A stretch of DNA of 64,000 nt, taken from the NCBI GenBank assembly GCA_013368325.1, contig JAACJK010000169.1, forward strand, positions 434,001-498,000, in the 5' to 3' direction. Numbering within the stretch: position 1 is the first letter of the stretch; the number at the start of each line of letters is the position of its first letter. A program made the translations under genes and the position numbers. The notes under the pieces are model-generated. The model saw nothing but the letters and a program-made list of their open reading frames with translations, was not told the origin of the DNA and made no database searches. This DNA comes from Ephemerocybe angulata (taxonomy: Eukaryota > Basidiomycota > Agaricomycetes > Agaricales > Psathyrellaceae). This document shows positions 1 to 64,000 of the stretch, piece after piece.

Positions 1-1159
1 GAGCCTTGGGAGATGACCATGCAGAGGGCTGGATGCTTAGGTCGGCTGTAATTCGACAGAACTTGGATCCACAGCCCTTGTTTCTATGCTGCCCCTCGGC
101 AAGCCGCAAGATGTTGTGAGTTGGAGCGGAATGTCCCCGTGGGGATCTTGTGACACTCTTGAGGCATCGTCAATGAAGCTCAAAATTCTGCAACACTGTC
201 TATGGAGTCCAAGTGTAAACTCCACTAATATTTAGATATTCAAGGCACTCCGCAGACCGTTTAATAGAAGGATGCTTCTTGTCGTGGAAACAGACGTTAA
301 CTGATTCGAAAAATGAAGAGCAGTGGCATGAAGGCATATGAGACTTATGCGCAGATTACTCTCCTGCGGTTGGAATGCAATATCGTTGGCTGGCGCAAGG
401 CTGGCATGGTAGGTTTGATTAAGTTTGATATCAGGGTGTGTGTGTATTCTGAGGTCGAAAGGGGCCATTACTCCCGGGGTGATTATGAGGGAACTCTCCA
501 ACCACCTCAGCCCGGAACCGGCCCAGGGTTAGTACATACGTGATGCCAATCCAGGCCAATCCGTCCTCGGGGCTGAGAGTCGCACGCCTAGCCGACGATC
601 GTTTTAAAGCCACCGCCTGTCAAGTCCTAGACGAAACTTGAGAGAATAAAATTGAGAGTCAGGACTGTGTGGATCGGCCTTTCAGACCCCATTCTCTGCC
701 TTAACGTAGCACATGAGCTGAATTTAGCTGAGGTAAGAAGTGACCCCGACTTCAACTTCATATTGGCTTGGCCAAGGAATATAATGCATAAATCAATACA
801 CGATAGAACGACCCTGTGGTTATGGCGGGAGCAAATGCTGACCCACGGACGTCGGACTTATGTGATCGGTTGATTGGGTTGGTTAACGACGCAGGTCCCT
901 TACATAAAGGAACGGTAGCTCTGTGGGGGCTTACAAAGCTGTATATTATGCTCCTGGGGCTTCGCGACAAAGTAGCATCGTTTACTTGGAGACAACATTA
1001 CCACGTAAGTATCATGTGCAATGGCCTTTGGGACGTTGCGCAATGACCTCTGCGCTCAAAATCTTGCTTCAACTCCAAAACCGAGTTGAACGACGATCAA
1101 ACCGCGGCATCTTTGTGCAGTCAAATGATCGTCGGCCACTGACTCAGGGACTAAATGAT

Positions 1160-1203
1160 GAGTTTCTGGCTCAGCCGAGTCCTGAAGGCTGAGCCAGAAA
1201 CTC
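1160..1203. repeat. perfect 17 bp inverted repeat (hairpin)
   Basis: Arms at 1160-1176 and 1187-1203 are exact reverse complements (GAGTTTCTGGCTCAGCC and its complement) around a 10 nt loop. No gene lies within 1 kb, so a terminator role is not supported. It may be the end of an old mobile element. Confidence 0.85.
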
Positions 1204-1244
1204 CGGGTACGACGAACCGATCGCAAAGGGCATCATAAAATCAC

Positions 1245-1763
1245 GGGTGTTGCCGTTAGGGCGCTATCCAATTTGCCGTGATTTTATATGCATCGTATTT
1301 TCGACGGCAAACTGGATAATATTGCTGTATTTATATCCTACGGGGCTTCAATGGGCTCTCAATGGACTCTAAAGTGCTAATTACGTAATGGACTCCTGCT
1401 GGCGAGAAGCCATGTTTCGGGAGCCTGAAGGTGGGCGCCTAATGCCCTCATCTCAAGTTTAACTTACCTTTGGGGTACAGCAGGCAGTTAGGAGACAGCA
1501 CCAGGTGTATAAGAAATGTCTCTAACATACCCTCTGTCTAATGTTCCCTTTTTTCTTTAGTGTGGTTAAGCTTGCCGTTGGCGTTTGATATTATGTTCTC
1601 CTTCGCATTAATTAATAATATTGAGACTTGTATGTCCATCGTGCGTTTTAATTGCCGTAGAATATATATTCAGCAGTAGTATTCGGTTATGATACGGGTC
1701 AGATGTAGTGAAGCGCCGCAGAATATAGATACAGCATTGGATAGCGCCCTAACGGCAACACCC
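1245..1763. mobile_element. possible MITE-like element with 28 bp inverted repeats
   Basis: Positions 1245-1272 and 1736-1763 are exact reverse complements (start GGGTGTTGCCGTTAGGGCGC). Similarity weakens outward but both sides carry a GCATCATA-like block, so the true ends may lie a few bases further out. The 463 bp interior has no coding frame. No clear target site duplication was found, so a DNA-transposon derivative is inference from the inverted ends. Confidence 0.5.
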
Positions 1764-2185
1764 ATAAATCTATGATGCGCATTCCCGGGCACTAGTGCAT
1801 CGGTATCAATGGAAGTAGAATGAGTAATGAATAGGAGCGAGTCAAATGGTATTCTAGATCCATAGAGAGGCCGCAGAACGCACAGGACCTCTGAATTTCC
1901 TCCTGAATTTCCCCCTTCAGAGGCCGGATAGGGATCCCAAGCTCCACTTCTGGAAATTTCTTGAAACACTCACTAACCATTGCCTTGATGACAGGGGAGT
2001 GACTATCATATGGCTTTGGATAGCTCGGGCTCAGTCTTGAAGTCGCGAGAGGGAGGGAGGATTCCAAATACCGAACTGAGATTTATTGTGTTCGTGGGGT
2101 CTAGAATGTACTGGTGAATGACGCTAGGTGTGAATAATATCAGCCCTGGGACACTTCGCTTTAGCGGTAAGAGGAACAAGAAACC

Positions 2186-2193
2186 TATATAAA
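2186..2193 (+). promoter_or_regulatory. TATA box of the 2270 gene
   Basis: TATATAAA lies 77-84 bp upstream of the ATG at 2270, in the position usual for fungal secreted-protein genes of this size. Confidence 0.6.
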
Positions 2194-2269
2194 CGGCCCA
2201 CAATCTGAAGGAAAGACTATCCAACAAACACCCACTCCACTCATTAAATCCCTCCTGAATAAACTCGAA

Positions 2270-2760
2270 ATGCGTTTCTCTATCCTATCCCTGCTCCCCA
2301 TTGCTCTCGCTCTTGCCTCGTTCACCAATGCCCATGTAGACAGAGACGTACGTCCACTATCTTTACCTTGCATGACTCCGCTCTCAAGCCTCCCCATGCA
2401 GCATTCCCTCTCGGCCAGGGAGTACCTCGATGAACTGAGCGTAGTAGCGTCCCTCGAGCGCCGCGAGCTCCTGGAGGATCTCACCACCCGAGAGCTCATC
2501 GACGAGCTCTCCGATCGCCTGGAGCGCCGAGAACAGCTCTTCAAGTGCCCCTACACCAACGTTGGGTGTACCAAGGTCTTCAACACATGGCAATTGGTGC
2601 GACTCTAATCCCTCTTCTGTTAGCGCAGCTCACTGACTTATAATAGATGGAAGCCCACGTTCAGTACCATTTCAATGAGGGGCACCCCCGCCCTGAGCGC
2701 GCTCGCACCCCGAGTCCTCCTCCGGCTCCTCGTAAGGCAGCTAAGGCTGGCAGGCGTTAA
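2270..2760 (+). CDS. small secreted protein with C2H2-like motif
   Basis: Three exons are read: 2270-2347, 2402-2596 and 2647-2760, giving 128 residues. The first intron (54 nt, GTACGT...GCAG) does not break the frame, so an unspliced reading is possible; the second (50 nt, GTGCGA...ATAG) must be removed. Residues 1-21 form a signal peptide ending SFTNA. Residues 30-70 are a charged, probably helical stretch rich in RREL and DEL repeats. Cys75, Cys82, His95 and His99 form C-x6-C-x12-H-x3-H, like a zinc finger with a stretched Cys spacing, and the second intron lies inside the finger. The tail is rich in Pro, Lys and Arg. A zinc-finger-like motif behind a signal peptide suggests a secreted effector-type protein; the target is unknown. 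Confidence 0.75.
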
Positions 2761-4400
2761 GGCCCCGATGTCGAAAGTCCCACAGCCGTCCAATTACCCC
2801 AGTCTTACGTATCCCAGTCCTATATTATTTTCGCCATCATTCGTCTTGAGCTTTCCCTTGGATGATGTGACAGTTTATTTATGCCAGTTGTCTACGGTGT
2901 GTCCACGTCGGGAATATACCTTATTTATCTTTCCCAGCGAGTTATATTTCGTCGAGCGCTGGGGTCATAACTCAATCCGTGGCATGCATATGAGGACAGC
3001 GACTATGTGATAGAGAATTTCCAGCGAAACTGGCCTTCATACACCATCTTCTCCTGGCTGACACCATACTGCCCTGCACTCGTGAGTTATTGATTATTCT
3101 GTACGTTACGCCAATCTACTCTTTGTCACGCATTAGGTGTGAGCTTGTGACTGAGCGCGACTCGATAACGACAGCTTCGGGCCCAATCAGAATACAATTC
3201 AGTTGACCTTGGCAACTCCAATACCAGTGAAAGGATCGTGGCCGCGCTACGCGCGAATCTCTCTACTGCGTCGGCGCCTCAGACGAGGCGCCTATCCATA
3301 TCCGTCTGCGTTCCGTCGGGATTTCGGATTTCCGGATCTTCTATCTAGCAGCTCACTTTCGATTCGATTCCTTAGTTACTTTCTTCGTCCCGATTCACCC
3401 TCAGTTGCACATCAATTCATTTTATTCGACCCTCAACTATACAGCAAGCTACGTGAGTGATCGAGGACGGAGGTCCGAGCCCCCTCGTGCCCAGACGCAT
3501 CGTCGTCTCTTCACCAGTTTAATATACCTTGTAGCACCCAGATAGTAGGGTAAGCGGAATTGTCTCCGTCGTAAGGAGCGCTTAACTCGCTAAATTGCAA
3601 GTCCGATCATTCTGAATATCCAGTACGATTTTCCAGACACACGCGCATAGTACCAAATGGTTTATGAATTAAACGGAAGGCAAGGGATGAACTGGCGATG
3701 AGAACGAGACGGCATCATTTGGGCGCTTAAGGATCACAGATCACACCACGGCAATCTCTAAAACCATATCTCCCAACCAGATAGATAGCATAGATAGCAC
3801 CCACTCGCTACACTCATCTTCATCGCATACTCGGAACGTCAATGGGAATTCGCGAAGGTCGTCGCAAGGTTGTCGTGCCAAGTCGTTTTTATAGGCGCCT
3901 AGCCGTTCAGCGATCAAATTGGAGAATCGGAATAGCCGCTCGAAGTTACTGCGATACGGCTGATGTCCCTCGATCCCAAAGTCGTTCTCTGCGTAGACCA
4001 AGCGCAGATCCACTACTTAGTCGCGATCTAAGTAGGAAGAATGCACGTACGAGCACAAAGGTGTAGCATGGTGATCAACGCTCTACGCCCAAACCATCCT
4101 GCTTCTCGCGCTGGAGCCGTTAAACACGCGTGGAGGACTTACGAGGCGAATGTTGTGATAGACAAGTCTTCAATGCGCTGCCCCCAGAACGTGAGTGAGA
4201 GCGGGAACGATGCAAGCCGGCGCGCAAGCGCAAGACGTCGGTCGGCAATGTGATTTTGGAGATACGACAATATGTGCGAGTTGCAAGCTAGCGGAGACTC
4301 GATGGAGTCCAAGCTGATCGAAGGGGCGAAGCATAGAAGAGAGGATATCCCATCACTGTCGACGGTCGACAGCTGCAGCCAGCCAGCCTCGTTGGGGAAC
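2761..4400. other. no recognisable gene
   Basis: Open frames at 3203-3460 (+) and 3741-4013 (-) have no recognisable domain, signal peptide or splice partner. A TGGGCGCTTAA word lies at 3720-3730, one of a dispersed set in the window. Confidence 0.5.
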
Positions 4401-6000
4401 GCGTCCGGTCATGAGAACAACACCCTAGACGGTAAGACGCGGTGAACGACGGCTAGGAGTATCGTCGCCTTGAGTCCAACGTTTCGCACAGAGGATTGAC
4501 AGGCTGAGAGAAGAAGACGAAGACGAGCCATGTCATTAGAACTAGCGCAGAGGCTGAGCAGAGACATCGCCGACGCGCGCGCAGAACGTCCTGGGTCGAA
4601 ATGCGGGAGAGATTCGGCGAGAGCAGAGGTACACGACAGGTGCATCTAGAAGAGTGGGCGTGCTGGACGGTACGGTAGGCAAGGTATCGCGAATCAACCG
4701 GGACGGAAGTGGGAGAACGGACTCAATGCGGGACACTGAAAGGGACGATTTACAGTCCGGTCGATCGCCGGAGATGAGGACGGGAAGTGGTGCCGAGCCG
4801 AGTGCTACTCATGGTGCTCACACCCAAAGCCAAAGCAGAACGACGAATCCAAACAAAAAGGAAGAAAATGACAGAAGAAGGGCAGAGAGAAGCGACAGCA
4901 AGCAGTTCAGCGCCCTCCAAAGTGCGGACGTCCAGGATACGGTGGACATTGTGCGGCCAAGACGACAGACGCAGGTGTCGGGTGGTTCGTAGGCGGGCTC
5001 GGCGCGACTGCTCCGGGATGCGGGTGACAGCGGGTGATACGGGCGATTGCGCGCAAGACGCCCAAGAGAGTCGGAACCGACAGAGACAACAGACAGAGGC
5101 TTCAAGTGGTGGTAGTCAAGGACGCGGCGCGACGCCTTCAGGGCATGAGGGCGACGAGCGCGATCGAGCGCCGACGAGAGTCGGAGGAGCACCGGACGGA
5201 GGTAGTGGCGGTAGAGGCGGAGGGATGCGATGGTGTGCTGGATATGAGGCAGAATGAAGGAGCGAAGGAGAGAAGTATGGGAGGAGAGAAGTATGGGTTG
5301 CGTCGCCTTCGATTCATAGGGATGATTTGGAGGCCGAGAGACTTACACGAAGACGAGCGCAGACGTTCGAACCTGCGCATTGATTGAGTCTAACCAGGAG
5401 GAAGGGTGCGTGAGAGCGGTGATACACACTGCGTGCATCTAGAAGCATATTCGTGCTAGATGGTGGAGTAGGCAAGATGTCGATGCGAAGCAGACGCGAC
5501 GAGAGTAAGCCGAGAGAGTGGACTCGATACGAGATGGTGGAAGCGATTATAACAGTCAGGACGATCGATCGGCGGAGGGGAGGATGTCGCCGCGAGGAAG
5601 CGACGGTGCACGGAGGAGGATCCATGGAAAGAAAAGAGTCGGCGGAGAAGTGGGTACCGCCGAGTGCTACTCACGGTGCCATCGTCCAAAAGTTAAGCGA
5701 AGAGACAAAGAAAGTGCGTATGGGCATACGACGCCGGATTCGAAGGAAGCGGGAAGAGGGTGACAGAAGAAGGACGGACGTACAGATACAGATACAGCAT
5801 AAGCGAAACGAAGAACAAGCGGGTATGTGAAGCAGCCGCGACGGGCGTGAGCCGAGAGAGTGGACTCGACGCAAGATGAAATCGACGATGACAGTCGGGA
5901 CGATCGGCGGGGAAGGACGTCGTCGGGGAGAAGCGAAAATGACAGAAAAAAGCACGTACAGATACAACATAGATAATACAGATACCACATCCTCCACATC
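4400..6000. repeat. degenerate tandem repeat downstream of the TS remnant (left copy)
   Basis: Purine-rich DNA in which a block of roughly 800 bp recurs, for example from about 4640, 5430 and 5840. Shared landmarks are 'GCATCTAGAAG', 'GTAGGCAAG', 'GACTCGATGCGGGAC'-type strings and 'CCGAGTGCTACTCA'. The same block is at 11046-11822, again just downstream of thymidylate synthase. Several long open frames run through on both strands, but they are not conserved between copies and are taken as by-products of the GAG-rich composition. Confidence 0.7.
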
Positions 6001-6004
6001 CTCC

Positions 6005-6349
6005 CTACACGCTCATCTTCATAGCGATACTCGGATGCGGCTCATACCCCTCGACCCCAAAGTCCGCATACTCAAAGTCCTCAATACCCTTCCTCCCCAC
6101 ATCCTCTCTCCTCCACACAAGCTTCGGGAACGGCCTCGGCTCCCTCTTCAGCTGCTCCTCCAACGCATCGACATGATCCTTGTAGACATGGGCGTCCCCC
6201 AGCTGGATGATAAGCTCATGCGCGTCCGTATCGGTGACTCGTGCAATCATATGGGTGAGGAGGGCGTAGGAAGCGATGTTGAAGGGGATGCCGAGCCCGC
6301 GGTCGGCGGAGAGCTGGTACATGAGGCAGGAGAGTTTGGGTTTGGTCAC
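6005..6349 (-). pseudogene. thymidylate synthase C-terminal remnant
   Basis: The last-exon part of thymidylate synthase is present and almost identical to the complete locus at 11826-13395: it includes the nucleotide-binding stretch [20 protein letters not shown], the DAHVYKDHV segment and the C-terminal MKMSV. The sequence upstream of [11 protein letters not shown], including the catalytic Cys (ALPPCHM), is gone. Just after the break the flank resumes with DNA that in the other copy lies beyond the start codon, so about 1.1 kb was deleted. No start codon or promoter is left. Confidence 0.9.
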
Positions 6350-6364
6350 TGGTGACTGGTGCCT

Positions 6365-6950
6365 CGGGAAGGCGCGTTAGGTCACGGCACGGGGTGTCAC
6401 GCTTTGAGGCTCCGCTTGAACGGAGGCGGGCTTCGCGATCCGGCTTTCCGTCCTTCACCCAGACGTCGCCGCAGCGGCATTGGCATCCTCGAGAGTCTCT
6501 CCTTTGGCGAATCGACCGCACGAATTACCCTTGTGTCCTTCCCTGCTGCCGCTTTCCTCTACCATCTTGCCTGACCCTTGTCTACGGAGTGTACCTGGTG
6601 CTATGATTTTAGCAGTTTGACTGTGTCGCCGCAGACTGCGACGCTCCTCCCATCGGCGGGTCCCGAATAGGTTTGTCCATGTCGATCGAACCCACCTGCC
6701 GCCGCGCCTGCTAACATGACCTGCTCGCATCAATCCCGCTTCGACGTTGCTCTGTCTGCACCCATCCGAACATCTCAGAGCCTCCTCCTGTCGACGAGTG
6801 GGTGCCCTCGTCCTCCTTGATGCATCCTCTCAGCCGAGGCACCTTCTTATTACACAGTGCAACCGTCATCTCCCTTAGTCTTCCCCATTCCGCCATGCGA
6901 GCCCGCCGCCTCCTCCCCACCCCCACTACCGTGGCCACCCCTGTGAAACG
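6365..6950. repeat. flank of TS block, left copy
   Basis: From about 6370 (CGCGTTAGGTCACGGCACGG) to about 6950 the sequence matches, with gaps, the DNA at 13440-14710 that lies upstream of the full-length thymidylate synthase. The best-kept parts are 6370-6460 against 13441-13520 and 6845-6940 against 14615-14700. No coding function is recognised in either copy. Confidence 0.75.
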
Positions 6951-7680
6951 CTTTTTGGTTAATCAGCTCTTCTGCATAGTGTGTCACTCGCTCTGCTCTA
7001 CTCGACTTCACCCTACGTTTCAAATAAGACTAGGCTGTGAATGGTGTACGTTCTGCCGTATTCCTTGTTTGGCTAGGGAGAGCTGGAGGATGTATGGATG
7101 GAGCGCCGGCGCTCGTTCATTCACCCTCCGGTTTGTCTGGTGTGTGTGTGTGTTGGCGAGCCTTTACATTGTCGATCTATGCCTGCAGTGCAATGCAAGC
7201 ACAGCTTTCCAGAGCATTTCATGAGAATAGAGATATGGCATTGCCTCCTAGCTATCAAATGTGCTGTGCGCGACGCCGCTTCTTGATTCATAACTTAATA
7301 TACCGGGTTGATGGGAATTAATTACCATAGGGTTGGAGCGCACCAGGTGCGTATTAGTTCACGTCCCCGGAACTCGTCCTATAGATAACACATGGGTGAA
7401 AAGGAGGAGTGTGAGGTAGTAAAACTGAGGCCAAACAGACAACATGATCTGGGGATTTTTGGGGGATTTTGTGATTGGATAGAAGCTATCCTCGTTTTTC
7501 CATTCACTCGATCATGAGCTGTTTGCGCCATTAACCTGCGGAACTGCTGTGCAGCGTCATATCCTGCCCCACGAACGTGTGAGGGACCTATCCTTAGTAT
7601 ATAGTCCGGCGCATTGCTGTACGACCCACTACATCCCAACCAGCTTCCCTTTACTCAAACTTATACCTCAACAACCATCA
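6951..7680. other. no recognisable gene
   Basis: No domain or splice pattern seen. The end of this stretch may contain the promoter and the missing 5' exon of the TPR-CHAT gene. Confidence 0.45.
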
Positions 7681-7852
7681 AGCAAAGCTGATAATGGGGC
7701 AGATGTATGCTTACATATTACGTTCAAGATAGAGGGACTGACCAGTGTCAACAGTACCTCAATTGTGACCAACTATGCAAGGTGAGATGCGGCCGGGTGC
7801 TGATACCAAGTGGCCGTGATGATCCTGACGCAGTCTCTGAAGTTGGATCCTC

Positions 7853-10800
7853 TTGATAGTCCTCCTAGTGGATGGAATAGTTTCCACTCTCGTCCCCGCC
7901 CTGGAAATCTACGCGGCCGCGGCGTATCAGCACTTCCAACAGACCGGCGACATTTTCGCCATTTCTGCAGCTATTACAGCGCTTAGAATAGCGGTGAAGC
8001 TCAGGTCTCGGCACCACAAAGATCTTCCTTTGCTGCTCAGTGTCTTAGGTGGCTTCCATCTGGAGCGCTTCAGAAAGACTGGTCGCCTCTCTGACATCGA
8101 CGAAGGCATATCATTACAGCTAAAGGCGGTGACCCTCACTCCCCATTCTCATCCAAACCTCCCCTCTATGCTCAGCAACCTTGGAAACTTACTTTTTTCT
8201 CGCTTCAAACGGATTGGGGAACCCTCATATGCTGATGTAGCGATTGAAGCGCACCAAAAGGCGGTAGAGCTGACTCCTGACGGTGCTGCTGTCTTACCCG
8301 AGCTACTCAATAATTTAGGGGTCGCATTCCGGTGCCGCTTCGAGCGCAGCGGTGAGCTGGCGGACATCGCTGAAGCGATCTCAGCGCAACAGAAAGCGGT
8401 GAAGCTGATACCTCAGGACCATACCAACCTACCATTCCTACTTGGCAACCTTGGAAATTCGTTCGACTCCCGATTTGAACGGACTGGTGATCTTTCAGAT
8501 ATCGCCGAGGCAATATCAGTCCAGCAGAAAGCGGTCGAGTTGGCACCTCAAGGTCACGCTCATATCCCTACCCTCCTCGGTAACCTTGGAACATGCTACC
8601 TATCTCGCTTTGAGCGAACGGGTGAGATTCAAGACATCGTCGAAGCCATATCTGCGCAGAAGAAGGCGGTGGAGCTCACACCTCCAGGTGATGCTGGCCT
8701 GCCTGAGCGGCTGAATAACCTTGGTATCTCTCTTACGTGTCGTTATGAGCGCACCGGTGAACTTCCGAACATCGCTGAGGCCATCTCTACCCACCGAGAA
8801 GGGGTCGACCTCACGTCTGAGGACGATGCTGGCCTTCCTGTCCGTCTCAGTAACCTCGGAAAGTCATTGCGCCGTCGCTTCGAGCAAACGTTCGACCCTT
8901 CAGATCTTGCGGACGCCATAGCAGTGCAGCAGAAAGCTGTGACCCTCACCCCTCTGGGCCATGCAGATCGCTCTCTCATGCTCCACGACCTTGGAAAAAT
9001 ATTCCACTGCAGATTCGTGTTGCACGGGGAGAGCAGCGACTTGGACGAAAGCATATCCTCACACAAGGCCGCAGCAATCTCCAGCTCCGGCTCTCCGCGG
9101 GTGAGACTGGAGGCAGCAAAAACGTGGGCCGATTTGGCAACTCAACACAATCACTATTCATCAGCGATTGTGCCCGCTTTCGACACCGCCATAGGTCTAT
9201 TAGCAGAGATCGCAGGCCTGGAGCAAACAGTGCAGGGTCGGTATACCCAGCTAGAGACTAGTTCTGGCCTAGCGACCATGGCGGCTGCCGCTGCATGCGC
9301 ACTCGGTAGGACGGATAAGGCGGTGGAGTGGCTCGAGCAGGGCCGATGCTTGGTTTGGACCCAATTGAGCGATCTCCGTACGCCTATCAACAATTTGCAA
9401 GCCCACGACAGCGTGCTTGCACAGAGAGTAGCGGACATATCAAAGCAACTGGAGATGATGGCGTCTTCTCGGGGCACAAGTCACATCGACATGTCCTTCG
9501 AAGAGAAAGTCTCTCTCGAGGATGAAGCTCGTGCCCATTTGGATCTTGCGAGACAGTGGAAGGATCTCCTCGAGACAGTGAGAGCGATCCCAGAATTTGA
9601 ATCCTTTCTCGCGCCGTCGGCGTGTTCAACCCTACTGCGGCATCTCCCTGAAACCGGTCCTGTTATCGTCATCAACGTCCACGAAAGCCGGTGCGATGCG
9701 ATTGCACTCCTTTCTGGACGAGAGCCTCTTCATATTCCCTTGCCGAATTTCTCTATCGAAAAGACCAGCAAGTATAGGGCGATATTGAACTCTGCACTCC
9801 AATCCCAACACCTCCGTGTTCGGGAAGCGGACAATATTGTTGCGACATCCGGTCAGCTATCACCGGCGAGAGATATGAGGCCCGCCCCCGTTGAGGCGCA
9901 CAGATACAATCCTTCTGTGCATCTGGTGCTTCGAGGACTGTGGGAGGAAGTCGTCAAGCCTGTACTGGACGCTCTAGGAATACCGGTGAGTCTATTCTCC
10001 TTACTTATGAGTGGCGAAATAGGATATTGACTTGTTACAGAAAACAGCGGAAGGGTCTAAGAGGATAACATCAAGAGTCTGGTGGTGCCCAACGGGTCCA
10101 TTATCTTTCCTTCCTCTCCACGCGGCGGGGAAATATGGAGGACCTAACTCCGAGGCTACCTTCGACTATGTGATATCATCCTACACGCCGAGCATCAGTG
10201 CCATCACCGACAGAGTCAAAAATACTCCTTCGATTGATAACCCAATATCTGGACTGCTCTTGACGTGCCAGCCAACTGCTCCTGGCGCTTCCCCAATCCC
10301 TGGTACCACAAACGAGGTAGAATCAATCCTAAAGGGGGCTAAAAGGAGGGGTGTAAGGGCACTGATGCTTCAAGGGGATGAGATGACTGCTGTGGAATGT
10401 CTCAAGCAGATGCAGAAGTTTAGCAGCATCCATCTGGCGTGTCACGGATCTCAGAATGCATCTGAGCCACTTCGGAGTCGTTTCCTCTTCCACCAGGGAT
10501 CTCTGGAGCTCGGGGAGATCCTGAAGTCAAACCTCAAACATGCCGACCTTGCGTATCTATCGGCGTGTCAGACGGGCACTGGAGAAGAGGGGCTCCCTGA
10601 CGAAGCAGTCCACCTAGCTGCTGGGATGCTTTCTGCAGGTTATCAGCAGGTAGTTGGGACCATGTGGTCGATTCGAGACCGGCCTGCGCAGATGGTTGCC
10701 GTCAGTTTTTACGAGTTCATTTTCACGTCTCTTGAAAGATCTAGTGATACCCTTTTCAACGGAACCGACTCCGCTTACGCTCTACACCAAGCCACTCAGA

Positions 10801-10874
10801 AGTTAAGGCATAGTCTCGACGACTCAGAGTACTCGCTACTTACATGGGTTCCCTTTGTTCATTATGGTCTGTGA
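7853..10874 (+). CDS. TPR-CHAT protein (caspase/separase-like peptidase fold)
   Basis: Two exons are clear, 7853-9985 and 10041-10874, split by a 55 nt intron (GTGAGT...ACAG, phase 0). They give 988 residues counted from 7853. That position is a TTG, not an ATG, with a stop just upstream, so a 5' exon is missing; a candidate is the open stretch ending at a GTGAGA donor at 7782. About nine tetratricopeptide-like repeats of 45 residues (pattern LGNxxxxRFERTGDLSDI, then AISxQQKAVELTP) fill residues 20-430. A helical linker follows. The C-terminal CHAT domain keeps both expected catalytic residues: His846 in HLACHG and Cys887 in SACQTGTG. CHAT proteases act with TPR sensors in other systems, for example Craspase Csx29 in bacteria; this fungal protein's substrate is unknown. 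Such genes are strongly expanded in Agaricomycetes. Confidence 0.9.
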
Positions 10875-11045
10875 ACTTCTTACCTTATCCTTTAGTTTTA
10901 TCATAGCGTTACTCTTTGACCTGATCATACCTATTATCAAGAAGGTACCTGCTCGATGGTGGGCTTGAGCGGGCCGTCTTTGAGGACGCGCAAACCAACA
11001 AGCTAGAAGGGAGGTAAACTGCGAGAGAAACCCCAATGCGAGCTG
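10875..11045. other. 3' flank of the TPR-CHAT gene
   Basis: Short intergenic stretch between the CHAT stop codon and the purine-rich repeat block. No feature recognised. Confidence 0.5.
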
Positions 11046-11822
11046 GTGAAAGCGGCGATGACAGTCAGGACGACCACGGGAGTCGCCGTCGTAGCCGAGG
11101 GTGCACGGACGAGGATCCTCGAAGAGACTCGGCGGACAAAGTGGGTACCGGCGAGCTATTCAAGGCGCCCAAGTCCAAAGCCTGAGTGGGTGGACGAAGG
11201 AGCTGCGGACGTGGCTACAACCGGGACCCATGAAGAAAGAGGGAAGAGAACAGCAGAAAAGGGAAGTACAAATAGTGTGTCGTGGGACGCACCAACCCAA
11301 ACCCCTCAGCCCGTAGCGAGCCGAAGGAGGCACGTACGATCGGTATAGGCGCAATCAGCGGTTTTGAGGCTGGAAGCCGAAGACGAAGTCATTGGAGCTA
11401 GCGCAGAGAACGAGCAGAGACATCACCGACGCGCGCGCAGAACCTCCTGGGTCTAAATGCGGGAGAGCTAGGGCGAGAGCAGAGGTACACGACAGGTACG
11501 TCGAGGAGAGTAGGCGTGCTGGACCGTACAGTAGGCAAGATATCGCGAAGCAGCTGGGACGGAAGTGAAACGAGAGAGCGGACTCGATGCGGGACAGTGG
11601 ACGGTGCAGGGGGGGAGATCCTTGGAGAGAGTCGGTGGGGAAGTGGTGCCGAGCCGAGTGCTGCTCATCGTGCCATCGTCCAAAGGTGAACAGCGAAGGG
11701 ACGATTGAAGAAGGTGCGCACGGCCATATGACGCCGGACCTGAAGAACGAGGGAAGAAAGTAATAGAAGAAAGACGGACGGACGTACAGATACAACATAG
11801 ATAATATAGATACCGCCCACAC
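11046..11822. repeat. degenerate tandem repeat downstream of TS (right copy)
   Basis: Matches 4400-6000. For example, the GTAGGCAAGATATCGCGAAG region near 11530 corresponds to 4674 and 5469, and the GTGCCGAGCCGAGTGCTGCT region near 11645 corresponds to 4790. It ends directly at the stop codon of thymidylate synthase. No gene is inferred. Confidence 0.7.
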
Positions 11823-11825
11823 TCC

Positions 11826-13395
<1,570 letters not shown>

Positions 13396-13439
13396 CGTGG
13401 TTGAAGAGAGGAACGCGTTGGGTTGTGCGTGACGGAAAA

Positions 13440-14710
13440 ACGCGTTAGGTCACGGCACGGGGTGTCACGCTTTGGGGCTCCGCCTGAACGGTGGGCAGCT
13501 TCGATCCGGCCTTCCTCGCCCCACCTCATTCCACGACGCCCGACTATCCTCCCGAGTCCTCGACCGACGGCGCCAGGCAAAATGGAAGCTGCCCCGAGAC
13601 GATCTGTACCTCGGATCTCTTTACCTCCCTCGCCAGATTGGTTTACCATTGAAGGCGGACCATGGGCATTGGAAAATATGGTGCGCCTCGCCTTACATCT
13701 CACCCAGTGGCCTCTCCTCGTTCGCTCTTTTTTATCGCTCTTTCTTCAAGAGCATCCTCTCCATGCTCCTGGCCCACGTCTACGGCGTGGACCTGTACCT
13801 CTTGGCGTCTATTCCGAGTCTGCTTCGACGCTGCTCTCCCTGCAACCATCAGAACAACTGGCCGCCCTCGTTCTCCTCGATGCATCGCGGCGTGCCAGAG
13901 ACAGGTGAGTCACCTTCATACGTGACATGCAATCTATCGTTCCTCCCTCCTCTTCGCTTGAACTAGAGCTCGTCTGGTGCATCTATTCTCCGTACCAGAG
14001 TCCACCAAGGTTGCTAGACCAGTAATAGAACTTGGCTACCAGCACGCCTGCGACGAGTGCGGGACACCACTTATCGTCTTTGCCGTCACGTCCCGCCCGA
14101 CCAACGATACCAGAACATCTCCATGTGCCCACCGTTACAGGTACCCCCCGTCATCTCGCTCGTTCGAGCGTCCCGCCCACTGCGAGTCTCCCGGTTTCCC
14201 ATCTCTCGCTGCTCTCGTCAACCTCGCATTGCCCCTCGAAATCCTGCATTGGACACTATAGCTACCCCTTGATGACTCCTACGGGCTTTCATTGGGATGC
14301 GGACTTCTGATGCTGACGATCATCCATGCTGTTGCGCCCGACAATCTCCTCCCACAGCTCCAAAACCTCGAAGCACCCTTCCAACGAGTTCTTGCGCCTG
14401 GCGTGCGCTAGGGAAGCCCATGGAACATCCTGGCGGCTCGAGAGTATGGTTCTGGAGGACGTCAGTCGAGTGCGATGGCGTCGACGTCGGCGCGTTTTCG
14501 AGGCTTGTCCATGTCGATCGAACCCGCGCGCTCCCTGAATCGCCCCTGCTAAGCTTACCGGCTCGCACAACCATCTCATCTCGACGCCTACTCTCCTGGG
14601 CGAGGTAACTTCGCTCGTACACAGTGCGACCGTCATCTCCTTTAGTCTTCCCCTTTCCGCTATGCGAGCCCACAGCCGCCTCCCCACACCCCTCCACCGT
14701 GCCCACTCCA
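13440..14710. repeat. flank of TS block, right copy
   Basis: Longer version of 6365-6950, starting CGCGTTAGGTCACGGCACGG just beyond the thymidylate synthase start codon. Several open frames cross it on both strands, but none shows a known domain and they are not kept in the left copy. Confidence 0.7.
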
Positions 14711-15690
14711 CTACCCCGCTTTGCGCGCTCATACCTCTGGCAGCGTCGAATCTTCCCCCTGCCTGCCTCATCCGTGACGCCGCTATTCGACTCGTACGCT
14801 CAATTCAGCGCAGCGTACCGCACGTATGGATGAGTTCGACAGAAGGAAACAGAAACTGCTCTTCTCTACATCCTCAGCGCGACTCCCTGTTCCCCAGTGT
14901 GGATGACGCCGCCGCACGACGTGTCCCGCGTGGCCCTGCGCCAAGGGTCGCTGGGATACGCAAGCCCTGGGGCTGGGCTTCGTATGGATCTGCGAGGCGA
15001 GTAGCTGGTTCGGATGCCGCTTCGGACTGAGATGAAGCTGCTATTTACTGATCGATTGGAGGTCGTGTGCACGAGGGTCGCCGTCTCTCCATTGCCAGCC
15101 GATGTTGCGCTTTGGAGGCGGAATACTTATCCCCTTCCTCCAGCGCTTCGTTCGTCGTCCTCGTCATCAGAGCCCGGTCCGCCACCCTCTCTTCTGGAAT
15201 ACATACGCTTTCCCTAATTGAATTCGTTTCCCCAGTACACTTCCCCGAGGGATGGGCTCACCGAGTGAAAGTTCTGATCGCTCGTCGAGTTCACTGTCGG
15301 ACTCGGAGGACGATTCAGACCATGTGCTCGTGGATACTTAGGATGTCTGATACCAGGTGAAACTTGATGGACCTCGATACGGAGACGAGGGAGCAGTTCG
15401 TTCATCTGCGATCGGATTGCTCCTGCGAATAGCCATGTCGCCATGTGGAGCTCCTCCTCGCTCGTAAACGCTGCTCGTCGTGTTAAGGGATGGCAGACAG
15501 GTGGATGCGAGTAGCGGTGGTCTGCCAATCGTAGATGAGGGTTTAGGATAAAATGCAATTGGGATACTTAAAATTGTGAACGACGCTTGAGTCAGCTTGA
15601 GTCTCGGTGACGGAAGCACTTCATTAAACGGATCAGCAATGCGCAAGATCAGAAGGTCGGTCCACGAGGTATGTAAGCGATTCGTTCGTT
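14711..15690. other. no recognisable gene
   Basis: Open frames up to 122 codons exist on both strands, with no domain, signal peptide or consistent splice sites. Confidence 0.5.
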
Positions 15691-15694
15691 CACC

Positions 15695-16540
15695 GATACA
15701 TAAGCGCCCAAACGGTCGACAAGCCCGATATCGGGATCTACATATGTACAGTACGTCACATGCCAGGACGGCAGATCCCCTGACGTTACACTACCGCGAC
15801 GGCAGGTCTCCGGCTGAATTTACACTACCCCGACGCACGACGGTCCAGAGGCTAGCAGCGCATCATACCGTGAGGAGAATGGCATAGACTCGCTTGGGGC
15901 CAAGAAGTGCATGGATACAGAGGACGAACATGGCTGTGAGGGGGGCTTGGCGATGCTTGAAACAAGAATGTGCGCGCATCGCCTCCAGCAGCCTCTGTTA
16001 TTGTATGCGCGACCAGGCGAAAATATCAGCTCATGTGTACCCCGCGATAGGCGTCACGTATTTAAAGATTAAAAAATAACCTTTGACATACCCAAGGCAG
16101 ACAGTAACCGGATAAAGCAGAAGCTCATGTTTTAACCGATTCTCACTGCGACCCATTTTTAATCGGTCAGGCCCTTAGGCCTTACTGTTGCCTGGAGGCG
16201 GATTCAAATTTCTTCCTATGCCTATACTTGACCTGGTGTCGAGAGACGTTGTATTTAGTAGAGAGGAGCTAGAAACGCCGGACTGCAGGGAGTGGGTTCC
16301 TTGTGATCGGTGGCTTGTGGGGTGCCATCGAAACTCCACGCAGCCATCTTATTCAACTCGGTACGCCATGTGGGCATGTATTTTAGTAACTTCTCTCCAT
16401 GAAATTTTCGTTGATACCGGAAGCCCTGACTTAGTCGCTTTTCTATATAAGAGAGGGGAAAGATTGTAGAAAGGATCACTACCAGTCGCAAGAAGTCAAA
16501 CTTATTCACTCCCTCTTCCATCGACAAATCATCAGCTCCA
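15695..16540. repeat. duplicated upstream flank of the secreted family (copy 1)
   Basis: Blocks in this stretch recur at 40640-41360: TAAGCGCCCA followed by GGTCGACAAGC (15701 and 40643), CATGCCAGGACGGCAGATCC (15759 and 40673), GGATACAGAGGACGAACATG (15911 and 41065) and GCTTGGCGATGCTTGAAACA (15944 and 41098). The copy therefore includes promoter DNA as well as the gene. Confidence 0.8.
16444..16451 (+). promoter_or_regulatory. TATA box of secreted gene copy 1
   Basis: TATATAAG lies about 100 bp upstream of the ATG at 16548. The same TCTATATAAGAG context is kept upstream of copy 2 near 41263, so the core promoter was duplicated and retained. Confidence 0.65.
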
Positions 16541-16547
16541 AACCAGA

Positions 16548-17130
16548 ATGAGGCTCATCTTGGCACCAGTCTTGTCCCTCGTCCTTCTTATATCGTCCCT
16601 TGGCCCCTTAGCAAATGCATACGTCGTGCGTATTCCGTTGATAACGGTGTATGGATACTAACGCTCTGGCGCAGGATCATGACGAGTTCATCGCTCGCTC
16701 TGCAGTTGACGGCCCGAGCACGCGTGGGGAGAGCCTCGCTGTTCCCTTCGAGCACTCCTTGCGCGAATTCCTCGAAGGGGCGGCGGACGTGTACCAGCGC
16801 TCACTCGACGAGTACGAACACGGCATCCTCGAAGCGCGTGCTCCCCGAATCGTCACAGTGCATATTAAGACCGGGGGCAAACAATACGGGCCATTCAGCA
16901 TGCAATCCAACACCACACCGCTCAAGGCTTTGACAGTGTATATCAGTAAAATAATCCCTCCGGAAGAGGTGGAATTTTCGGTGCCAGACTTGCATGGTGG
17001 CTGGAAGCACCAGGTGCCGAGCATGGACCAGACCCTCGATGCCAACGGTTTAGACGGTAGCGTGACTGCCATTACCCTGACGGCGCGACGAAAGGGCGAT
17101 CCTACAGGGCCTCGAAGGAGTAGTAGGTGA
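16548..17130 (+). CDS. small secreted protein, ubiquitin-like C-terminal half (copy 1)
   Basis: Two exons, 16548-16625 and 16675-17130, with a 49 nt intron that has a textbook TACTAAC branch site and GCAG end; 177 residues. Residues 1-24 are a signal peptide ending LANA. The next 50 residues (RGESLAVPFEHSLREFLEGA, EYEHGILEAR) are conserved with the paralogue at 41366. Residues from about 80 run VTVHIKTGGKQYGPF, a helix-like LKALTVYISK, then DQTLDANGLDGSVTAITLTAR, an order of strands and helix that resembles a beta-grasp/ubiquitin fold. That fold call is inference from pattern. No enzyme motif is seen. A secreted effector-type role is plausible. The convergent neighbour at 17445-17722 is a decayed relative. 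Confidence 0.75.
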
Positions 17131-17444
17131 AGGGAATGCGCTGAAACACGAGAGGTCCACGCGCCGATCAGGTCACCATCTCGGTTGGGGAGCTAGTGCT
17201 CCTATCGGTATCCCAGGGGCGTTCCGTCGGATTTGCAGGATGATCCATATGTCTTTGTAACTTCCCCCCATGTAGCCACTTTGCCTTGTCCCAGTTTCCA
17301 CTCAATTGTGCATAAAGTCTATTCTATCTTCCTGTCCTATTTACGACGAGCAATGGGAGGTATCGCGTGATAGATCACGAACAAAAGGCCGGCGATTTAA
17401 GGCGCTGATTAGATGCTGCCGCCAGGTTTGTGGAATATGATGGA

Positions 17445-17722
17445 TCATACCAGCTGACTCGCCTGCGCGTCGAGGGCACGGCGGTGCGCGCCTATGGCGG
17501 ACTCGAGCAAGGAGCGGAGGGAATGCTCGAATGGGACTTCGAGTGTGGTGGACCGGGCGTCGAGGCCTTTGTAGTTGTCCTGCTTGAAGAGTGCTTATTG
17601 TCAAGTTGTGGAGCTTGAGGCGGGAGGGGAGATGGATAATGGCTTACGGAGTATGCGGACACGCCTTTGAGTAGGGGTGTGGATGTGGCGAGAAACGCTA
17701 CGAGGGCGGTGATGAATTTTAT
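17445..17722 (-). pseudogene. decayed inverted copy of the secreted family
   Basis: On the minus strand 17722-17648 encodes a signal-peptide-like stretch (KFITALVAFLATSTPLLKG, then VSA). After a GTAAGC...GCAG intron, 17579-17445 encodes RSTTLEVPFEHSLRSLLESA, closely matching the RGESLAVPFEHSLREFLEGA block of the 16548 gene. The position expected for the start Met is ATA, with an in-frame stop just upstream, and the frame ends early after DAQASQLV, so the ubiquitin-like half is missing. Start loss plus truncation indicates a pseudogene, unless an undetected exon supplies both ends. Confidence 0.65.
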
Positions 17723-17729
17723 AGTGGTG

Positions 17730-19290
17730 GTTCATAGCGATTGGAAGGTGAAGGTTGAAAGTTGGTCTGTACAACAGGCTGCAGTGCTACCCATTTTATA
17801 CCCTGTGTCAATGCACAGGAGATTACCGAGATCGATACGTGATGGATGCGAACGAGCTGAGCATCCAGCCAGCGATTCCCATTGTATCCGCTCCTAAACA
17901 CACGTAGGGCTCTCACAGTGATAACCAGAGTGCCCCCAATTTGAACATGAGATCGAGCCACAACGATCTCGCCCCTGTCCAGAGTAATTGTCATCTGGTA
18001 CATAAATGGAATGTGCATCGAGGACACACCTTTCTGACCCGAGATTTCCCAAGTTCATCCTTCTCTCCAACCCAACCGACTACATAGAGAGAGCTACGGG
18101 ATGACTGTAGTCACTGCTTTGTTGATTTCCTTACGGCTCTCCTCACAGATCGGGGTGCGCTCAAGTGACGCCCGCACTTTGTGTGTCCCAGTCATCCTGA
18201 CCCACAAGCTCAGAGTACAATCAGCGATGGGAACGCACAGTCAACGTATCTGTAAGCACGCCAATTCTCTCTGAAGTGTCCATTGCCCCGCTTTACTAAG
18301 ATATTAGTGTCATTTATAGACGTGATTGCTTCAACTGCACGAAATTTGACCCATAGTTGCGGAATGGAGATTTGCATACTAGTAAGCGACTGCTCTTGAA
18401 CGTAAAGCGTTTTATCAGGCTCTGTGGATGCTGTGGAGCGTCACCGTCGATCCCCGCCCTTCCAGTTTCTGAAATGCTTCTTCGATCATAAATGGGCACT
18501 TATTCTGATCAAGACTCGTGTCGCGGGTGTTACGCCTCTACATCTCCCACATCTCCGGGGGTGTTCGCGAAGTAAGCTCATCGCAAGGACTTTTTAAGCT
18601 TTTATTGTGGCAGGCATCTGTTTTTGCATGTATGTTAATCGACTTATGCTGAGGACACCGTGACATCAGAATCTGATCAGTATTTCCCCCTCTAGTATCG
18701 TACCCGGATCAGAGCCACAAATGCACGTTAAGTCAAATTTAGCAGTACATGTATTATGACTGAACGAGATGCTTAATACTCCAAAGACAGCAATGAATAG
18801 ACGGGACCGACAATACCCGGCACGATGTTGCCGACATTTCCGGACAGGTGTGCCCACTGCAACGCCTCCATATCATGCTCGATCCCGTATGAAGCACCTT
18901 TCAGGCTCTATGAAGTCGTGGAGGCCCCTACAATTTTGCTATCAATCCCGAAAAGGGTGGGCTTTCTGCGGAAGGAATCCCGAGCGCTATCCCGAGCATT
19001 GCGGAAGTGCCCCTTACACACTCTCGTGCATTCTTTCTAACGACTTTCCCGTGAAATTACCTTAGGACACACTAAATAATGTGACCGTCTATGATTTTCA
19101 GAATTAACGAGAGACTGAAGATACATTGAGTTTATGGGAATGTCAATGGCAGACCTCTTCCCTCTGTAGTGGGTACCACTCTTAGGGAACATGTTAGCCT
19201 CCCGTTCTAGATTCCGAAGAGAGGGGTGAAAAATGTCTTGCCGGTGAACCTTGACATCGGGATGGTCTACTTGTTCCATTGGGTACACTT
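17730..19290. other. no recognisable gene
   Basis: Short open frames only, none with a recognisable domain. A CATATAAGAG stretch near 19307 lies about 120 bp before the Zn2Cys6 gene and may be its core promoter. Confidence 0.5.
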
Positions 19291-19425
19291 ATATCAAAGC
19301 AGACATACATATAAGAGAAGGGCTCGTGTCTCACTTTCTATCCAATAACTGCGTCGTTAAATAACCAACCACCCAGTTGCATTTCCTCTTTTAACTCCCA
19401 ATTTACCCTGACCATAAAGACGCCA

Positions 19426-21289
19426 ATGGCAAATTACGATCGCTCCACAAACCTACCCCGGGGCGCCGCCTGCAAGGAGTGCCACCGCAGAAGGATTGTA
19501 AGTTGAAATTCGAGGATCCTAAGTGCATGCGTACTAACCCATAATCAAAGCGCTGTGACGGTATTCGCCCGTTGTGCCAAGCCTGCGAAAAAAATGGCCG
19601 AAACGCGGATTGCGAATATCCCGACGAATCGGGCCTCTTCCCGAGCGACTACATTGAGCGCTTGATTCGTGACCTTGAACACAGGAAGGAAGAGTTGGAA
19701 GGTCGCCTAGAAACCAATACTAGAGCTATGAGAGCGTTGTATGTGACCTCCCACATATTTCACTTTATATAAGACTCATAATCGTCCTTTACAGTCTTGG
19801 GCCAGTCGTGTACCACGCCTCGTCCCTTGGGCTTTTTATTCATTACCCGAAGCTGCTCGATTCTCTCTCCTCTCCGTACCCCGACACACGTCCGACTCCT
19901 GCCCTACTGGAGACTATGTACCTCTGGGGCGTCCGACTCGCCACAGACCCCAACGTCCGACAATCACACGAGCCTTCGTTTCGTGCGCGAGCTCTGGAGA
20001 CACTCGACTCGAGTTTATCTCCAATTCGCCCAATAGATGTCGTACATGGAGTACAGGCAGATATTCTATTTGCACACTATCTCTTGTCTGAAGGTCGGCT
20101 ACAAGACATTATGGCAAGACTTCAACTAAACACGACCCCCATGGCACTGTCCCACTATCTACACAAGATTCGCTCTCGCGAAATGTCAACCCCTCCGACC
20201 ACTACACCGCCACCAGGAACGGATCCCGTGGTGGAAGGGGAACTCATCCTTGCCTTTTGGCATGTTTACATCATAGATAAACTCTTAGCGGGACTACTTG
20301 AGGAGAGGGCGAGCATTCGGACTGTTCCCGATAGATCTGACGCAAGAGTTGACTTGCCGTGGGGTATGGATATGGAGGAGTATGAAGCGGTGAGTACAAA
20401 TATATGAAATAACCGAAACAACTTATATGCTTACCAGTATACATGCACTCCCAGGGGCTTCTGGCACCAAACATTCGAACCTCCCATACGGTGCATACCT
20501 TTTTGGATCAAGGTCACATAGCCAACAGTCCACTGGGTACAGCTCCCGTCGCTCTCGTCGCCAAAACGGTTATTGTATGGGAACGGGCCTCTCAGCTTGG
20601 TCGCCGGATCCGGGCGCAGATGCAGATCGGTGCCTTGACTGACGACCAGAAACATGCGTTCGAAGTACAAATCCAGAAGGTGGACTCCTTAGTCAACAGT
20701 CTTCGACAGGTAACAGATGCGGAGCCCATCCAAACGGTAATGGCCTCATTAGTACCGGAAACCCTCAACCGTGCAAGGATGCGTGTTATGTGGGAGTCGT
20801 TCCTTTACGATGCGATAATTAAGCTGCATCAGCGGCTGGGTAGATGGGAGAAGGCTGTGGATGCTGCTGAAAGGGTGATTTGGGTGGTTAAATGCGCTAG
20901 TGGAGGTCAGAGCGGAAACGAGGGGAGTGTGGAGAGCTTGAATCCGTTTGTCTCAGTTCGTCGCAAATTCTCGTCATAACTCAAAGAAATTGCTGATCAA
21001 AATTCCAGTTCGTATGGCCTAGCGCGGCCGGAGTTCTAGCAGAGCAAATCAAGCGACATCGGCTATCGCCGGGGGCGCTGAATGCACAAGAGAAAGAGAA
21101 AGCGGTAAAGAATGCCTATCGTCGGCTGCAAAGCGGTTTGGAGGCGATGAAGAGATTTATTGGGCAATGCCCGATGATAGGTGAGCAGGCTTCATCACGT
21201 CGGTCGTCAGAGCTACTCACTATCCAATCCTACTAGACAGAAAGATTCGTGAGGCGCACGACCTTGTCGAAAGTATCCGTCTGCGTTAG
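19426..21289 (+). CDS. Zn2Cys6 transcription factor
   Basis: Six exons (19426-19497, 19551-19738, 19795-20389, 20455-20949, 21009-21180, 21237-21289) with introns of 53-65 nt keep one frame for 524 residues. Cys16, 19, 26, 33, 36 and 45 form CX2CX6CX6CX2CX8C, the fungal binuclear zinc cluster; the first intron interrupts it after CKECHRRRI. Residues 54-75 (YIERLIRDLEHRKEELEGRL) look like the coiled-coil dimerisation helix that follows the cluster in this family. The rest is a helical middle region as in other basidiomycete Zn2Cys6 proteins, with no extra domain seen. It should bind DNA in the nucleus, often at CGG-type sites. No co-regulated biosynthetic cluster lies beside it, so the target is unknown. 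Confidence 0.9.
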
Positions 21290-21700
21290 TCTCGAGAGAT
21301 CGCGCTGTAGGGGCTGCTTCGCTTCCGTGGAACAGTTATAAGGTGTGTCCTGCTGTCTCAATCATCGGGAGAATTTTTCTGTCCTTTTCGCCTTTATTTC
21401 TATGCCAATATATCTTGTATAACGAGAAAACCCAAATATCGCTCTATTTGTCTCCATCGAATGAGTGATCATCATCCGTTGGTGGTTGGCTGTGATATCT
21501 CTCAGGCTTCAAAGCTTCTTCACTCACTCATCTTTCACGGCTCCAACGTAGACGAACATCCTCAGTTATAGAGCTATTTCTCCTGTTTCGCTTTTCGATA
21601 TTCGCACATGCAATCACCTGGTCCGGCCATGAATGAACCGAGTACGGTCGAGTCGACCAGTGATTGAGCATACGCATTGGACTCCAAGCAGGAGTGACCC
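21290..21700. other. 3' flank, no feature seen
   Basis: Downstream of the Zn2Cys6 gene; nothing recognised. Confidence 0.5.
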
Positions 21701-21713
21701 AGAACAGCAGCGC

Positions 21714-22900
21714 TCAGGCCAGACTTGACGTCCATGGCTGCTTGAACTTTTGAGAAGAACGGAGGAGGCTTGGTTTGACTAACTCACCCAAATCGAGCCA
21801 AACATGTGAGCGCCAAGCATAGACCAGGGTCGGGTAGGTGCTGACGATACTATCCCTCACCTTGGACTCCACGTCTTTCTGAAATTCCTCCGTTCGAATT
21901 GAAGTCCTATGATGCCACTCTTGCACCAATCGGATTCACACTCTCCATAATCTACAACTTCGACGAGAAGGTCCTTGGACATGGGACGAGCAAGGCACCG
22001 GAGATCTTCATCTACGAGATCTCTGAAAAGTGAGATGGGCATCTTTAAAGCGAAGTCGAATCATGGATTTTATGAGGGAGCCATATGGGTCGTGAAGCGC
22101 AGCATCACTATTCCAAGCTCGACTGGTGGACGTTATTCGCACAGTGCGATGGGAAGAGATATCGGAGCTCCGCATTATACCTACGGGCTTTCGTCTTTGA
22201 TCCCGAGGGGACCATCCGACACATGCCAGCGAGGCAATACGATAATGACCATCCCAAACCGAGCCATAGGACAGATGTCTCGACCAAGCACGGCTGCCAG
22301 GTGCGTAAGGAGAGCGATCGGGAAGGTGATGATATCCTTTAGATTGGTGACACGAGCCAGAGAGAAGGGCCTTGAAGAGATCAGGAGTGCAGTTGCTGTT
22401 GGCTAGCAATAGAAGGCGAGTATTCGCTGATCCGAGAAAGACATTGTACTCGAGAGACCCAGAATACTCAGAGCGCGTGACGGCATTGGCATGGAACAAG
22501 TCTTCAACGAGGACAAATATGGGAGGCGACAAGCTGCATAAGGTGGACATAGGTTAACGGAGCCAGGAGTCTTGTGAAACGTGTCAAATGAGACGCGAGG
22601 CGATATCCAGGATTCTGGTCTAGAAGAAAGGTGCAAAAAGTGTGGTGTAGTCATGTGGAACACATTAATTTCTGAATGAACTGACCGGAGGCGTATATAT
22701 ATGTGACATATTTGAGCGAGCCGTCCACCATCTACCGAGGCGGCGATAGGAAAGCGAGACACTGGACCAGAGGCACTGATATGGGACAGATGTCGACCCC
22801 AGGCGTCGGCGCAGGACGAGCGAGGGCCAGGGACCAACGGTAGGTACTAGACATCAGTATACGATAGGAATAAGATGGATTCGCGGATGGTGTGACCTTG
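21714..22900 (-). other. possible multi-exon gene of unknown function
   Basis: Minus-strand segments read like exons: 22550-22355 (PPIFVLVEDLFHANAVTRSE, then LGSANTRLLLLANSNCTPDL), 22042-21860 (ISLFRDLVDEDLRCLARPMS, then VVDYGECESDWCKSGIIG) and 21900-21790 (KVRDSIVSTYPTLVYAWRSH, then VWLDL). They lie in different frames, and no single set of splice sites joining them was settled. No family is recognised. It may be a degenerate gene. Confidence 0.25.
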
Positions 22901-23055
22901 AAGAAGAGGGTGACCAAAACCGGCGGAATACGAGTGGAGGGACGCCATCAATCGGGCTTTCCGGTTGGATGGCATCCTCCAGGTAATTGACGTTGAGTAC
23001 CTATTGCGGTCAGGGAGAACGTCGAGAGAAGTGTATGGAACAATACTTTTCATGC

Positions 23056-24299
23056 CTACTTCACCCTGTACCCAAGCCACTTCCGAATGAGACGCTTGAC
23101 ACCCCTCTTCTTCCCAACCTTCGGCGCCTTCGACCCAGCTTCTCCTGGGGGAGCAACATACAAAGGAGCGCTGACGGAGAGACCTTCGAAGTAACCTTCA
23201 ATGTCTCGGTAAGCGCGATCTGAAGCCCATGAACTCTCCAAGCCTTCCCCGGGACTGATGATGAAGCTGTTGCTTAGCCGCTGCGATACGTCGGGGGTCG
23301 TACCCAGAACGAGGTTGGGCTCCTGCACAGCTTGTACATCCTCCCAGGATTCGTCGTTCATGCACTCCTCAACATCCTGCAGCGTAAATTTCTGGGTTCT
23401 GGCGAGGTCTTTCTCCGAAATGAACGGGTTCAACGGCGTAACTAGTTGCCCCGACGAGGATTTGGTCAATCGCACCTGTCTGGGACCGTGACCCGAAGGT
23501 CTAGATTGCCGTAGGTGGGGGGTGTTCAACGAGCTCGGTAGCTGCGGCTCGTCATTTCGTGGTGCTCTCTCTATCCAATCCCCTTCCGTGGATATGCTCT
23601 CTCCAGTGGTAGTGCTCCAAGAGCTGCCCAAGCTTCCCGATAGTGCAGGTGCGATGTCTCTCGAGCGACCGGCTCCCCGACAAGGCTGACCGGTGTCCAC
23701 CCCTTGATCCAAATGGCCTACGAGACTATTCAACATGAGTGGGAGGGAGACTGAGGATCAATCTTACCGTGGTTGTCGCCAAAGCTCACATTAACGGCTC
23801 GTCGAGCTCGCAAGTAGTTCGTCGTCACCTTCCGCCTTCTATCAGCCGAGTACGCGAACCGTTGGTCTTGATAGCGATCGAAGGAGGTCGCAGCCTGGTG
23901 ATTGTGGACGCTGCTACCGCTATAGTAGTGGTGATTGTGCACAACGGAGTTGTTCGAGAGGGATGGAGCGTGGGCGGTAGAAGTCGGGGCCGCACACAAA
24001 AGGTCGAGGCGCCTCTCCAGCTCGTCAACTTTACGGGGCAACGCCCTGATGGACTCGCTCTGGTGCAACGGAGGATGCCCTCCCTTGTCGAACCCTTGGC
24101 GTCGGTGGGATCTCGCATGAGTCGATGGTGGGGAGCGAGGTGATCCCAGCAACAAACTTGGTGGTGCGAGACCGGAAGGGTTAGGCCGCATTTGGATGTC
24201 GTGGGACGATGTACCGTATTTGGTGAAGTGCCGTCGGGATTTCGGCCGGCGCTCCTTGCTCTCGAAGCTAGGGCAGACGCTCATCAGCATAAAGTCCAA
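23056..24299 (-). CDS. hypothetical protein, two exons
   Basis: Exon 1 is 24299-23768 and exon 2 is 23717-23056, joined by a 50 nt GTAAGA...GTAG intron in phase 1; the join gives 397 residues with both frames open throughout. Residues 70-85 (LPRKVDELERRLDLL) suggest a short coiled coil. A His/Asn/Tyr stretch follows (VVHNHHYYSGSSVHNHQ). The C-terminus is basic (GKKRGVKRLIRKWLGYRVK), like an amphipathic helix or nuclear signal. No known domain is seen. The start is uncertain: an open stretch at 24492-24902 ends in a strong GCTAGCG|GTGAGT donor and could be an upstream exon, but no in-phase acceptor was found for it. Confidence 0.55.
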
Positions 24300-24491
24300 A
24301 AGTGTAAGGCCGTCGCAATTGTCTCTGAGTTGTATACTGACCCAAAGGGTAATTCAAACAGTAGATCGTCTTAATGGAACTAAACGTAACAAGATGCTGT
24401 GTGGTACGGAATACAGATAACTATCCAGTTAGAACGTGTGGCAAAAATCGTCACAGGGACGACAGCCTATTAACAGGGCTACTGCCATAGC

Positions 24492-24902
24492 TCAGATGGT
24501 AATGACTCTCTGGGATAAATCGAACTCACCGCTAGCTGCCAGAACCTTGGAGAACAAACTGTCGTGAGACGGGCGGGTGTCGAGGGTCGATTTTCCAGGA
24601 CGCTGCGTCAAAGGGAAAGATCGACTTGGGGAAGAGATAGACGACGGCAGGCTATATTTGAGGAGGTGTCCTGTGGAGACGATTGAGCTGGAACCGTCAC
24701 AGAGATAAGCAGAGAACCCGTCGCAAGGACGAGTGGACAAGGGAATATGGGGGGACGGTCGAGGAGGGAAGGTAGGTAGGTGATAAGAAGGGAATGTGGA
24801 TGTGAGGGATTGTGGCAGAAATGGGTGGGTTACGACAATGTCGTCAAGGGGCATTCGCAGCAGCCGCGTTGTCTTTATAGGCGGGGCACCGAGAGCCCCC
24901 AA
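24492..24902 (-). other. possible 5' exon of the 23056-24299 gene
   Basis: Open minus-strand stretch rich in Pro and Ser, ending at a consensus GTGAGT donor (about 24527). The context fits a first exon, but no in-frame acceptor was identified, so it is kept separate. Confidence 0.25.
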
Positions 24903-24904
24903 TA

Positions 24905-26490
24905 CGGCATGTGGGAGTCGTTACCCTGTTCAAGGAAGTCAGGAACACTTGATTGTCGCCGTTTGACACTACGCTTGGTAGCTACGGACCGAATGCATAT
25001 TCAAAATCTCGTCTTCATACCGGGACTGTCAGATGCGATTATCAGTCAGCAACATCCGTGTGCCGGCAGAACGGCGCGCATACCACCGAAACCCTGCTTT
25101 TGTTTGCAGGTACTATGCCACTGCACTGCGGCACACAATGGCTAAGCTGCTCCCTCAGTGGGTATGCCCTGGTCGTCTTGGGAGACGGGGTTCCCAGGCT
25201 TGGTATATACGCAGAGACACTGAAAAAAAATGGCTTCTGAAATACGAAGCTGTGCCGGCTTTCGTTATCTTGTCAGTGGGCTCGTCAAGTGAGACATTCA
25301 AGTTGGGTTGTTTGCGGACCTCAGTACATCAGTACCCGATCTTTGACCGCTGCGCCTCGAGGCTCTTTGTAATATACATGTTCTAGGAATACCTGTGTCC
25401 TCTTCGCATGAAGTCGGTAATATTCCTGGCCGATTGAGGACCTTGGCGCTCAGATTGCTTGGCGGGCGCTGGCGCTTATTGGGTTCAGACTGTGCAGAGT
25501 GCAGCACAGCACACGGCTCTTGGTCATATAGGACCGAAACACCAGGTTATACAAGGCTACAAGGCTTTATTAATGTGGGCCCGAAGGCGGTTAGCCTTTC
25601 GCCTTCGGGAGGGGAAACTGAATGGATCTCAGCCACAATCAGTTGCGGCTGAGCGGGTTGCCTCCGAGTCGCTGTCCTCGTGCGATCCATTTCAAGTTCT
25701 TTCCGTAGGGATATCCAGGCCGGGTTAGCCCCCGTAAAGGCCATAGTGCTCAGGCATGGGCGGTAGAAAGCTTATCCTGACCTTTGACTCTCGACGGAGC
25801 GAGAGTGATAGTACGGAGGCTTCAGCTCAAGTTGAGAATAAACCAGACCCGTACCTGAGAGACAAAATAGATAGATGCTCTCCTCCGAGGAACCCGTCAG
25901 GCCGCGTGTCGTGGGTAGCACAGACGCTTCAAGTAGAGAAGTCCCATTCTGGGCAGCAAGTCCCAGACGCCTCATGTCGTCCATTCTCACGATCTCGACA
26001 GAACGCCCCCAGATTTAGCCTCATTTTTTTAGGTAGCCATATGTACTCTGTACACAGCCCAGTACGGGCACCCTGTCATTGCTCACTTCCAGGTACACTA
26101 AACCGAAGATGTGATTAAGCGCCCAATCAGATGACGCAGTAGGCGGCTAGGAAGTTCCGTTTTTGGAGAAACCTTGACGGATTTCATGGGTCAGTTCATC
26201 AAGGATACATTCTCTCCTTAGCAACCGGGGACTTGCTTTTAATTGAGTGTTGCATACTTAGCAGGAGCAGAAAAAAAGGTTCGATGCTGCGTAAGCTGCA
26301 CTGAGACGGGAGAGGCGTCGGAACGACGGCTCCCATCCCTGGAATATCACCAATGACTTTGTGCCTAGAATGGCACCTCAAGTAATGTCCTCTTACAAAA
26401 TCGACAAGCGCTTCTCCTCCGATATCTCGCTCGGCGCCTCCATGTACCATGGCCACTACTAACTACCTTCAGCATCCCAATCGCCCGCGC
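24905..26490. other. no recognisable gene
   Basis: Short open frames only. A TTAAGCGCCCA word lies at 26115-26125 (reverse complement of TGGGCGCTTAA). No domain or splice pattern was recognised. Confidence 0.5.
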
Positions 26491-26499
26491 TGCCCATGC

Positions 26500-26885
26500 T
26501 TATTCCGAATCCTAAGCGCGAGTCACTCCGCCAACGGAGCGATGCAACTGAAGGAAATGAAACCGATTGAACATGTATAGTATACCTACGAAATCCTCGA
26601 CAATGGCATGTGTGCTGTTGCGTAACCTAAACTAACCTTCGTCTCTTCATCGGTCGATTCTTTTATCGGGTTCGCAGTCAGACAGAGGTAAACTCGGCTC
26701 TTTGGCGAGTAGAAATTGCCGCTTTACATTGCTGGCGCACGCATGCCTGGGTACTTCCTCGTCTCTTTCGTGTCGTCCTCCGATGTGTCGGTCTCGCGGT
26801 TCACGTTGCCCATCACTGCAAGGTCGCTGGTCTTTGCTTGGTGTAGTACTCCTATTGGAGGAGCGGCTGATCCGTGTGGATGGAG
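26500..26885. pseudogene. truncated remnant of an SOD-GNV unit
   Basis: Positions 26520-26625 match the DNA just after the SOD stop codons of the other units (GAACATGTATAGTATACCTA, then the GTTGCGTAACCTAA region). Positions 26870-26640 on the minus strand match GNV exon 2 (GVLHQAK..DLA, SEDDTKETRKYPGMR) but stop early after MRAPAM, before the basic LRRLFQR helix. The SOD exons and GNV exon 1 are absent. Orientation agrees with the units at 36.5-54 kb. Confidence 0.75.
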
Positions 26886-26929
26886 ATCAGACGAATATGT
26901 GAACTGGACTCCTACTTAGTAGTAGCCAT

Positions 26930-28540
26930 CTACCGAATGCGAATGAAGCATGGCGACGTGCGGCTGTTGAGGGTTTGTGTAGAGGGGGATGTGATTTATA
27001 CATGACTGCTTTCAACCGCAATCCCTCTTGCGATGTATTTAACATCCTTGCGCCTAAGCAGCGACTAAGACAGCAGGTTAGGTAACCCGTCCAGGTCGCG
27101 ACAAAGCAAGTCTATTAGTAATACCCGACTGATTTGATATGACGTACGTCCGGGTCCTGGAGCCTTGGAATTGAGGTTATCTACCTACCACAGCCTACAT
27201 GCGCCTACAAGGATCACCATGAGGCGCGATGTAGCGGGACTGCATTGGCTGCAGCGCTTAGGCCTGGCGGCAGTCCCGGACGCGGAGAAGCCGAATTCTG
27301 AGCTTGTTCACATGGACGCCCCTTCGCGCCGTAAATCATAATGTCGCCTTGGTGCAGCCTTCTCAAAGGAGACTGATAAGATGTAACAACCTGCAGCGTG
27401 ACTCGTGAACCCATGAAACCAGTCAAATGCCGATAATTCATCCTGGCTGTTCCGCAGGCGACTATTAAACCTAAGTCGACGTGAAGTACCAGTAAGGATG
27501 AAAGAAACCAAGAATCTGTCTTAGGCGGAGTTTGCTTACCCTGGTGAGGCGCGCGCTTAACAGTCAGCAATCGGACGCTCGAGGCCAGATAGATGCCTCT
27601 TTGCGATGGGTTCTCTGGAGCGCACTGGCCGCGCGTGTCAAGGCCGCAAAGCAGGAGAAGCAGCCAGACGAGGCTCGGCGAGCACGCGTCCAATTGCGCA
27701 TATGTGATCACAGTGATATTCCAGGAGGTATCGATCGATCCATAGTTTGAGATCCAGGCACGAGGCCTGAGCACTACTTATGCCGGCGCTCGGCATCGTG
27801 ACAGCATCACCGTGGCATCACAGCCCCGCCGTGGAATGGTACCGAACCGGGCGCAGATGCCGATGGTGGCATCAACGTGGCCGGCCCCGCTCCCACATCG
27901 CCTTTCCTCCCCTGTTCCCTCCTGTTTGGTGGATACCTGGGGTCTATGTAGACTATGTAGATACTTCATTTCATATAGTAGGGGGTATAATGGCTCATGG
28001 AATCTGAGTGGCAGTTATCTGCCATAGGTTACTACAGGGGTGGCACAAAGGTCGCAGTGTATGTACATACTACGCACAGTAGCCAGGACTATGCGCGTAT
28101 ATGTTACATGTAGGATGGTTACCAATATCGAGAATATGGGCTGGACAATATCTGTGTGAATGCGCGAACGCCAAAGTGATTCTCGGCGCTGGCTGTTATC
28201 CGGCGCTTAATTTGCTATTAGCGGCGGCGCCTGCCTCGATTGGCCTATCTCAACGATCGAACCACGGGAGCTCGTAAAATTCTACACAAAGGCGAAGAAC
28301 GTTACCATCTGCCAGATATACATTCTCATACCATGGATCGAACTGTGACTCTTGGTGTGAAAGCATTCGGTACGCAAGTCCTCGCTAGGTAGGCTTCCCT
28401 AATGAGGACTGCACCGGAGCACAAGTCCATCGAGATCGAATCAGATCTGGTGAGCAAAGGTCACATTCGATCGTACAGTACGAGCACTCCATCCCCAATA
28501 TGTGTTGACCGCGAGAAGTAGATCTGTAGATCTCGTGGGT
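26930..28540. other. no recognisable gene
   Basis: The longest open frame (27214-27774, minus) has no recognisable domain and shifting composition. Nothing else is supported. Confidence 0.5.
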
Positions 28541-28544
28541 CCTG

Positions 28545-29088
28545 ATGTCCACTGCAAAACACTTTATGAACGCCTCGTCCCCTTCCCCATCCACCGCATG
28601 TCCTCTTCCCTCACCATTCACTGCAATGCAAGATAGAAGCAATCCTACCTACATCTCAGAACCGCCACAGCGCCCCACTGGCGCAGAGCACGGCGTACCA
28701 AACCCACGCGCAGCACAGCACATCATCGTCGTCCGCTCGACGTCATACCACTTCCACCAGGCGGGGAACGTAAACATCGGCGCGAATAACGGTGAGTTCT
28801 ACGTTCTATCCTGCCTGCCCTTTGCCTTAACACTATACTAATGACCAATCACTTTCCCCACCAGGATTATTGTACCAAACTCAAGTCGACGATCCGCGAG
28901 GGAACATCAGTCGCGATCAGGACGCCCTGCGCGGTCCGTGTATTTCGGAGGAAAGGCGAAACGGTCCAGGGAGGCCGGGTCCACGGATCCGCGTGATGCT
29001 CAGGCGCTTCCTGCAGCGAATTTCTACTCGCCAGATGATGAACGAGCAAGGCTCACCCCCGTTCTGTCCAACCAAGGTTCAAGAATGA
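28545..29088 (+). CDS. GNV family protein A
   Basis: Exons 28545-28791 and 28865-29088 (73 nt intron, GTGAGT...CCAG, phase 1) give 156 residues. Family layout: a variable Pro/Ser-rich N-terminus; a hydrophobic strand (HIIVVRSTSYHFHQ); the core motif GNVNIGANNG at residues 74-83; the intron, exactly after the motif; then GLLYQTQVDD, GNISRDQDAL and a basic helix (IRVMLRRFLQR) near the C-terminus. No signal peptide or known domain. The gene faces the intact SOD gene tail to tail with 136 bp between stop codons, the same arrangement as in all repeated units. The core resembles RHIM/HET-s-type amyloid motifs; function is unknown. Confidence 0.75.
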
Positions 29089-29224
29089 AGAACACCCGAG
29101 GTTAGGTTACGCAACGGCAGACATGACATTGTCAACGTTTTTGTAGGTATACTATACATGCTTGCTTAGTTTCACTTCCTTCATGTTCTTCTCGCTAGCG
29201 CATCGCTCCGATGGTCAATCGCGT

Positions 29225-30003
29225 CTAGAGCTTGGAGTTCCCGGAAGCCTCGACGAGGCGGGCCTCAGCCTCCTCGAAGTTGATGACATTCCAGATGGCG
29301 TTGAGGTACTACAATCCCAATCGCATTAGCAAACATAATCAGCAGAAACTCGAGTCAAAAATACGCACGTCAGGCTTAACGTTCAAATACTGCAAGTAGA
29401 ACGCATGCTCCCAGATATCGACACCAATGATGGGAACAAGGCTAAGGAGGGGATCCTGGTTGGGCGTAGTCGCGATCTCAAGACGCTTAGTCTGAGTGTT
29501 GTACCCGAGCCAGCCCCAGCCGCTGCCCTGGATGCCAAGGGTCGCGGTGTTGAACTCCTTCTTGAGCGCGTCGAGCGAGCCCCAGACCTGCTCGATGGCG
29601 GACTTGAGCGGGCCGTCCTTGAGGACGCCGCCGTTGCCCTTGCCAGCAGCCGCAGAGGGCGCGAGGTTCTTCCAGAAGAGGGAGTGGTTAATGTGGCCTG
29701 GGCGGGAGATTAGATTAGATCAGATGTGGATGGATAGGGGCGGGCGATGACGCGGCCGGCGAGATGTGATCTGATAGCGGGTGGCGAACGAGAGTACTCA
29801 CCTCCGCCGTTGAACTTGAGCGCGGCCTGGAGGGCGATGCGCTCCTTGGGCGTGGACGCCTTGCTGTACGCGGCCTCGGCGGCGTTGAGGGCGTTGACGT
29901 AGGTCTGGTGGTGCTTGGTGTGGTGCAGGGTCATGATCTGCTCGTTGATGTAGGGCTCGAGCGCATTGTAGGCGTAGGGAAGGGGAGGGAGAGTGTTGGA
30001 CAT
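29225..30003 (-). CDS. superoxide dismutase, Mn/Fe family (intact parent copy)
   Basis: Exons 30003-29802, 29697-29369 and 29308-29225 with introns of 104 and 60 nt give 204 residues. It converts superoxide to oxygen and peroxide. Metal-ligand segments are all present: His27 in [16 protein letters not shown], the [11 protein letters not shown] segment, and [12 protein letters not shown] with Asp and His. GSGWGWLGY fits the Mn type. No mitochondrial presequence is evident in front of SNTLPPLPY, so a cytosolic form is likely, though an upstream start in the same open frame cannot be fully excluded. This is the only undamaged SOD in the window; seven broken copies lie at 36.5-54.4 kb in the opposite orientation. 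The first intron has repeated CTAATC branch-like words. Confidence 0.93.
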
Positions 30004-30009
30004 TGTGTT

Positions 30010-30450
30010 TTCTGCTGGGCGGGTTAGCAGGGTAGGAGGCAGGAGGGATGGGGACGTACGGTGGTGGTGGTGGTTAAGAAGAAAGGAGGAAGGCGCGAGC
30101 CTGATGCGATATGTTATCGGCTGACCAAGGCGATTCGATTGCACAACGAGGATGATGTCATCAATCACGCTTCCGCGCTTCGACGCGTTTCTCGGCGCGT
30201 CCATTAAGAAAACATGCAGCATGGATAGAGATTGTTATGCGTATAAATGGATTGACATGGGTTGGATAGAAACGTGGAGGCAGAAGATGCGGTGAAGTGA
30301 TATGCATACCATCTAATCGAAGTGTCCGTGATGCTAGGTTTATGATACTGAGCTGAAAATGCAATAACGAGGTCGTGAATTTAGCCCCATTCTATCAATC
30401 TTTTTGGAATTGAGGGTGCCCTAGAGAATGGCCCAGCCGCCCAGTGGTCG
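30010..30450. other. SOD 5' flank
   Basis: Intergenic DNA between the SOD start and the far end of the interrupted GNV gene. A GT-rich (GGTGGTGGTGGTGG) run near 30060 is in the SOD leader. No gene seen. Confidence 0.5.
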
Positions 30451-30659
30451 CCTACCCTCTACCTCGCGCCTCGAAGCGAGGCCGCTGCTGTCGCGCCCGC
30501 TCGACTCGATCGCCGTTGGAAGAGCCTCCCGATGACCTTCCAGAATGTCGACGTCCCTTGACTTCGAGCTTCCTGTCCATAATCACCCGCAAGTGTGTGC
30601 GTGCTGGACGGCACACCGCCTTGGTATACCTCGCCTATACACGTGGACGAGACGATCGT

Positions 30660-30883
30660 TGGAGTCGTCCAAACCTCCAGGCGCGTGTCTAGGTGAGCAG
30701 GCTCGGGATCTCGTCGAGCAGATGGAGGGGGAAGGCAAGGCTTGTTGTCTATTCTCGGCGCGCTGGCGTCGTCTACATGGCGTCGTCTACATCGGTAAGT
30801 GATCCCATCAGCATCTAATCTAATCTCAGTCCGTGTCTAGGTACGAGGAGGAGAGGTGGCGAGTGCCCACAGGCACTGCCACA
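30660..30883 (-). repeat. 3' LTR of the 2.2 kb element
   Basis: Pairs with 32636-32859 over 224 bp. On the plus strand it contains a GTAAGT...TCTAG segment with CTAATCTAATC inside, which looks like a small intron; whether it is used is unknown. Confidence 0.85.
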
Positions 30884-30896
30884 TGTGCCCACCCCC

Positions 30897-32270
30897 CTAG
30901 TAGCAACGCCCTCGTTGCGTCCGCGAACTCGTTCCCCAATCATGGGCTGTCGGAAGTCGCTCGCTCGCAACGGGGCACCGGTGCATGCACGAGCAAATGA
31001 GCATAGGGAAGTGGTCTGGGCGTCGGATTCGGTCGTACTCTCGGGCGCGTCGATAATTCCTCTGGGTGCGGGATGAATGCTGGCGCGGGGTACGTCGAGC
31101 ACGTCCATTTCGGTGGTGGATGCTCGTCCAAGGGTCGGGGCGTAAGGGGCTGCGTAAACCGGAGAGATCGCGAATGTAGGCAGGTGTCGATGGCTTCTCC
31201 GCTGTGTCATTGAACATGGGTTCTTGCGTATCATTCGTGTCACCGGCCCAATCGATAGGCGAGTTGATCTCGGCTGGTAGGCGAAGTGGTGGAAGAGGCG
31301 AAGCTGGTGATGGAGGCCGGGGTTGGTGGAAAACCGCCGGGGTTGTCAGTTCTGGAACTCGATGACACACGCTGGCGTCAGTCTGCGTAGCGGCTTCTAC
31401 TGAGGAATCCCGTAGATTAGTCGCTTCGGCGGAATGGAGTGGGTGTACTGCTGTGTCGTCGGAGTCGTCGGTCTGAGTCGCCATTTCGAAGGATGCCGGG
31501 GTGGGTTCGCGTTCGTCGTCAGTCTGGGTTCCCATCTCCGAAGAGATATGTAGCGCGAGAGTCGCCGGGGATGGACCTGAAGCTGGGTCTGGTTCTGCGA
31601 CGAGAGCCTTACGTGCACGTTCCTCGAGGATGCCAGATTGCTTTCCCCTTAGGAACGACATCTCTTCGAACATCTGGAGTCGCCGCTCATGTTTGCTGAT
31701 GTCCTTGAGTCTCCCTTTCGCTTCCTGGATGACGACGGTGAGCTCTGGCGGTATCTCGTTCGGGAAGTGCTCGGTGAGCGAGGCGCAGAGCTCGGTGATG
31801 GAGGGACTCGGGTCGACGAATGGAGAGGGAAGCGACGGAAGGCCAGGCGATTCGGGGTTCGGCGTCCAGAGGGCTCGTTCGGCTGCTACTCCCATGGCGT
31901 ACGCGGCGTCGTGAGTGGAATCGAAGCGTCGCTCGCAGCTCTCCATGAAGGTCGACACGGCTTGACCCATCTCCTGGAATCTCGCAGCCATTCTCCGCTC
32001 TCCAATCTCGAAGCCTAGTCGAACGCCGTGCTTCAGTGCTTCAGCGGCCAGCGGGTCGTCGAGCGACAGAGTCGCGCTATATTCTTTGAGCGAAGCGATG
32101 AGTTCGGCTGCTGGATCGAGGGGCGTCTTGGCGGGGGTCTCGGTGTGAGTCTCGGTGGGGGTTTCTGGTACCGGAGGAGCGTCGATAGGTGCTTCAGAGG
32201 CGTCGGTTTCTGTCAATTTTGCCAAGGCCTTGTTGGCGCGCTGTCGCGCGCGCTTCCCGGGTGCAGGCAT
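30897..32270 (-). CDS. gag-like ORF of the 2.2 kb LTR element
   Basis: A single exon of 457 residues fills the element and ends at the polypurine tract. The N-terminus is basic (PGKRARQRANKALAKL), followed by a Pro/Thr/Glu stretch, a helical domain (about 50-230) and a Pro-rich, Arg-rich tail. Three copies of a TQTD motif appear (MGTQTDDE, MATQTDDS, AATQTDAS), which match the TQT core bound by dynein light chain LC8. There is no CCHC zinc knuckle and no enzymatic motif. A structural gag-type role is inferred from position; a captured host gene is the alternative. Confidence 0.6.
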   Translation of the reverse strand: MPAPGKRARQRANKALAKLTETDASEAPIDAPPVPETPTETHTETPAKTPLDPAAELIASLKEYSATLSLDDPLAAEALKHGVRLGFEIGERRMAARFQEMGQAVSTFMESCERRFDSTHDAAYAMGVAAERALWTPNPESPGLPSLPSPFVDPSPSITELCASLTEHFPNEIPPELTVVIQEAKGRLKDISKHERRLQMFEEMSFLRGKQSGILEERARKALVAEPDPASGPSPATLALHISSEMGTQTDDEREPTPASFEMATQTDDSDDTAVHPLHSAEATNLRDSSVEAATQTDASVCHRVPELTTPAVFHQPRPPSPASPLPPLRLPAEINSPIDWAGDTNDTQEPMFNDTAEKPSTPAYIRDLSGLRSPLRPDPWTSIHHRNGRARRTPRQHSSRTQRNYRRAREYDRIRRPDHFPMLICSCMHRCPVASERLPTAHDWGTSSRTQRGRCY

Positions 32271-32635
32271 CGTATCAGAAGAAAATCGGTGGTCTATCGG
32301 GGTGTGGAATTAGGTGTTCGGTATTCTGTAGTCGCTGTATTCGCCCGGTTCGCTGTATTCGCTGTATTCGCTGTTTGTTCGCTGTATTCGCTGTATTCGC
32401 TGTATTCACTGTGGTCGCTTGTTGAGTCGGTTGTATTTAGAGGTTGGCCTCCTAATATTGCTTCGAATATGCAAAATGTCGGTTTGGTGAGGCCTCGTAG
32501 TTCCCTTCTGTGTCCTGGTAAAGCCTCAGGTGTCGACGAAGTAGCTCAGGAGCTGGGGAACACGTGTGTCGAAGAAGCAGGTAGAACGTATGCTGGCCGA
32601 TCGGAACGCCGTCGAATCACACTCTCATCACCAGA

Positions 32636-32859
32636 TGGAGTCGTCCAAACCTCCAGGCGCGTGTCTAGGTGAGCAGGCTCGGGATCTCGTCGAGCAGATG
32701 GAGGGGGAAGGCAAGGCTTGTTGTCTATTCTCGGCGCGCTGGCGTCGTCTACATGGCGTCGTCTACATCGGTAAGTGATCCCATCAGCATCTAATCTAAT
32801 CTCAGTCCGTGTCTAGGTACGAGGAGGAGAGGTGGCGAGTGCCCACAGGCACTGCCACA
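32636..32859 (-). repeat. 5' LTR of the 2.2 kb element
   Basis: 224 bp, TG...CA, matching 30660-30883; followed on the minus strand by the tRNA primer-like site. Flanked at 32860 by the target duplication TCGT and GNV intron sequence. Confidence 0.85.
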
Positions 32860-33359
32860 TCGTCAACACTGGAGGTATGGACGAGTGTGGTGACAGGTGT
32901 ACTGACCGTGGTTTGTTCCCATGTTGACGTTCTATGCTCGGTGGACGTGGTGCGTCGAATGCGAGGGCGGGGGTATGAGGATAATGATGGGCAGGCCTGT
33001 GCTGCGCTCGATGTTGATGACCTGCCCTTGGGGTACGAAGGCAGCAGCGCCATTGTACGTATGGGTATGGCGATGATGATGCTTTCCCGTCGTGTTATGT
33101 TCGACATAGTCTGATCCTCGACGTATGAGGGGAGCAGAGGGGCGAGACGATGAGGAAGGGTGGATGGCGGAGTCGTCGAGGTCTTGTGGGTGGAGAGACC
33201 ATGGATTGGACGTCAACCAGTCAAGGTCGGATGTGGCTGTATCCCACGTGGTCTCCATAGTGGGGGGGATTCGCTGTTGTAGCCATGAATGGAGTCATTT
33301 TCTTATGTATGGGAGGGTATACTGGCATAGTGGGGGCATCTGGAGCTCTCAACATTGCT

Positions 33360-34045
33360 GGGGGATGAGCCTTATATTCAACCCCCAGGGGTACAGCCTT
33401 ACACTTCTTTACAGCAGATTACAGCCTTTCACACCATTTCACAGCGTTCTCTGCGGATTCTGACACAGCCTTACACTGCATGGCCTTCTCCTGGATTGAG
33501 AGAGGTGCGGTTGCTGGAGCGCACCAAGTTTCGAAGAGATGCATGTTCTTCTAGAGTTCCAAGCGTTCCAAGGCTTGTCTCCGCCCATCGAGTCCCTATA
33601 CGACGAGCCAAAATTTACGAGCGTCGTCTTGTATGCTACTCATAATAGTGAACTGATGCAACTGCGCTGCGTGTCGCAGTGTCGTCTTCTCAATTTAGGC
33701 GCCCGCGTGTGATGGAGTTACAGCCCATCACCAACACCCTTACACGCTTTTCACAGCTGCTTACAGCCTTTCACACTCGTTTCACAGACCGATATGCGAA
33801 TTTTGACACAGCCATACACTGCATGGCCTTCTCTCCTAGATTGAGTGTACCAGATGTCGAGGAAATGGGCGTTTTCTGTGAATGCCAAGCGTTCTAGGGC
33901 TTGTCTGGGCCCATCTAGCCTATACGCAGATCCATGACCTGCAAGAATGTCGAGTTTTATGTCTCTGATAATAGCGCACCGTGCATCGAATCAGTTCCAC
34001 CGCGTGCCGTAGGGTCGCCTTCTCTATTTAGGCGCCGGCGTCTCC
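33360..34045. repeat. tandem pair of about 340 bp repeats
   Basis: The block at 33375-33705 (TACAGCC..TTTCACA words, then TTGACACAGCC-type text, TGCATGGCCTTCTC, GCGTTCCAAGGCTTGTCT, AATTTAGGCGCC) recurs degenerately at 33718-34045 with the same order of landmarks. No coding frame is shared, so it is non-coding duplicated DNA. Confidence 0.7.
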
Positions 34046-34259
34046 CCAGGCAAGCTCCGCTCTTTTTCAATATGTTACCTGTAATATGGGTCGTGCAGAG
34101 TGTAAATAGATCAATATTTTTAGTTGTTGGGGTAGGTAGGTAGGCATGAGGGCGTTGAGGCCCCACTCCGGAACTACCAGTGAGAGAGAAAGAGAGAGAG
34201 GTATGCTTCATAGTGTTCGCTTGTGGTGTCGCCGTGTCTGGATGTTACCTAGGCTTTGG

Positions 34260-34456
34260 TGTCAGGATGTGACAGAGGTTATGGCGGCGACGAGAGCTGA
34301 CCGAGGAAACAGAGCTGACCGAAGAAGGGGGTGGACGTCGTGGACAAACGAGTTCAAGTTGTGTCGGCGCTCGAGAGCGCCGAAAGTAGCTAGATTACAT
34401 AATATAAACCTAACCCTACGTGAGCTCTACCCCCGCCGAACGCACAAACTCTGACA
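34260..34456 (-). repeat. 3' LTR of the gag-only element
   Basis: 197 bp and, compared by eye, identical to 35719-35915. Contains the palindrome-like CGGCGCTCGAGAGCGCCG. Confidence 0.92.
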
Positions 34457-34544
34457 CCCCCACCCGAGAGGAAGGGGGTAAGCGAACGAGAAAGGAAAAA
34501 ACAAACACAAGAAAGAATCAATCTCCCCCACCCAATCCAAACTC

Positions 34545-35609
34545 CTACTTCTTCTTCGTCTTCGGCTGAGACTTGCTGAGGTGATCGCGAAGTTCTTCTG
34601 AGATGAAGACCGTGGAAGAGGGCTCGTCGACGGAGGCCATGTTGGCCCGGACATTCATGCTATGCTGAATCGGGTCATAGTGCCAATCGTCATCGGACTC
34701 CGCGTCAGACTCCATGTGGACGAGCTTGGCATCCTCCTTCCCAGCGGCGCGAGCGCGACGAGCCTTGCGGGCATCCTGGATGATCTTGTCCTTCACCTTC
34801 TGTGGCATGTCGATGATGCACTTTGTCGAACGATGGCCAGGCCGCCCACAACGGTGGCAGGCATCACCACCTCGAGTGTTTCCCCAGTCGTAGTCAGAAC
34901 CAGCATCGTCGTCAGAGCTGTCACCCGCCCTGCGACGATACCCGTCCTTTCCCTTCCGCACGTAGAAGGCAGTCTCTCCCCCACCGTCCTTCAGCTTCCC
35001 GTCACGGTAGAAGTCGTCCAAGACCTTCTTGATGGTCTCGAGGGATGGGTCGGTCGACTGGGTGATGAGCGACGCACGAACAACGTCGAAGGAGGGGTGG
35101 AGGTGCATGAGAATGGAATCAGTGATGTCGACAGAAGGAGGCTTGTGGCCAAGGTCAGAGAGGGAGGCATGGGCATTGATGATGTCGTTGATATAGTCCA
35201 TGACAGGCTTGGAGGGATCGTGGATGGGGTTGTAGAGTCGACGCTTCAGCTCGAAGCGGAGGGCACGAGAGTCCCGGACGAAAGCCTGCTTGAGTGACTC
35301 CCAGACCTGGGCTGCGGTCTGACGAGGAACGGCAGAGAACGGCTTGATGTGATTGGTACGAATGGCGTTGGATGCGATGGTCTTGTAGATTGTCGCAATG
35401 ACCTCCTTGTCGGTAGCCAGCCAGGGAGCGTAGAGGCTGGACTCAGTGGCCTGATTGGGAGCGACGAGCGTACCATCCAAATGCCCCATGAACGACGAGC
35501 ACATCACGAACGTCATCTCCACCTCCCGGATCCAAGCACCATAGTTGTCTTCAGTGAGGCGGTTCTGCGGATCGAACGTCTTGAGCGCGGTGAATATAGA
35601 GTCGGACAT
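34545..35609 (-). CDS. Gag polyprotein, Copia/UBN2 type
   Basis: One exon of 354 residues. Residues 1-200 match the layout of Copia-type Gag (LTEDNYGAWIREVEMTF near residue 18, then AAQVWESLKQAF and LKRRLYNPIHDP). A CCHC zinc knuckle for RNA binding is complete at Cys251, Cys254, His259 and Cys264 (CHRCGRPGHRSTKC). An acidic linker precedes it and a Lys-rich end follows. The frame stops with no protease, integrase or RT domain behind it. Intact frame, paired LTRs without visible differences and intact knuckle suggest recent activity with enzymes supplied by another Copia element. Confidence 0.92.
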   Translation of the reverse strand: MSDSIFTALKTFDPQNRLTEDNYGAWIREVEMTFVMCSSFMGHLDGTLVAPNQATESSLYAPWLATDKEVIATIYKTIASNAIRTNHIKPFSAVPRQTAAQVWESLKQAFVRDSRALRFELKRRLYNPIHDPSKPVMDYINDIINAHASLSDLGHKPPSVDITDSILMHLHPSFDVVRASLITQSTDPSLETIKKVLDDFYRDGKLKDGGGETAFYVRKGKDGYRRRAGDSSDDDAGSDYDWGNTRGGDACHRCGRPGHRSTKCIIDMPQKVKDKIIQDARKARRARAAGKEDAKLVHMESDAESDDDWHYDPIQHSMNVRANMASVDEPSSTVFISEELRDHLSKSQPKTKKK

Positions 35610-35718
35610 GTCGTGGTGATTGAGTGGTGATTGGTGGATTGATCAGATAAGAAAATTGACGAAAGAAGAAAAGCGATGGATGTTTTGTGAATGCGCGGAT
35701 AGCGCGGGGCTCATAACT

Positions 35719-35915
35719 TGTCAGGATGTGACAGAGGTTATGGCGGCGACGAGAGCTGACCGAGGAAACAGAGCTGACCGAAGAAGGGGGTGGACGTCGT
35801 GGACAAACGAGTTCAAGTTGTGTCGGCGCTCGAGAGCGCCGAAAGTAGCTAGATTACATAATATAAACCTAACCCTACGTGAGCTCTACCCCCGCCGAAC
35901 GCACAAACTCTGACA
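35719..35915 (-). repeat. 5' LTR of the gag-only element
   Basis: 197 bp partner of 34260-34456, followed at 35916 by the TTTGG target duplication and then DNA shared with the 47.1 kb unit. Confidence 0.92.
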
Positions 35916-36039
35916 TTTGGATGTGTAGCAGTTGAGGGACAGGTCAGGATGGACTTACTTGGCGGTGACCATCACACCACTGAATATTTAACACTTCTGG
36001 CGAGTGGCTTTTTCGGCTTTGGCGGTGTGGGGGGCATAC

Positions 36040-36480
36040 TAGGGAATGATCATGATGTCGCGTATTCCTGGACGCGTGTTAAATACAAGAGCTCGGAAGA
36101 CAAGCCAGAGATGGTTTAAGATAAGGTTATGACAGGTGCCTTCGTGAAGGCTTACCTGGGTCCAACTTCCTTCCTGTTTGAGAGGGATGCGGATGACGAC
36201 GTTTGGGCGCTTAAGAGTGCCAAGACCGGGCCCGTGCGCAATGTTGGAGAAGGAGAGCATCTGGGCTCCTGCGATTGCTCTGATTTGGATGGGGCGGATA
36301 TTTGGAATATCTTCCTATGCATTTGATCTCAACGGGACTCTGACTCAGGCCCAGGGAGGACCCATCTATCCTAGGACCGATATACATGGGCGCCTGGAGC
36401 GTGTGAACGCTTCGATTGATTTCATCACGATGCTTTCATTTGCCAACTCCCCGCATGCCTTCCTTCCCTCTTAACCAACA
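36040..36480. repeat. upstream module of the SOD-GNV unit (copy B)
   Basis: Matches 47260-47700 closely (GTATTCCTGGACGCGTGTTA; TTTGGGCGCTTAAG; CCATCTATCCTAGGACCGAT), with weaker matches at 44200-44340, 50190-50430 and 52880-53130. A small frame starts MTGAFVKAYLGPTSFLFERD in copy B and MTGAFVMAYLGPASFLFERD in copy E, but it is short, its ends differ between copies and no domain is seen, so it is not called a gene. It shows that the amplified unit extends well upstream of SOD. Confidence 0.7.
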
Positions 36481-36548
36481 CACGTCACCACCATCCTTGC
36501 CCTACCTCTCCGTCACTGACCTCCACCAGCCCACCCGATAGAATACCA

Positions 36549-37297
36549 ATGGAGAGCACGTTCCCTTCCCCTCTCTAGTCACACAGTGCGCTCGAGCCCT
36601 CCATCTGCGAGCATAGCATAACGCGGCACCACACCAAGCACCACCAGACCTACGTCAACGCCCTCAACGCCGCCGAGGCTGCCTACACCAATGCATCCAC
36701 GCCCAAGGAGCGCATCCCACTCCTGGCCTCCCTGAAGTTCAACGAAGGAGGTGGGTTCGCCCATCCCCGCTATCAGATCGTGCAGCGCACGTCGTCGTCG
36801 TCGCGTATCGCCCTATCCCATCATCTAATCTAATCTAATTTCGGCCTCCTCCATCGTCTCCCAGGCCACATCAACCGTTCCCTCTTCTAGGACCTCGCGC
36901 CCTCCGCCGCCGCCAACAAGGGCACCGGCGGCGTGCTCAAGGACGGCCGCTCAAGTCCCCCATCGAGCAGGTCTGGGGCTCGCTCGACAGCATCCAGGGC
37001 AGCGGCTGGGTCTGGCTAGGGTACAACACTCAGACTAAGCGTCTTGAGATCGCGACTACGCCCAACCAGGACCCCCTCCTCAGACTCGTTCCTATTATCG
37101 GTGTCGATATCTGGGAGCATGCGTTCTACTTGCAGTATTTGAACGTTAAGCCCGACGTGAGTATTTCTGAGTTCAGCTCGCATCGATTGTGGGGTGCTAA
37201 TCGATTGGTTGTAGTACCTTAACGCTATTTGGAACGTTATCAACTTCGAGGAGGCTGAGGCCCGCTTGTCGAGGCTTCCGGCAACTCCAAGCTCTAA
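36549..37297 (+). pseudogene. SOD copy B, broken
   Basis: Matches the intact SOD in order: exon 1 ([20 protein letters not shown] is fully kept), the first intron with CTAATCTAATCTAA, exon 2 and exon 3. Breaks: codon 10 is TAG where the parent has TAC; one base is lost in KDGPLKS; and about 40 bp covering [12 protein letters not shown] are deleted before [10 protein letters not shown]. No intact product is possible. Confidence 0.9.
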
Positions 37298-37454
37298 GCG
37301 CGATCCACCAACGGAGCGATGCACGAGCTTGAAGAACTGAAGGAAATGAAACCAATTGAACATGTATAGTATACCTACAAAACCGTCGACAATGTCATGT
37401 GTGCCGTTGCATAACCTAACCTTCGTCTCCTCATTGGTCGATTCTTTCATCGGG

Positions 37455-38127
37455 TTAGAGGTCAGACGGAAGTAAGCTCGGCTCGTCTGCGCTTTGGCGG
37501 GTAGAAATTGCCTCTTTACATCGCTGAAAGAGTCGCCGGAGCATCGCACGCATGCCTGAGTACTTCCTCGTCTCTTTCGTGTCCTCCGATGCGTCGGTGT
37601 CGCGTAGCGCGTCGCGGCTTAGGTTGCCCTTCCCTGCAAGATCGTCGATCTTTGCTTGGTGCAGTACTCCTGGAGGCGAGCGAGATATGTACATACGCCG
37701 CGTCAATAAGATACGAAGAGTTGGGGAACAGATTAAGTTGCCTACCGTGGTTCGTGCCGATGTTTATATTCCCGGCGTGGTGGATGTGGTATGACGTCGA
37801 GCGGACGACGATGATCCGTCGCGGTTTGCGGGCGCGAGGTATAGCGCGGGATTTGATTTTGTTGCCATTGGGGTGCTGTGGCGATTCTGAGATGTGCGTC
37901 AAATCGCTAGGCTGCAACACGTCTTCTCCGTCGCCAACTTCCCCCCTGCAACCCAGCCGATGAAACCAGCGAAACCGCTTGGCTGGAAGGTGCTGCTCTG
38001 TTCGACCTGCCGTGCGTGTTATCCTCCTTAACCCATCCCTCTTCTGACCCACGTCTCCAGCAGTCATTACCGCTATCTTGCCAATTGATGAGGGGAGGTG
38101 ATTTTCTGTTTGTGTAGGGCTTGACAT
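37455..38127 (-). CDS. GNV family protein B
   Basis: Exons 38127-37746 and 37669-37455 with a 76 nt GTAGGC...CCAG intron in phase 1 give 198 residues. Core: RRIIVVRSTSYHIHHA then GNINIGTNHG. After the intron come GVLHQAKIDD, GNLSRDAL, SEDTKETRK and the basic helix MRAMLRRLFQRCKEA. The N-terminal 75 residues differ from the other copies (MSSPTQTENHLPSS onward), suggesting the 5' end was joined to new DNA. The gene is tail to tail with broken SOD copy B, 157 bp between stops. The frame is fully open although its SOD neighbour has decayed. Confidence 0.7.
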
Positions 38128-38159
38128 AGTGATTGGGCGGGTTCAAGTTGTACGGTTCA

Positions 38160-38620
38160 AGGGGACATCCAAGGTGCACACGACTATAGTCTAGAGGTAG
38201 TATAATGTAGTTTAGTGCACTTCACCACATGTGTAGTATCTTTAGCAATGAATCATTATTCCCCATACTCATACTGTTTCTCTGAGAGCCGTCCTAATAT
38301 GACATTATACCAGTACAAATGGTGACATATGTAGGTTCCACCTGCACTTTTGCGCACCTGCAAAAGTCAAGGGTACCTATGCAGGTAAAATACCCTAGCT
38401 TGTATAAGTCCGAGTGTCATTTTGCTACTTATGGACTTATAGCTACTTCTACGGACTTTTGTACTTATAAAAGTTCGCAGAAGTACCCCAATAAGACCTC
38501 GTACGTACATTTACCGATGCGGCGGTCCAATACTGTACTTCAGGGGGTAAGCGACGTTCACTCCATTCTTAGTCCACTGGATGTGGTTTTTGTTTTTGCC
38601 GTGGTCGTTAGCCTACAAAT
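38160..38620. repeat. AT-rich block with nested inverted repeats
   Basis: Contains ACTTTTGC-GCACCT-GCAAAAGT (8 bp arms, near 38347), GGGTA..TACCC, and repeated AAGTCCG/CGGACTT words around TACTTATA (38400-38475). Composition differs sharply from the neighbours. It may be the end of a mobile element; no coding sense. Confidence 0.4.
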
Positions 38621-38629
38621 TTGAGTGAA

Positions 38630-40600
38630 TCATGATAAGACGCAGCAGTGCTCAGCGGCGACAAACGTACAACTTTTAACGAATCAAAGTGCGTGCTGCA
38701 CACCAAGCAGACGTAGCTATCGTGCACAACGGGAGAGGGAGGAGGCGAGCCAGACCTGCGTTGAAGGCGGTCTTCGAGTTCATTTACGAGGTCCCTAGTT
38801 GAGAGCTCGGCCAGGTCTTGTCGTGTTGAGAGTAGGGAGTCTTAGAAAGCCCGCGTTGCGAGTTCGTTGATGTGTTCTCTCCCCTCGTGGGTATACTTCA
38901 CGGATTCACAGTGGAGGGGCGCGTTAGTAACGACGGGGCCTTTGAGAATATGCATATACATACATCGCTTCGAGCGTGTACCACAGAAAAGAAGGCAGTA
39001 AGGGGTATGAAGGCAATCAACGAGAGGCGCATAATGGGACCTGGACTGGTAGTTGGGGAACTGGGGGCGGGGGTAGATATGGTCTATGTTGCTGGCACTG
39101 GCGCCGTGTCTTATATCTATGTCGGGCGTGGGCATCATATGACGTCTGCTGCTCGTTCCATGTTGTGAGGAGAGGCTGTAGCACTGGGGTGGCCGTCCGT
39201 TGCAGCCGAGGGACCACCGCCGCCATACCCGCAGGATATGTCTCACAGGGCGCTTACAAAGGACCCTGATCAACGCTGATGAGCGCCGGGCCGTCGTGTG
39301 AATGAGCGCCGAACTGGCCAGCCCCACATGTGATAGCGTCGGCACTGGTTTATTATCTGGTAAGCTTACTATGGTGTACCGGAGTGTCACGCTACGTTTC
39401 AGCGATTGCCGAAATTTATTTGGCTAAGTAAGCGTGGCGGGTGAGGTCGCCATACTCGGGCTGCTCGGCTGAAACCCCCTTGAGGGCGATGTGCTGCTGC
39501 GACTAGTATAATTCGAATGTCCTAAGGCTCTGAAACATACTCTCATGGATTCAGCTCAACGAGACTTTGACTTTCACAGTGTTAAATTTGGACCCATTCA
39601 GATGTTCACGGAAAGGAGATTGGTCCCGTTGGAACTAAGGGAGGTTTCTTACTTCTCGCGTCCGAATTCGGGATATAGAGGGAAGTGTGCATCAACGCCG
39701 GGGTGCGTCTGGTAAGCGCTCATGAGTTTTCACTTGGGTGACCGGGTCCTATTCAGATGTTAACGGAAAGCTGATTGGTCCATTCCAAAGATCTTGCTCC
39801 GTTCTCGCTGCGCTGCGTGTGCACTGCTTGCCAACAAGAGAGTTGGCTCTCTTACTCCATAATATTCTGTAGCCATACTTGAGTCCTTCGAAGCCGACTG
39901 GGCATTTGGACTTCCTGCCGAATCTAGCGCCAGGGTATCAACCGGGGTTCTCACCTAGCGGCCCTGGCCTCGTCGCAAGAACATACCGCAGAGGGTTGCC
40001 TATTAGTAGGCAGAAGCTTAGGTGAGCCCGTTGTGGCCCTTTTGGGAGGGCGATGTTGGCAGTTGCACAGCACAAAGCGCTTCTTGACGCTCGCCCACCG
40101 AGACGTTTGATGGCCCCTGGCGGTATTCGGAACAGAGACTGGTGCGGGAAACAGTGGTACCTGACCAGAAAGCTTAAGTTGATCTAGGAAGGCATGATAA
40201 TAGAGGAACCCCGCAAACCGCAGAGTACGAGCAATCTGGGGCAGAATACACTACCGAGTTTAAAGCCGGCCTCCGAAATTTCCTGTTAAACTCTCTAGGA
40301 AGTAGACAATTCAGCAGGGGAAGGATCAAGAACGCGCACACGAGCTCACCAACTTGCGTCGGTCATGCGAACTACTCGGAGGAAGGCACGGATTACGATA
40401 ATTGTAGCTCAGGAGCCTGCACGTATTGTATGCACAACATACGGAGGAGAGTGCGGCAACCTGTCAAATGGCGTGTGGGAAAGGAATTAGAGAGAGTATT
40501 GCACGCGGTTGCTCAAGGCTTTGGTATCACGATTGATGGGACTTAAGCGCCCGTACTGTTCACTATGCGCGTGGTTCGTGGATGTCTAAGGCTCAGTCCA
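38630..40600. other. no recognisable gene
   Basis: Open frames up to 182 codons exist (38842-39390, minus) without domain or splice logic. A short direct repeat (CAGATGTTcACGGAAAG-like) occurs near 39600 and 39755. Confidence 0.45.
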
Positions 40601-41365
40601 CGAGGTGAGCGATTAGATCATTTATTCTTCCCACAATTTCGATAAGCGCCCACATGGTCGACAAGCACGTCACATGCCAGGACGGCAGATCCCCGGTTAC
40701 ACAACCCCGACGCATGACAGCCTAGTCTTACCATGAGGAGAATCCTGGAGAATCGCATAGACTCCCTTGGGTCCAAGAAGTGGATGGTGAAGGCGCAACG
40801 ATGCGTCTGAGTGCGAAGGGGGTTCGGGCCTCGTTGTCGACGACTCACGTAGCTCGTAGTGTAGAGGAAATAGATGTATTCTGGCGCAGAGAGGGAATCG
40901 GAAGGAGAGTGGGTGAGCTACATGGGGGGAAGAAGCTAAGGAACAAAACGGAACGATCTCGACATAAAAAACATATCGGAAAGCTCCGAAACTCCGACAT
41001 AGGGGCATCCATGATCTAAATGAGGTGACGTGATCGGCGCGTACGCCGGTCGCGTTCCCTACAATGGATACAGAGGACGAACATGGTTGTGAGGGGGGCT
41101 TGGCGATGCTTGAAACAAGCAAGAAGTGTGGATGTGTGTGCATCGCCTCTTCAACTCAGTACGCCATGTGGGCATCTATTTTGGGAACTACATCCATCAC
41201 CAAGACGGGATCTGCTCCGTGAGATTTTCGTTGATAGCGGGAGCCCTGACTTAGTCGCCTTTCTATATAAGAGGGGGAAGATTGGAGAAAATCATTACGG
41301 CAGTCGCAAGAATTCAAACTTATCCACTCCCTCCTCTATCGACGAATCATCAGCTCAAAACCAGA

Positions 41366-41931
41366 ATGAGGCTCATCTTGGGACCAGTCTTGCCACTCGT
41401 CCTTCTGATATCTTCCCTTGGCCTCTTAGCAAATGCATACATCGTACGTACTCTAGTAACGCTCTGTCGCAGGATCACGACGAGTTCATTGCTCGCTCTG
41501 CAATGGACGGCCTGAGCATGCGTGGCGAGAGCCTCGCTGTTCCCTTCCAGCACTCCCTGCGGGAATTCCTCGAAGGGGCGGTGGGCGTGTACAAGCGCTC
41601 ACTCGGCGAGTACGAAGACGGCATCCTCGAAGCGCGTGTTCCCCGTCCTGTGACCGTGATCATCGAAATCATGGATACCGGAACCTTCCTACCCCAAAGG
41701 ACAGTGCCATCCAACACAGTTCTCAGGGAATTGGTATCTCCTGAAGTCGTACACAGTCTGGGCCGGCCGGGGCTGCCCGCGGGTGGCGTCTCGTTTACTA
41801 CGGTTGACCAGCATGGGCAACGACACCTCCGCATGGCGAAGACCATCGATGAAAACCACCTTCTAGATCCTATTATTTTCTTGGCGGCGCGGCCAACGGA
41901 CCGACTACTTTCACCGCCAGCAACGCCCTGA
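41366..41931 (+). CDS. small secreted protein, ubiquitin-like C-terminal half (copy 2)
   Basis: Paralogue of the 16548 gene. Exon 1 (41366-41443) encodes a nearly identical signal peptide (MRLILGPVLPLVLLISSLGL...). Exon 2 (41473-41931) continues DHDEFIARSAMDGLSMRGES; 178 residues in all. The intron is only 29 nt (GTACGT...CGCAG), 20 nt shorter than in copy 1, very small even for fungi. If it is not spliced, the exon 2 frame is open back to an ATG at 41083 and would give a 282-residue protein without a signal peptide. The first 50 mature residues are well conserved; the C-terminal half has diverged strongly (SNTVLRELVSPEVVHSL, then KTIDENHLLDPIIFLAARP) but keeps the strand pattern that suggests a beta-grasp fold. 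TATA and upstream DNA are also duplicated. Confidence 0.65.
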
Positions 41932-42009
41932 GTTGGGAAGGGGAAGTGAAAACCTGCAACAGTGCAAGGAGACAGGCTCCTAATCCAGCCACTCGTATCG
42001 CGCGTTGGG

Positions 42010-42375
42010 AGGACCCCCGAATATACCATATGGAGGCCGGGGTCAAAATCCCGAGGTCCGTGTCCGGAATTTCTGAAGCCCATGTCCGGAATTTTTCACC
42101 GGCATAAGGGTCAAAATACCCCAAAAGAGGTAGTGAATGTTGCAAATATTCGATTTTTCGGCTTTTTTTCGATTTTTTCGGCCAGCGCTTACGCGCTGGC
42201 CCCTTCCAGGCCCGTTCCGACCGCCCCACATGTCCGGAATTTGCACCCAGCCTCCGCGCCAAAACCCCCCAAATCGTGTCCGGAATGCCAATTTTGCGAC
42301 CCGGCCTTCGGCCGGGTAGGCCAAAATCGCGTCCGGAAACGCCCCCGGCCTATATAGGGTATATTCGGGGGTCCT
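42010..42375. mobile_element. hAT-type MITE (366 bp)
   Basis: Terminal inverted repeats AGGACCCCCGAATATACC (42010-42027 and reverse complement 42358-42375), imperfectly extending to about 35 bp, are flanked by an exact 8 bp target duplication GCGTTGGG (42002-42009 and 42376-42383). Eight-base duplications are the hallmark of the hAT superfamily. Inside, the word GTCCGGAA occurs about five times (for example near 42061, 42084, 42231), a layout like subterminal transposase-binding sites. There is no coding frame, so it must be mobilised in trans. Confidence 0.9.
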
Positions 42376-42509
42376 GCGTTGGGTCGAATCTGAGAACTTG
42401 CTGAGAACGATCAGGAGATTGTTTGGTTGATGACTTCTGAATTTCTGATGTAAATGTTTCGATCCCATCATCTAATCTAATCTACTCGGCCTCCTCCGTC
42501 ATCTTGCAG

Positions 42510-42955
42510 GCCAGATCAACCGCTCCCTAGGACCCCGCGCCCTCCGCCGCCGCCAACAAGGGCACCGGCGGCGTCCTTAAGGACGGCCCGCTCAAGTCCG
42601 CCATCGAGCAGGTCTGGGGCTCGCTTCAAGGAGTTCAACACCGTGACCCTCGGCATCCATCGGCTGGGGTTGGCACGGGTACAACATACACACACACACA
42701 CACACTTCGCGACCACGCCCAACCAGAATCCCCTCCTCAGCCTTGTTCCTGTTATTGGCGTCGATATTTGGGAGCACGTGTTGTACTTGCAGTACTTGAA
42801 CGTTGGGCCCGATGTGCGTATTTTTGACTGGGTTTTACGGCGCGCGTGTGCTAATGCGATGTGGATTGTAGTACCTTAACCCTATCTGGAACGTTATCAA
42901 CTTCGAGGAGGCTGAGACCCGCCTCGTCGAGGCTTCCGACTCCCCCAAACTCTAG
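42510..42955 (+). pseudogene. SOD copy C, 5'-truncated
   Basis: Begins at the exon 2 acceptor (CTTGCAG near 42509); exon 1 is absent and the hAT MITE lies just upstream. The SLFWKNLA codons are damaged, a deletion removes most of SLDALKK, and the [11 protein letters not shown] segment is replaced by a (CA)n run. [15 protein letters not shown] and the last exon ([20 protein letters not shown]) remain readable. Confidence 0.88.
42686..42705. repeat. (CA)n microsatellite in SOD copy C
   Basis: About nine CA units replace codons of the parent gene, direct evidence that this copy is non-functional. Confidence 0.9.
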
Positions 42956-43092
42956 GAGCGACGTACGAGCACGAAGAGCTGAGCGAAGTGAGTCTAAGCC
43001 AACTTGTATAGTATACGATTACATGGACAATGTCATGTGTTCCGTTGCATAACCTAAGGGTGTCTCCGTCAGAGTGTCCCCTCATCCTTCTC

Positions 43093-43560
43093 CTAGGTTG
43101 GACAGGACGGGGTTGGGCCTTGCTCGTCTGTCGTTCGGCGTGTAAAGATTCTTTCTTTCCATCGCTGGAGGAGTTGCCTAATCATCGCGCGGATTCCTGG
43201 ACCCTTCGTCCCCTTTCGCATGTCCTCCGAGATACACGGACCGCGCAGGGCCTCCTGATTGCGACTGATGTTTCCTCGCGGTGCAAGATCATCGACCTTC
43301 GATTGGTATAATAGTCCTGCAGAGCGTCTCGTCATTAATATGGTGCTAATACGAAGGGGTGGCCAAAGGGGAGGCGGAGGAGAGCGTAACACACCATTGT
43401 TCGTGCCAAAGTTTACGTTCCCCGCCTGGTGGAAGTGGTATGAAGCCGAGGGCGAGACCACGATAATGTGTTGCGCTGCATGTGCATGGGGTTGTGCGAT
43501 GGTAAAAGTTATGCCATTGGAGTACTCTGGCGACTCTGTAGGGATGGTTTTATCCTGCAT
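43093..43560 (-). CDS. GNV family protein C
   Basis: Exons 43560-43395 and 43316-43093, 78 nt intron in phase 1 (GTGTGT...GCAG; length divisible by three and without a stop, so an unspliced reading is also open). 129 residues. Core: HIIVVSPSASYHFHQA then GNVNFGTNNG; exon 2 gives GLLYQSKVDD, GNISRNQEALRGPCISED, IRAMIRQLLQRWKERI. The start is the MQD that is internal in protein A; the homologous upstream ATG is one base out of frame here, so the N-terminus is shorter. Faces SOD copy C with 137 bp between stops. Confidence 0.7.
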   Translation of the reverse strand: MQDKTIPTESPEYSNGITFTIAQPHAHAAQHIIVVSPSASYHFHQAGNVNFGTNNGVLRSPPPPLWPPLRISTILMTRRSAGLLYQSKVDDLAPRGNISRNQEALRGPCISEDMRKGTKGPGIRAMIRQLLQRWKERIFTRRTTDEQGPTPSCPT

Positions 43561-43619
43561 TGTAGTAAATTGGGGGAAATGCGATGGGCGGGGAAGGGGA
43601 CGAAGGGTTCATAGCGTGA

Positions 43620-44400
43620 AGCAGGCTTTATATCAAACAAACGTGGCGGAGCGCTTAGAAGAAGTGTACCGGTGTGTCACATTACGTCCGGTAGCTTTCC
43701 ACAGAAATAGGCGCTGCACTTGCAGGTCTCTCCAAGGACCCCGCATAAAGTACGCGCTCACCCTTTCACAAATCACAGCACTTCACGGCGGCAAAAAGAC
43801 CTGGACCTCCCGGAGGTATCATTTAAGACCCCACATCCCTGATGCGCGATATTGTCGCTGTATCCCTTGGTATGCTGTCGCAACTCTGTGAGATGTTTTT
43901 GTCTTCCATTGGTCTGATGGTATTTGGATTAAGGATCCGGTGTCATACCCTTCTGGACGGTCACGAACTCCAGGAGGGCTCGGCTTAGTTTAATCCGGGT
44001 GCTACTGATAGCACTATGAGACAGTGTATACTACTTAGCTACATGCGACAGGGATATACTGTGGGGACAGGGTACCGCCGGGCCTTCGCCAACAGTGCCT
44101 GTGCTTGGTGGATATATTACACAGGACTGTACTGGAGGGATAAGATTCAGGAATTTCATGGGCGGTTGCTGCCTGTACTCGGTAATTTCCGGGACATTGG
44201 AGATCAAGCGCAGGCGAGCGGCATCCTGAATCTAAGAGGGCGCTTAAAGACTGACGATGGGGCGGGCCGGGAACGTGTGAGCGGTTCATTGATGGGATCA
44301 AGTCCTTTCATTCACCAATCCGGCGTGCCTTCCTTCCTTCAACCATGACGAGGCCACCACCATGCTTGCCCTGCCTTTCCATCCCAGACCCCACCGTCAG
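43620..44400. other. spacer between units C and D
   Basis: No gene seen. 44200-44340 is a decayed upstream module (GGGCGCTTAA at 44238; ATGCCTTCCTTCC-like end). Confidence 0.5.
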
Positions 44401-44416
44401 AATCGATGGAATAGCT

Positions 44417-45266
44417 ATGGAGAACAGGTACTCTCCCCTCCCTCAGTCGCACAATGCGCTCGAGCCCTACAGCTCCGAGCGGTTCATGAGACCTACGCCA
44501 ACACCCTATACGTCGCTGAGCTAGTATACACCAAGCTTCCCATGCTCAAGGGGCGCATCTCCCTCTAGGCCTCCCCGAGGCCTCCCCCAAGGTCGACGGC
44601 GGAGATGAGCCTTCGAACGTCCCCGCTATCACATCTCCCATCTCGCCGTCCGCCGCGTCATCGCGTCATCACCCGCCCATCCACATCTGTTCTACTCTAG
44701 TCGACATCTCGTAGACCGCTGGCGCAGAACCTCGCATCCTTCGCTGTTGCAGGCAAGGGCAACGGTGTTACTCTCGAGGTGAGTGCTCGCCCTGCCAGCG
44801 CCCACCTTCCCCACTATCACATCGCCCCAATCCCGCCATCTAATCCCGCCGAGTGCAAGGGCAACGGCGGCGTCCTCAAGAATCGCCCGCTCAACTCCAC
44901 CATTGAGCAGGTCTCGGGCTCGCCCGACGCGCTCAAGAAGGAGTTCAACACCGCGACCCTTGGGATCCAGGGAAGCGGCCGGGGCTGGCTCAGGTATACC
45001 ACCCAGACTAAGTGTCTTGAGATCGCTACCACGCCTAACCAGGATCCCCTCCTCAGCCTCGTTCCTATTATCGGTGTCGATATCTGGGAGCACGCGTTCT
45101 ACCTTCAGTACTTGAACGCTAAGTCCGACCTGCGTATTTCTGACTTCACATCGATTGTGGGTGTTAATGTGGTTGTGATTTTAGTACCTTAACGCTATCT
45201 GGAACGTTATCAACTTTGAGGAGGCTGAGGCGCCTCGTCGAAGGTTCCGGCTCCTCCAAGCTCTAA
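44417..45266 (+). pseudogene. SOD copy D, broken
   Basis: Exon 1 is heavily decayed (HHTKHH lost). Exon 2 is readable from [13 protein letters not shown] to [18 protein letters not shown], but the second donor is CTGCGT instead of GTGCGT, and exon 3 has lost bases in EARLVE (GAGGCGCCTCGTC). GSGRGWLRY also alters the conserved GSGWGWLGY. Confidence 0.9.
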
Positions 45267-45407
45267 GCGTGATCAGCCAACGCGGGAAGGAGAAGAACAT
45301 GATGGAAGTGAAACTAAGCAAACATGTATGGTATACCTATGAAACCGTTGACAATATCGTGCGTGACGTTGCGTAACCTAATCTCGTCTCCCTCAGAAAG
45401 TACCCGT

Positions 45408-45943
45408 CTATCTTCTCGTCCTTGAGCCCGTGTTGGAGGTAAACTCGGTGCTTTGGCGGGTAAAAATTCTCTCTTTCCATCGCTGGAAGAGTCGCCTCAG
45501 CATCGTACTCATTCGTGGGCCCTTCCTCGTCTCTCGTGTGTCCTCCGATGTCTCGATGTCGCGCAGTGTGTCGTGGTCATGATTAACATTGCCCCCCGTC
45601 GTAGGATCGTCGATTTTTGTTTGGTACAGTACTCCTGGGTGAAAGATGACTCGTCATTAGTATAGTGTTGATGCGATAGAACATAACACTCACCATTGTT
45701 CGCGCCGAAGTTTACATTCCCGGCCTGGTGGAAGTGGTATGACGTCGAGCGCGACACGACGATAATCCGTCGCGCTCTGCGGGCGCGAGGTATGGTGCGG
45801 GATTTGCTATTGGGGTGCTGTGGCAATTCTGAGATGTATGTAGGAATGTTTTCATCTAGCGTTGTAGTGAATGGTGGGGAATCCGGAGGGGACATACGGT
45901 TGACGGGCAGGGGAACGAGGCTTTTCTGAGATCCATAATCCAT
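45408..45943 (-). CDS. GNV family protein D
   Basis: Exons 45943-45694 and 45634-45408 with a 59 nt GTGAGT...CCAG intron in phase 1 give 158 residues. N-terminus Pro/Ser-rich (MDYGSQKSLVPLPVNRMSPP); core RRIIVVSRSTSYHFHQA then GNVNFGANNG; exon 2 GVLYQTKIDD, GNVNHDHDTLRDIETSEDT, then MLRRLFQRWKERIFTRQ. GNVN occurs a second time in exon 2. Faces broken SOD copy D, 141 bp between stops. Confidence 0.75.
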
Positions 45944-45944
45944 T

Positions 45945-46930
45945 TCTGGTTACGGGCCAGTGTCTGTCACTAGACTACGTCGGGCGTTAGGGCGCCTAGC
46001 GGTTGCGCCCTCGGGTGACGAGCACGGTAAAGGCACCAGGCGCTTTCGCGGAGCAATGGGGGGCCTTTGAAGTAGACGGGACATCTTTATAGTGAATGGT
46101 CAAGACGACTTCACAAATCCGCATCGCGTTCGTGAATCGTGAACCGACGGATAAGATTCATCGGGCAACACAGCTCTCCGAATTGGGAAGGACCAACAAC
46201 TCAAGAATCTGATAGAAACGTTGTGGCATGCGAGGTTCTCGGCTTTCCTGAGACGGACGCATCCTTGGTCAATTCTTGGTCGACTAGACTTGGACGGATT
46301 CTTGGTCAATTCTTGGTCAACTAGACTTGGACGGATTCTCGGCTGTATTCGATACTCATCTCATACCTCTCTCTCGTTTTCGTCCTTTCCCTCGCTTTCC
46401 CTGGCCCGACCTCGCAGCAGCAGCAGCAGCCTAGCCCGTTCCAACGTCCCAATCAGGAAGCCAGCCCCTCTTTCATTTGGTATATTCACCACGTTGCAAA
46501 TCTTCCGCCTGTCCTCCAAGGATGAGAACCTCGGGGCTGTGGCCTCCCCAAGGACCGAGCAGATACCGCTTGCTCCAAAAGCGCTTACAGGGACGCCCCT
46601 GCTTGCCTTTGTTTTCAACGCTGCTGGCAAGTTCGCGGCATACTTCCCCGGTGCGGGCACATGGTCAGACCAAGCGTCCAAAAAGACCATCTATGGACTC
46701 GATTCTGTTATCTCCAGCCCACTCCGGGCCCAATGATGCTGCTGGCCCAATCACGTATGTTACCGTTTGTGCTAGGCGGCCAACCCCCTAAATGGTGTCA
46801 AGTGCACATACTTCAATGGACCATTGGGAATCTTGATGATTTATGTACTGGGCTGCTGATGTCAGGCTGTCATGTCGTCGTGTTCGGGGGGTGGAACATT
46901 ATAACCAGGGTCTTACGAAAGGAGCCACCC
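45945..46930. other. spacer between units D and E
   Basis: No domain recognised. Open frames at 46221-46736 (+) and 46361-46690 (-) overlap and neither has family features. Contains a short tandem repeat at 46262-46340. Confidence 0.45.
46262..46340. repeat. tandem repeat, about 40 bp unit
   Basis: CTTGGTCAATTCTTGGTC(G/A) followed by ACTAGACTTGGACGGATT appears twice in a row. Confidence 0.75.
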
Positions 46931-46934
46931 AGCC

Positions 46935-47700
46935 CCGCGTCTCCCCAGGCAAGCTCCGCTCTTTTTCAATAAGTTACCCGTAATATGGGTCGTGCAGAGT
47001 GTGAATAGATCGATATTTTTAGTTGTTGGGGTAGGTAGGCATGAGGGTGTTGTGGCCCCACTCCGTAAATACTAGTGAGAGAGAGAGGTATACTTCATAG
47101 TGTTCGCTTGTGGTGTCGCCGATGGATGTTAGTCGGATGTGACGCAGTCGAGGGACAGGTCAGGATGGACTCACTTGGCGGCGAACATCATGCCACTCAA
47201 TATTCAACACTTCTCGCGAGTCGCTTTTCGGCCTTGGCGGGATGTGGGGCATATGGGATGATGTCGCGTATTCCTGGACGCGTGTTAAAATACAAGACCT
47301 CGGAAGACAAGCCAGAGATGGTTTAAGATAAAAATATGACAGGTGCCTTCGTGATGGCTTACCTGGGTCCAGCTTCATTCCTGTTTGAAAGGGATGCGGA
47401 TAACGACGTTTGGGCGCTTAAGTGTGCCAAGACCGGGCCCGTGCGCAGAGTGGGAGAAGGAGATTATCTGGTCTCTTGCGATTGCTCTGATTTGGATGTG
47501 GTGGATATCTGGAACATCTTGATTCTTCCCATGGATTTAATCTCAGCGTGACTCTGACTCAGGCCCAGGGAGGACCCATCTATCCTAGGACCGATATACA
47601 TGGGCGCCTCTGGAGCGTGTGAACGCTTCGATTGATTTCATCACGATGCTTTCATTTGCCAACTCCCCGCATGCCTTCCTTCCTTCTTAACCAACACAGT
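46935..47700. repeat. upstream module of unit E; contains the empty site of the gag-only element
   Basis: 46940-47150 matches 34030-34260 joined directly to 35916-35970; the 1.66 kb element at 34260-35915 is absent here. 47260-47700 matches 36040-36480. Shared strings include AAGCTCCGCTCTTTTTCAAT and CTTCATAGTGTTCGCTTGTG. Confidence 0.85.
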
Positions 47701-47763
47701 CACCACCATCCTTGCCCTACCTCTCCATCTCTGACCTCCACCGACCCGATAGAATACGAAAGG

Positions 47764-48544
47764 AGAGCACGTTCCCTTCCCCTCTCTATCCACACAATGC
47801 GCTCGAGCCCTCCATCTACGAGCATAGCACAACCCTGCACCACACCAGCACGATCTGACCTACGCCAACACCCCCAACGCAGCCGAGCTTGTCTACGCCA
47901 AGGCATCCACGCCCAAGGAGGGTATCCCACGCCTGGCCTCCCTGAAGTTCAACGCCGGAGGTGAGTTCGCCCTTCCCCGCTATCAGATCGTGCATCGCCG
48001 CGTCATCCCCCACCGCCCCTATCCACATCTGATCTAATGCAATCTCCCCGCCCATCCCCTCCTCCATCATCTCGCAGGCCACAACCACTGCCTCTTCTAG
48101 GACCTCGCACCCTCCGCCGCCGCCAAAAAGGGCACTGGCGGCGTCCTCAAGGACGGCCCGCTCAAGTCTGCCATCGAGCAGGTCTGGAGCTCGCTCGACG
48201 CGCTCAAGAAGGAGTTCAACACCGCGACCCTTTGCATCCAGGGAAGCGGCTGGGGCTGGCTCGGGTACAACACTCAGACTAAGCGTCTTGAGATCGCGAC
48301 TACGCCCAACCAGGACCCCCTCCTCAGCCTCGTCCCTATCATTGGTGTTGATATCTGGGAGCACGCGTTCTACCTTCAGTATTTGAACGTTAAGCCCGAC
48401 GTGCGTCTTTCTGACTTCTGTTCATATCATTTGTGGGTGCTAATGTTATGGTGATTGTAGTATCTTAACGCTATCTGGAACGTCATCAATTTTGAGGAGG
48501 CTGAGGCCCGCCTCGTCGAAGCTTCCGGCAACTCCAAGCTCTAA
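47764..48544 (+). pseudogene. SOD copy E, broken
   Basis: The start codon is lost (ACGAAAGGAG replaces CAATGGAG of other copies). Exon 1 is frameshifted in the HHTKHH region. Exon 2 loses bases in FWKNLA (TTCTAGGACC), but from [13 protein letters not shown] through [18 protein letters not shown] and exon 3 ([16 protein letters not shown]) it is almost identical to the parent. Confidence 0.9.
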
Positions 48545-48685
48545 GCGCGATTGACCATCGGAGCGATGTACGAGCATGAAGAACATGAAGTGAAACTAAG
48601 CAAACATGTATAGTATACCTACAAAACCGTTGACAATGTCATGTGTGCCGTTGCGTAACCTAACCGTTTCTCCGTCAGTGTTCCT

Positions 48686-49343
48686 TCATCCTCGAACTTG
48701 GGTTGGACAGAATGGGGGTGAGCCTCGCTCGACAGACGGGATTTGGTGCATAGAAAATCTCGCTTTCCAACGCTGGAAGAGGCGCCTGAGCATGACGCGG
48801 ATTCCTGGACCCTTCCTCCCCTTTAGCGGGGCCTCCGATATATCCACGCCGGCCAACGCATCGTGGTCGTGACCGATATTGCCTGGGGTTGTAAGATCGC
48901 CGACTTGCGTTTGGTACAATAATCCTGGTGGGGAACGTGACTGGTCGTAAGTATAGTGTTTATGCGAGGGGGAGGCGAGATAGTGGGTAAAACTCACCAC
49001 CGTTTTGCCTGTCCTCCGAAACATCCGGACAACCAAGTGCGTTGTGGTCGTGACGGATATTCCCTCGCGTTGTAAGATCATCGACTTGCGTTTGGTACAA
49101 TAATCCTGGGGGAAACGTGGCTCGTCATTAGCATAGTGCTGATGCGAAGAGGAGGCGGAAGAGATCGTAAAACTCGCCATGGTTCGCGCCGAAGTTTACG
49201 TTGCCCGCCTGGTGGAAGTGGTATGACGTCGAGCGCACGACGATGATATGCTGTGCTGCGCGTGGGTGGGGGATGGTGTGGTCTGTGCCAGTGAGGTGCT
49301 GTGGCGACTCTGTGAGGTATGTAGGGACGTTTTTATCTTGCAT
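48686..49343 (-). CDS. GNV family protein E, exon 2 duplicated
   Basis: Exons 49343-49178, 49105-48998 and 48924-48686 with introns of 72 and 73 nt give 170 residues, all junctions phase 1. Exon 1 has HIIVVRSTSYHFHQA and GNVNFGANHG. Then exon 2 appears twice: first GLLYQTQVDDLTTRGNIRHD ending SEDRQNG, then GLLYQTQVGDLTTPGNIGHD continuing to MLRRLFQRWKARF. The two copies and the intron before each are very similar, so a tandem exon-intron duplication occurred and stayed in frame. The first donor is GCGAGT (a GC-AG intron) where relatives have GTGAGT; if it is not used, the gene fails. Faces SOD copy E, 141 bp between stops. Confidence 0.65.
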
Positions 49344-49399
49344 TGCAGGGAAGGGTGGGGGATGGGGCAGACTGTGGATGGGTGAGCGAAGGAATTATT

Positions 49400-50190
49400 T
49401 ATGATTATTTAAAAGCGTGGTGGCGTCGGGGTAGCCTCGTTCCCAACGCCGAATCGGGAAGTAACTGCTCGGAAAATCCGGATGGCGCTACGGGCGCGGA
49501 TCTCCCCAGGAAATGTTCCTAAAAAGGAAGGGGGACGAGACTACGGAGAAGTTGAGAGGAGAGAGATGAGTATGTTCCACGAATGCAAGGAGTTGATCGG
49601 GATTGATGCCTGAATGAAGCCGTATTGCAACAAGATTTTAGTAAAGACTGAAACGCACACCCTCAAGCTCGTTAAAAAAAAACCTTCCAATCTGCTTCCA
49701 AAAATCCACCTTCCCTCCTCGACCGTCGTCTGACGCGCCTAATACCCCGCCGCGGATATGCGTTGCACTCCTCATAATGCGTTGTGATAGTAGTAGATAC
49801 CCGTCTCCACCTCGACCTGTCATATGTGATGCAGAATGACCATGGTACTGGCCGCAGTGCCCACAAAGAACCTGGTCGCATTCAGCTTGACCGCTCCAGC
49901 TAAGTACCAGGATGAGGAGGAGAATTGACACTGCCTTGGTATATCGCGACCACATGCACAAATACTAAACGACGTCAGCACGCCTTGATTAGCGCCCGAA
50001 TGCACTCCTCATGTTCAGGGATCCTGAGGAGGCTGAAGAACGTCCTATATCTTTCTGTTACTCACTCTTGGCCACTTGATGATATGATCCAGGCGACGTA
50101 CACGTCAAGATCGACTGACTTGGAAGTTGGGGGTGAGCATCATGCCACTGCGATCTTTGAAACTTCAAGTGAGTAGGTTTGAATTCGGCC
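49400..50190. other. spacer between units E and F
   Basis: No gene recognised; small open frames on both strands lack any family feature. Confidence 0.5.
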
Positions 50191-50509
50191 TTGTTCAAAC
50201 CATGAGATAAGATATGACACCTGCTTTTGTGATCGAATACCTGGGTCCGACTTCACTATGGAGGACAATGCTTGGCGTGTGTGGGCGCTTAAATTCGCCA
50301 AGACCAGGCCCGTGCGCAATGTGCGGGTAGAACAGCCGATGCCGCTCTTGGTCCGATTTGGACGTCGAACGTGTGAACACTTCGATTGATGTCACGGTTG
50401 CCCCAATCCTACATGCTTGCATTCCTTCTCAACCACCACCACCAGGTCACCGCCATGCGTGCCCCGCCTTCCTATCCCTCACCCCTCCCCCCGAACTGAT
50501 AGCATAGCG

Positions 50510-51296
50510 ATGGAGACCAAGTCCTCCCCCCGCCTCTGGGTACACGATTGGCTCGAACCTCACACCTTTTAGCGAGTCATGACGCTGCACCACACCAAAC
50601 ACAACCAGACCTCCGTCAACGCCCCAACTCCGCAGAGAGAACCTATACCAAGGCCTCCACGCCCAAGCAGGGCATCACCCTACAAACCATTATCAACTTC
50701 AATAGCAGAGGTGAGTTCTCCTTTCCGTCCTCCCCGCTGTCAGATCGTGCTTCGCGTTGCCGCGTCATCGCCCCTTTCCTATCATGCAATCTAATATAAT
50801 TTCTCTCCCATTCCTTCTCGCAGGTCAGAGCAGCCCTCCCTCTTCTGGAAGAACCTCGCGTCCTCCGCCGCCGCCAGCAAGGGCAACGGCGGCGTCCTCA
50901 AGGACGGCCCGCTCAAGTCCGTCATAGAGCAGGTCTGGGGCTCGCTCGACGCGCTCAAGAAGGAGTTCAACACCGCGACCCTCGGCATCCTGGGCAGCGG
51001 CTGGGGCTGGCTCGGGTACAACACCCAGATCAATCGTCTTGAAATCTCCACCACTCCGAACCAGGGCGCCTTAGTCAACCTCGTCCCCACCATCGGCGTC
51101 GATATCTGGGAGCATGCTTTCTACTTGCAGTACTTGAACGTTAAGCCCGACGTGCGTTAGCGATTTTTTCCTTTCTATCTGTTGTTGCTGTTGAACTGGT
51201 ATCATTGTGTAGTACCTCAATGCTATCTGGAACGTTATCAACTTCGAGGAGATGGAGGCCCACCTCGTCGAGGCTTCGGGCTCCTCCAAGCTCTAA
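50510..51296 (+). pseudogene. SOD copy F, broken
   Basis: Exon 1 keeps [16 protein letters not shown] then shifts frame; the normal start region is degraded. Exon 2 starts out of frame, so GHINHSLFW with a metal-ligand His is lost, though [20 protein letters not shown] to [18 protein letters not shown] and exon 3 are well kept. The GTGCGT donor of the second intron is intact. Confidence 0.9.
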
Positions 51297-51427
51297 GTGC
51301 GATCACGCCAATGAATACAATGTGCGAACCAACGTGAAGGAGGTGAAACCAATTATACATGTATAGTATTCTTACGAGTCCACTGACAATGCCATATGTG
51401 CTGTTGCGTAACCTAGCCTCGTCTCTG

Positions 51428-52046
51428 TCACAGTCCAGTCATTCCTTGATCCTTGAGCCAAGGTTGGAGGGAAGAGGGGGAACCTGGCGATCTGCCTCTG
51501 GTTCGGCGAGCAGAAATTCCTTCTTTCCATTGCTGGAAGAGTCCCCGCAGCATCGTGTGGATCCCTAGACCTTTCCTCTTCTTTCGGGTGCCCTCCGATG
51601 TTTTCGGGCTTTCCAGGCTTGCCATGTCCCGACGAGGGCAACCCTCATGATTAACACTCCCCCTCCTCCGAATGTCGTCGACTTCCTCTTGGTATAGTGC
51701 TCCTAGAGGAGTGACCCGGTCGTCGATAATGTGTTGACACAAGGCAATGCAGAACATAACACTCACCATAGTTCGCACCAAAATTGACATTGCCGGCTTG
51801 ATGGATGTGGTATGACGTCGAGCATACGACGATGATGTGTTGCGCTGCGACGTGAGGGTGCGGTATCGTGTACTCTGTGCCATTGATATGCTGTGGCGAG
51901 TCTGTTGTGTGGTTATCGAGGTTCTGGTGGACGTTTGTAAGGGTATTTTTGTGTTGCATAGTCTGAGGTGGGAGGGGAAGTACGATCGGTTGGTGGGGGA
52001 AAGGAGCCTTTATGATACTACGTGCAAAGGTGTCTGCGGCATCCAT
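51428..52046 (-). CDS. GNV family protein F
   Basis: Exons 52046-51767 and 51702-51428 with a 64 nt GTGAGT...CTAG intron in phase 1 give 184 residues. Core: HIIVVCSTSYHIHQA then GNVNFGANYG; exon 2 GALYQEEVDDIRRRGSVNHE, TSEGTRKKRKGLGIH and TMLRGLFQQWKEGI, followed by a longer Ser/Pro/Arg tail. The N-terminal extension (MDAADTFARSIIKAPF) is unique to this copy. Faces SOD copy F, 131 bp between stops. Confidence 0.7.
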
Positions 52047-52049
52047 AGT

Positions 52050-53200
52050 TGAGGTTAAAATCCCAGTTGCGTCAAATAGTCTTCCTTACCTATAAATCAC
52101 GTACGTTAGGGCGAAGTGCTGTCTGGTTAACATATTGACGCCGCCTGTCAGCGTCTTCTTTCTTTCACAAAAGATTCTGGTACGAAACTTCTGTTTTGAG
52201 TAATCTGTTCATTTGGACTGTTGTAGATCCGGTCTTGTGGTTCTTCAGGAATCCAAAGAAGCTATTCGCGTCGGGGGATTCGATTGCATATCTAAGACGG
52301 CATCATTGAGCTAGCGGAGTGATGCTCTGGTTTGGGGTGCTCCTGCTGGTAATGAGACAAGGGTACGATGGGAGATTGGCATGAGTGGGAGCTTACATAT
52401 CTCAGAAACTTTTTAGAAGTATTGACAACACCTTGGGGCCAACTCCACGTCCCCTCATCCATAATCAAGGTCTTCAGAGCAAGCGGCCAGCTTTGAATAT
52501 GGCTCTTGAGTCTAATAAACACGGCGGGCAGCAGCCTATCCTGTCCATAGAGCCATGTTCTCATGAGGCACCGAGGTGAACACGAGGATTATGCGTGGGC
52601 TGGCTGGTCCGTCAGACATGGTAACTTCACTTAATAGACTTTAACTTCCACAATCCAGCCACTTGATCAACACGTTTGTGCCTCATTCCATTCGACAGCC
52701 AGATGTCCGCCGTGAAAGGACGAACCGATGCAAGCAAGTTTGTCATTTCCTACACCGCTCGACTCATGGACGTACTTTTTGAAAAGATCGTTCCCGATGT
52801 TCAGGAGCCAGTGGGCTGATACAAGACTGGAGAGAAACATTGGGCAAAAACCAAGCGCTGTAACGAGGTAATACACTTGACGTGTTTGGGCGCCTAAATT
52901 TGGCGAGACCGGGTCCGTGCGCGATATGGGAGAAGAAGTGCGCCTGGATCGCTGTGATTGCTCTGATTTAAACGGAGTGGGTCTCTGGAATATCCTCCTA
53001 TAGATTATTTTTAGATATATTGTGCCTGGAGGCTCAGTGAGTCCGCGGGCTGGGGCGCAGTGGGAACGTGTGCAATTGATGCCATCAAGCTGCTTTCAAC
53101 CCCAGGACCCGCGTGCCTTCCTTCCTTCATAACTACCACAGCGAGGTCACCACCATGCATATCCTTCCCGTCCCTTCACCCGCCCCTCGAGCTGAAAGAG
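52050..53200. other. spacer before SOD copy G
   Basis: No gene recognised. 52880-53130 is a decayed unit upstream module (TTTGGGCGCCTAAATTTGGC, then a GTGATTGCTCTGATTTAAAC-like string). Confidence 0.5.
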
Positions 53201-53205
53201 TAGCA

Positions 53206-53800
53206 ATGGAGCGTAGGTTCTCCGAGTCTCCCTTCACCTTTATTCACAAGATGCGCTCGAGGTCCCATCATGACGCTGCTTGGACGCTGTACGCAACCGG
53301 AAGTACCCTCACACCCTGAACGTCACCGACGCAGCTTGCACCAAGGCCTTCACCCAGTTCAACAGCAGAGGTGAGTCCTCCCCAAGCCCTCCCGAGCATC
53401 CCCGCTATCCATGTCACCAGCGCCGTCGGCCGCGTCATCGCAATCGCCAGCCTCGTCCACTTCTGATCTCATCCAATCATCGACCTGTAGGTCATATCCG
53501 GCACTCTCTCTCCTCAGTCTCCTGTAAGAGAACCTAGTACCCTTCGCCGCCGCCAGCAAGGGCACAGGCGGCATTCTCAGGGACGGCCCTCTAGAGACCG
53601 CGATCAGACCTGCTAAGAAGCCTGGGCTCGCTTGCTCGATGAAGAGCTCATCACTACGACCCTCGGCGTTGAGGAACGGGGCTGGCTTGTGCACTGAGAT
53701 TGCCAGCACCCCGAACTGGGAGCCCCTGCAGTATGCTCAGCCCTCGTCCCCATCATCGGCGTCGATATTCGGGAGTATGCCTTCTATCTTCAGTGGTTGA
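53206..53800 (+). pseudogene. SOD copy G1, highly decayed
   Basis: Pieces in order: an ATGGAG start-like region, the TTCAACAGCAGAG|GTGAG exon 1 end, CCGCCGCCAGCAAGGGCACA and GGCGTCGATATTCGGGAGTA (from VDIWEH). Ligand residues and frame are lost. Confidence 0.8.
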
Positions 53801-53829
53801 ACGTCATGACCCCCGCCAACCCTTATCGA

Positions 53830-54361
53830 AGAGCAAGGGAAAGCAGGTTTCTTCCCCTACTATGGTCCTACGATGTGCTCGAGCCTTACATCACCGATTA
53901 GATTATGATCTTGCACCACACCAAGCACCCTCGGACTCATTCAATGTCTCCGAGGGGCGCTTTGCCCATTCTCCCGCGATCACATCCCCCACCCCGTCGT
54001 CGTGCGTGCCACCGCCCACCCGGCCCACACCCGTCCCCAACCCCATCTCCATCTCAGGAGAACCTCCTCGTCCACCGGAGGCAACCTCAAGGACGACCTG
54101 CTCAGGGCGCGATCGAGCAGTCTGGGGCTCGCTCGAGCCGCTCAAGGCGATCAACGCTGCGAAGGTCGGCATTCTGGGTATTGCGACCACGCCGAACCAA
54201 GGCCCACGTCTCAGCCTCGTGCTCCTTGGTGGCTGAATGTTGAGGCTGATGCGCGTCACTCGCTGTTTAGCTTGTGCCTCAGTGCGGTCTCGAACGTTAT
54301 CAACTTCGGAATGGCCAAGACGAAGACCCGCTTCCGTCAAGGCTTCCGCCCCAAGTTCTAA
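53830..54361 (+). pseudogene. SOD copy G2, highly decayed
   Basis: A second fragment directly after G1: TACGATGTGCTCGAGCCTTA (exon 1), an in-frame TAG, LHHTKHP, then scattered exon 2 pieces (GCGATCGAGCAGTCTGGGGC, ACCACGCCGAACCAAGGCCC) and AACGTTATCAACTTCGGAAT from exon 3. It ends 112 bp before the stop codon of the SRPK-like gene, in the slot where other units have GNV. Confidence 0.8.
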
Positions 54362-54473
54362 GCACAACATCGAACATGTATGGTATCCTACGATTCGATT
54401 GGCAATGCAGTGTACCGTTGCCTAAAGATGCACGATACGTGGTACAAGTGAAGAGGAAGGTGTGTGAACGCGC

Positions 54474-55826
54474 TTAGTCGTCGATGTAGCAGCAAGAGCA
54501 CTGAGCGCCCTCTTCTACCCATCCATCGACTTGCAATTCCGTAGCTGAAGCCCGACCGGCAGGATCGAATACGAGACACTTGCGAAGGAAGCTGTGTGCC
54601 GCGGAGGCCTCGGTCTCTCTGAGAGTCTGTTTCAGGCGATGCTCTAAAGATTCAGTGGAAGTGGTTGCATTTGGAAAGGCTTGGACGTTTGTATCTCCCA
54701 GCCATGTGTCAGGTATTTTGTCTTGCAGAATATTCCGAATTTCAGCTAGACGTTCGGCCGGGGTACCTGCTGAGGTAAAGAGCGGCTTGCCCGTCAGGAG
54801 TTGGAAGACCTGATCGGGAATTGGAATTAGTTCGGCAGAGAGACGTTGATGTGACTGGAATTCTACTTACGAGGCACCCAAGCATCCAGATGTCAGTCGA
54901 GAGTCCGCAGGTAGGATTTCCCAGAAGGGTCTCTGGAGCAGAACTATAATCGAGCCCACTCTCAGGTGCACACGGTGGGACTCGAGCTGTACACCATCGA
55001 CATTTGGGTCAGTTTTGAATGGAGAAGTAGATCCCGACACGTACCATGTCCAAAGCCAGCAAGAAGTAGCATCCACCTGGATACGTCGCTCATAGGCTCA
55101 TCCCACTCAACCTTGTAGTTAGCGAGAGGCTGTGCCCGGACGGCGGGGATGCCGTTGATGATCTGAGTCTTGGGTGGAGGGCTCTCCGCGAGGTGATTCT
55201 GTAAGTCATTCTCGTATGTGGAAGGCCAGAACTTCAGGTTCTCCAGCCTGACGCCTGAGAACAAAACAGCCGAGGTCAGTTGGTCAGAATAAACATGGAT
55301 CTAAGTAGACTTCTCACTTACCCGCGTGCATGACGTTCTCAGCGTGAAGTGCTTCGAGGGTTTCGAGGATAACAGAAGTCGTTTTTTGGACGACGTGAAC
55401 CGGGAGTCCAGCGCGTCCACTATCGGCAGCATCCCACGCCAGTTCGGAGAAGGGTAGCCCATACGCGCTCATAACCAGACACAGATGCTCTCCATGCACA
55501 CTTTCCTCCCAAAAGCTCCCACGAAAATTGGGAAAATCGATATCTCTTCCCGCCTGTGAGACCTCCTTTTGCAGGACAGGAAGCAGAGTGGCTTCCACGT
55601 CTCTGGATTTCGCGACGGTGAAGGCTTGGATCGCCCAATACACGGGTTTGGTGGCGTCAGGAATGAATTTCTCTTGGGCGAGCCATGTGGAGGACCTGGG
55701 GCCCCAGCCGAGCTTGCGGACGATGGTGTATCTTCCTCCGTCGAGGGGCTGGGCGATGTCGGCGGGGAGGTAGCCAAAGCCGTCTGCGGCAGAGGGGTCG
55801 AGTGGTTCTTCGGGGAATGAGCTCAT
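54474..55826 (-). CDS. SRPK-like pseudokinase
   Basis: Four exons (55826-55322, 55254-55045, 54986-54871, 54809-54474; introns 58-67 nt) keep one frame for 388 residues. The fold is an SRPK-type kinase: the loop LGWGPRSSTWLA (39-50), HLCLVMSAYGLPFSEL, LETLEALHAENVMH, an APE motif in DYSSAPETLLG, TDIWMLGCL, and CLVFDPAGRASATEL at the end. All three catalytic positions are replaced: the VAIK Lys is Gln67 (WAIQ), the HRD Asp is Gly169 (HAGVRLEN), and the DFG Asp is Gly235 (GFGHG). The structural motifs are retained, so this is read as an intact pseudokinase with a possible binding or scaffold role, not a decayed gene. Confidence 0.88.
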
Positions 55827-55829
55827 CGT

Positions 55830-56700
55830 TCTGCACGGCGAGTGGTGCGAGTAAGTTTCAAGGCGAGAGGGTCTGATTCAAGGAGATGGGCGAGAGGGAT
55901 AGTATGTAGGTAGGACTGTGTTGTGATTCGCGAAGGTTGGAGATGGGAGTCCGTATGCCAGGAATTCGCGACAGATAACGCGTGTTGAGCTCGGGTTTGA
56001 GGCTCTACTACTGATATAGTGGCGCGAGATGATCGGGTGGAGAACCACGCCTCGGGCTGCGGGGTGGTGCACCCATCGATCAAAATTACGCAAAATGATA
56101 GGACAGGAGACACCTCGTTTTCTACAATAGATGTGTTGCTAGAGAAGATGACCATGACCATGAAGAGAGAATACCAGACATACCCGAAGCGTGGCCCTAG
56201 AGTGGTGTCGCATAAGATTCCAGTGCGGCTTTTAGACTGCTCATCAACGAATGTTCTTTGAATCATCTTTAAGGTTTGATAGCATTGCCTAGACCACAGA
56301 AAAGTGATTTCCGATGATAAGTCTAGATTGTCCATAAAGCCCCCAACGCAAGGTCAGGCCTGGTGAGGCACATATGAACCGTCGCTAGCCACAGCCTGGA
56401 ACACCGCCAATGAAATACAAACATTCCTGACCCCCGGAGAGTCGGCAAGAGGCATCCAATTAAAGCAATTTTCGGATGTAAAAACAATGAAGGCTACTTT
56501 ATTAGAGGCCGGTCGAATCATAAATCCTTCTCTATTCAACACCGATAAGTTCGTTCTCAGAAGTAATTACAATCAGTGAAAACGTTAACGCAAGTGGCCT
56601 TTACACCCGACGGTCTCTCCTCTCAACCCGAGGTCACACTGAAGTGAGCAAACTATTCTGGTGCCTCCAACAACATACCGTACACGACTCAAGAAGTTTA
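55830..56700. other. no recognisable gene
   Basis: A minus-strand open frame (55823-56335) overlaps the upstream side of the kinase-like gene but has no family feature and no start logic with it. Confidence 0.5.
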
Positions 56701-56724
56701 CGCTCCTCAAACTGGTAAGAAATG

Positions 56725-56732
56725 TATAAAAG
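56725..56732 (+). promoter_or_regulatory. TATA box of the 56839 gene
   Basis: TATAAAAG about 110 bp upstream of the ATG at 56839. Confidence 0.65.
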
Positions 56733-56838
56733 GAGGAGGACTACCTTGCCAAAGTCTTCACGGCTGGTCCGCTTACACCACTCACTCAATTCTATCTACC
56801 ACCGAAGCGCTGGTCGCACCTTACCTTTACTTGCCATC

Positions 56839-57652
56839 ATGCAGTTCTTATCCTTCAGAAACGCTTTTCTCGCCCTCGCCACGGTTTGCCTTATTAATTT
56901 CACCTTCGCCTTGCCTTTGTTGTAAGTTACATCCAGGATATGATCTGGTGCCAATTAATATGCGATGCTTACATCTGGGCGCAGGCGGAATAAAAACAAT
57001 GATCTTGTCGGTCGAGATTATGGTTCAGATGCCCTAACGACGTTGGTTGGGAGAGACAATGACTTCCACTCCCGATCGCTTTCCCAGCGAGACCTATGGC
57101 GTGGTACCGACTCGCGCGTGTACACTCGGTCTCCCAATGGACTCCAGTCGCTCGAGGAAGCCCTGCTCGAAACTCGCAAGAACCACCCAATCAGGGTCAC
57201 AGCGAAGGCTAAACAAGATATCAAGAATATGTTGCCGCCGAACCACACTAGGCAGGACTACAAGAATGCAAAGCAGTGGCACAGGGATCAAGTTCAGCCC
57301 CATATGAACGCGCATGGCGCTACTTCGGCCACCATCAAGTCAGTGCCACCATCCATAGTTCTGCCCATCGCGATGCTCGTTAATTGCTGATCGGCCTTTC
57401 ATTTAGGCGAGGAGCCCATTCAGGAGGATTTAATCGTCATGCGCCCCCACACATCACGGCTAAGTTGAAGGGACCGAACGGGGTTATTCATACACAGTAC
57501 ACGAACTCGAAGGGCCAGCGCAGAACGGCGGTATGTACACGCTTGCCAAATCTTAATATTACTCTTCTTATTAGCCCCTACAGGATCAACACCATGTTTC
57601 CGTTCATGGGGCTCCGCATGGGGCCACGATACCCCACACTGGACCTCACTGA
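56839..57652 (+). CDS. small secreted His-rich protein
   Basis: Four exons (56839-56921, 56985-57338, 57407-57530, 57584-57652; introns 53-68 nt) join without frame conflict to 209 residues. Residues 1-24 form a signal peptide (hydrophobic AFLALATVCLINFTFA). The mature part has an internal near-repeat (NDLVGRDYGS and TTLVGRDNDF), then a helical, basic stretch (SLEEALLETRKNHPIRV, KAKQDIKNMLPPNH) and a His/Gly-rich C-terminus (DQHHVSVHGAPHGATIPH). No known domain. The His-rich tail could bind metal. Secreted effector-type or wall-associated roles are possible; neither is shown. Confidence 0.75.
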
Positions 57653-57659
57653 TGGCTGA

Positions 57660-58410
57660 CAGAAATACTGTACGATATAGTTACTAGAACCGATATATAC
57701 CGTCGTGCACGCACGTACTAGTATTGGGTAATGGTATAGTTGTGGGAAGTGTATAGATAAGTTGTGTGAAGTGGGGTTTATACGGAATGACAGGAACGAA
57801 ATGTCAGTCCGTAGATGAGGAGAGTCGCGCTGTTCTTGCGGGGTTGAGAATCGCCGGGTAGGCCTTCATGCAAGTTTGAAATATCCGCCACTGGCAGGAT
57901 GATGTCATACCCGAAATTCGACGTGTCCCTCGGCGCGTTCCGTCATGGGCGCTTATGTCAACAGGCGCTGCTTTAGGACAGGAAGGAGAGAGCATAGTGC
58001 GGCGAAGGAAAGGCAGTGCTCTACAGAAATGTGGCCAACGTATGCTAACCTCTGAGAGTGCGCGAGGCCTGATGTGCTCCACTGTAACTCCCGGCTTCCA
58101 TACCATCCTTCGCGCGAAGGTCTCTGAGTCGCCACTGCAATCCAAACCAGCAGCCGAACATAACGCGTTTGCTTTAGAAAGGTTCTGCCTGCGCAGTAAT
58201 AAAAAAGGATTCCAACTCAGGCGTGTAAAATTTGTCGCCCAGCGGATGACAAGGTATACAGGTAGCGCGCTTACCATACTTAACTTGGTACCGAACATGG
58301 GCTTGTCAGTTTGGCTCTTGATTTAAGCGAGTTAATTTACGGGGGCCAGCGACAGAAGTTTGACAGAAGTTAAGTTCAGCACAGCACTTTTTAACTACGT
58401 CTGCCTGGGA
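57660..58410. other. no recognisable gene
   Basis: A minus-strand open frame at 57804-58298 has no domain or conserved structure. A TGGGCGCTTA word lies at 57946-57955. Confidence 0.5.
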
Positions 58411-58419
58411 AAGTCACCC

Positions 58420-59077
58420 TTACGGTCTTCGAAAGAGCCTCGCAATCCCTGTCCATACGCCCTTCTTCCTTCCCCGACTAGGAGTCAGACTGTCCTCCAC
58501 TCTCTCCATAGCACCCATCGGATGAGAACTCGGTAGGGGATACGTGTCCGCGGCGGGCTCCGACCCGGGGTAAACGTACGGTATACAGTTGTCACGAAGG
58601 CGGCGGGTGCATCCGTCGTGGCCATAATCACCCTTGCACCCCCTCCAAGAATCCTCAGTCTCGTGTTGATATATTTCACCTGAAGCAGGACGTTACCATC
58701 TCCTGAACATTTGACGAGAGGGCCAGACCCTATTACTCACCATAGTTCGACCCAAGGTTGACGTTGCCTGCACGACCGAAACGTACGTTCTGCGTCGAAT
58801 GCGAGGGAGGAATAACGACGACGATAATCTGTCCTGCGTTGCGCTCAATCTCAATCACCTGCGCTTGAGGCACACAGGGAATGGTGTGTCGTCGACGACC
58901 GTGGGACGCTTTGACATGTTCAGGCGCTTGCGCGGATGCAGGGCAGTGACCGCCGAGGACGTTGGTTGGGCAGTCGTGCTGGAAGTAGTCGATCGCATCA
59001 TCGTTGTTCTCTTGGAGGTGGGTTGCCCATGGATTGGACTTTGACCAGTCGAGGGAGGGGTCTAAGGAGGAGGACAT
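58420..59077 (-). CDS. GNV family protein H2 (distant clade)
   Basis: Exons 59077-58741 and 58679-58420 with a 61 nt GTGAGT...TCAG intron in phase 1 give 198 residues. The N-terminus has the clade motif LDWSKSNPWATHLQE; then QAQVIEIERNAGQIIVVVIP, a strand leading into RAGNVNLGSNYG. Exon 2 begins GEIYQHETED (family pattern G-x-x-Y-Q) and ends with a basic segment, GRKKGVWTGIARLFRRP, matching the LRRLFQR helix of the array copies. The acceptor was chosen because it alone restores both the GxxYQ start and the basic end in one frame; an earlier AG would give a different tail. The ATG at 59077 was preferred over an in-frame one at 59239. Confidence 0.7.
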
Positions 59078-59244
59078 GCAGGAGCTGGGGAGAAAAATTG
59101 GCGGGGGAAGCAGACGTGTCGCATCCGGTCGCAGAGGGGCAGCATTATGGGAGCGGGCGGAAAAGGTTGCAACTGTAATTTCCCTGTCCGTTTCCTTATA
59201 TACAACGAGCTGTGTAGCGGTTACCGGTGATGGTTGCATCCCTT

Positions 59245-60115
59245 ATTACTAACCTGGAATGGCATCAGATTTGGGGCGGTGTCTGTACTATTAACACACA
59301 ATTTCATGATGTTACACGCTGTACTTAATGCATTCCTTGCCTGAGTGGGATGGGAATCTGAATGGTTCATATACCGATTAACTCTTCCGAGCTACTTCGG
59401 AGGGCTCAACGTCCACTTGAGGTGAGGGAAGGGCACAGAGTCACAGACGCAGTGAGATCATATGTAAGTGCCATGTTAAGCGCCCAAGGAGGCGTTATTG
59501 TGAGCGCTTATAGTACATTGCGCAGACGTTGACATATCAGAAACTGCGATCTACATACATACTTGCTCGAAACAGGCTGCACTTTCCGTGATACCGGATG
59601 ACGGTATACATTCCGCGCCAGTACTAAGCCTGCGAGCCACGTCCAGGACGGTTCTTGCGTTACTTACTTCAGCCGTAGCCATAATTGTGAAATAGTGATT
59701 TGGCATTGTGGGCTCTGTGCTTCCTGGAGACCTGCTAAGGGATACTACTTGTGAGAGACCGACCGTGCTGCTGGGTCGATGTCGGGTCGGTGAGTCGTCC
59801 CAGCCAATGGCTGACGCTCGCGCACCAAAATTTTTTGCGTGTACAGCAACCATTAACCTGTACCCCTCTACGGTCAAAGGTTCTTGCCACCGCAGACGCT
59901 CCTGTCTTGGTCCCCGGGCGTACTCAGGAACTCTGTGGCAAAATATTTTTTTGCCCAAAGATTGTTCACTCAGTTTGGTGATGCTTCAGGAATGCCAGTA
60001 CCATTGTCCTTTCGGCCCCCATTCGGCTCCAGTATATTGGCAGGAACCCAATTGCCATCCCCTCCCCAAGTGCGCGCAAGATCACACAGCCACATCTTAA
60101 TACCGCTATCCTCAG
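59245..60115. other. intergenic stretch between divergent GNV genes H2 and H3
   Basis: No gene recognised. A TTAAGCGCCCA word lies at 59476-59486. The stretch must hold the promoters of both neighbours. Confidence 0.5.
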
Positions 60116-60121
60116 AGAACG

Positions 60122-60729
60122 ATGGACCGCATCACAGACATTGACTTCGGGGTGCCCCTATCGGCTGGCGGTGGAAACACTGCTTACCCATCCTTTGAAC
60201 ATCACACACACACACACACCCCGTGTGATTGGAGAACACAAAATCCGTGGGCAGCCCACCTTCCAGAAAGGGGTGGCAGAAGCAACTCCGCAGAGTGGAC
60301 GAGCCCGACGGACGCGCCTCTGGACATACGTCACCAAGCGCATCATGCCGCACCTCCCGGATCAAGGGATCAAGTAGTCGAGATCAAAGCAGACGCCGGA
60401 CAGCCTATCCATGCTATCATTATCCTCATCCCCTCGCCGTCGCAGTCATATCAGACGCACCACATACACAGCGCAGGGAGTGTGAACTTCGGCTCGAACT
60501 ATGGTGTGTCCCCTAGCTTCTCCCAAAATCTGCTCAACCTGCCGCTGACAAATCCATTCTAGGTGAGTTTTACCAAGGGAGGATCAAGACTCGGACAAGG
60601 AGAGGTGATGGAGAAGGGCAAGGAATGGCGGAGGGCTGTAGAAGTTCAAATCTTTTGAAGGAAAAGGTCGGTCGGAAGAGTGAACGAGGTGTGCGAAGAG
60701 TCTTTGAGTGGCTCTTCAAGAGGTCGTGA
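60122..60729 (+). CDS. GNV family protein H3 (distant clade)
   Basis: Exons 60122-60503 and 60563-60729 with a 59 nt GTGTGT...CTAG intron in phase 1 give 182 residues. Clade motif CDWRTQNPWAAHLPE; then DQVVEIKADAGQPIHAIIIL and HHIHSAGSVNFGSNYG. Exon 2 starts GEFYQGRIKT, is strongly basic, and ends RGVRRVFEWLFKRS, the family C-terminal helix. Codons near 60204 include a CACACACACACA run encoding HTHTHT. Head to head with H2. No signal peptide or known domain. Confidence 0.72.
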
Positions 60730-61043
60730 GGTCCAAGTCCCGGACTGAACAATATCTACTACCTAGGAGTCACACCACCACACATGCACATATCATAAAT
60801 GCAAGTTACTGTACAATATATCCATCAGTTAGGAAATTACCTCGAGATATATAGGAGATTCTTCATCGACCCACACTCGAACTTCGCAGCTCTTGCAATC
60901 AGGTTTAAATTGACAATTGTAGTCGACAATCGAAGAAGGAGCGGGGTAAGTTACTATTATTTTATATTAGGCACCGATACATGCTGCATGGGACTCAGAA
61001 AAGTAGATTATATCTGCATACTGGGCAGCTGAGCTCGTTACAA

Positions 61044-62987
61044 TCAGACAACTTCACCCTTTTTTTCCACAACCCCAACCTCTATCTCTTCTTTTTCCTT
61101 CCCTGCACCTCTCCGTCGGCCGAGGCCTGCGTAGTGTCCGACCTCACCCGCTCTGTCGGAAGTAGAATTGTCACTGGACCCCGTCTCGGAATCTCCAGAG
61201 GTAACGCTTGGCGGGTCGAAAAGGAGTGATGATACAGCGGTACACACACCGGGATCTTCACTTTTCCGCATGTTCAGGAGAAGGCGGCACGCGAGAACGG
61301 GGATGACGACAGTCTGGAGACTGGAAGCGTTGTTAGTATAAGGTGGGTAAGGCTCGGAGTGCGCATGAGGGCCACGCAAAGTGTGTACGTACCCGGAGTT
61401 GATACTAAGCGCGTGCATCCTCGTATCAGTTATCTGTCACGCTTATTGGGTTCATTGGAGCTCGAGGACTTACGCATTAGGAATATTGTATTTGCGCTAT
61501 AAGTAAGGAGTCTGCGTCAGGGTAGGAGGTCATTGATAAATCTCAGCATCTCTCACCGGCTTAAGAGCAACCGTAATAGAAATACCCAGCCGAATTGCTA
61601 CATGTGCTACCGTCAATTGAGACAGTGAAATATTGGACGAGTGACGAACCTGTCACTGAGAGAAAGTATAAGCCTCCATCTCGCCACAGTATCTTCGTCA
61701 ATGCCCCTCCCCTCGTCCGTCTGAATCGCATGTATAAAATAGTCACTGCCAGGGCCGACATCCCTGAGCGAATCGTCAGTTCTATCCTGTTAGACAAATT
61801 AGGCGAGCCTAAAAATACACACAGGCAGCCTGTGCTACGGCGAGGTGTATAGCTACTTTATCCCCCCGCCTCGCCTCAGCGGTGAACGCCCATCCATAGG
61901 TACAGGCATATCCCAGTCCTTCATCGAGTGGATCTATTGGGGAGGCTTCAATGGGTGTGGCACATTAATATTGGTCACTCTGCCAATAGATTTCAAGTGG
62001 CTCACCGCGTGATCCTTGCTCGATGTAGGCAGCTTGCGGTATAATCTCTCCCAAAGTGAACGCCTACGTATTGCTCAAGTTTACCCAGCTGGTACACGCG
62101 AACATTAGATGAAATAGACTTACAGTAAGCGATGCGACTAACAGTGCGAGGTATCGCCGCTTCGCCCCCAGTAGTGCGTGGAGACAGAGAATTAGGACGA
62201 CTGAAAAAGTGTAAACCGAGGTGAAATCTTGTTACATTAGATGGTAAAAGGACTGACGATCAGATGCGAAACTGTAGATGCGGTAGAGGACTAGGGACAG
62301 GCACGAGTTAGAGGCCACGGGCTGACCGTCATAGATATATCACTGACCAGCCTTGCCCATCCACAGGGCGCTGCAGACCTGAAATAAGGTGTTAGTGTTG
62401 GACCCTGGATCTAATTCGTGTTCTCAAAAGTACATACCTCGAGAGAGAATACCGTCTGGACTCTGAGTTCGTCTGTTTATCAGCACGTTCAGTAGTCTTA
62501 TACAGAGAACAGCAGAATACAACCGTGCTTACTGAGTAGTCCCAGAATGCTGTAGGCTATAACCGTGTATCTCAAGAGTAGGAATAATATCTTCCCGGTC
62601 CGCCACCTCTGTGGCCACATTGTCGAGATCTGATGGAATCTGATGAGGATCTGGCGTCGATAAAGAAAGGCCATATTTCACCTCCTCCCCGAGTGTAGTG
62701 AGATAATGGTAGCCCTGGTATCGAGGCACTAGTTAGAGGGTCGCTTTGCATCCATATGTCCTCACTTACATAGAAACAGTAGAATCCGACTGCAAACTAT
62801 TTAGTATCGAAACCACTGGGTAGGGAAGACCTGGGATGACATACGCGAAATATACTATGTCGGGCCGGGGAAGAGATTAGTACCACTGTCTCGAACACAC
62901 AGTGTGAACTTGTATGCTCACGTCTTGCGCTATCCATATCGAGATTGTACTGGAGAGCTCAGCGAGGTCCTCAGGCGAGAGATCCAT
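61044..62987 (-). CDS. DUF6533-type multi-pass membrane protein
   Basis: Many small exons. The first are 62987-62922 (MDLSPEDLAELSSTISIWIA..), 62854-62845 (10 nt), 62789-62770 (20 nt), 62714-62682 and 62608-62533; joined they read YISLGFYCFY, GYHYLTTLGEE and RWRTGKILFLLLRYTVIAYS, which is the DUF6533 N-terminal signature (Tyr, then LTLxxE, then W..K.LFLLxRY). Later segments give further membrane helices: VCSALWMGKAVLYRIY, VLILCLHALLGAKRRYLALL, and LTKILWRDGGLYFLSVT near 61650, the usual RDG-YF helix near the end of the family. The last exon holds VVIPVLACRLLLNMR and an acidic cytoplasmic tail, stopping at 61044. About 13 exons and seven helices are likely; exact 3' exon limits were not all fixed. 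Function of the family is unknown. Confidence 0.85.
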
Positions 62988-62989
62988 GA

Positions 62990-64000
62990 TGGTGAAGGTT
63001 GGTGGTGGGTAGGTAGGGCGATCCCGAAAGATGGTTATCAATCAAACCTGAACAAAAGCAAAGACCTTATATATGCACTCCTGAGTCCTGTACAGGTGTA
63101 CACTTGACAGGTGCCTACTAGTCTATAAATGGATTGAGGTAGGGAATGGAACAACGACGCTCCAAGATCCTGTCAAGTTTCAACGTTAGCTAAAGCTGAC
63201 TCAGGCTGCGTTCATTTTCGTAAGCAACTTTGTTGGAAGAGCTGTGTGTGCGATCAGCTGCAAATCTCCAGTGGAGGCGGAAAATCTTGGGCGCTCGGAG
63301 CGTCGCTTGAATTGAGGTTGTCGCAGATCAGCGCTCAGCGCTCAGCGCTCGAAGGCTATCCATACGCGCATGCGTATAGATACCTCTTCACCAGCACCGG
63401 CGATCGCGGGCTGTCACAATGATTTGTGCCTTTCTTGGCTTCACCGAAGCCTCGCCTTGTATCTTGTATGTATACGCCACCACAGATAAAGTCGAGATAA
63501 AGCATCTCAGTTTAGAAAGATGGAGCTCGTGACATGCTCACACTGGGACATCGTTTAAATAAGTTACATGAAGCCCAAAGTCATGGGGACTCTGCGCGAC
63601 TCGGAAGGGATGGCACGTTGCTGTGCATCCAGTGGAGTGCACTTGGATGCGCGCTCGCGAGTCTCAAAACGCGCGCTGTGTATGCTGACTCCCATTCCTG
63701 CTACCGCCCACAATAGTATAGCTTGTCACAATCTGTCATGACCAGTCGTAAAATCATCAGGGATCTACGGCTACTAGGTGAGCGAAGTGACGGCTAGGTG
63801 GACTTTATACGTATTATAGCCCCGACTCGGACTCTCTGAATCCTGTGTATTGGCTTATCTGCGTCAAACTGTATTGCCGACTTTCAACCCTGACCTGATA
63901 CCACACTGTGCGAGGAGTAATTCCAGAGGTAAAGGGTACATATGTAACAAGACCACCGGGGCAATGAGAAAAACATTCGCATGAGCCCACTAGTGCCTAA
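62990..64000. other. no recognisable gene
   Basis: Short open frames only. GCGCTCAGCGCTCAGCGCTC near 63330 is a small local repeat. Confidence 0.5.

Follow-up and report, generated by a model that had tools for sequence, protein, structure and literature searches.

A short motif shared by small GNV proteins and NACHT receptors of Ephemerocybe angulata suggests a receptor-to-partner signalling module

Fungal amyloid motifs are placed at the N-terminus of NLR receptors in excerpts of a 2022 survey (PMC9815663), which also describe NLR05, NLR08, NLR22, NLR29 and NLR44 as basidiomycete NLR-associated amyloid-like motifs and stress three hydrophobic residues and a C-terminal G[DN] pair. According to the same excerpts, motif pairs were found in only few basidiomycetes, and among the MLKL-like proteins scanned none had a similar motif in the adjoining NLR. 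PUASM is given there as FxGxGxQxxGxGxF. For HET-s, part of PMC5485727 lists N-ladders, arc glycines and a hydrophobic core, and the PP/RHIM core appears in a portion of PMC7885112 as G-Phi-Q-Phi-G, centred on Q. Passages of PMC9815663 and PMC10197012 describe NLRs of Tuber melanosporum that diversify by micro-exons, with 3-bp exons varying the sensor end.

The GNV genes lie in a 64-kb window of E. angulata DNA, by which we mean the whole stretch analysed. A preliminary description had claimed nine loci, and all nine were located, eight readable and one broken. Gene A (28545..29088, plus strand) has exon 1 at 28545-28791, or from a later in-frame ATG at 28626, and exon 2 at 28865-29088. On the minus strand are B (37455..38127; exons 38127-37746 and 37669-37455), C (43093..43560; exons 43560-43395 and 43316-43093), D (45408..45943; exons 45943-45694 and 45634-45408) and F (51428..52046; exons 52046-51767, or from a later in-frame ATG at 51959, and 51702-51428). 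Gene E (48686..49343, minus strand) has its intron plus exon 2 duplicated in tandem, giving exons 49343-49178, 49105-48998 (the duplicated exon 2) and 48924-48686, and its first donor is GC. H2 (58420..59077, minus strand; exons 59077-58741 and 58679-58420) and H3 (60122..60729, plus strand; exons 60122-60503 and 60563-60729) are more distant. H1 (approximately 32900..33258, minus strand) is indeed broken, since it reads HRA*NVNMGTNHG, with the stop just 5' of the core.

The introns of the eight readable genes are 59-78 nt long and GT-AG (GC-AG in E), and in 8/8 a phase-1 intron directly follows the core, as had been described. The proposed exon 2 start G-x-x-Y-Q holds for seven of the eight, but B reads G-V-L-H-Q. 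The DW-x3-NPW element ascribed to the distant members is present in H2 and H3 and, by reading of the sequence, in H1. A tenth motif carrier, gene G (23056..24290, minus strand), had been overlooked. Its exon 1 runs to 23768, its intron spans 23767-23718 and its exon 2 spans 23717-23056; the start codon is uncertain (candidates 24290, 24284 or 24191). Gene G reads NVSFGDNHG^HLDQ at the core, where ^ is the intron, and has a basic C-terminus ending in KKRGVKRLIRKWLGYRVK.

Superoxide dismutase (SOD) copies stand beside six of the GNV genes. The Fe/Mn SOD gene beside A (29228..30003, minus strand) has three exons and is readable at full length, and its middle exon matches Pfam Sod_Fe_C at 5.1e-27. 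Decayed copies, all on the plus strand, were located beside B (36549..37298), C (42558..42952), D (44417..45262), E (47846..48541) and F (50510..51293). Weak further remnants lie beyond F (53528..54221, plus strand), with no adjoining GNV gene noticed. The SOD is thus decayed in five of the six units (B-F) and the GNV gene is readable in all six. The motif has been retained after tandem duplication, in its splice frame and under selection. Across copies A-F selection acts mostly on the motif: codon mismatch there is 0.033 for position 2 and 0.287 for position 3, which is purifying selection, and the linker and N-terminus show little contrast between these positions.

The GNV core is part of an 18-residue motif, [VIF]xx[AV]xN[VAG]xPhi-G-x-N-x-G^x-Phi-x-Q, with a hydrophobic strand ahead of G-[DSPAT]-N. 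Among 48 distinct motifs both G and the Q are invariant, the two N occur in 45/48 and 47/48, and the hydrophobic residues are spaced. Searched as a DNA pattern with no intron requirement, the core gave at least 25 exact matches in 58.7 Mb and the reversed pattern none, which indicates that it is not a chance sequence; GT[AG] directly follows the core in 22 of the 25. A degenerate motif-plus-donor pattern gave 38 genome matches and its reversed control 2. Ten of the 38 fall in the window, eight in other genes and 14 just upstream of an NLR match on the same strand; the remaining six, AT-rich matches on C5, C7, C167, C168 and C169, were set aside as copies of one repeated sequence. Two matches from the first search pattern, L001 and L002, were dropped for want of family context. 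The motif scan found no motif in the genome matches on C185, C190, C196 and C202, and three C190 matches, one of them beside a NACHT match, read NKLGNVNIGEYNNPKR and are without the G-x-N-x-G part.

NACHT receptors of E. angulata carry the same motif N-terminally, as a short segment in the place of the effector domain. Eight of the 14 NLR-upstream motifs lie 327-339 bp from the Pfam NACHT match (Poisson p 7e-18 against 1 kb windows, a value that ignores kinship among the loci); the other six are on C60 (two), C126, C140 (307249), C179 (178829) and C28. In the NLRs a symmetric 1-1 micro-exon of about 16-24 codons encodes the motif. The strict motif was present in at least 36 NLR proteins among the 120 of 1142 matches listed. 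Alignment of the GNV and NLR motif profiles with hhalign gave 96.75% and a score of 44.0, and the best of 100 column shuffles scored 16.2. Separate proteins of the same genome, putative partners, carry the matching motif: the window genes and L063-L066, L068, L070 and L074, with at least three protein groups beyond GNV and the NLRs. Among the 120 of 1142 NLR matches listed, none of the 38 named proteins of other species has the strict motif, which makes it look restricted to the lineage and not spurious. By eye, another pattern, like FxxAxxFxIxGG, opens many related NLRs from other species among the matches listed; a strict search pattern for FxINGGxF, the common form, found nothing in the same 120 of 1142. 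L068 seems to carry both motif kinds on consecutive predicted exons.

Independent gene models are deposited for A and H2. The deposited protein for A (P0122) has an identical MSTAKHFM start and a different C-terminus, and the H2 model (198 aa) is identical to deposited P0123. Two relatives, P0121 and P0124, are deposited under another locus-tag prefix, which is taken to be that of a second E. angulata assembly. The deposited A model and P0121 diverge from the present models after ...DALR; judging from the sequences, an extra intron in exon 2 may explain these ends and would remove the basic C-terminus, which is missing in both. No deposited model for B, C, D, E, F or H3 was among the profile-search matches. 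A protein search with the single member D (14 candidates) found nothing, and the proposed profile search matched four proteins at E <= 1, every one from E. angulata. No Pfam match above cut-off, and no recognised effector domain, was found for C, D, H2, H3 or G; D gave no match in a PDB search by sequence, PDB searches with the GNV and NLR profiles returned no amyloid, and Rfam gave 0 matches. AlphaFold of H2 (P0123) showed no fold (mean pLDDT 34) and was uninformative. The claim of a new family stands in so far as GNV is a real small-gene family with no prior description found, but its core is not private. The motif is common to NLRs and other groups, so GNV is better seen as a set of small proteins that bear an NLR signalling motif, and an unrelated orphan family was rejected.

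These data suggest a receptor-to-partner signalling module. GNV proteins are small, apparently lack a globular domain, and are best conserved in the NLR-type signalling motif, a hydrophobic strand followed by Phi-xx-A-x-N-Phi-x-Phi-G-x-N-x-G-x-Phi-x-Q. On balance we favour the reading that they are motif-bearing downstream partners, adaptor or effector, which join NLR receptors by homotypic beta-polymerisation. An activated, oligomerised NLR would arrange its motifs as an amyloid-type seed of beta-arch form, which GNV proteins would join through the matching motif; their basic C-terminal segments might thereby be gathered at a membrane or another polyanion, with self/non-self or antimicrobial cell-death signalling as the output. 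We infer polymerisation, receptor-partner contact, membrane action and cell death. No GNV gene forms the classical adjacent pair with an NLR, none of the 81 and 83 NLR matches of two genome searches being on the window's contig (C139); another motif carrier, L066, has the motif-bearing NLR of L075 as a neighbour some 2 kb away. The basic amphipathic C-terminus of the preliminary description holds in part: the last segment of H2, H3 and G is basic and nearly the same in H2 and P0124, but amphipathicity exceeds that of the protein's own shuffles (P<0.05) in just 3/9 proteins, and the end is mildly constrained (0.246/0.231/0.363).

This tail bears on a rather unlikely alternative, in which GNV proteins serve as motif-only decoys, capping or poisoning the polymers formed by NLR motifs, and their tails matter little. 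Animal CARD-only and pyrin-only proteins offer the comparison. Selection mostly on the motif, several small copies per genome and the lack of a Pfam effector domain (C, D, H2, H3, G) would fit decoys, but the basic ends of H2, H3 and G, nearly unchanged between H2 and P0124, argue against them. We also think it unlikely that this NLR group simply uses the motif for ordinary protein-protein contact or localisation, with no amyloid formed. The amyloid nature rests on analogy, and neither the PDB profile searches nor the AlphaFold model of H2 speaks for it; however, the motif is short, of N/G/Q type and placed at the N-terminal end of the NLR, which is where excerpts of PMC9815663 locate fungal amyloid motifs, and separate proteins carry it too.

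Two further explanations are already disfavoured. That the loci are pseudogene remnants or prediction artefacts with no protein products is very improbable: H1 has a stop just before its core, E shows a GC donor together with an exon duplication, and six of the eight readable genes are without a deposited model among the profile-search matches, but the motif codons are under purifying selection, eight of the nine loci are readable with consistent phase-1 splicing, and relatives are annotated under the second locus-tag prefix. The idea of a beta-hairpin akin to the blades of PQQ-type propellers has hardly any probability left. The GNV profile matches designed 'Cake' propellers (6tjh and relatives) with whole-sequence E down to 8.8e-15, but none of the individual stretches of those chains passes alone, for which reason the blade was rejected; moreover, each GNV protein has one hairpin-like stretch instead of tandem blades, and the NLR profile does not match these chains.

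With GNV taken as partners of the receptors, we tentatively propose, as one possibility, that an amyloid-type motif is mobile as a symmetric phase 1-1 micro-exon. Within one mushroom lineage, exon shuffling that keeps the reading frame would have brought it into NLRs and into several unrelated protein families. Such an exon could be skipped without frame shift, switching the receptor off, and the duplicated small GNV carriers would serve these receptors as dedicated partners. Placing a signalling motif on a symmetric exon of its own would offer a simple way to swap NLR outputs. One mushroom genome holds a receptor group, matching small proteins and a seemingly portable exon, so that receptor-partner templating in a basidiomycete is directly testable with peptides.

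The motif can be set against the known systems. Membership in PP/RHIM was rejected: the short core, with G and hydrophobic-polar-hydrophobic-G, is alike, but the central position is S, N, I, V, T, H, L or M in 48 distinct motifs and never Q. By eye on the motif columns, PUASM does not fit either. NLR05, NLR08, NLR22, NLR29 and NLR44 likewise stand at the N-terminus of agaricomycete NACHT receptors, with dozens in each strain according to the excerpted account; they were compared by text description, and the present motif may be identical to one of them. The HRAM/HET-s (NWD2-HET-S) system shares the N, G and hydrophobic spacing, and a receptor motif templating its partner is the logic proposed here. 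HRAM is characterised by repeats of about 21 residues, paired on the partner, with a G[DN] bigram. Each GNV protein has a single motif, and the Pfam scan of C, D, H2, H3 and G revealed no HeLo domain; D follows the core G in 23/48 motifs and N in 0/48. Conserved N, G and spaced hydrophobics are also what the part of PMC5485727 consulted gives for HET-s, and by this analogy the present motif is similar to the amyloid signalling motifs of fungi. As in the partial accounts of T. melanosporum, tiny exons diversify the NLRs, but here the exon, symmetric 1-1 and about 16-24 codons long, encodes the N-terminal signalling motif.

The motif of the GNV family, the small genes with a GNVN-[FILM]-G core, is a motif of NACHT receptors (NLRs). 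It spans 18 residues, [VIF]xx[AV]xN[VAG]xPhi-G-x-N-x-G^x-Phi-x-Q, with a phase-1 intron at ^. A regular expression including the splice donor found it in 8 of 30 NACHT loci examined, and deposited proteins revealed it in two further ones (L033 and L037). In deposited NLR proteins the motif is joined across the predicted junction, as in NAIFGDNHG^NLSQ of P0001. Among the best 120 of 1142 NLR protein matches, the strict motif was present in at least 35 of 69 proteins from E. angulata, a lower bound because at least five proteins scored as negative start or break within the motif. It was present in none of 38 proteins from named other species and in 1 of the remaining 13, for which no species was given. 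Many related NLRs from other species start like FxxAxxFxIxGG instead, as judged by eye among the matches listed; a strict expression for the FxINGGxF form had no match among the 120 best NLR proteins of 1142.

A degenerate DNA pattern for the core alone gave 25 exact matches in 58.7 Mb and none when reversed; the recurrence of the core is not due to chance. These matches comprised nine window loci, nine NLR genes, four genes of one other family and three Gly/Pro-rich or unclear genes, and GT[AG] directly followed the core in 22 of them, the exceptions being E, H1 and C77:117521. With the donor added and one mismatch allowed, 38 matches were obtained in the genome, against 2 for the reversed control. 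Fourteen were placed a short distance upstream of a NACHT receptor in the same orientation, 10 belonged to the window, 8 to other genes (L063-L066, L068, L070, L071 and L074) and 6 to AT-rich sequence. Eight of the receptor-linked matches were 327-339 bp from Pfam NACHT matches, and the other six were placed by open frames and a search with P0001. The AT-rich six were one identical 28-mer on contigs C5, C7, C167, C168 and C169, perhaps a repeat or organelle sequence.

Profile comparison of hand-picked GNV (8) and NLR (20) sequences aligned the two motifs with 96.75% probability and a score of 44.0 over 23 columns, which reached beyond the intron position to Q. The best of 100 column shuffles scored 16.2 and the reversed alignment 6.35. 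In 48 distinct motifs (32 NLR, 9 GNV, 7 other), both G and the final Q were invariant and the two N were kept in 45 and 47, the invariance of Q and G in the NLR rows not being independent because the expression that picked them partly demanded these residues. By residue score, the deposited proteins P0107 and P0030 were within the three closest NLR motifs of A, C, D, E and F, and P0030 matched F at 12 of 18 residues. A rank among the closest three was taken for B by P0031 and P0042/P0043, for H2 and H3 by P0045 and P0017/P0023, and for G by P0008, P0010 and P0002.

Two exons with a phase-1 intron directly behind the core, as proposed in the preliminary description, were borne out in the eight readable GNV loci, and H1 is indeed broken, by a stop codon immediately ahead of the core. 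The tenth locus, G, absent from that description, lies at 24290-23056 on the minus strand and reads NVSFGDNHG^HLDQ with a basic end. E has a GC donor, not GT, and a duplicated intron and exon 2, the duplication preserving phase 1 and the reading frame. In exon 2 of A (28865-29088), the database models for A and for the relative P0121 seem to drop the basic segment via a second intron and a frame change, which may be genuine alternative splicing.

The intron upstream of the motif was phase 1 in 10 of 10 NLR loci where a protein placed the preceding exon; L029 rests on one record of unstated species, two loci rest on one protein, and four more protein-locus rows, outside the 10, yielded no upstream exon. 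The downstream intron is also phase 1, so the NLR motif exon is symmetric, at about 16-24 codons. For the other carriers, exon limits were judged from splice signals, with all phases and YAG acceptors considered. A phase-1 solution was possible in seven of eight (L063-L066, L068, L070 and L074) and was the sole phase in four; phase 0 was possible too in L063, L065 and L066, phase 2 in none, and L071 had no solution in any phase. GNV genes encode the strand and core in the same exon 1 as the start codon and therefore have only the downstream intron in common with other carriers. Since GNV genes share that intron only and the upstream phase in other carriers comes from splice signals, we infer spread by exon shuffling less firmly than homology of the motif.

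L063-L066 form a four-member family in which the motif exon is followed by GTI[VI]Q...; its members share additional conserved stretches, which in L065 had no Pfam match. L066, a separate carrier, sits some 2 kb downstream of an NLR with the motif, NAVLGRNYG^HIGQ by our own reading of the splice. At L068 (G000:C22:929700-931400), a predicted exon, FNGSHDFNINNGTFNSVAGDYH, stands directly ahead of the new motif exon and presumably resembles the common basidiomycete NLR N-terminus. On these predicted exons, L068 would be one Gly/Pro-rich protein with two signalling-type motifs. In titles and the opening parts of abstracts of openly available papers, we found no report of the motif or of a symmetric NLR exon that carries a motif, although the logos and supplements of PMC9815663 could still include the motif, and no NLR study devoted to E. 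angulata.

The unit of duplication was a GNV gene with a convergent superoxide dismutase (SOD) gene (Pfam Sod_Fe_C). The SOD beside A is readable, and the copies beside B-F have stops, frame breaks or losses. Codon mismatch among A-F at positions 1/2/3 was 0.188/0.033/0.287 in strand-core-Q; the linker gave 0.362/0.339/0.410, the N-terminus 0.380/0.331/0.388, the basic segment 0.246/0.231/0.363 and the tail 0.617/0.463/0.591. Whole-gene pairwise dN/dS was 0.23-0.68. Given the motif codon pattern and the SOD decay, we take the GNV motif to have been retained after duplication.

Elsewhere in the window, a TPR protein (Pfam TPR) and, behind it, an open frame encoding a CHAT domain (Pfam, 2.1e-35) occupy 7841-10874 on the plus strand; CHAT has been tied to activation of fungal gasdermin, as outlined in PMC10197012. 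On the minus strand, an open frame of 470 aa lies between two direct repeats (30660-30880 and 32635-32862), each about 200 bp long and almost identical to the other. A Copia-type retrotransposon gag frame (Pfam Retrotran_gag_2, 1.5e-14) is present at 34545-35642, also on the minus strand.

A basic segment was identified by charge in 9 of 9 models, the score being that of the best window anywhere along the protein, and amphipathicity exceeded that of shuffles (P<0.05) in B, D and E only. Because of this, and because A and P0121 as deposited lack the basic segment, the idea of GNV as an executioner is weak; GNV proteins may act as adaptors, effectors or decoys. In known fungal systems, as outlined in PMC5485727, PMC7885112, PMC7889193 and PMC9815663, an NLR N-terminal motif passes a beta fold to the matching motif of a partner. 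GNV proteins differ from those partners in gene adjacency, with no NLR on the window's contig among 81 and 83 matches, and in effector domain, none being recognised by Pfam in C, D, H2, H3 and G, but are like them in carrying the motif without another recognised domain.
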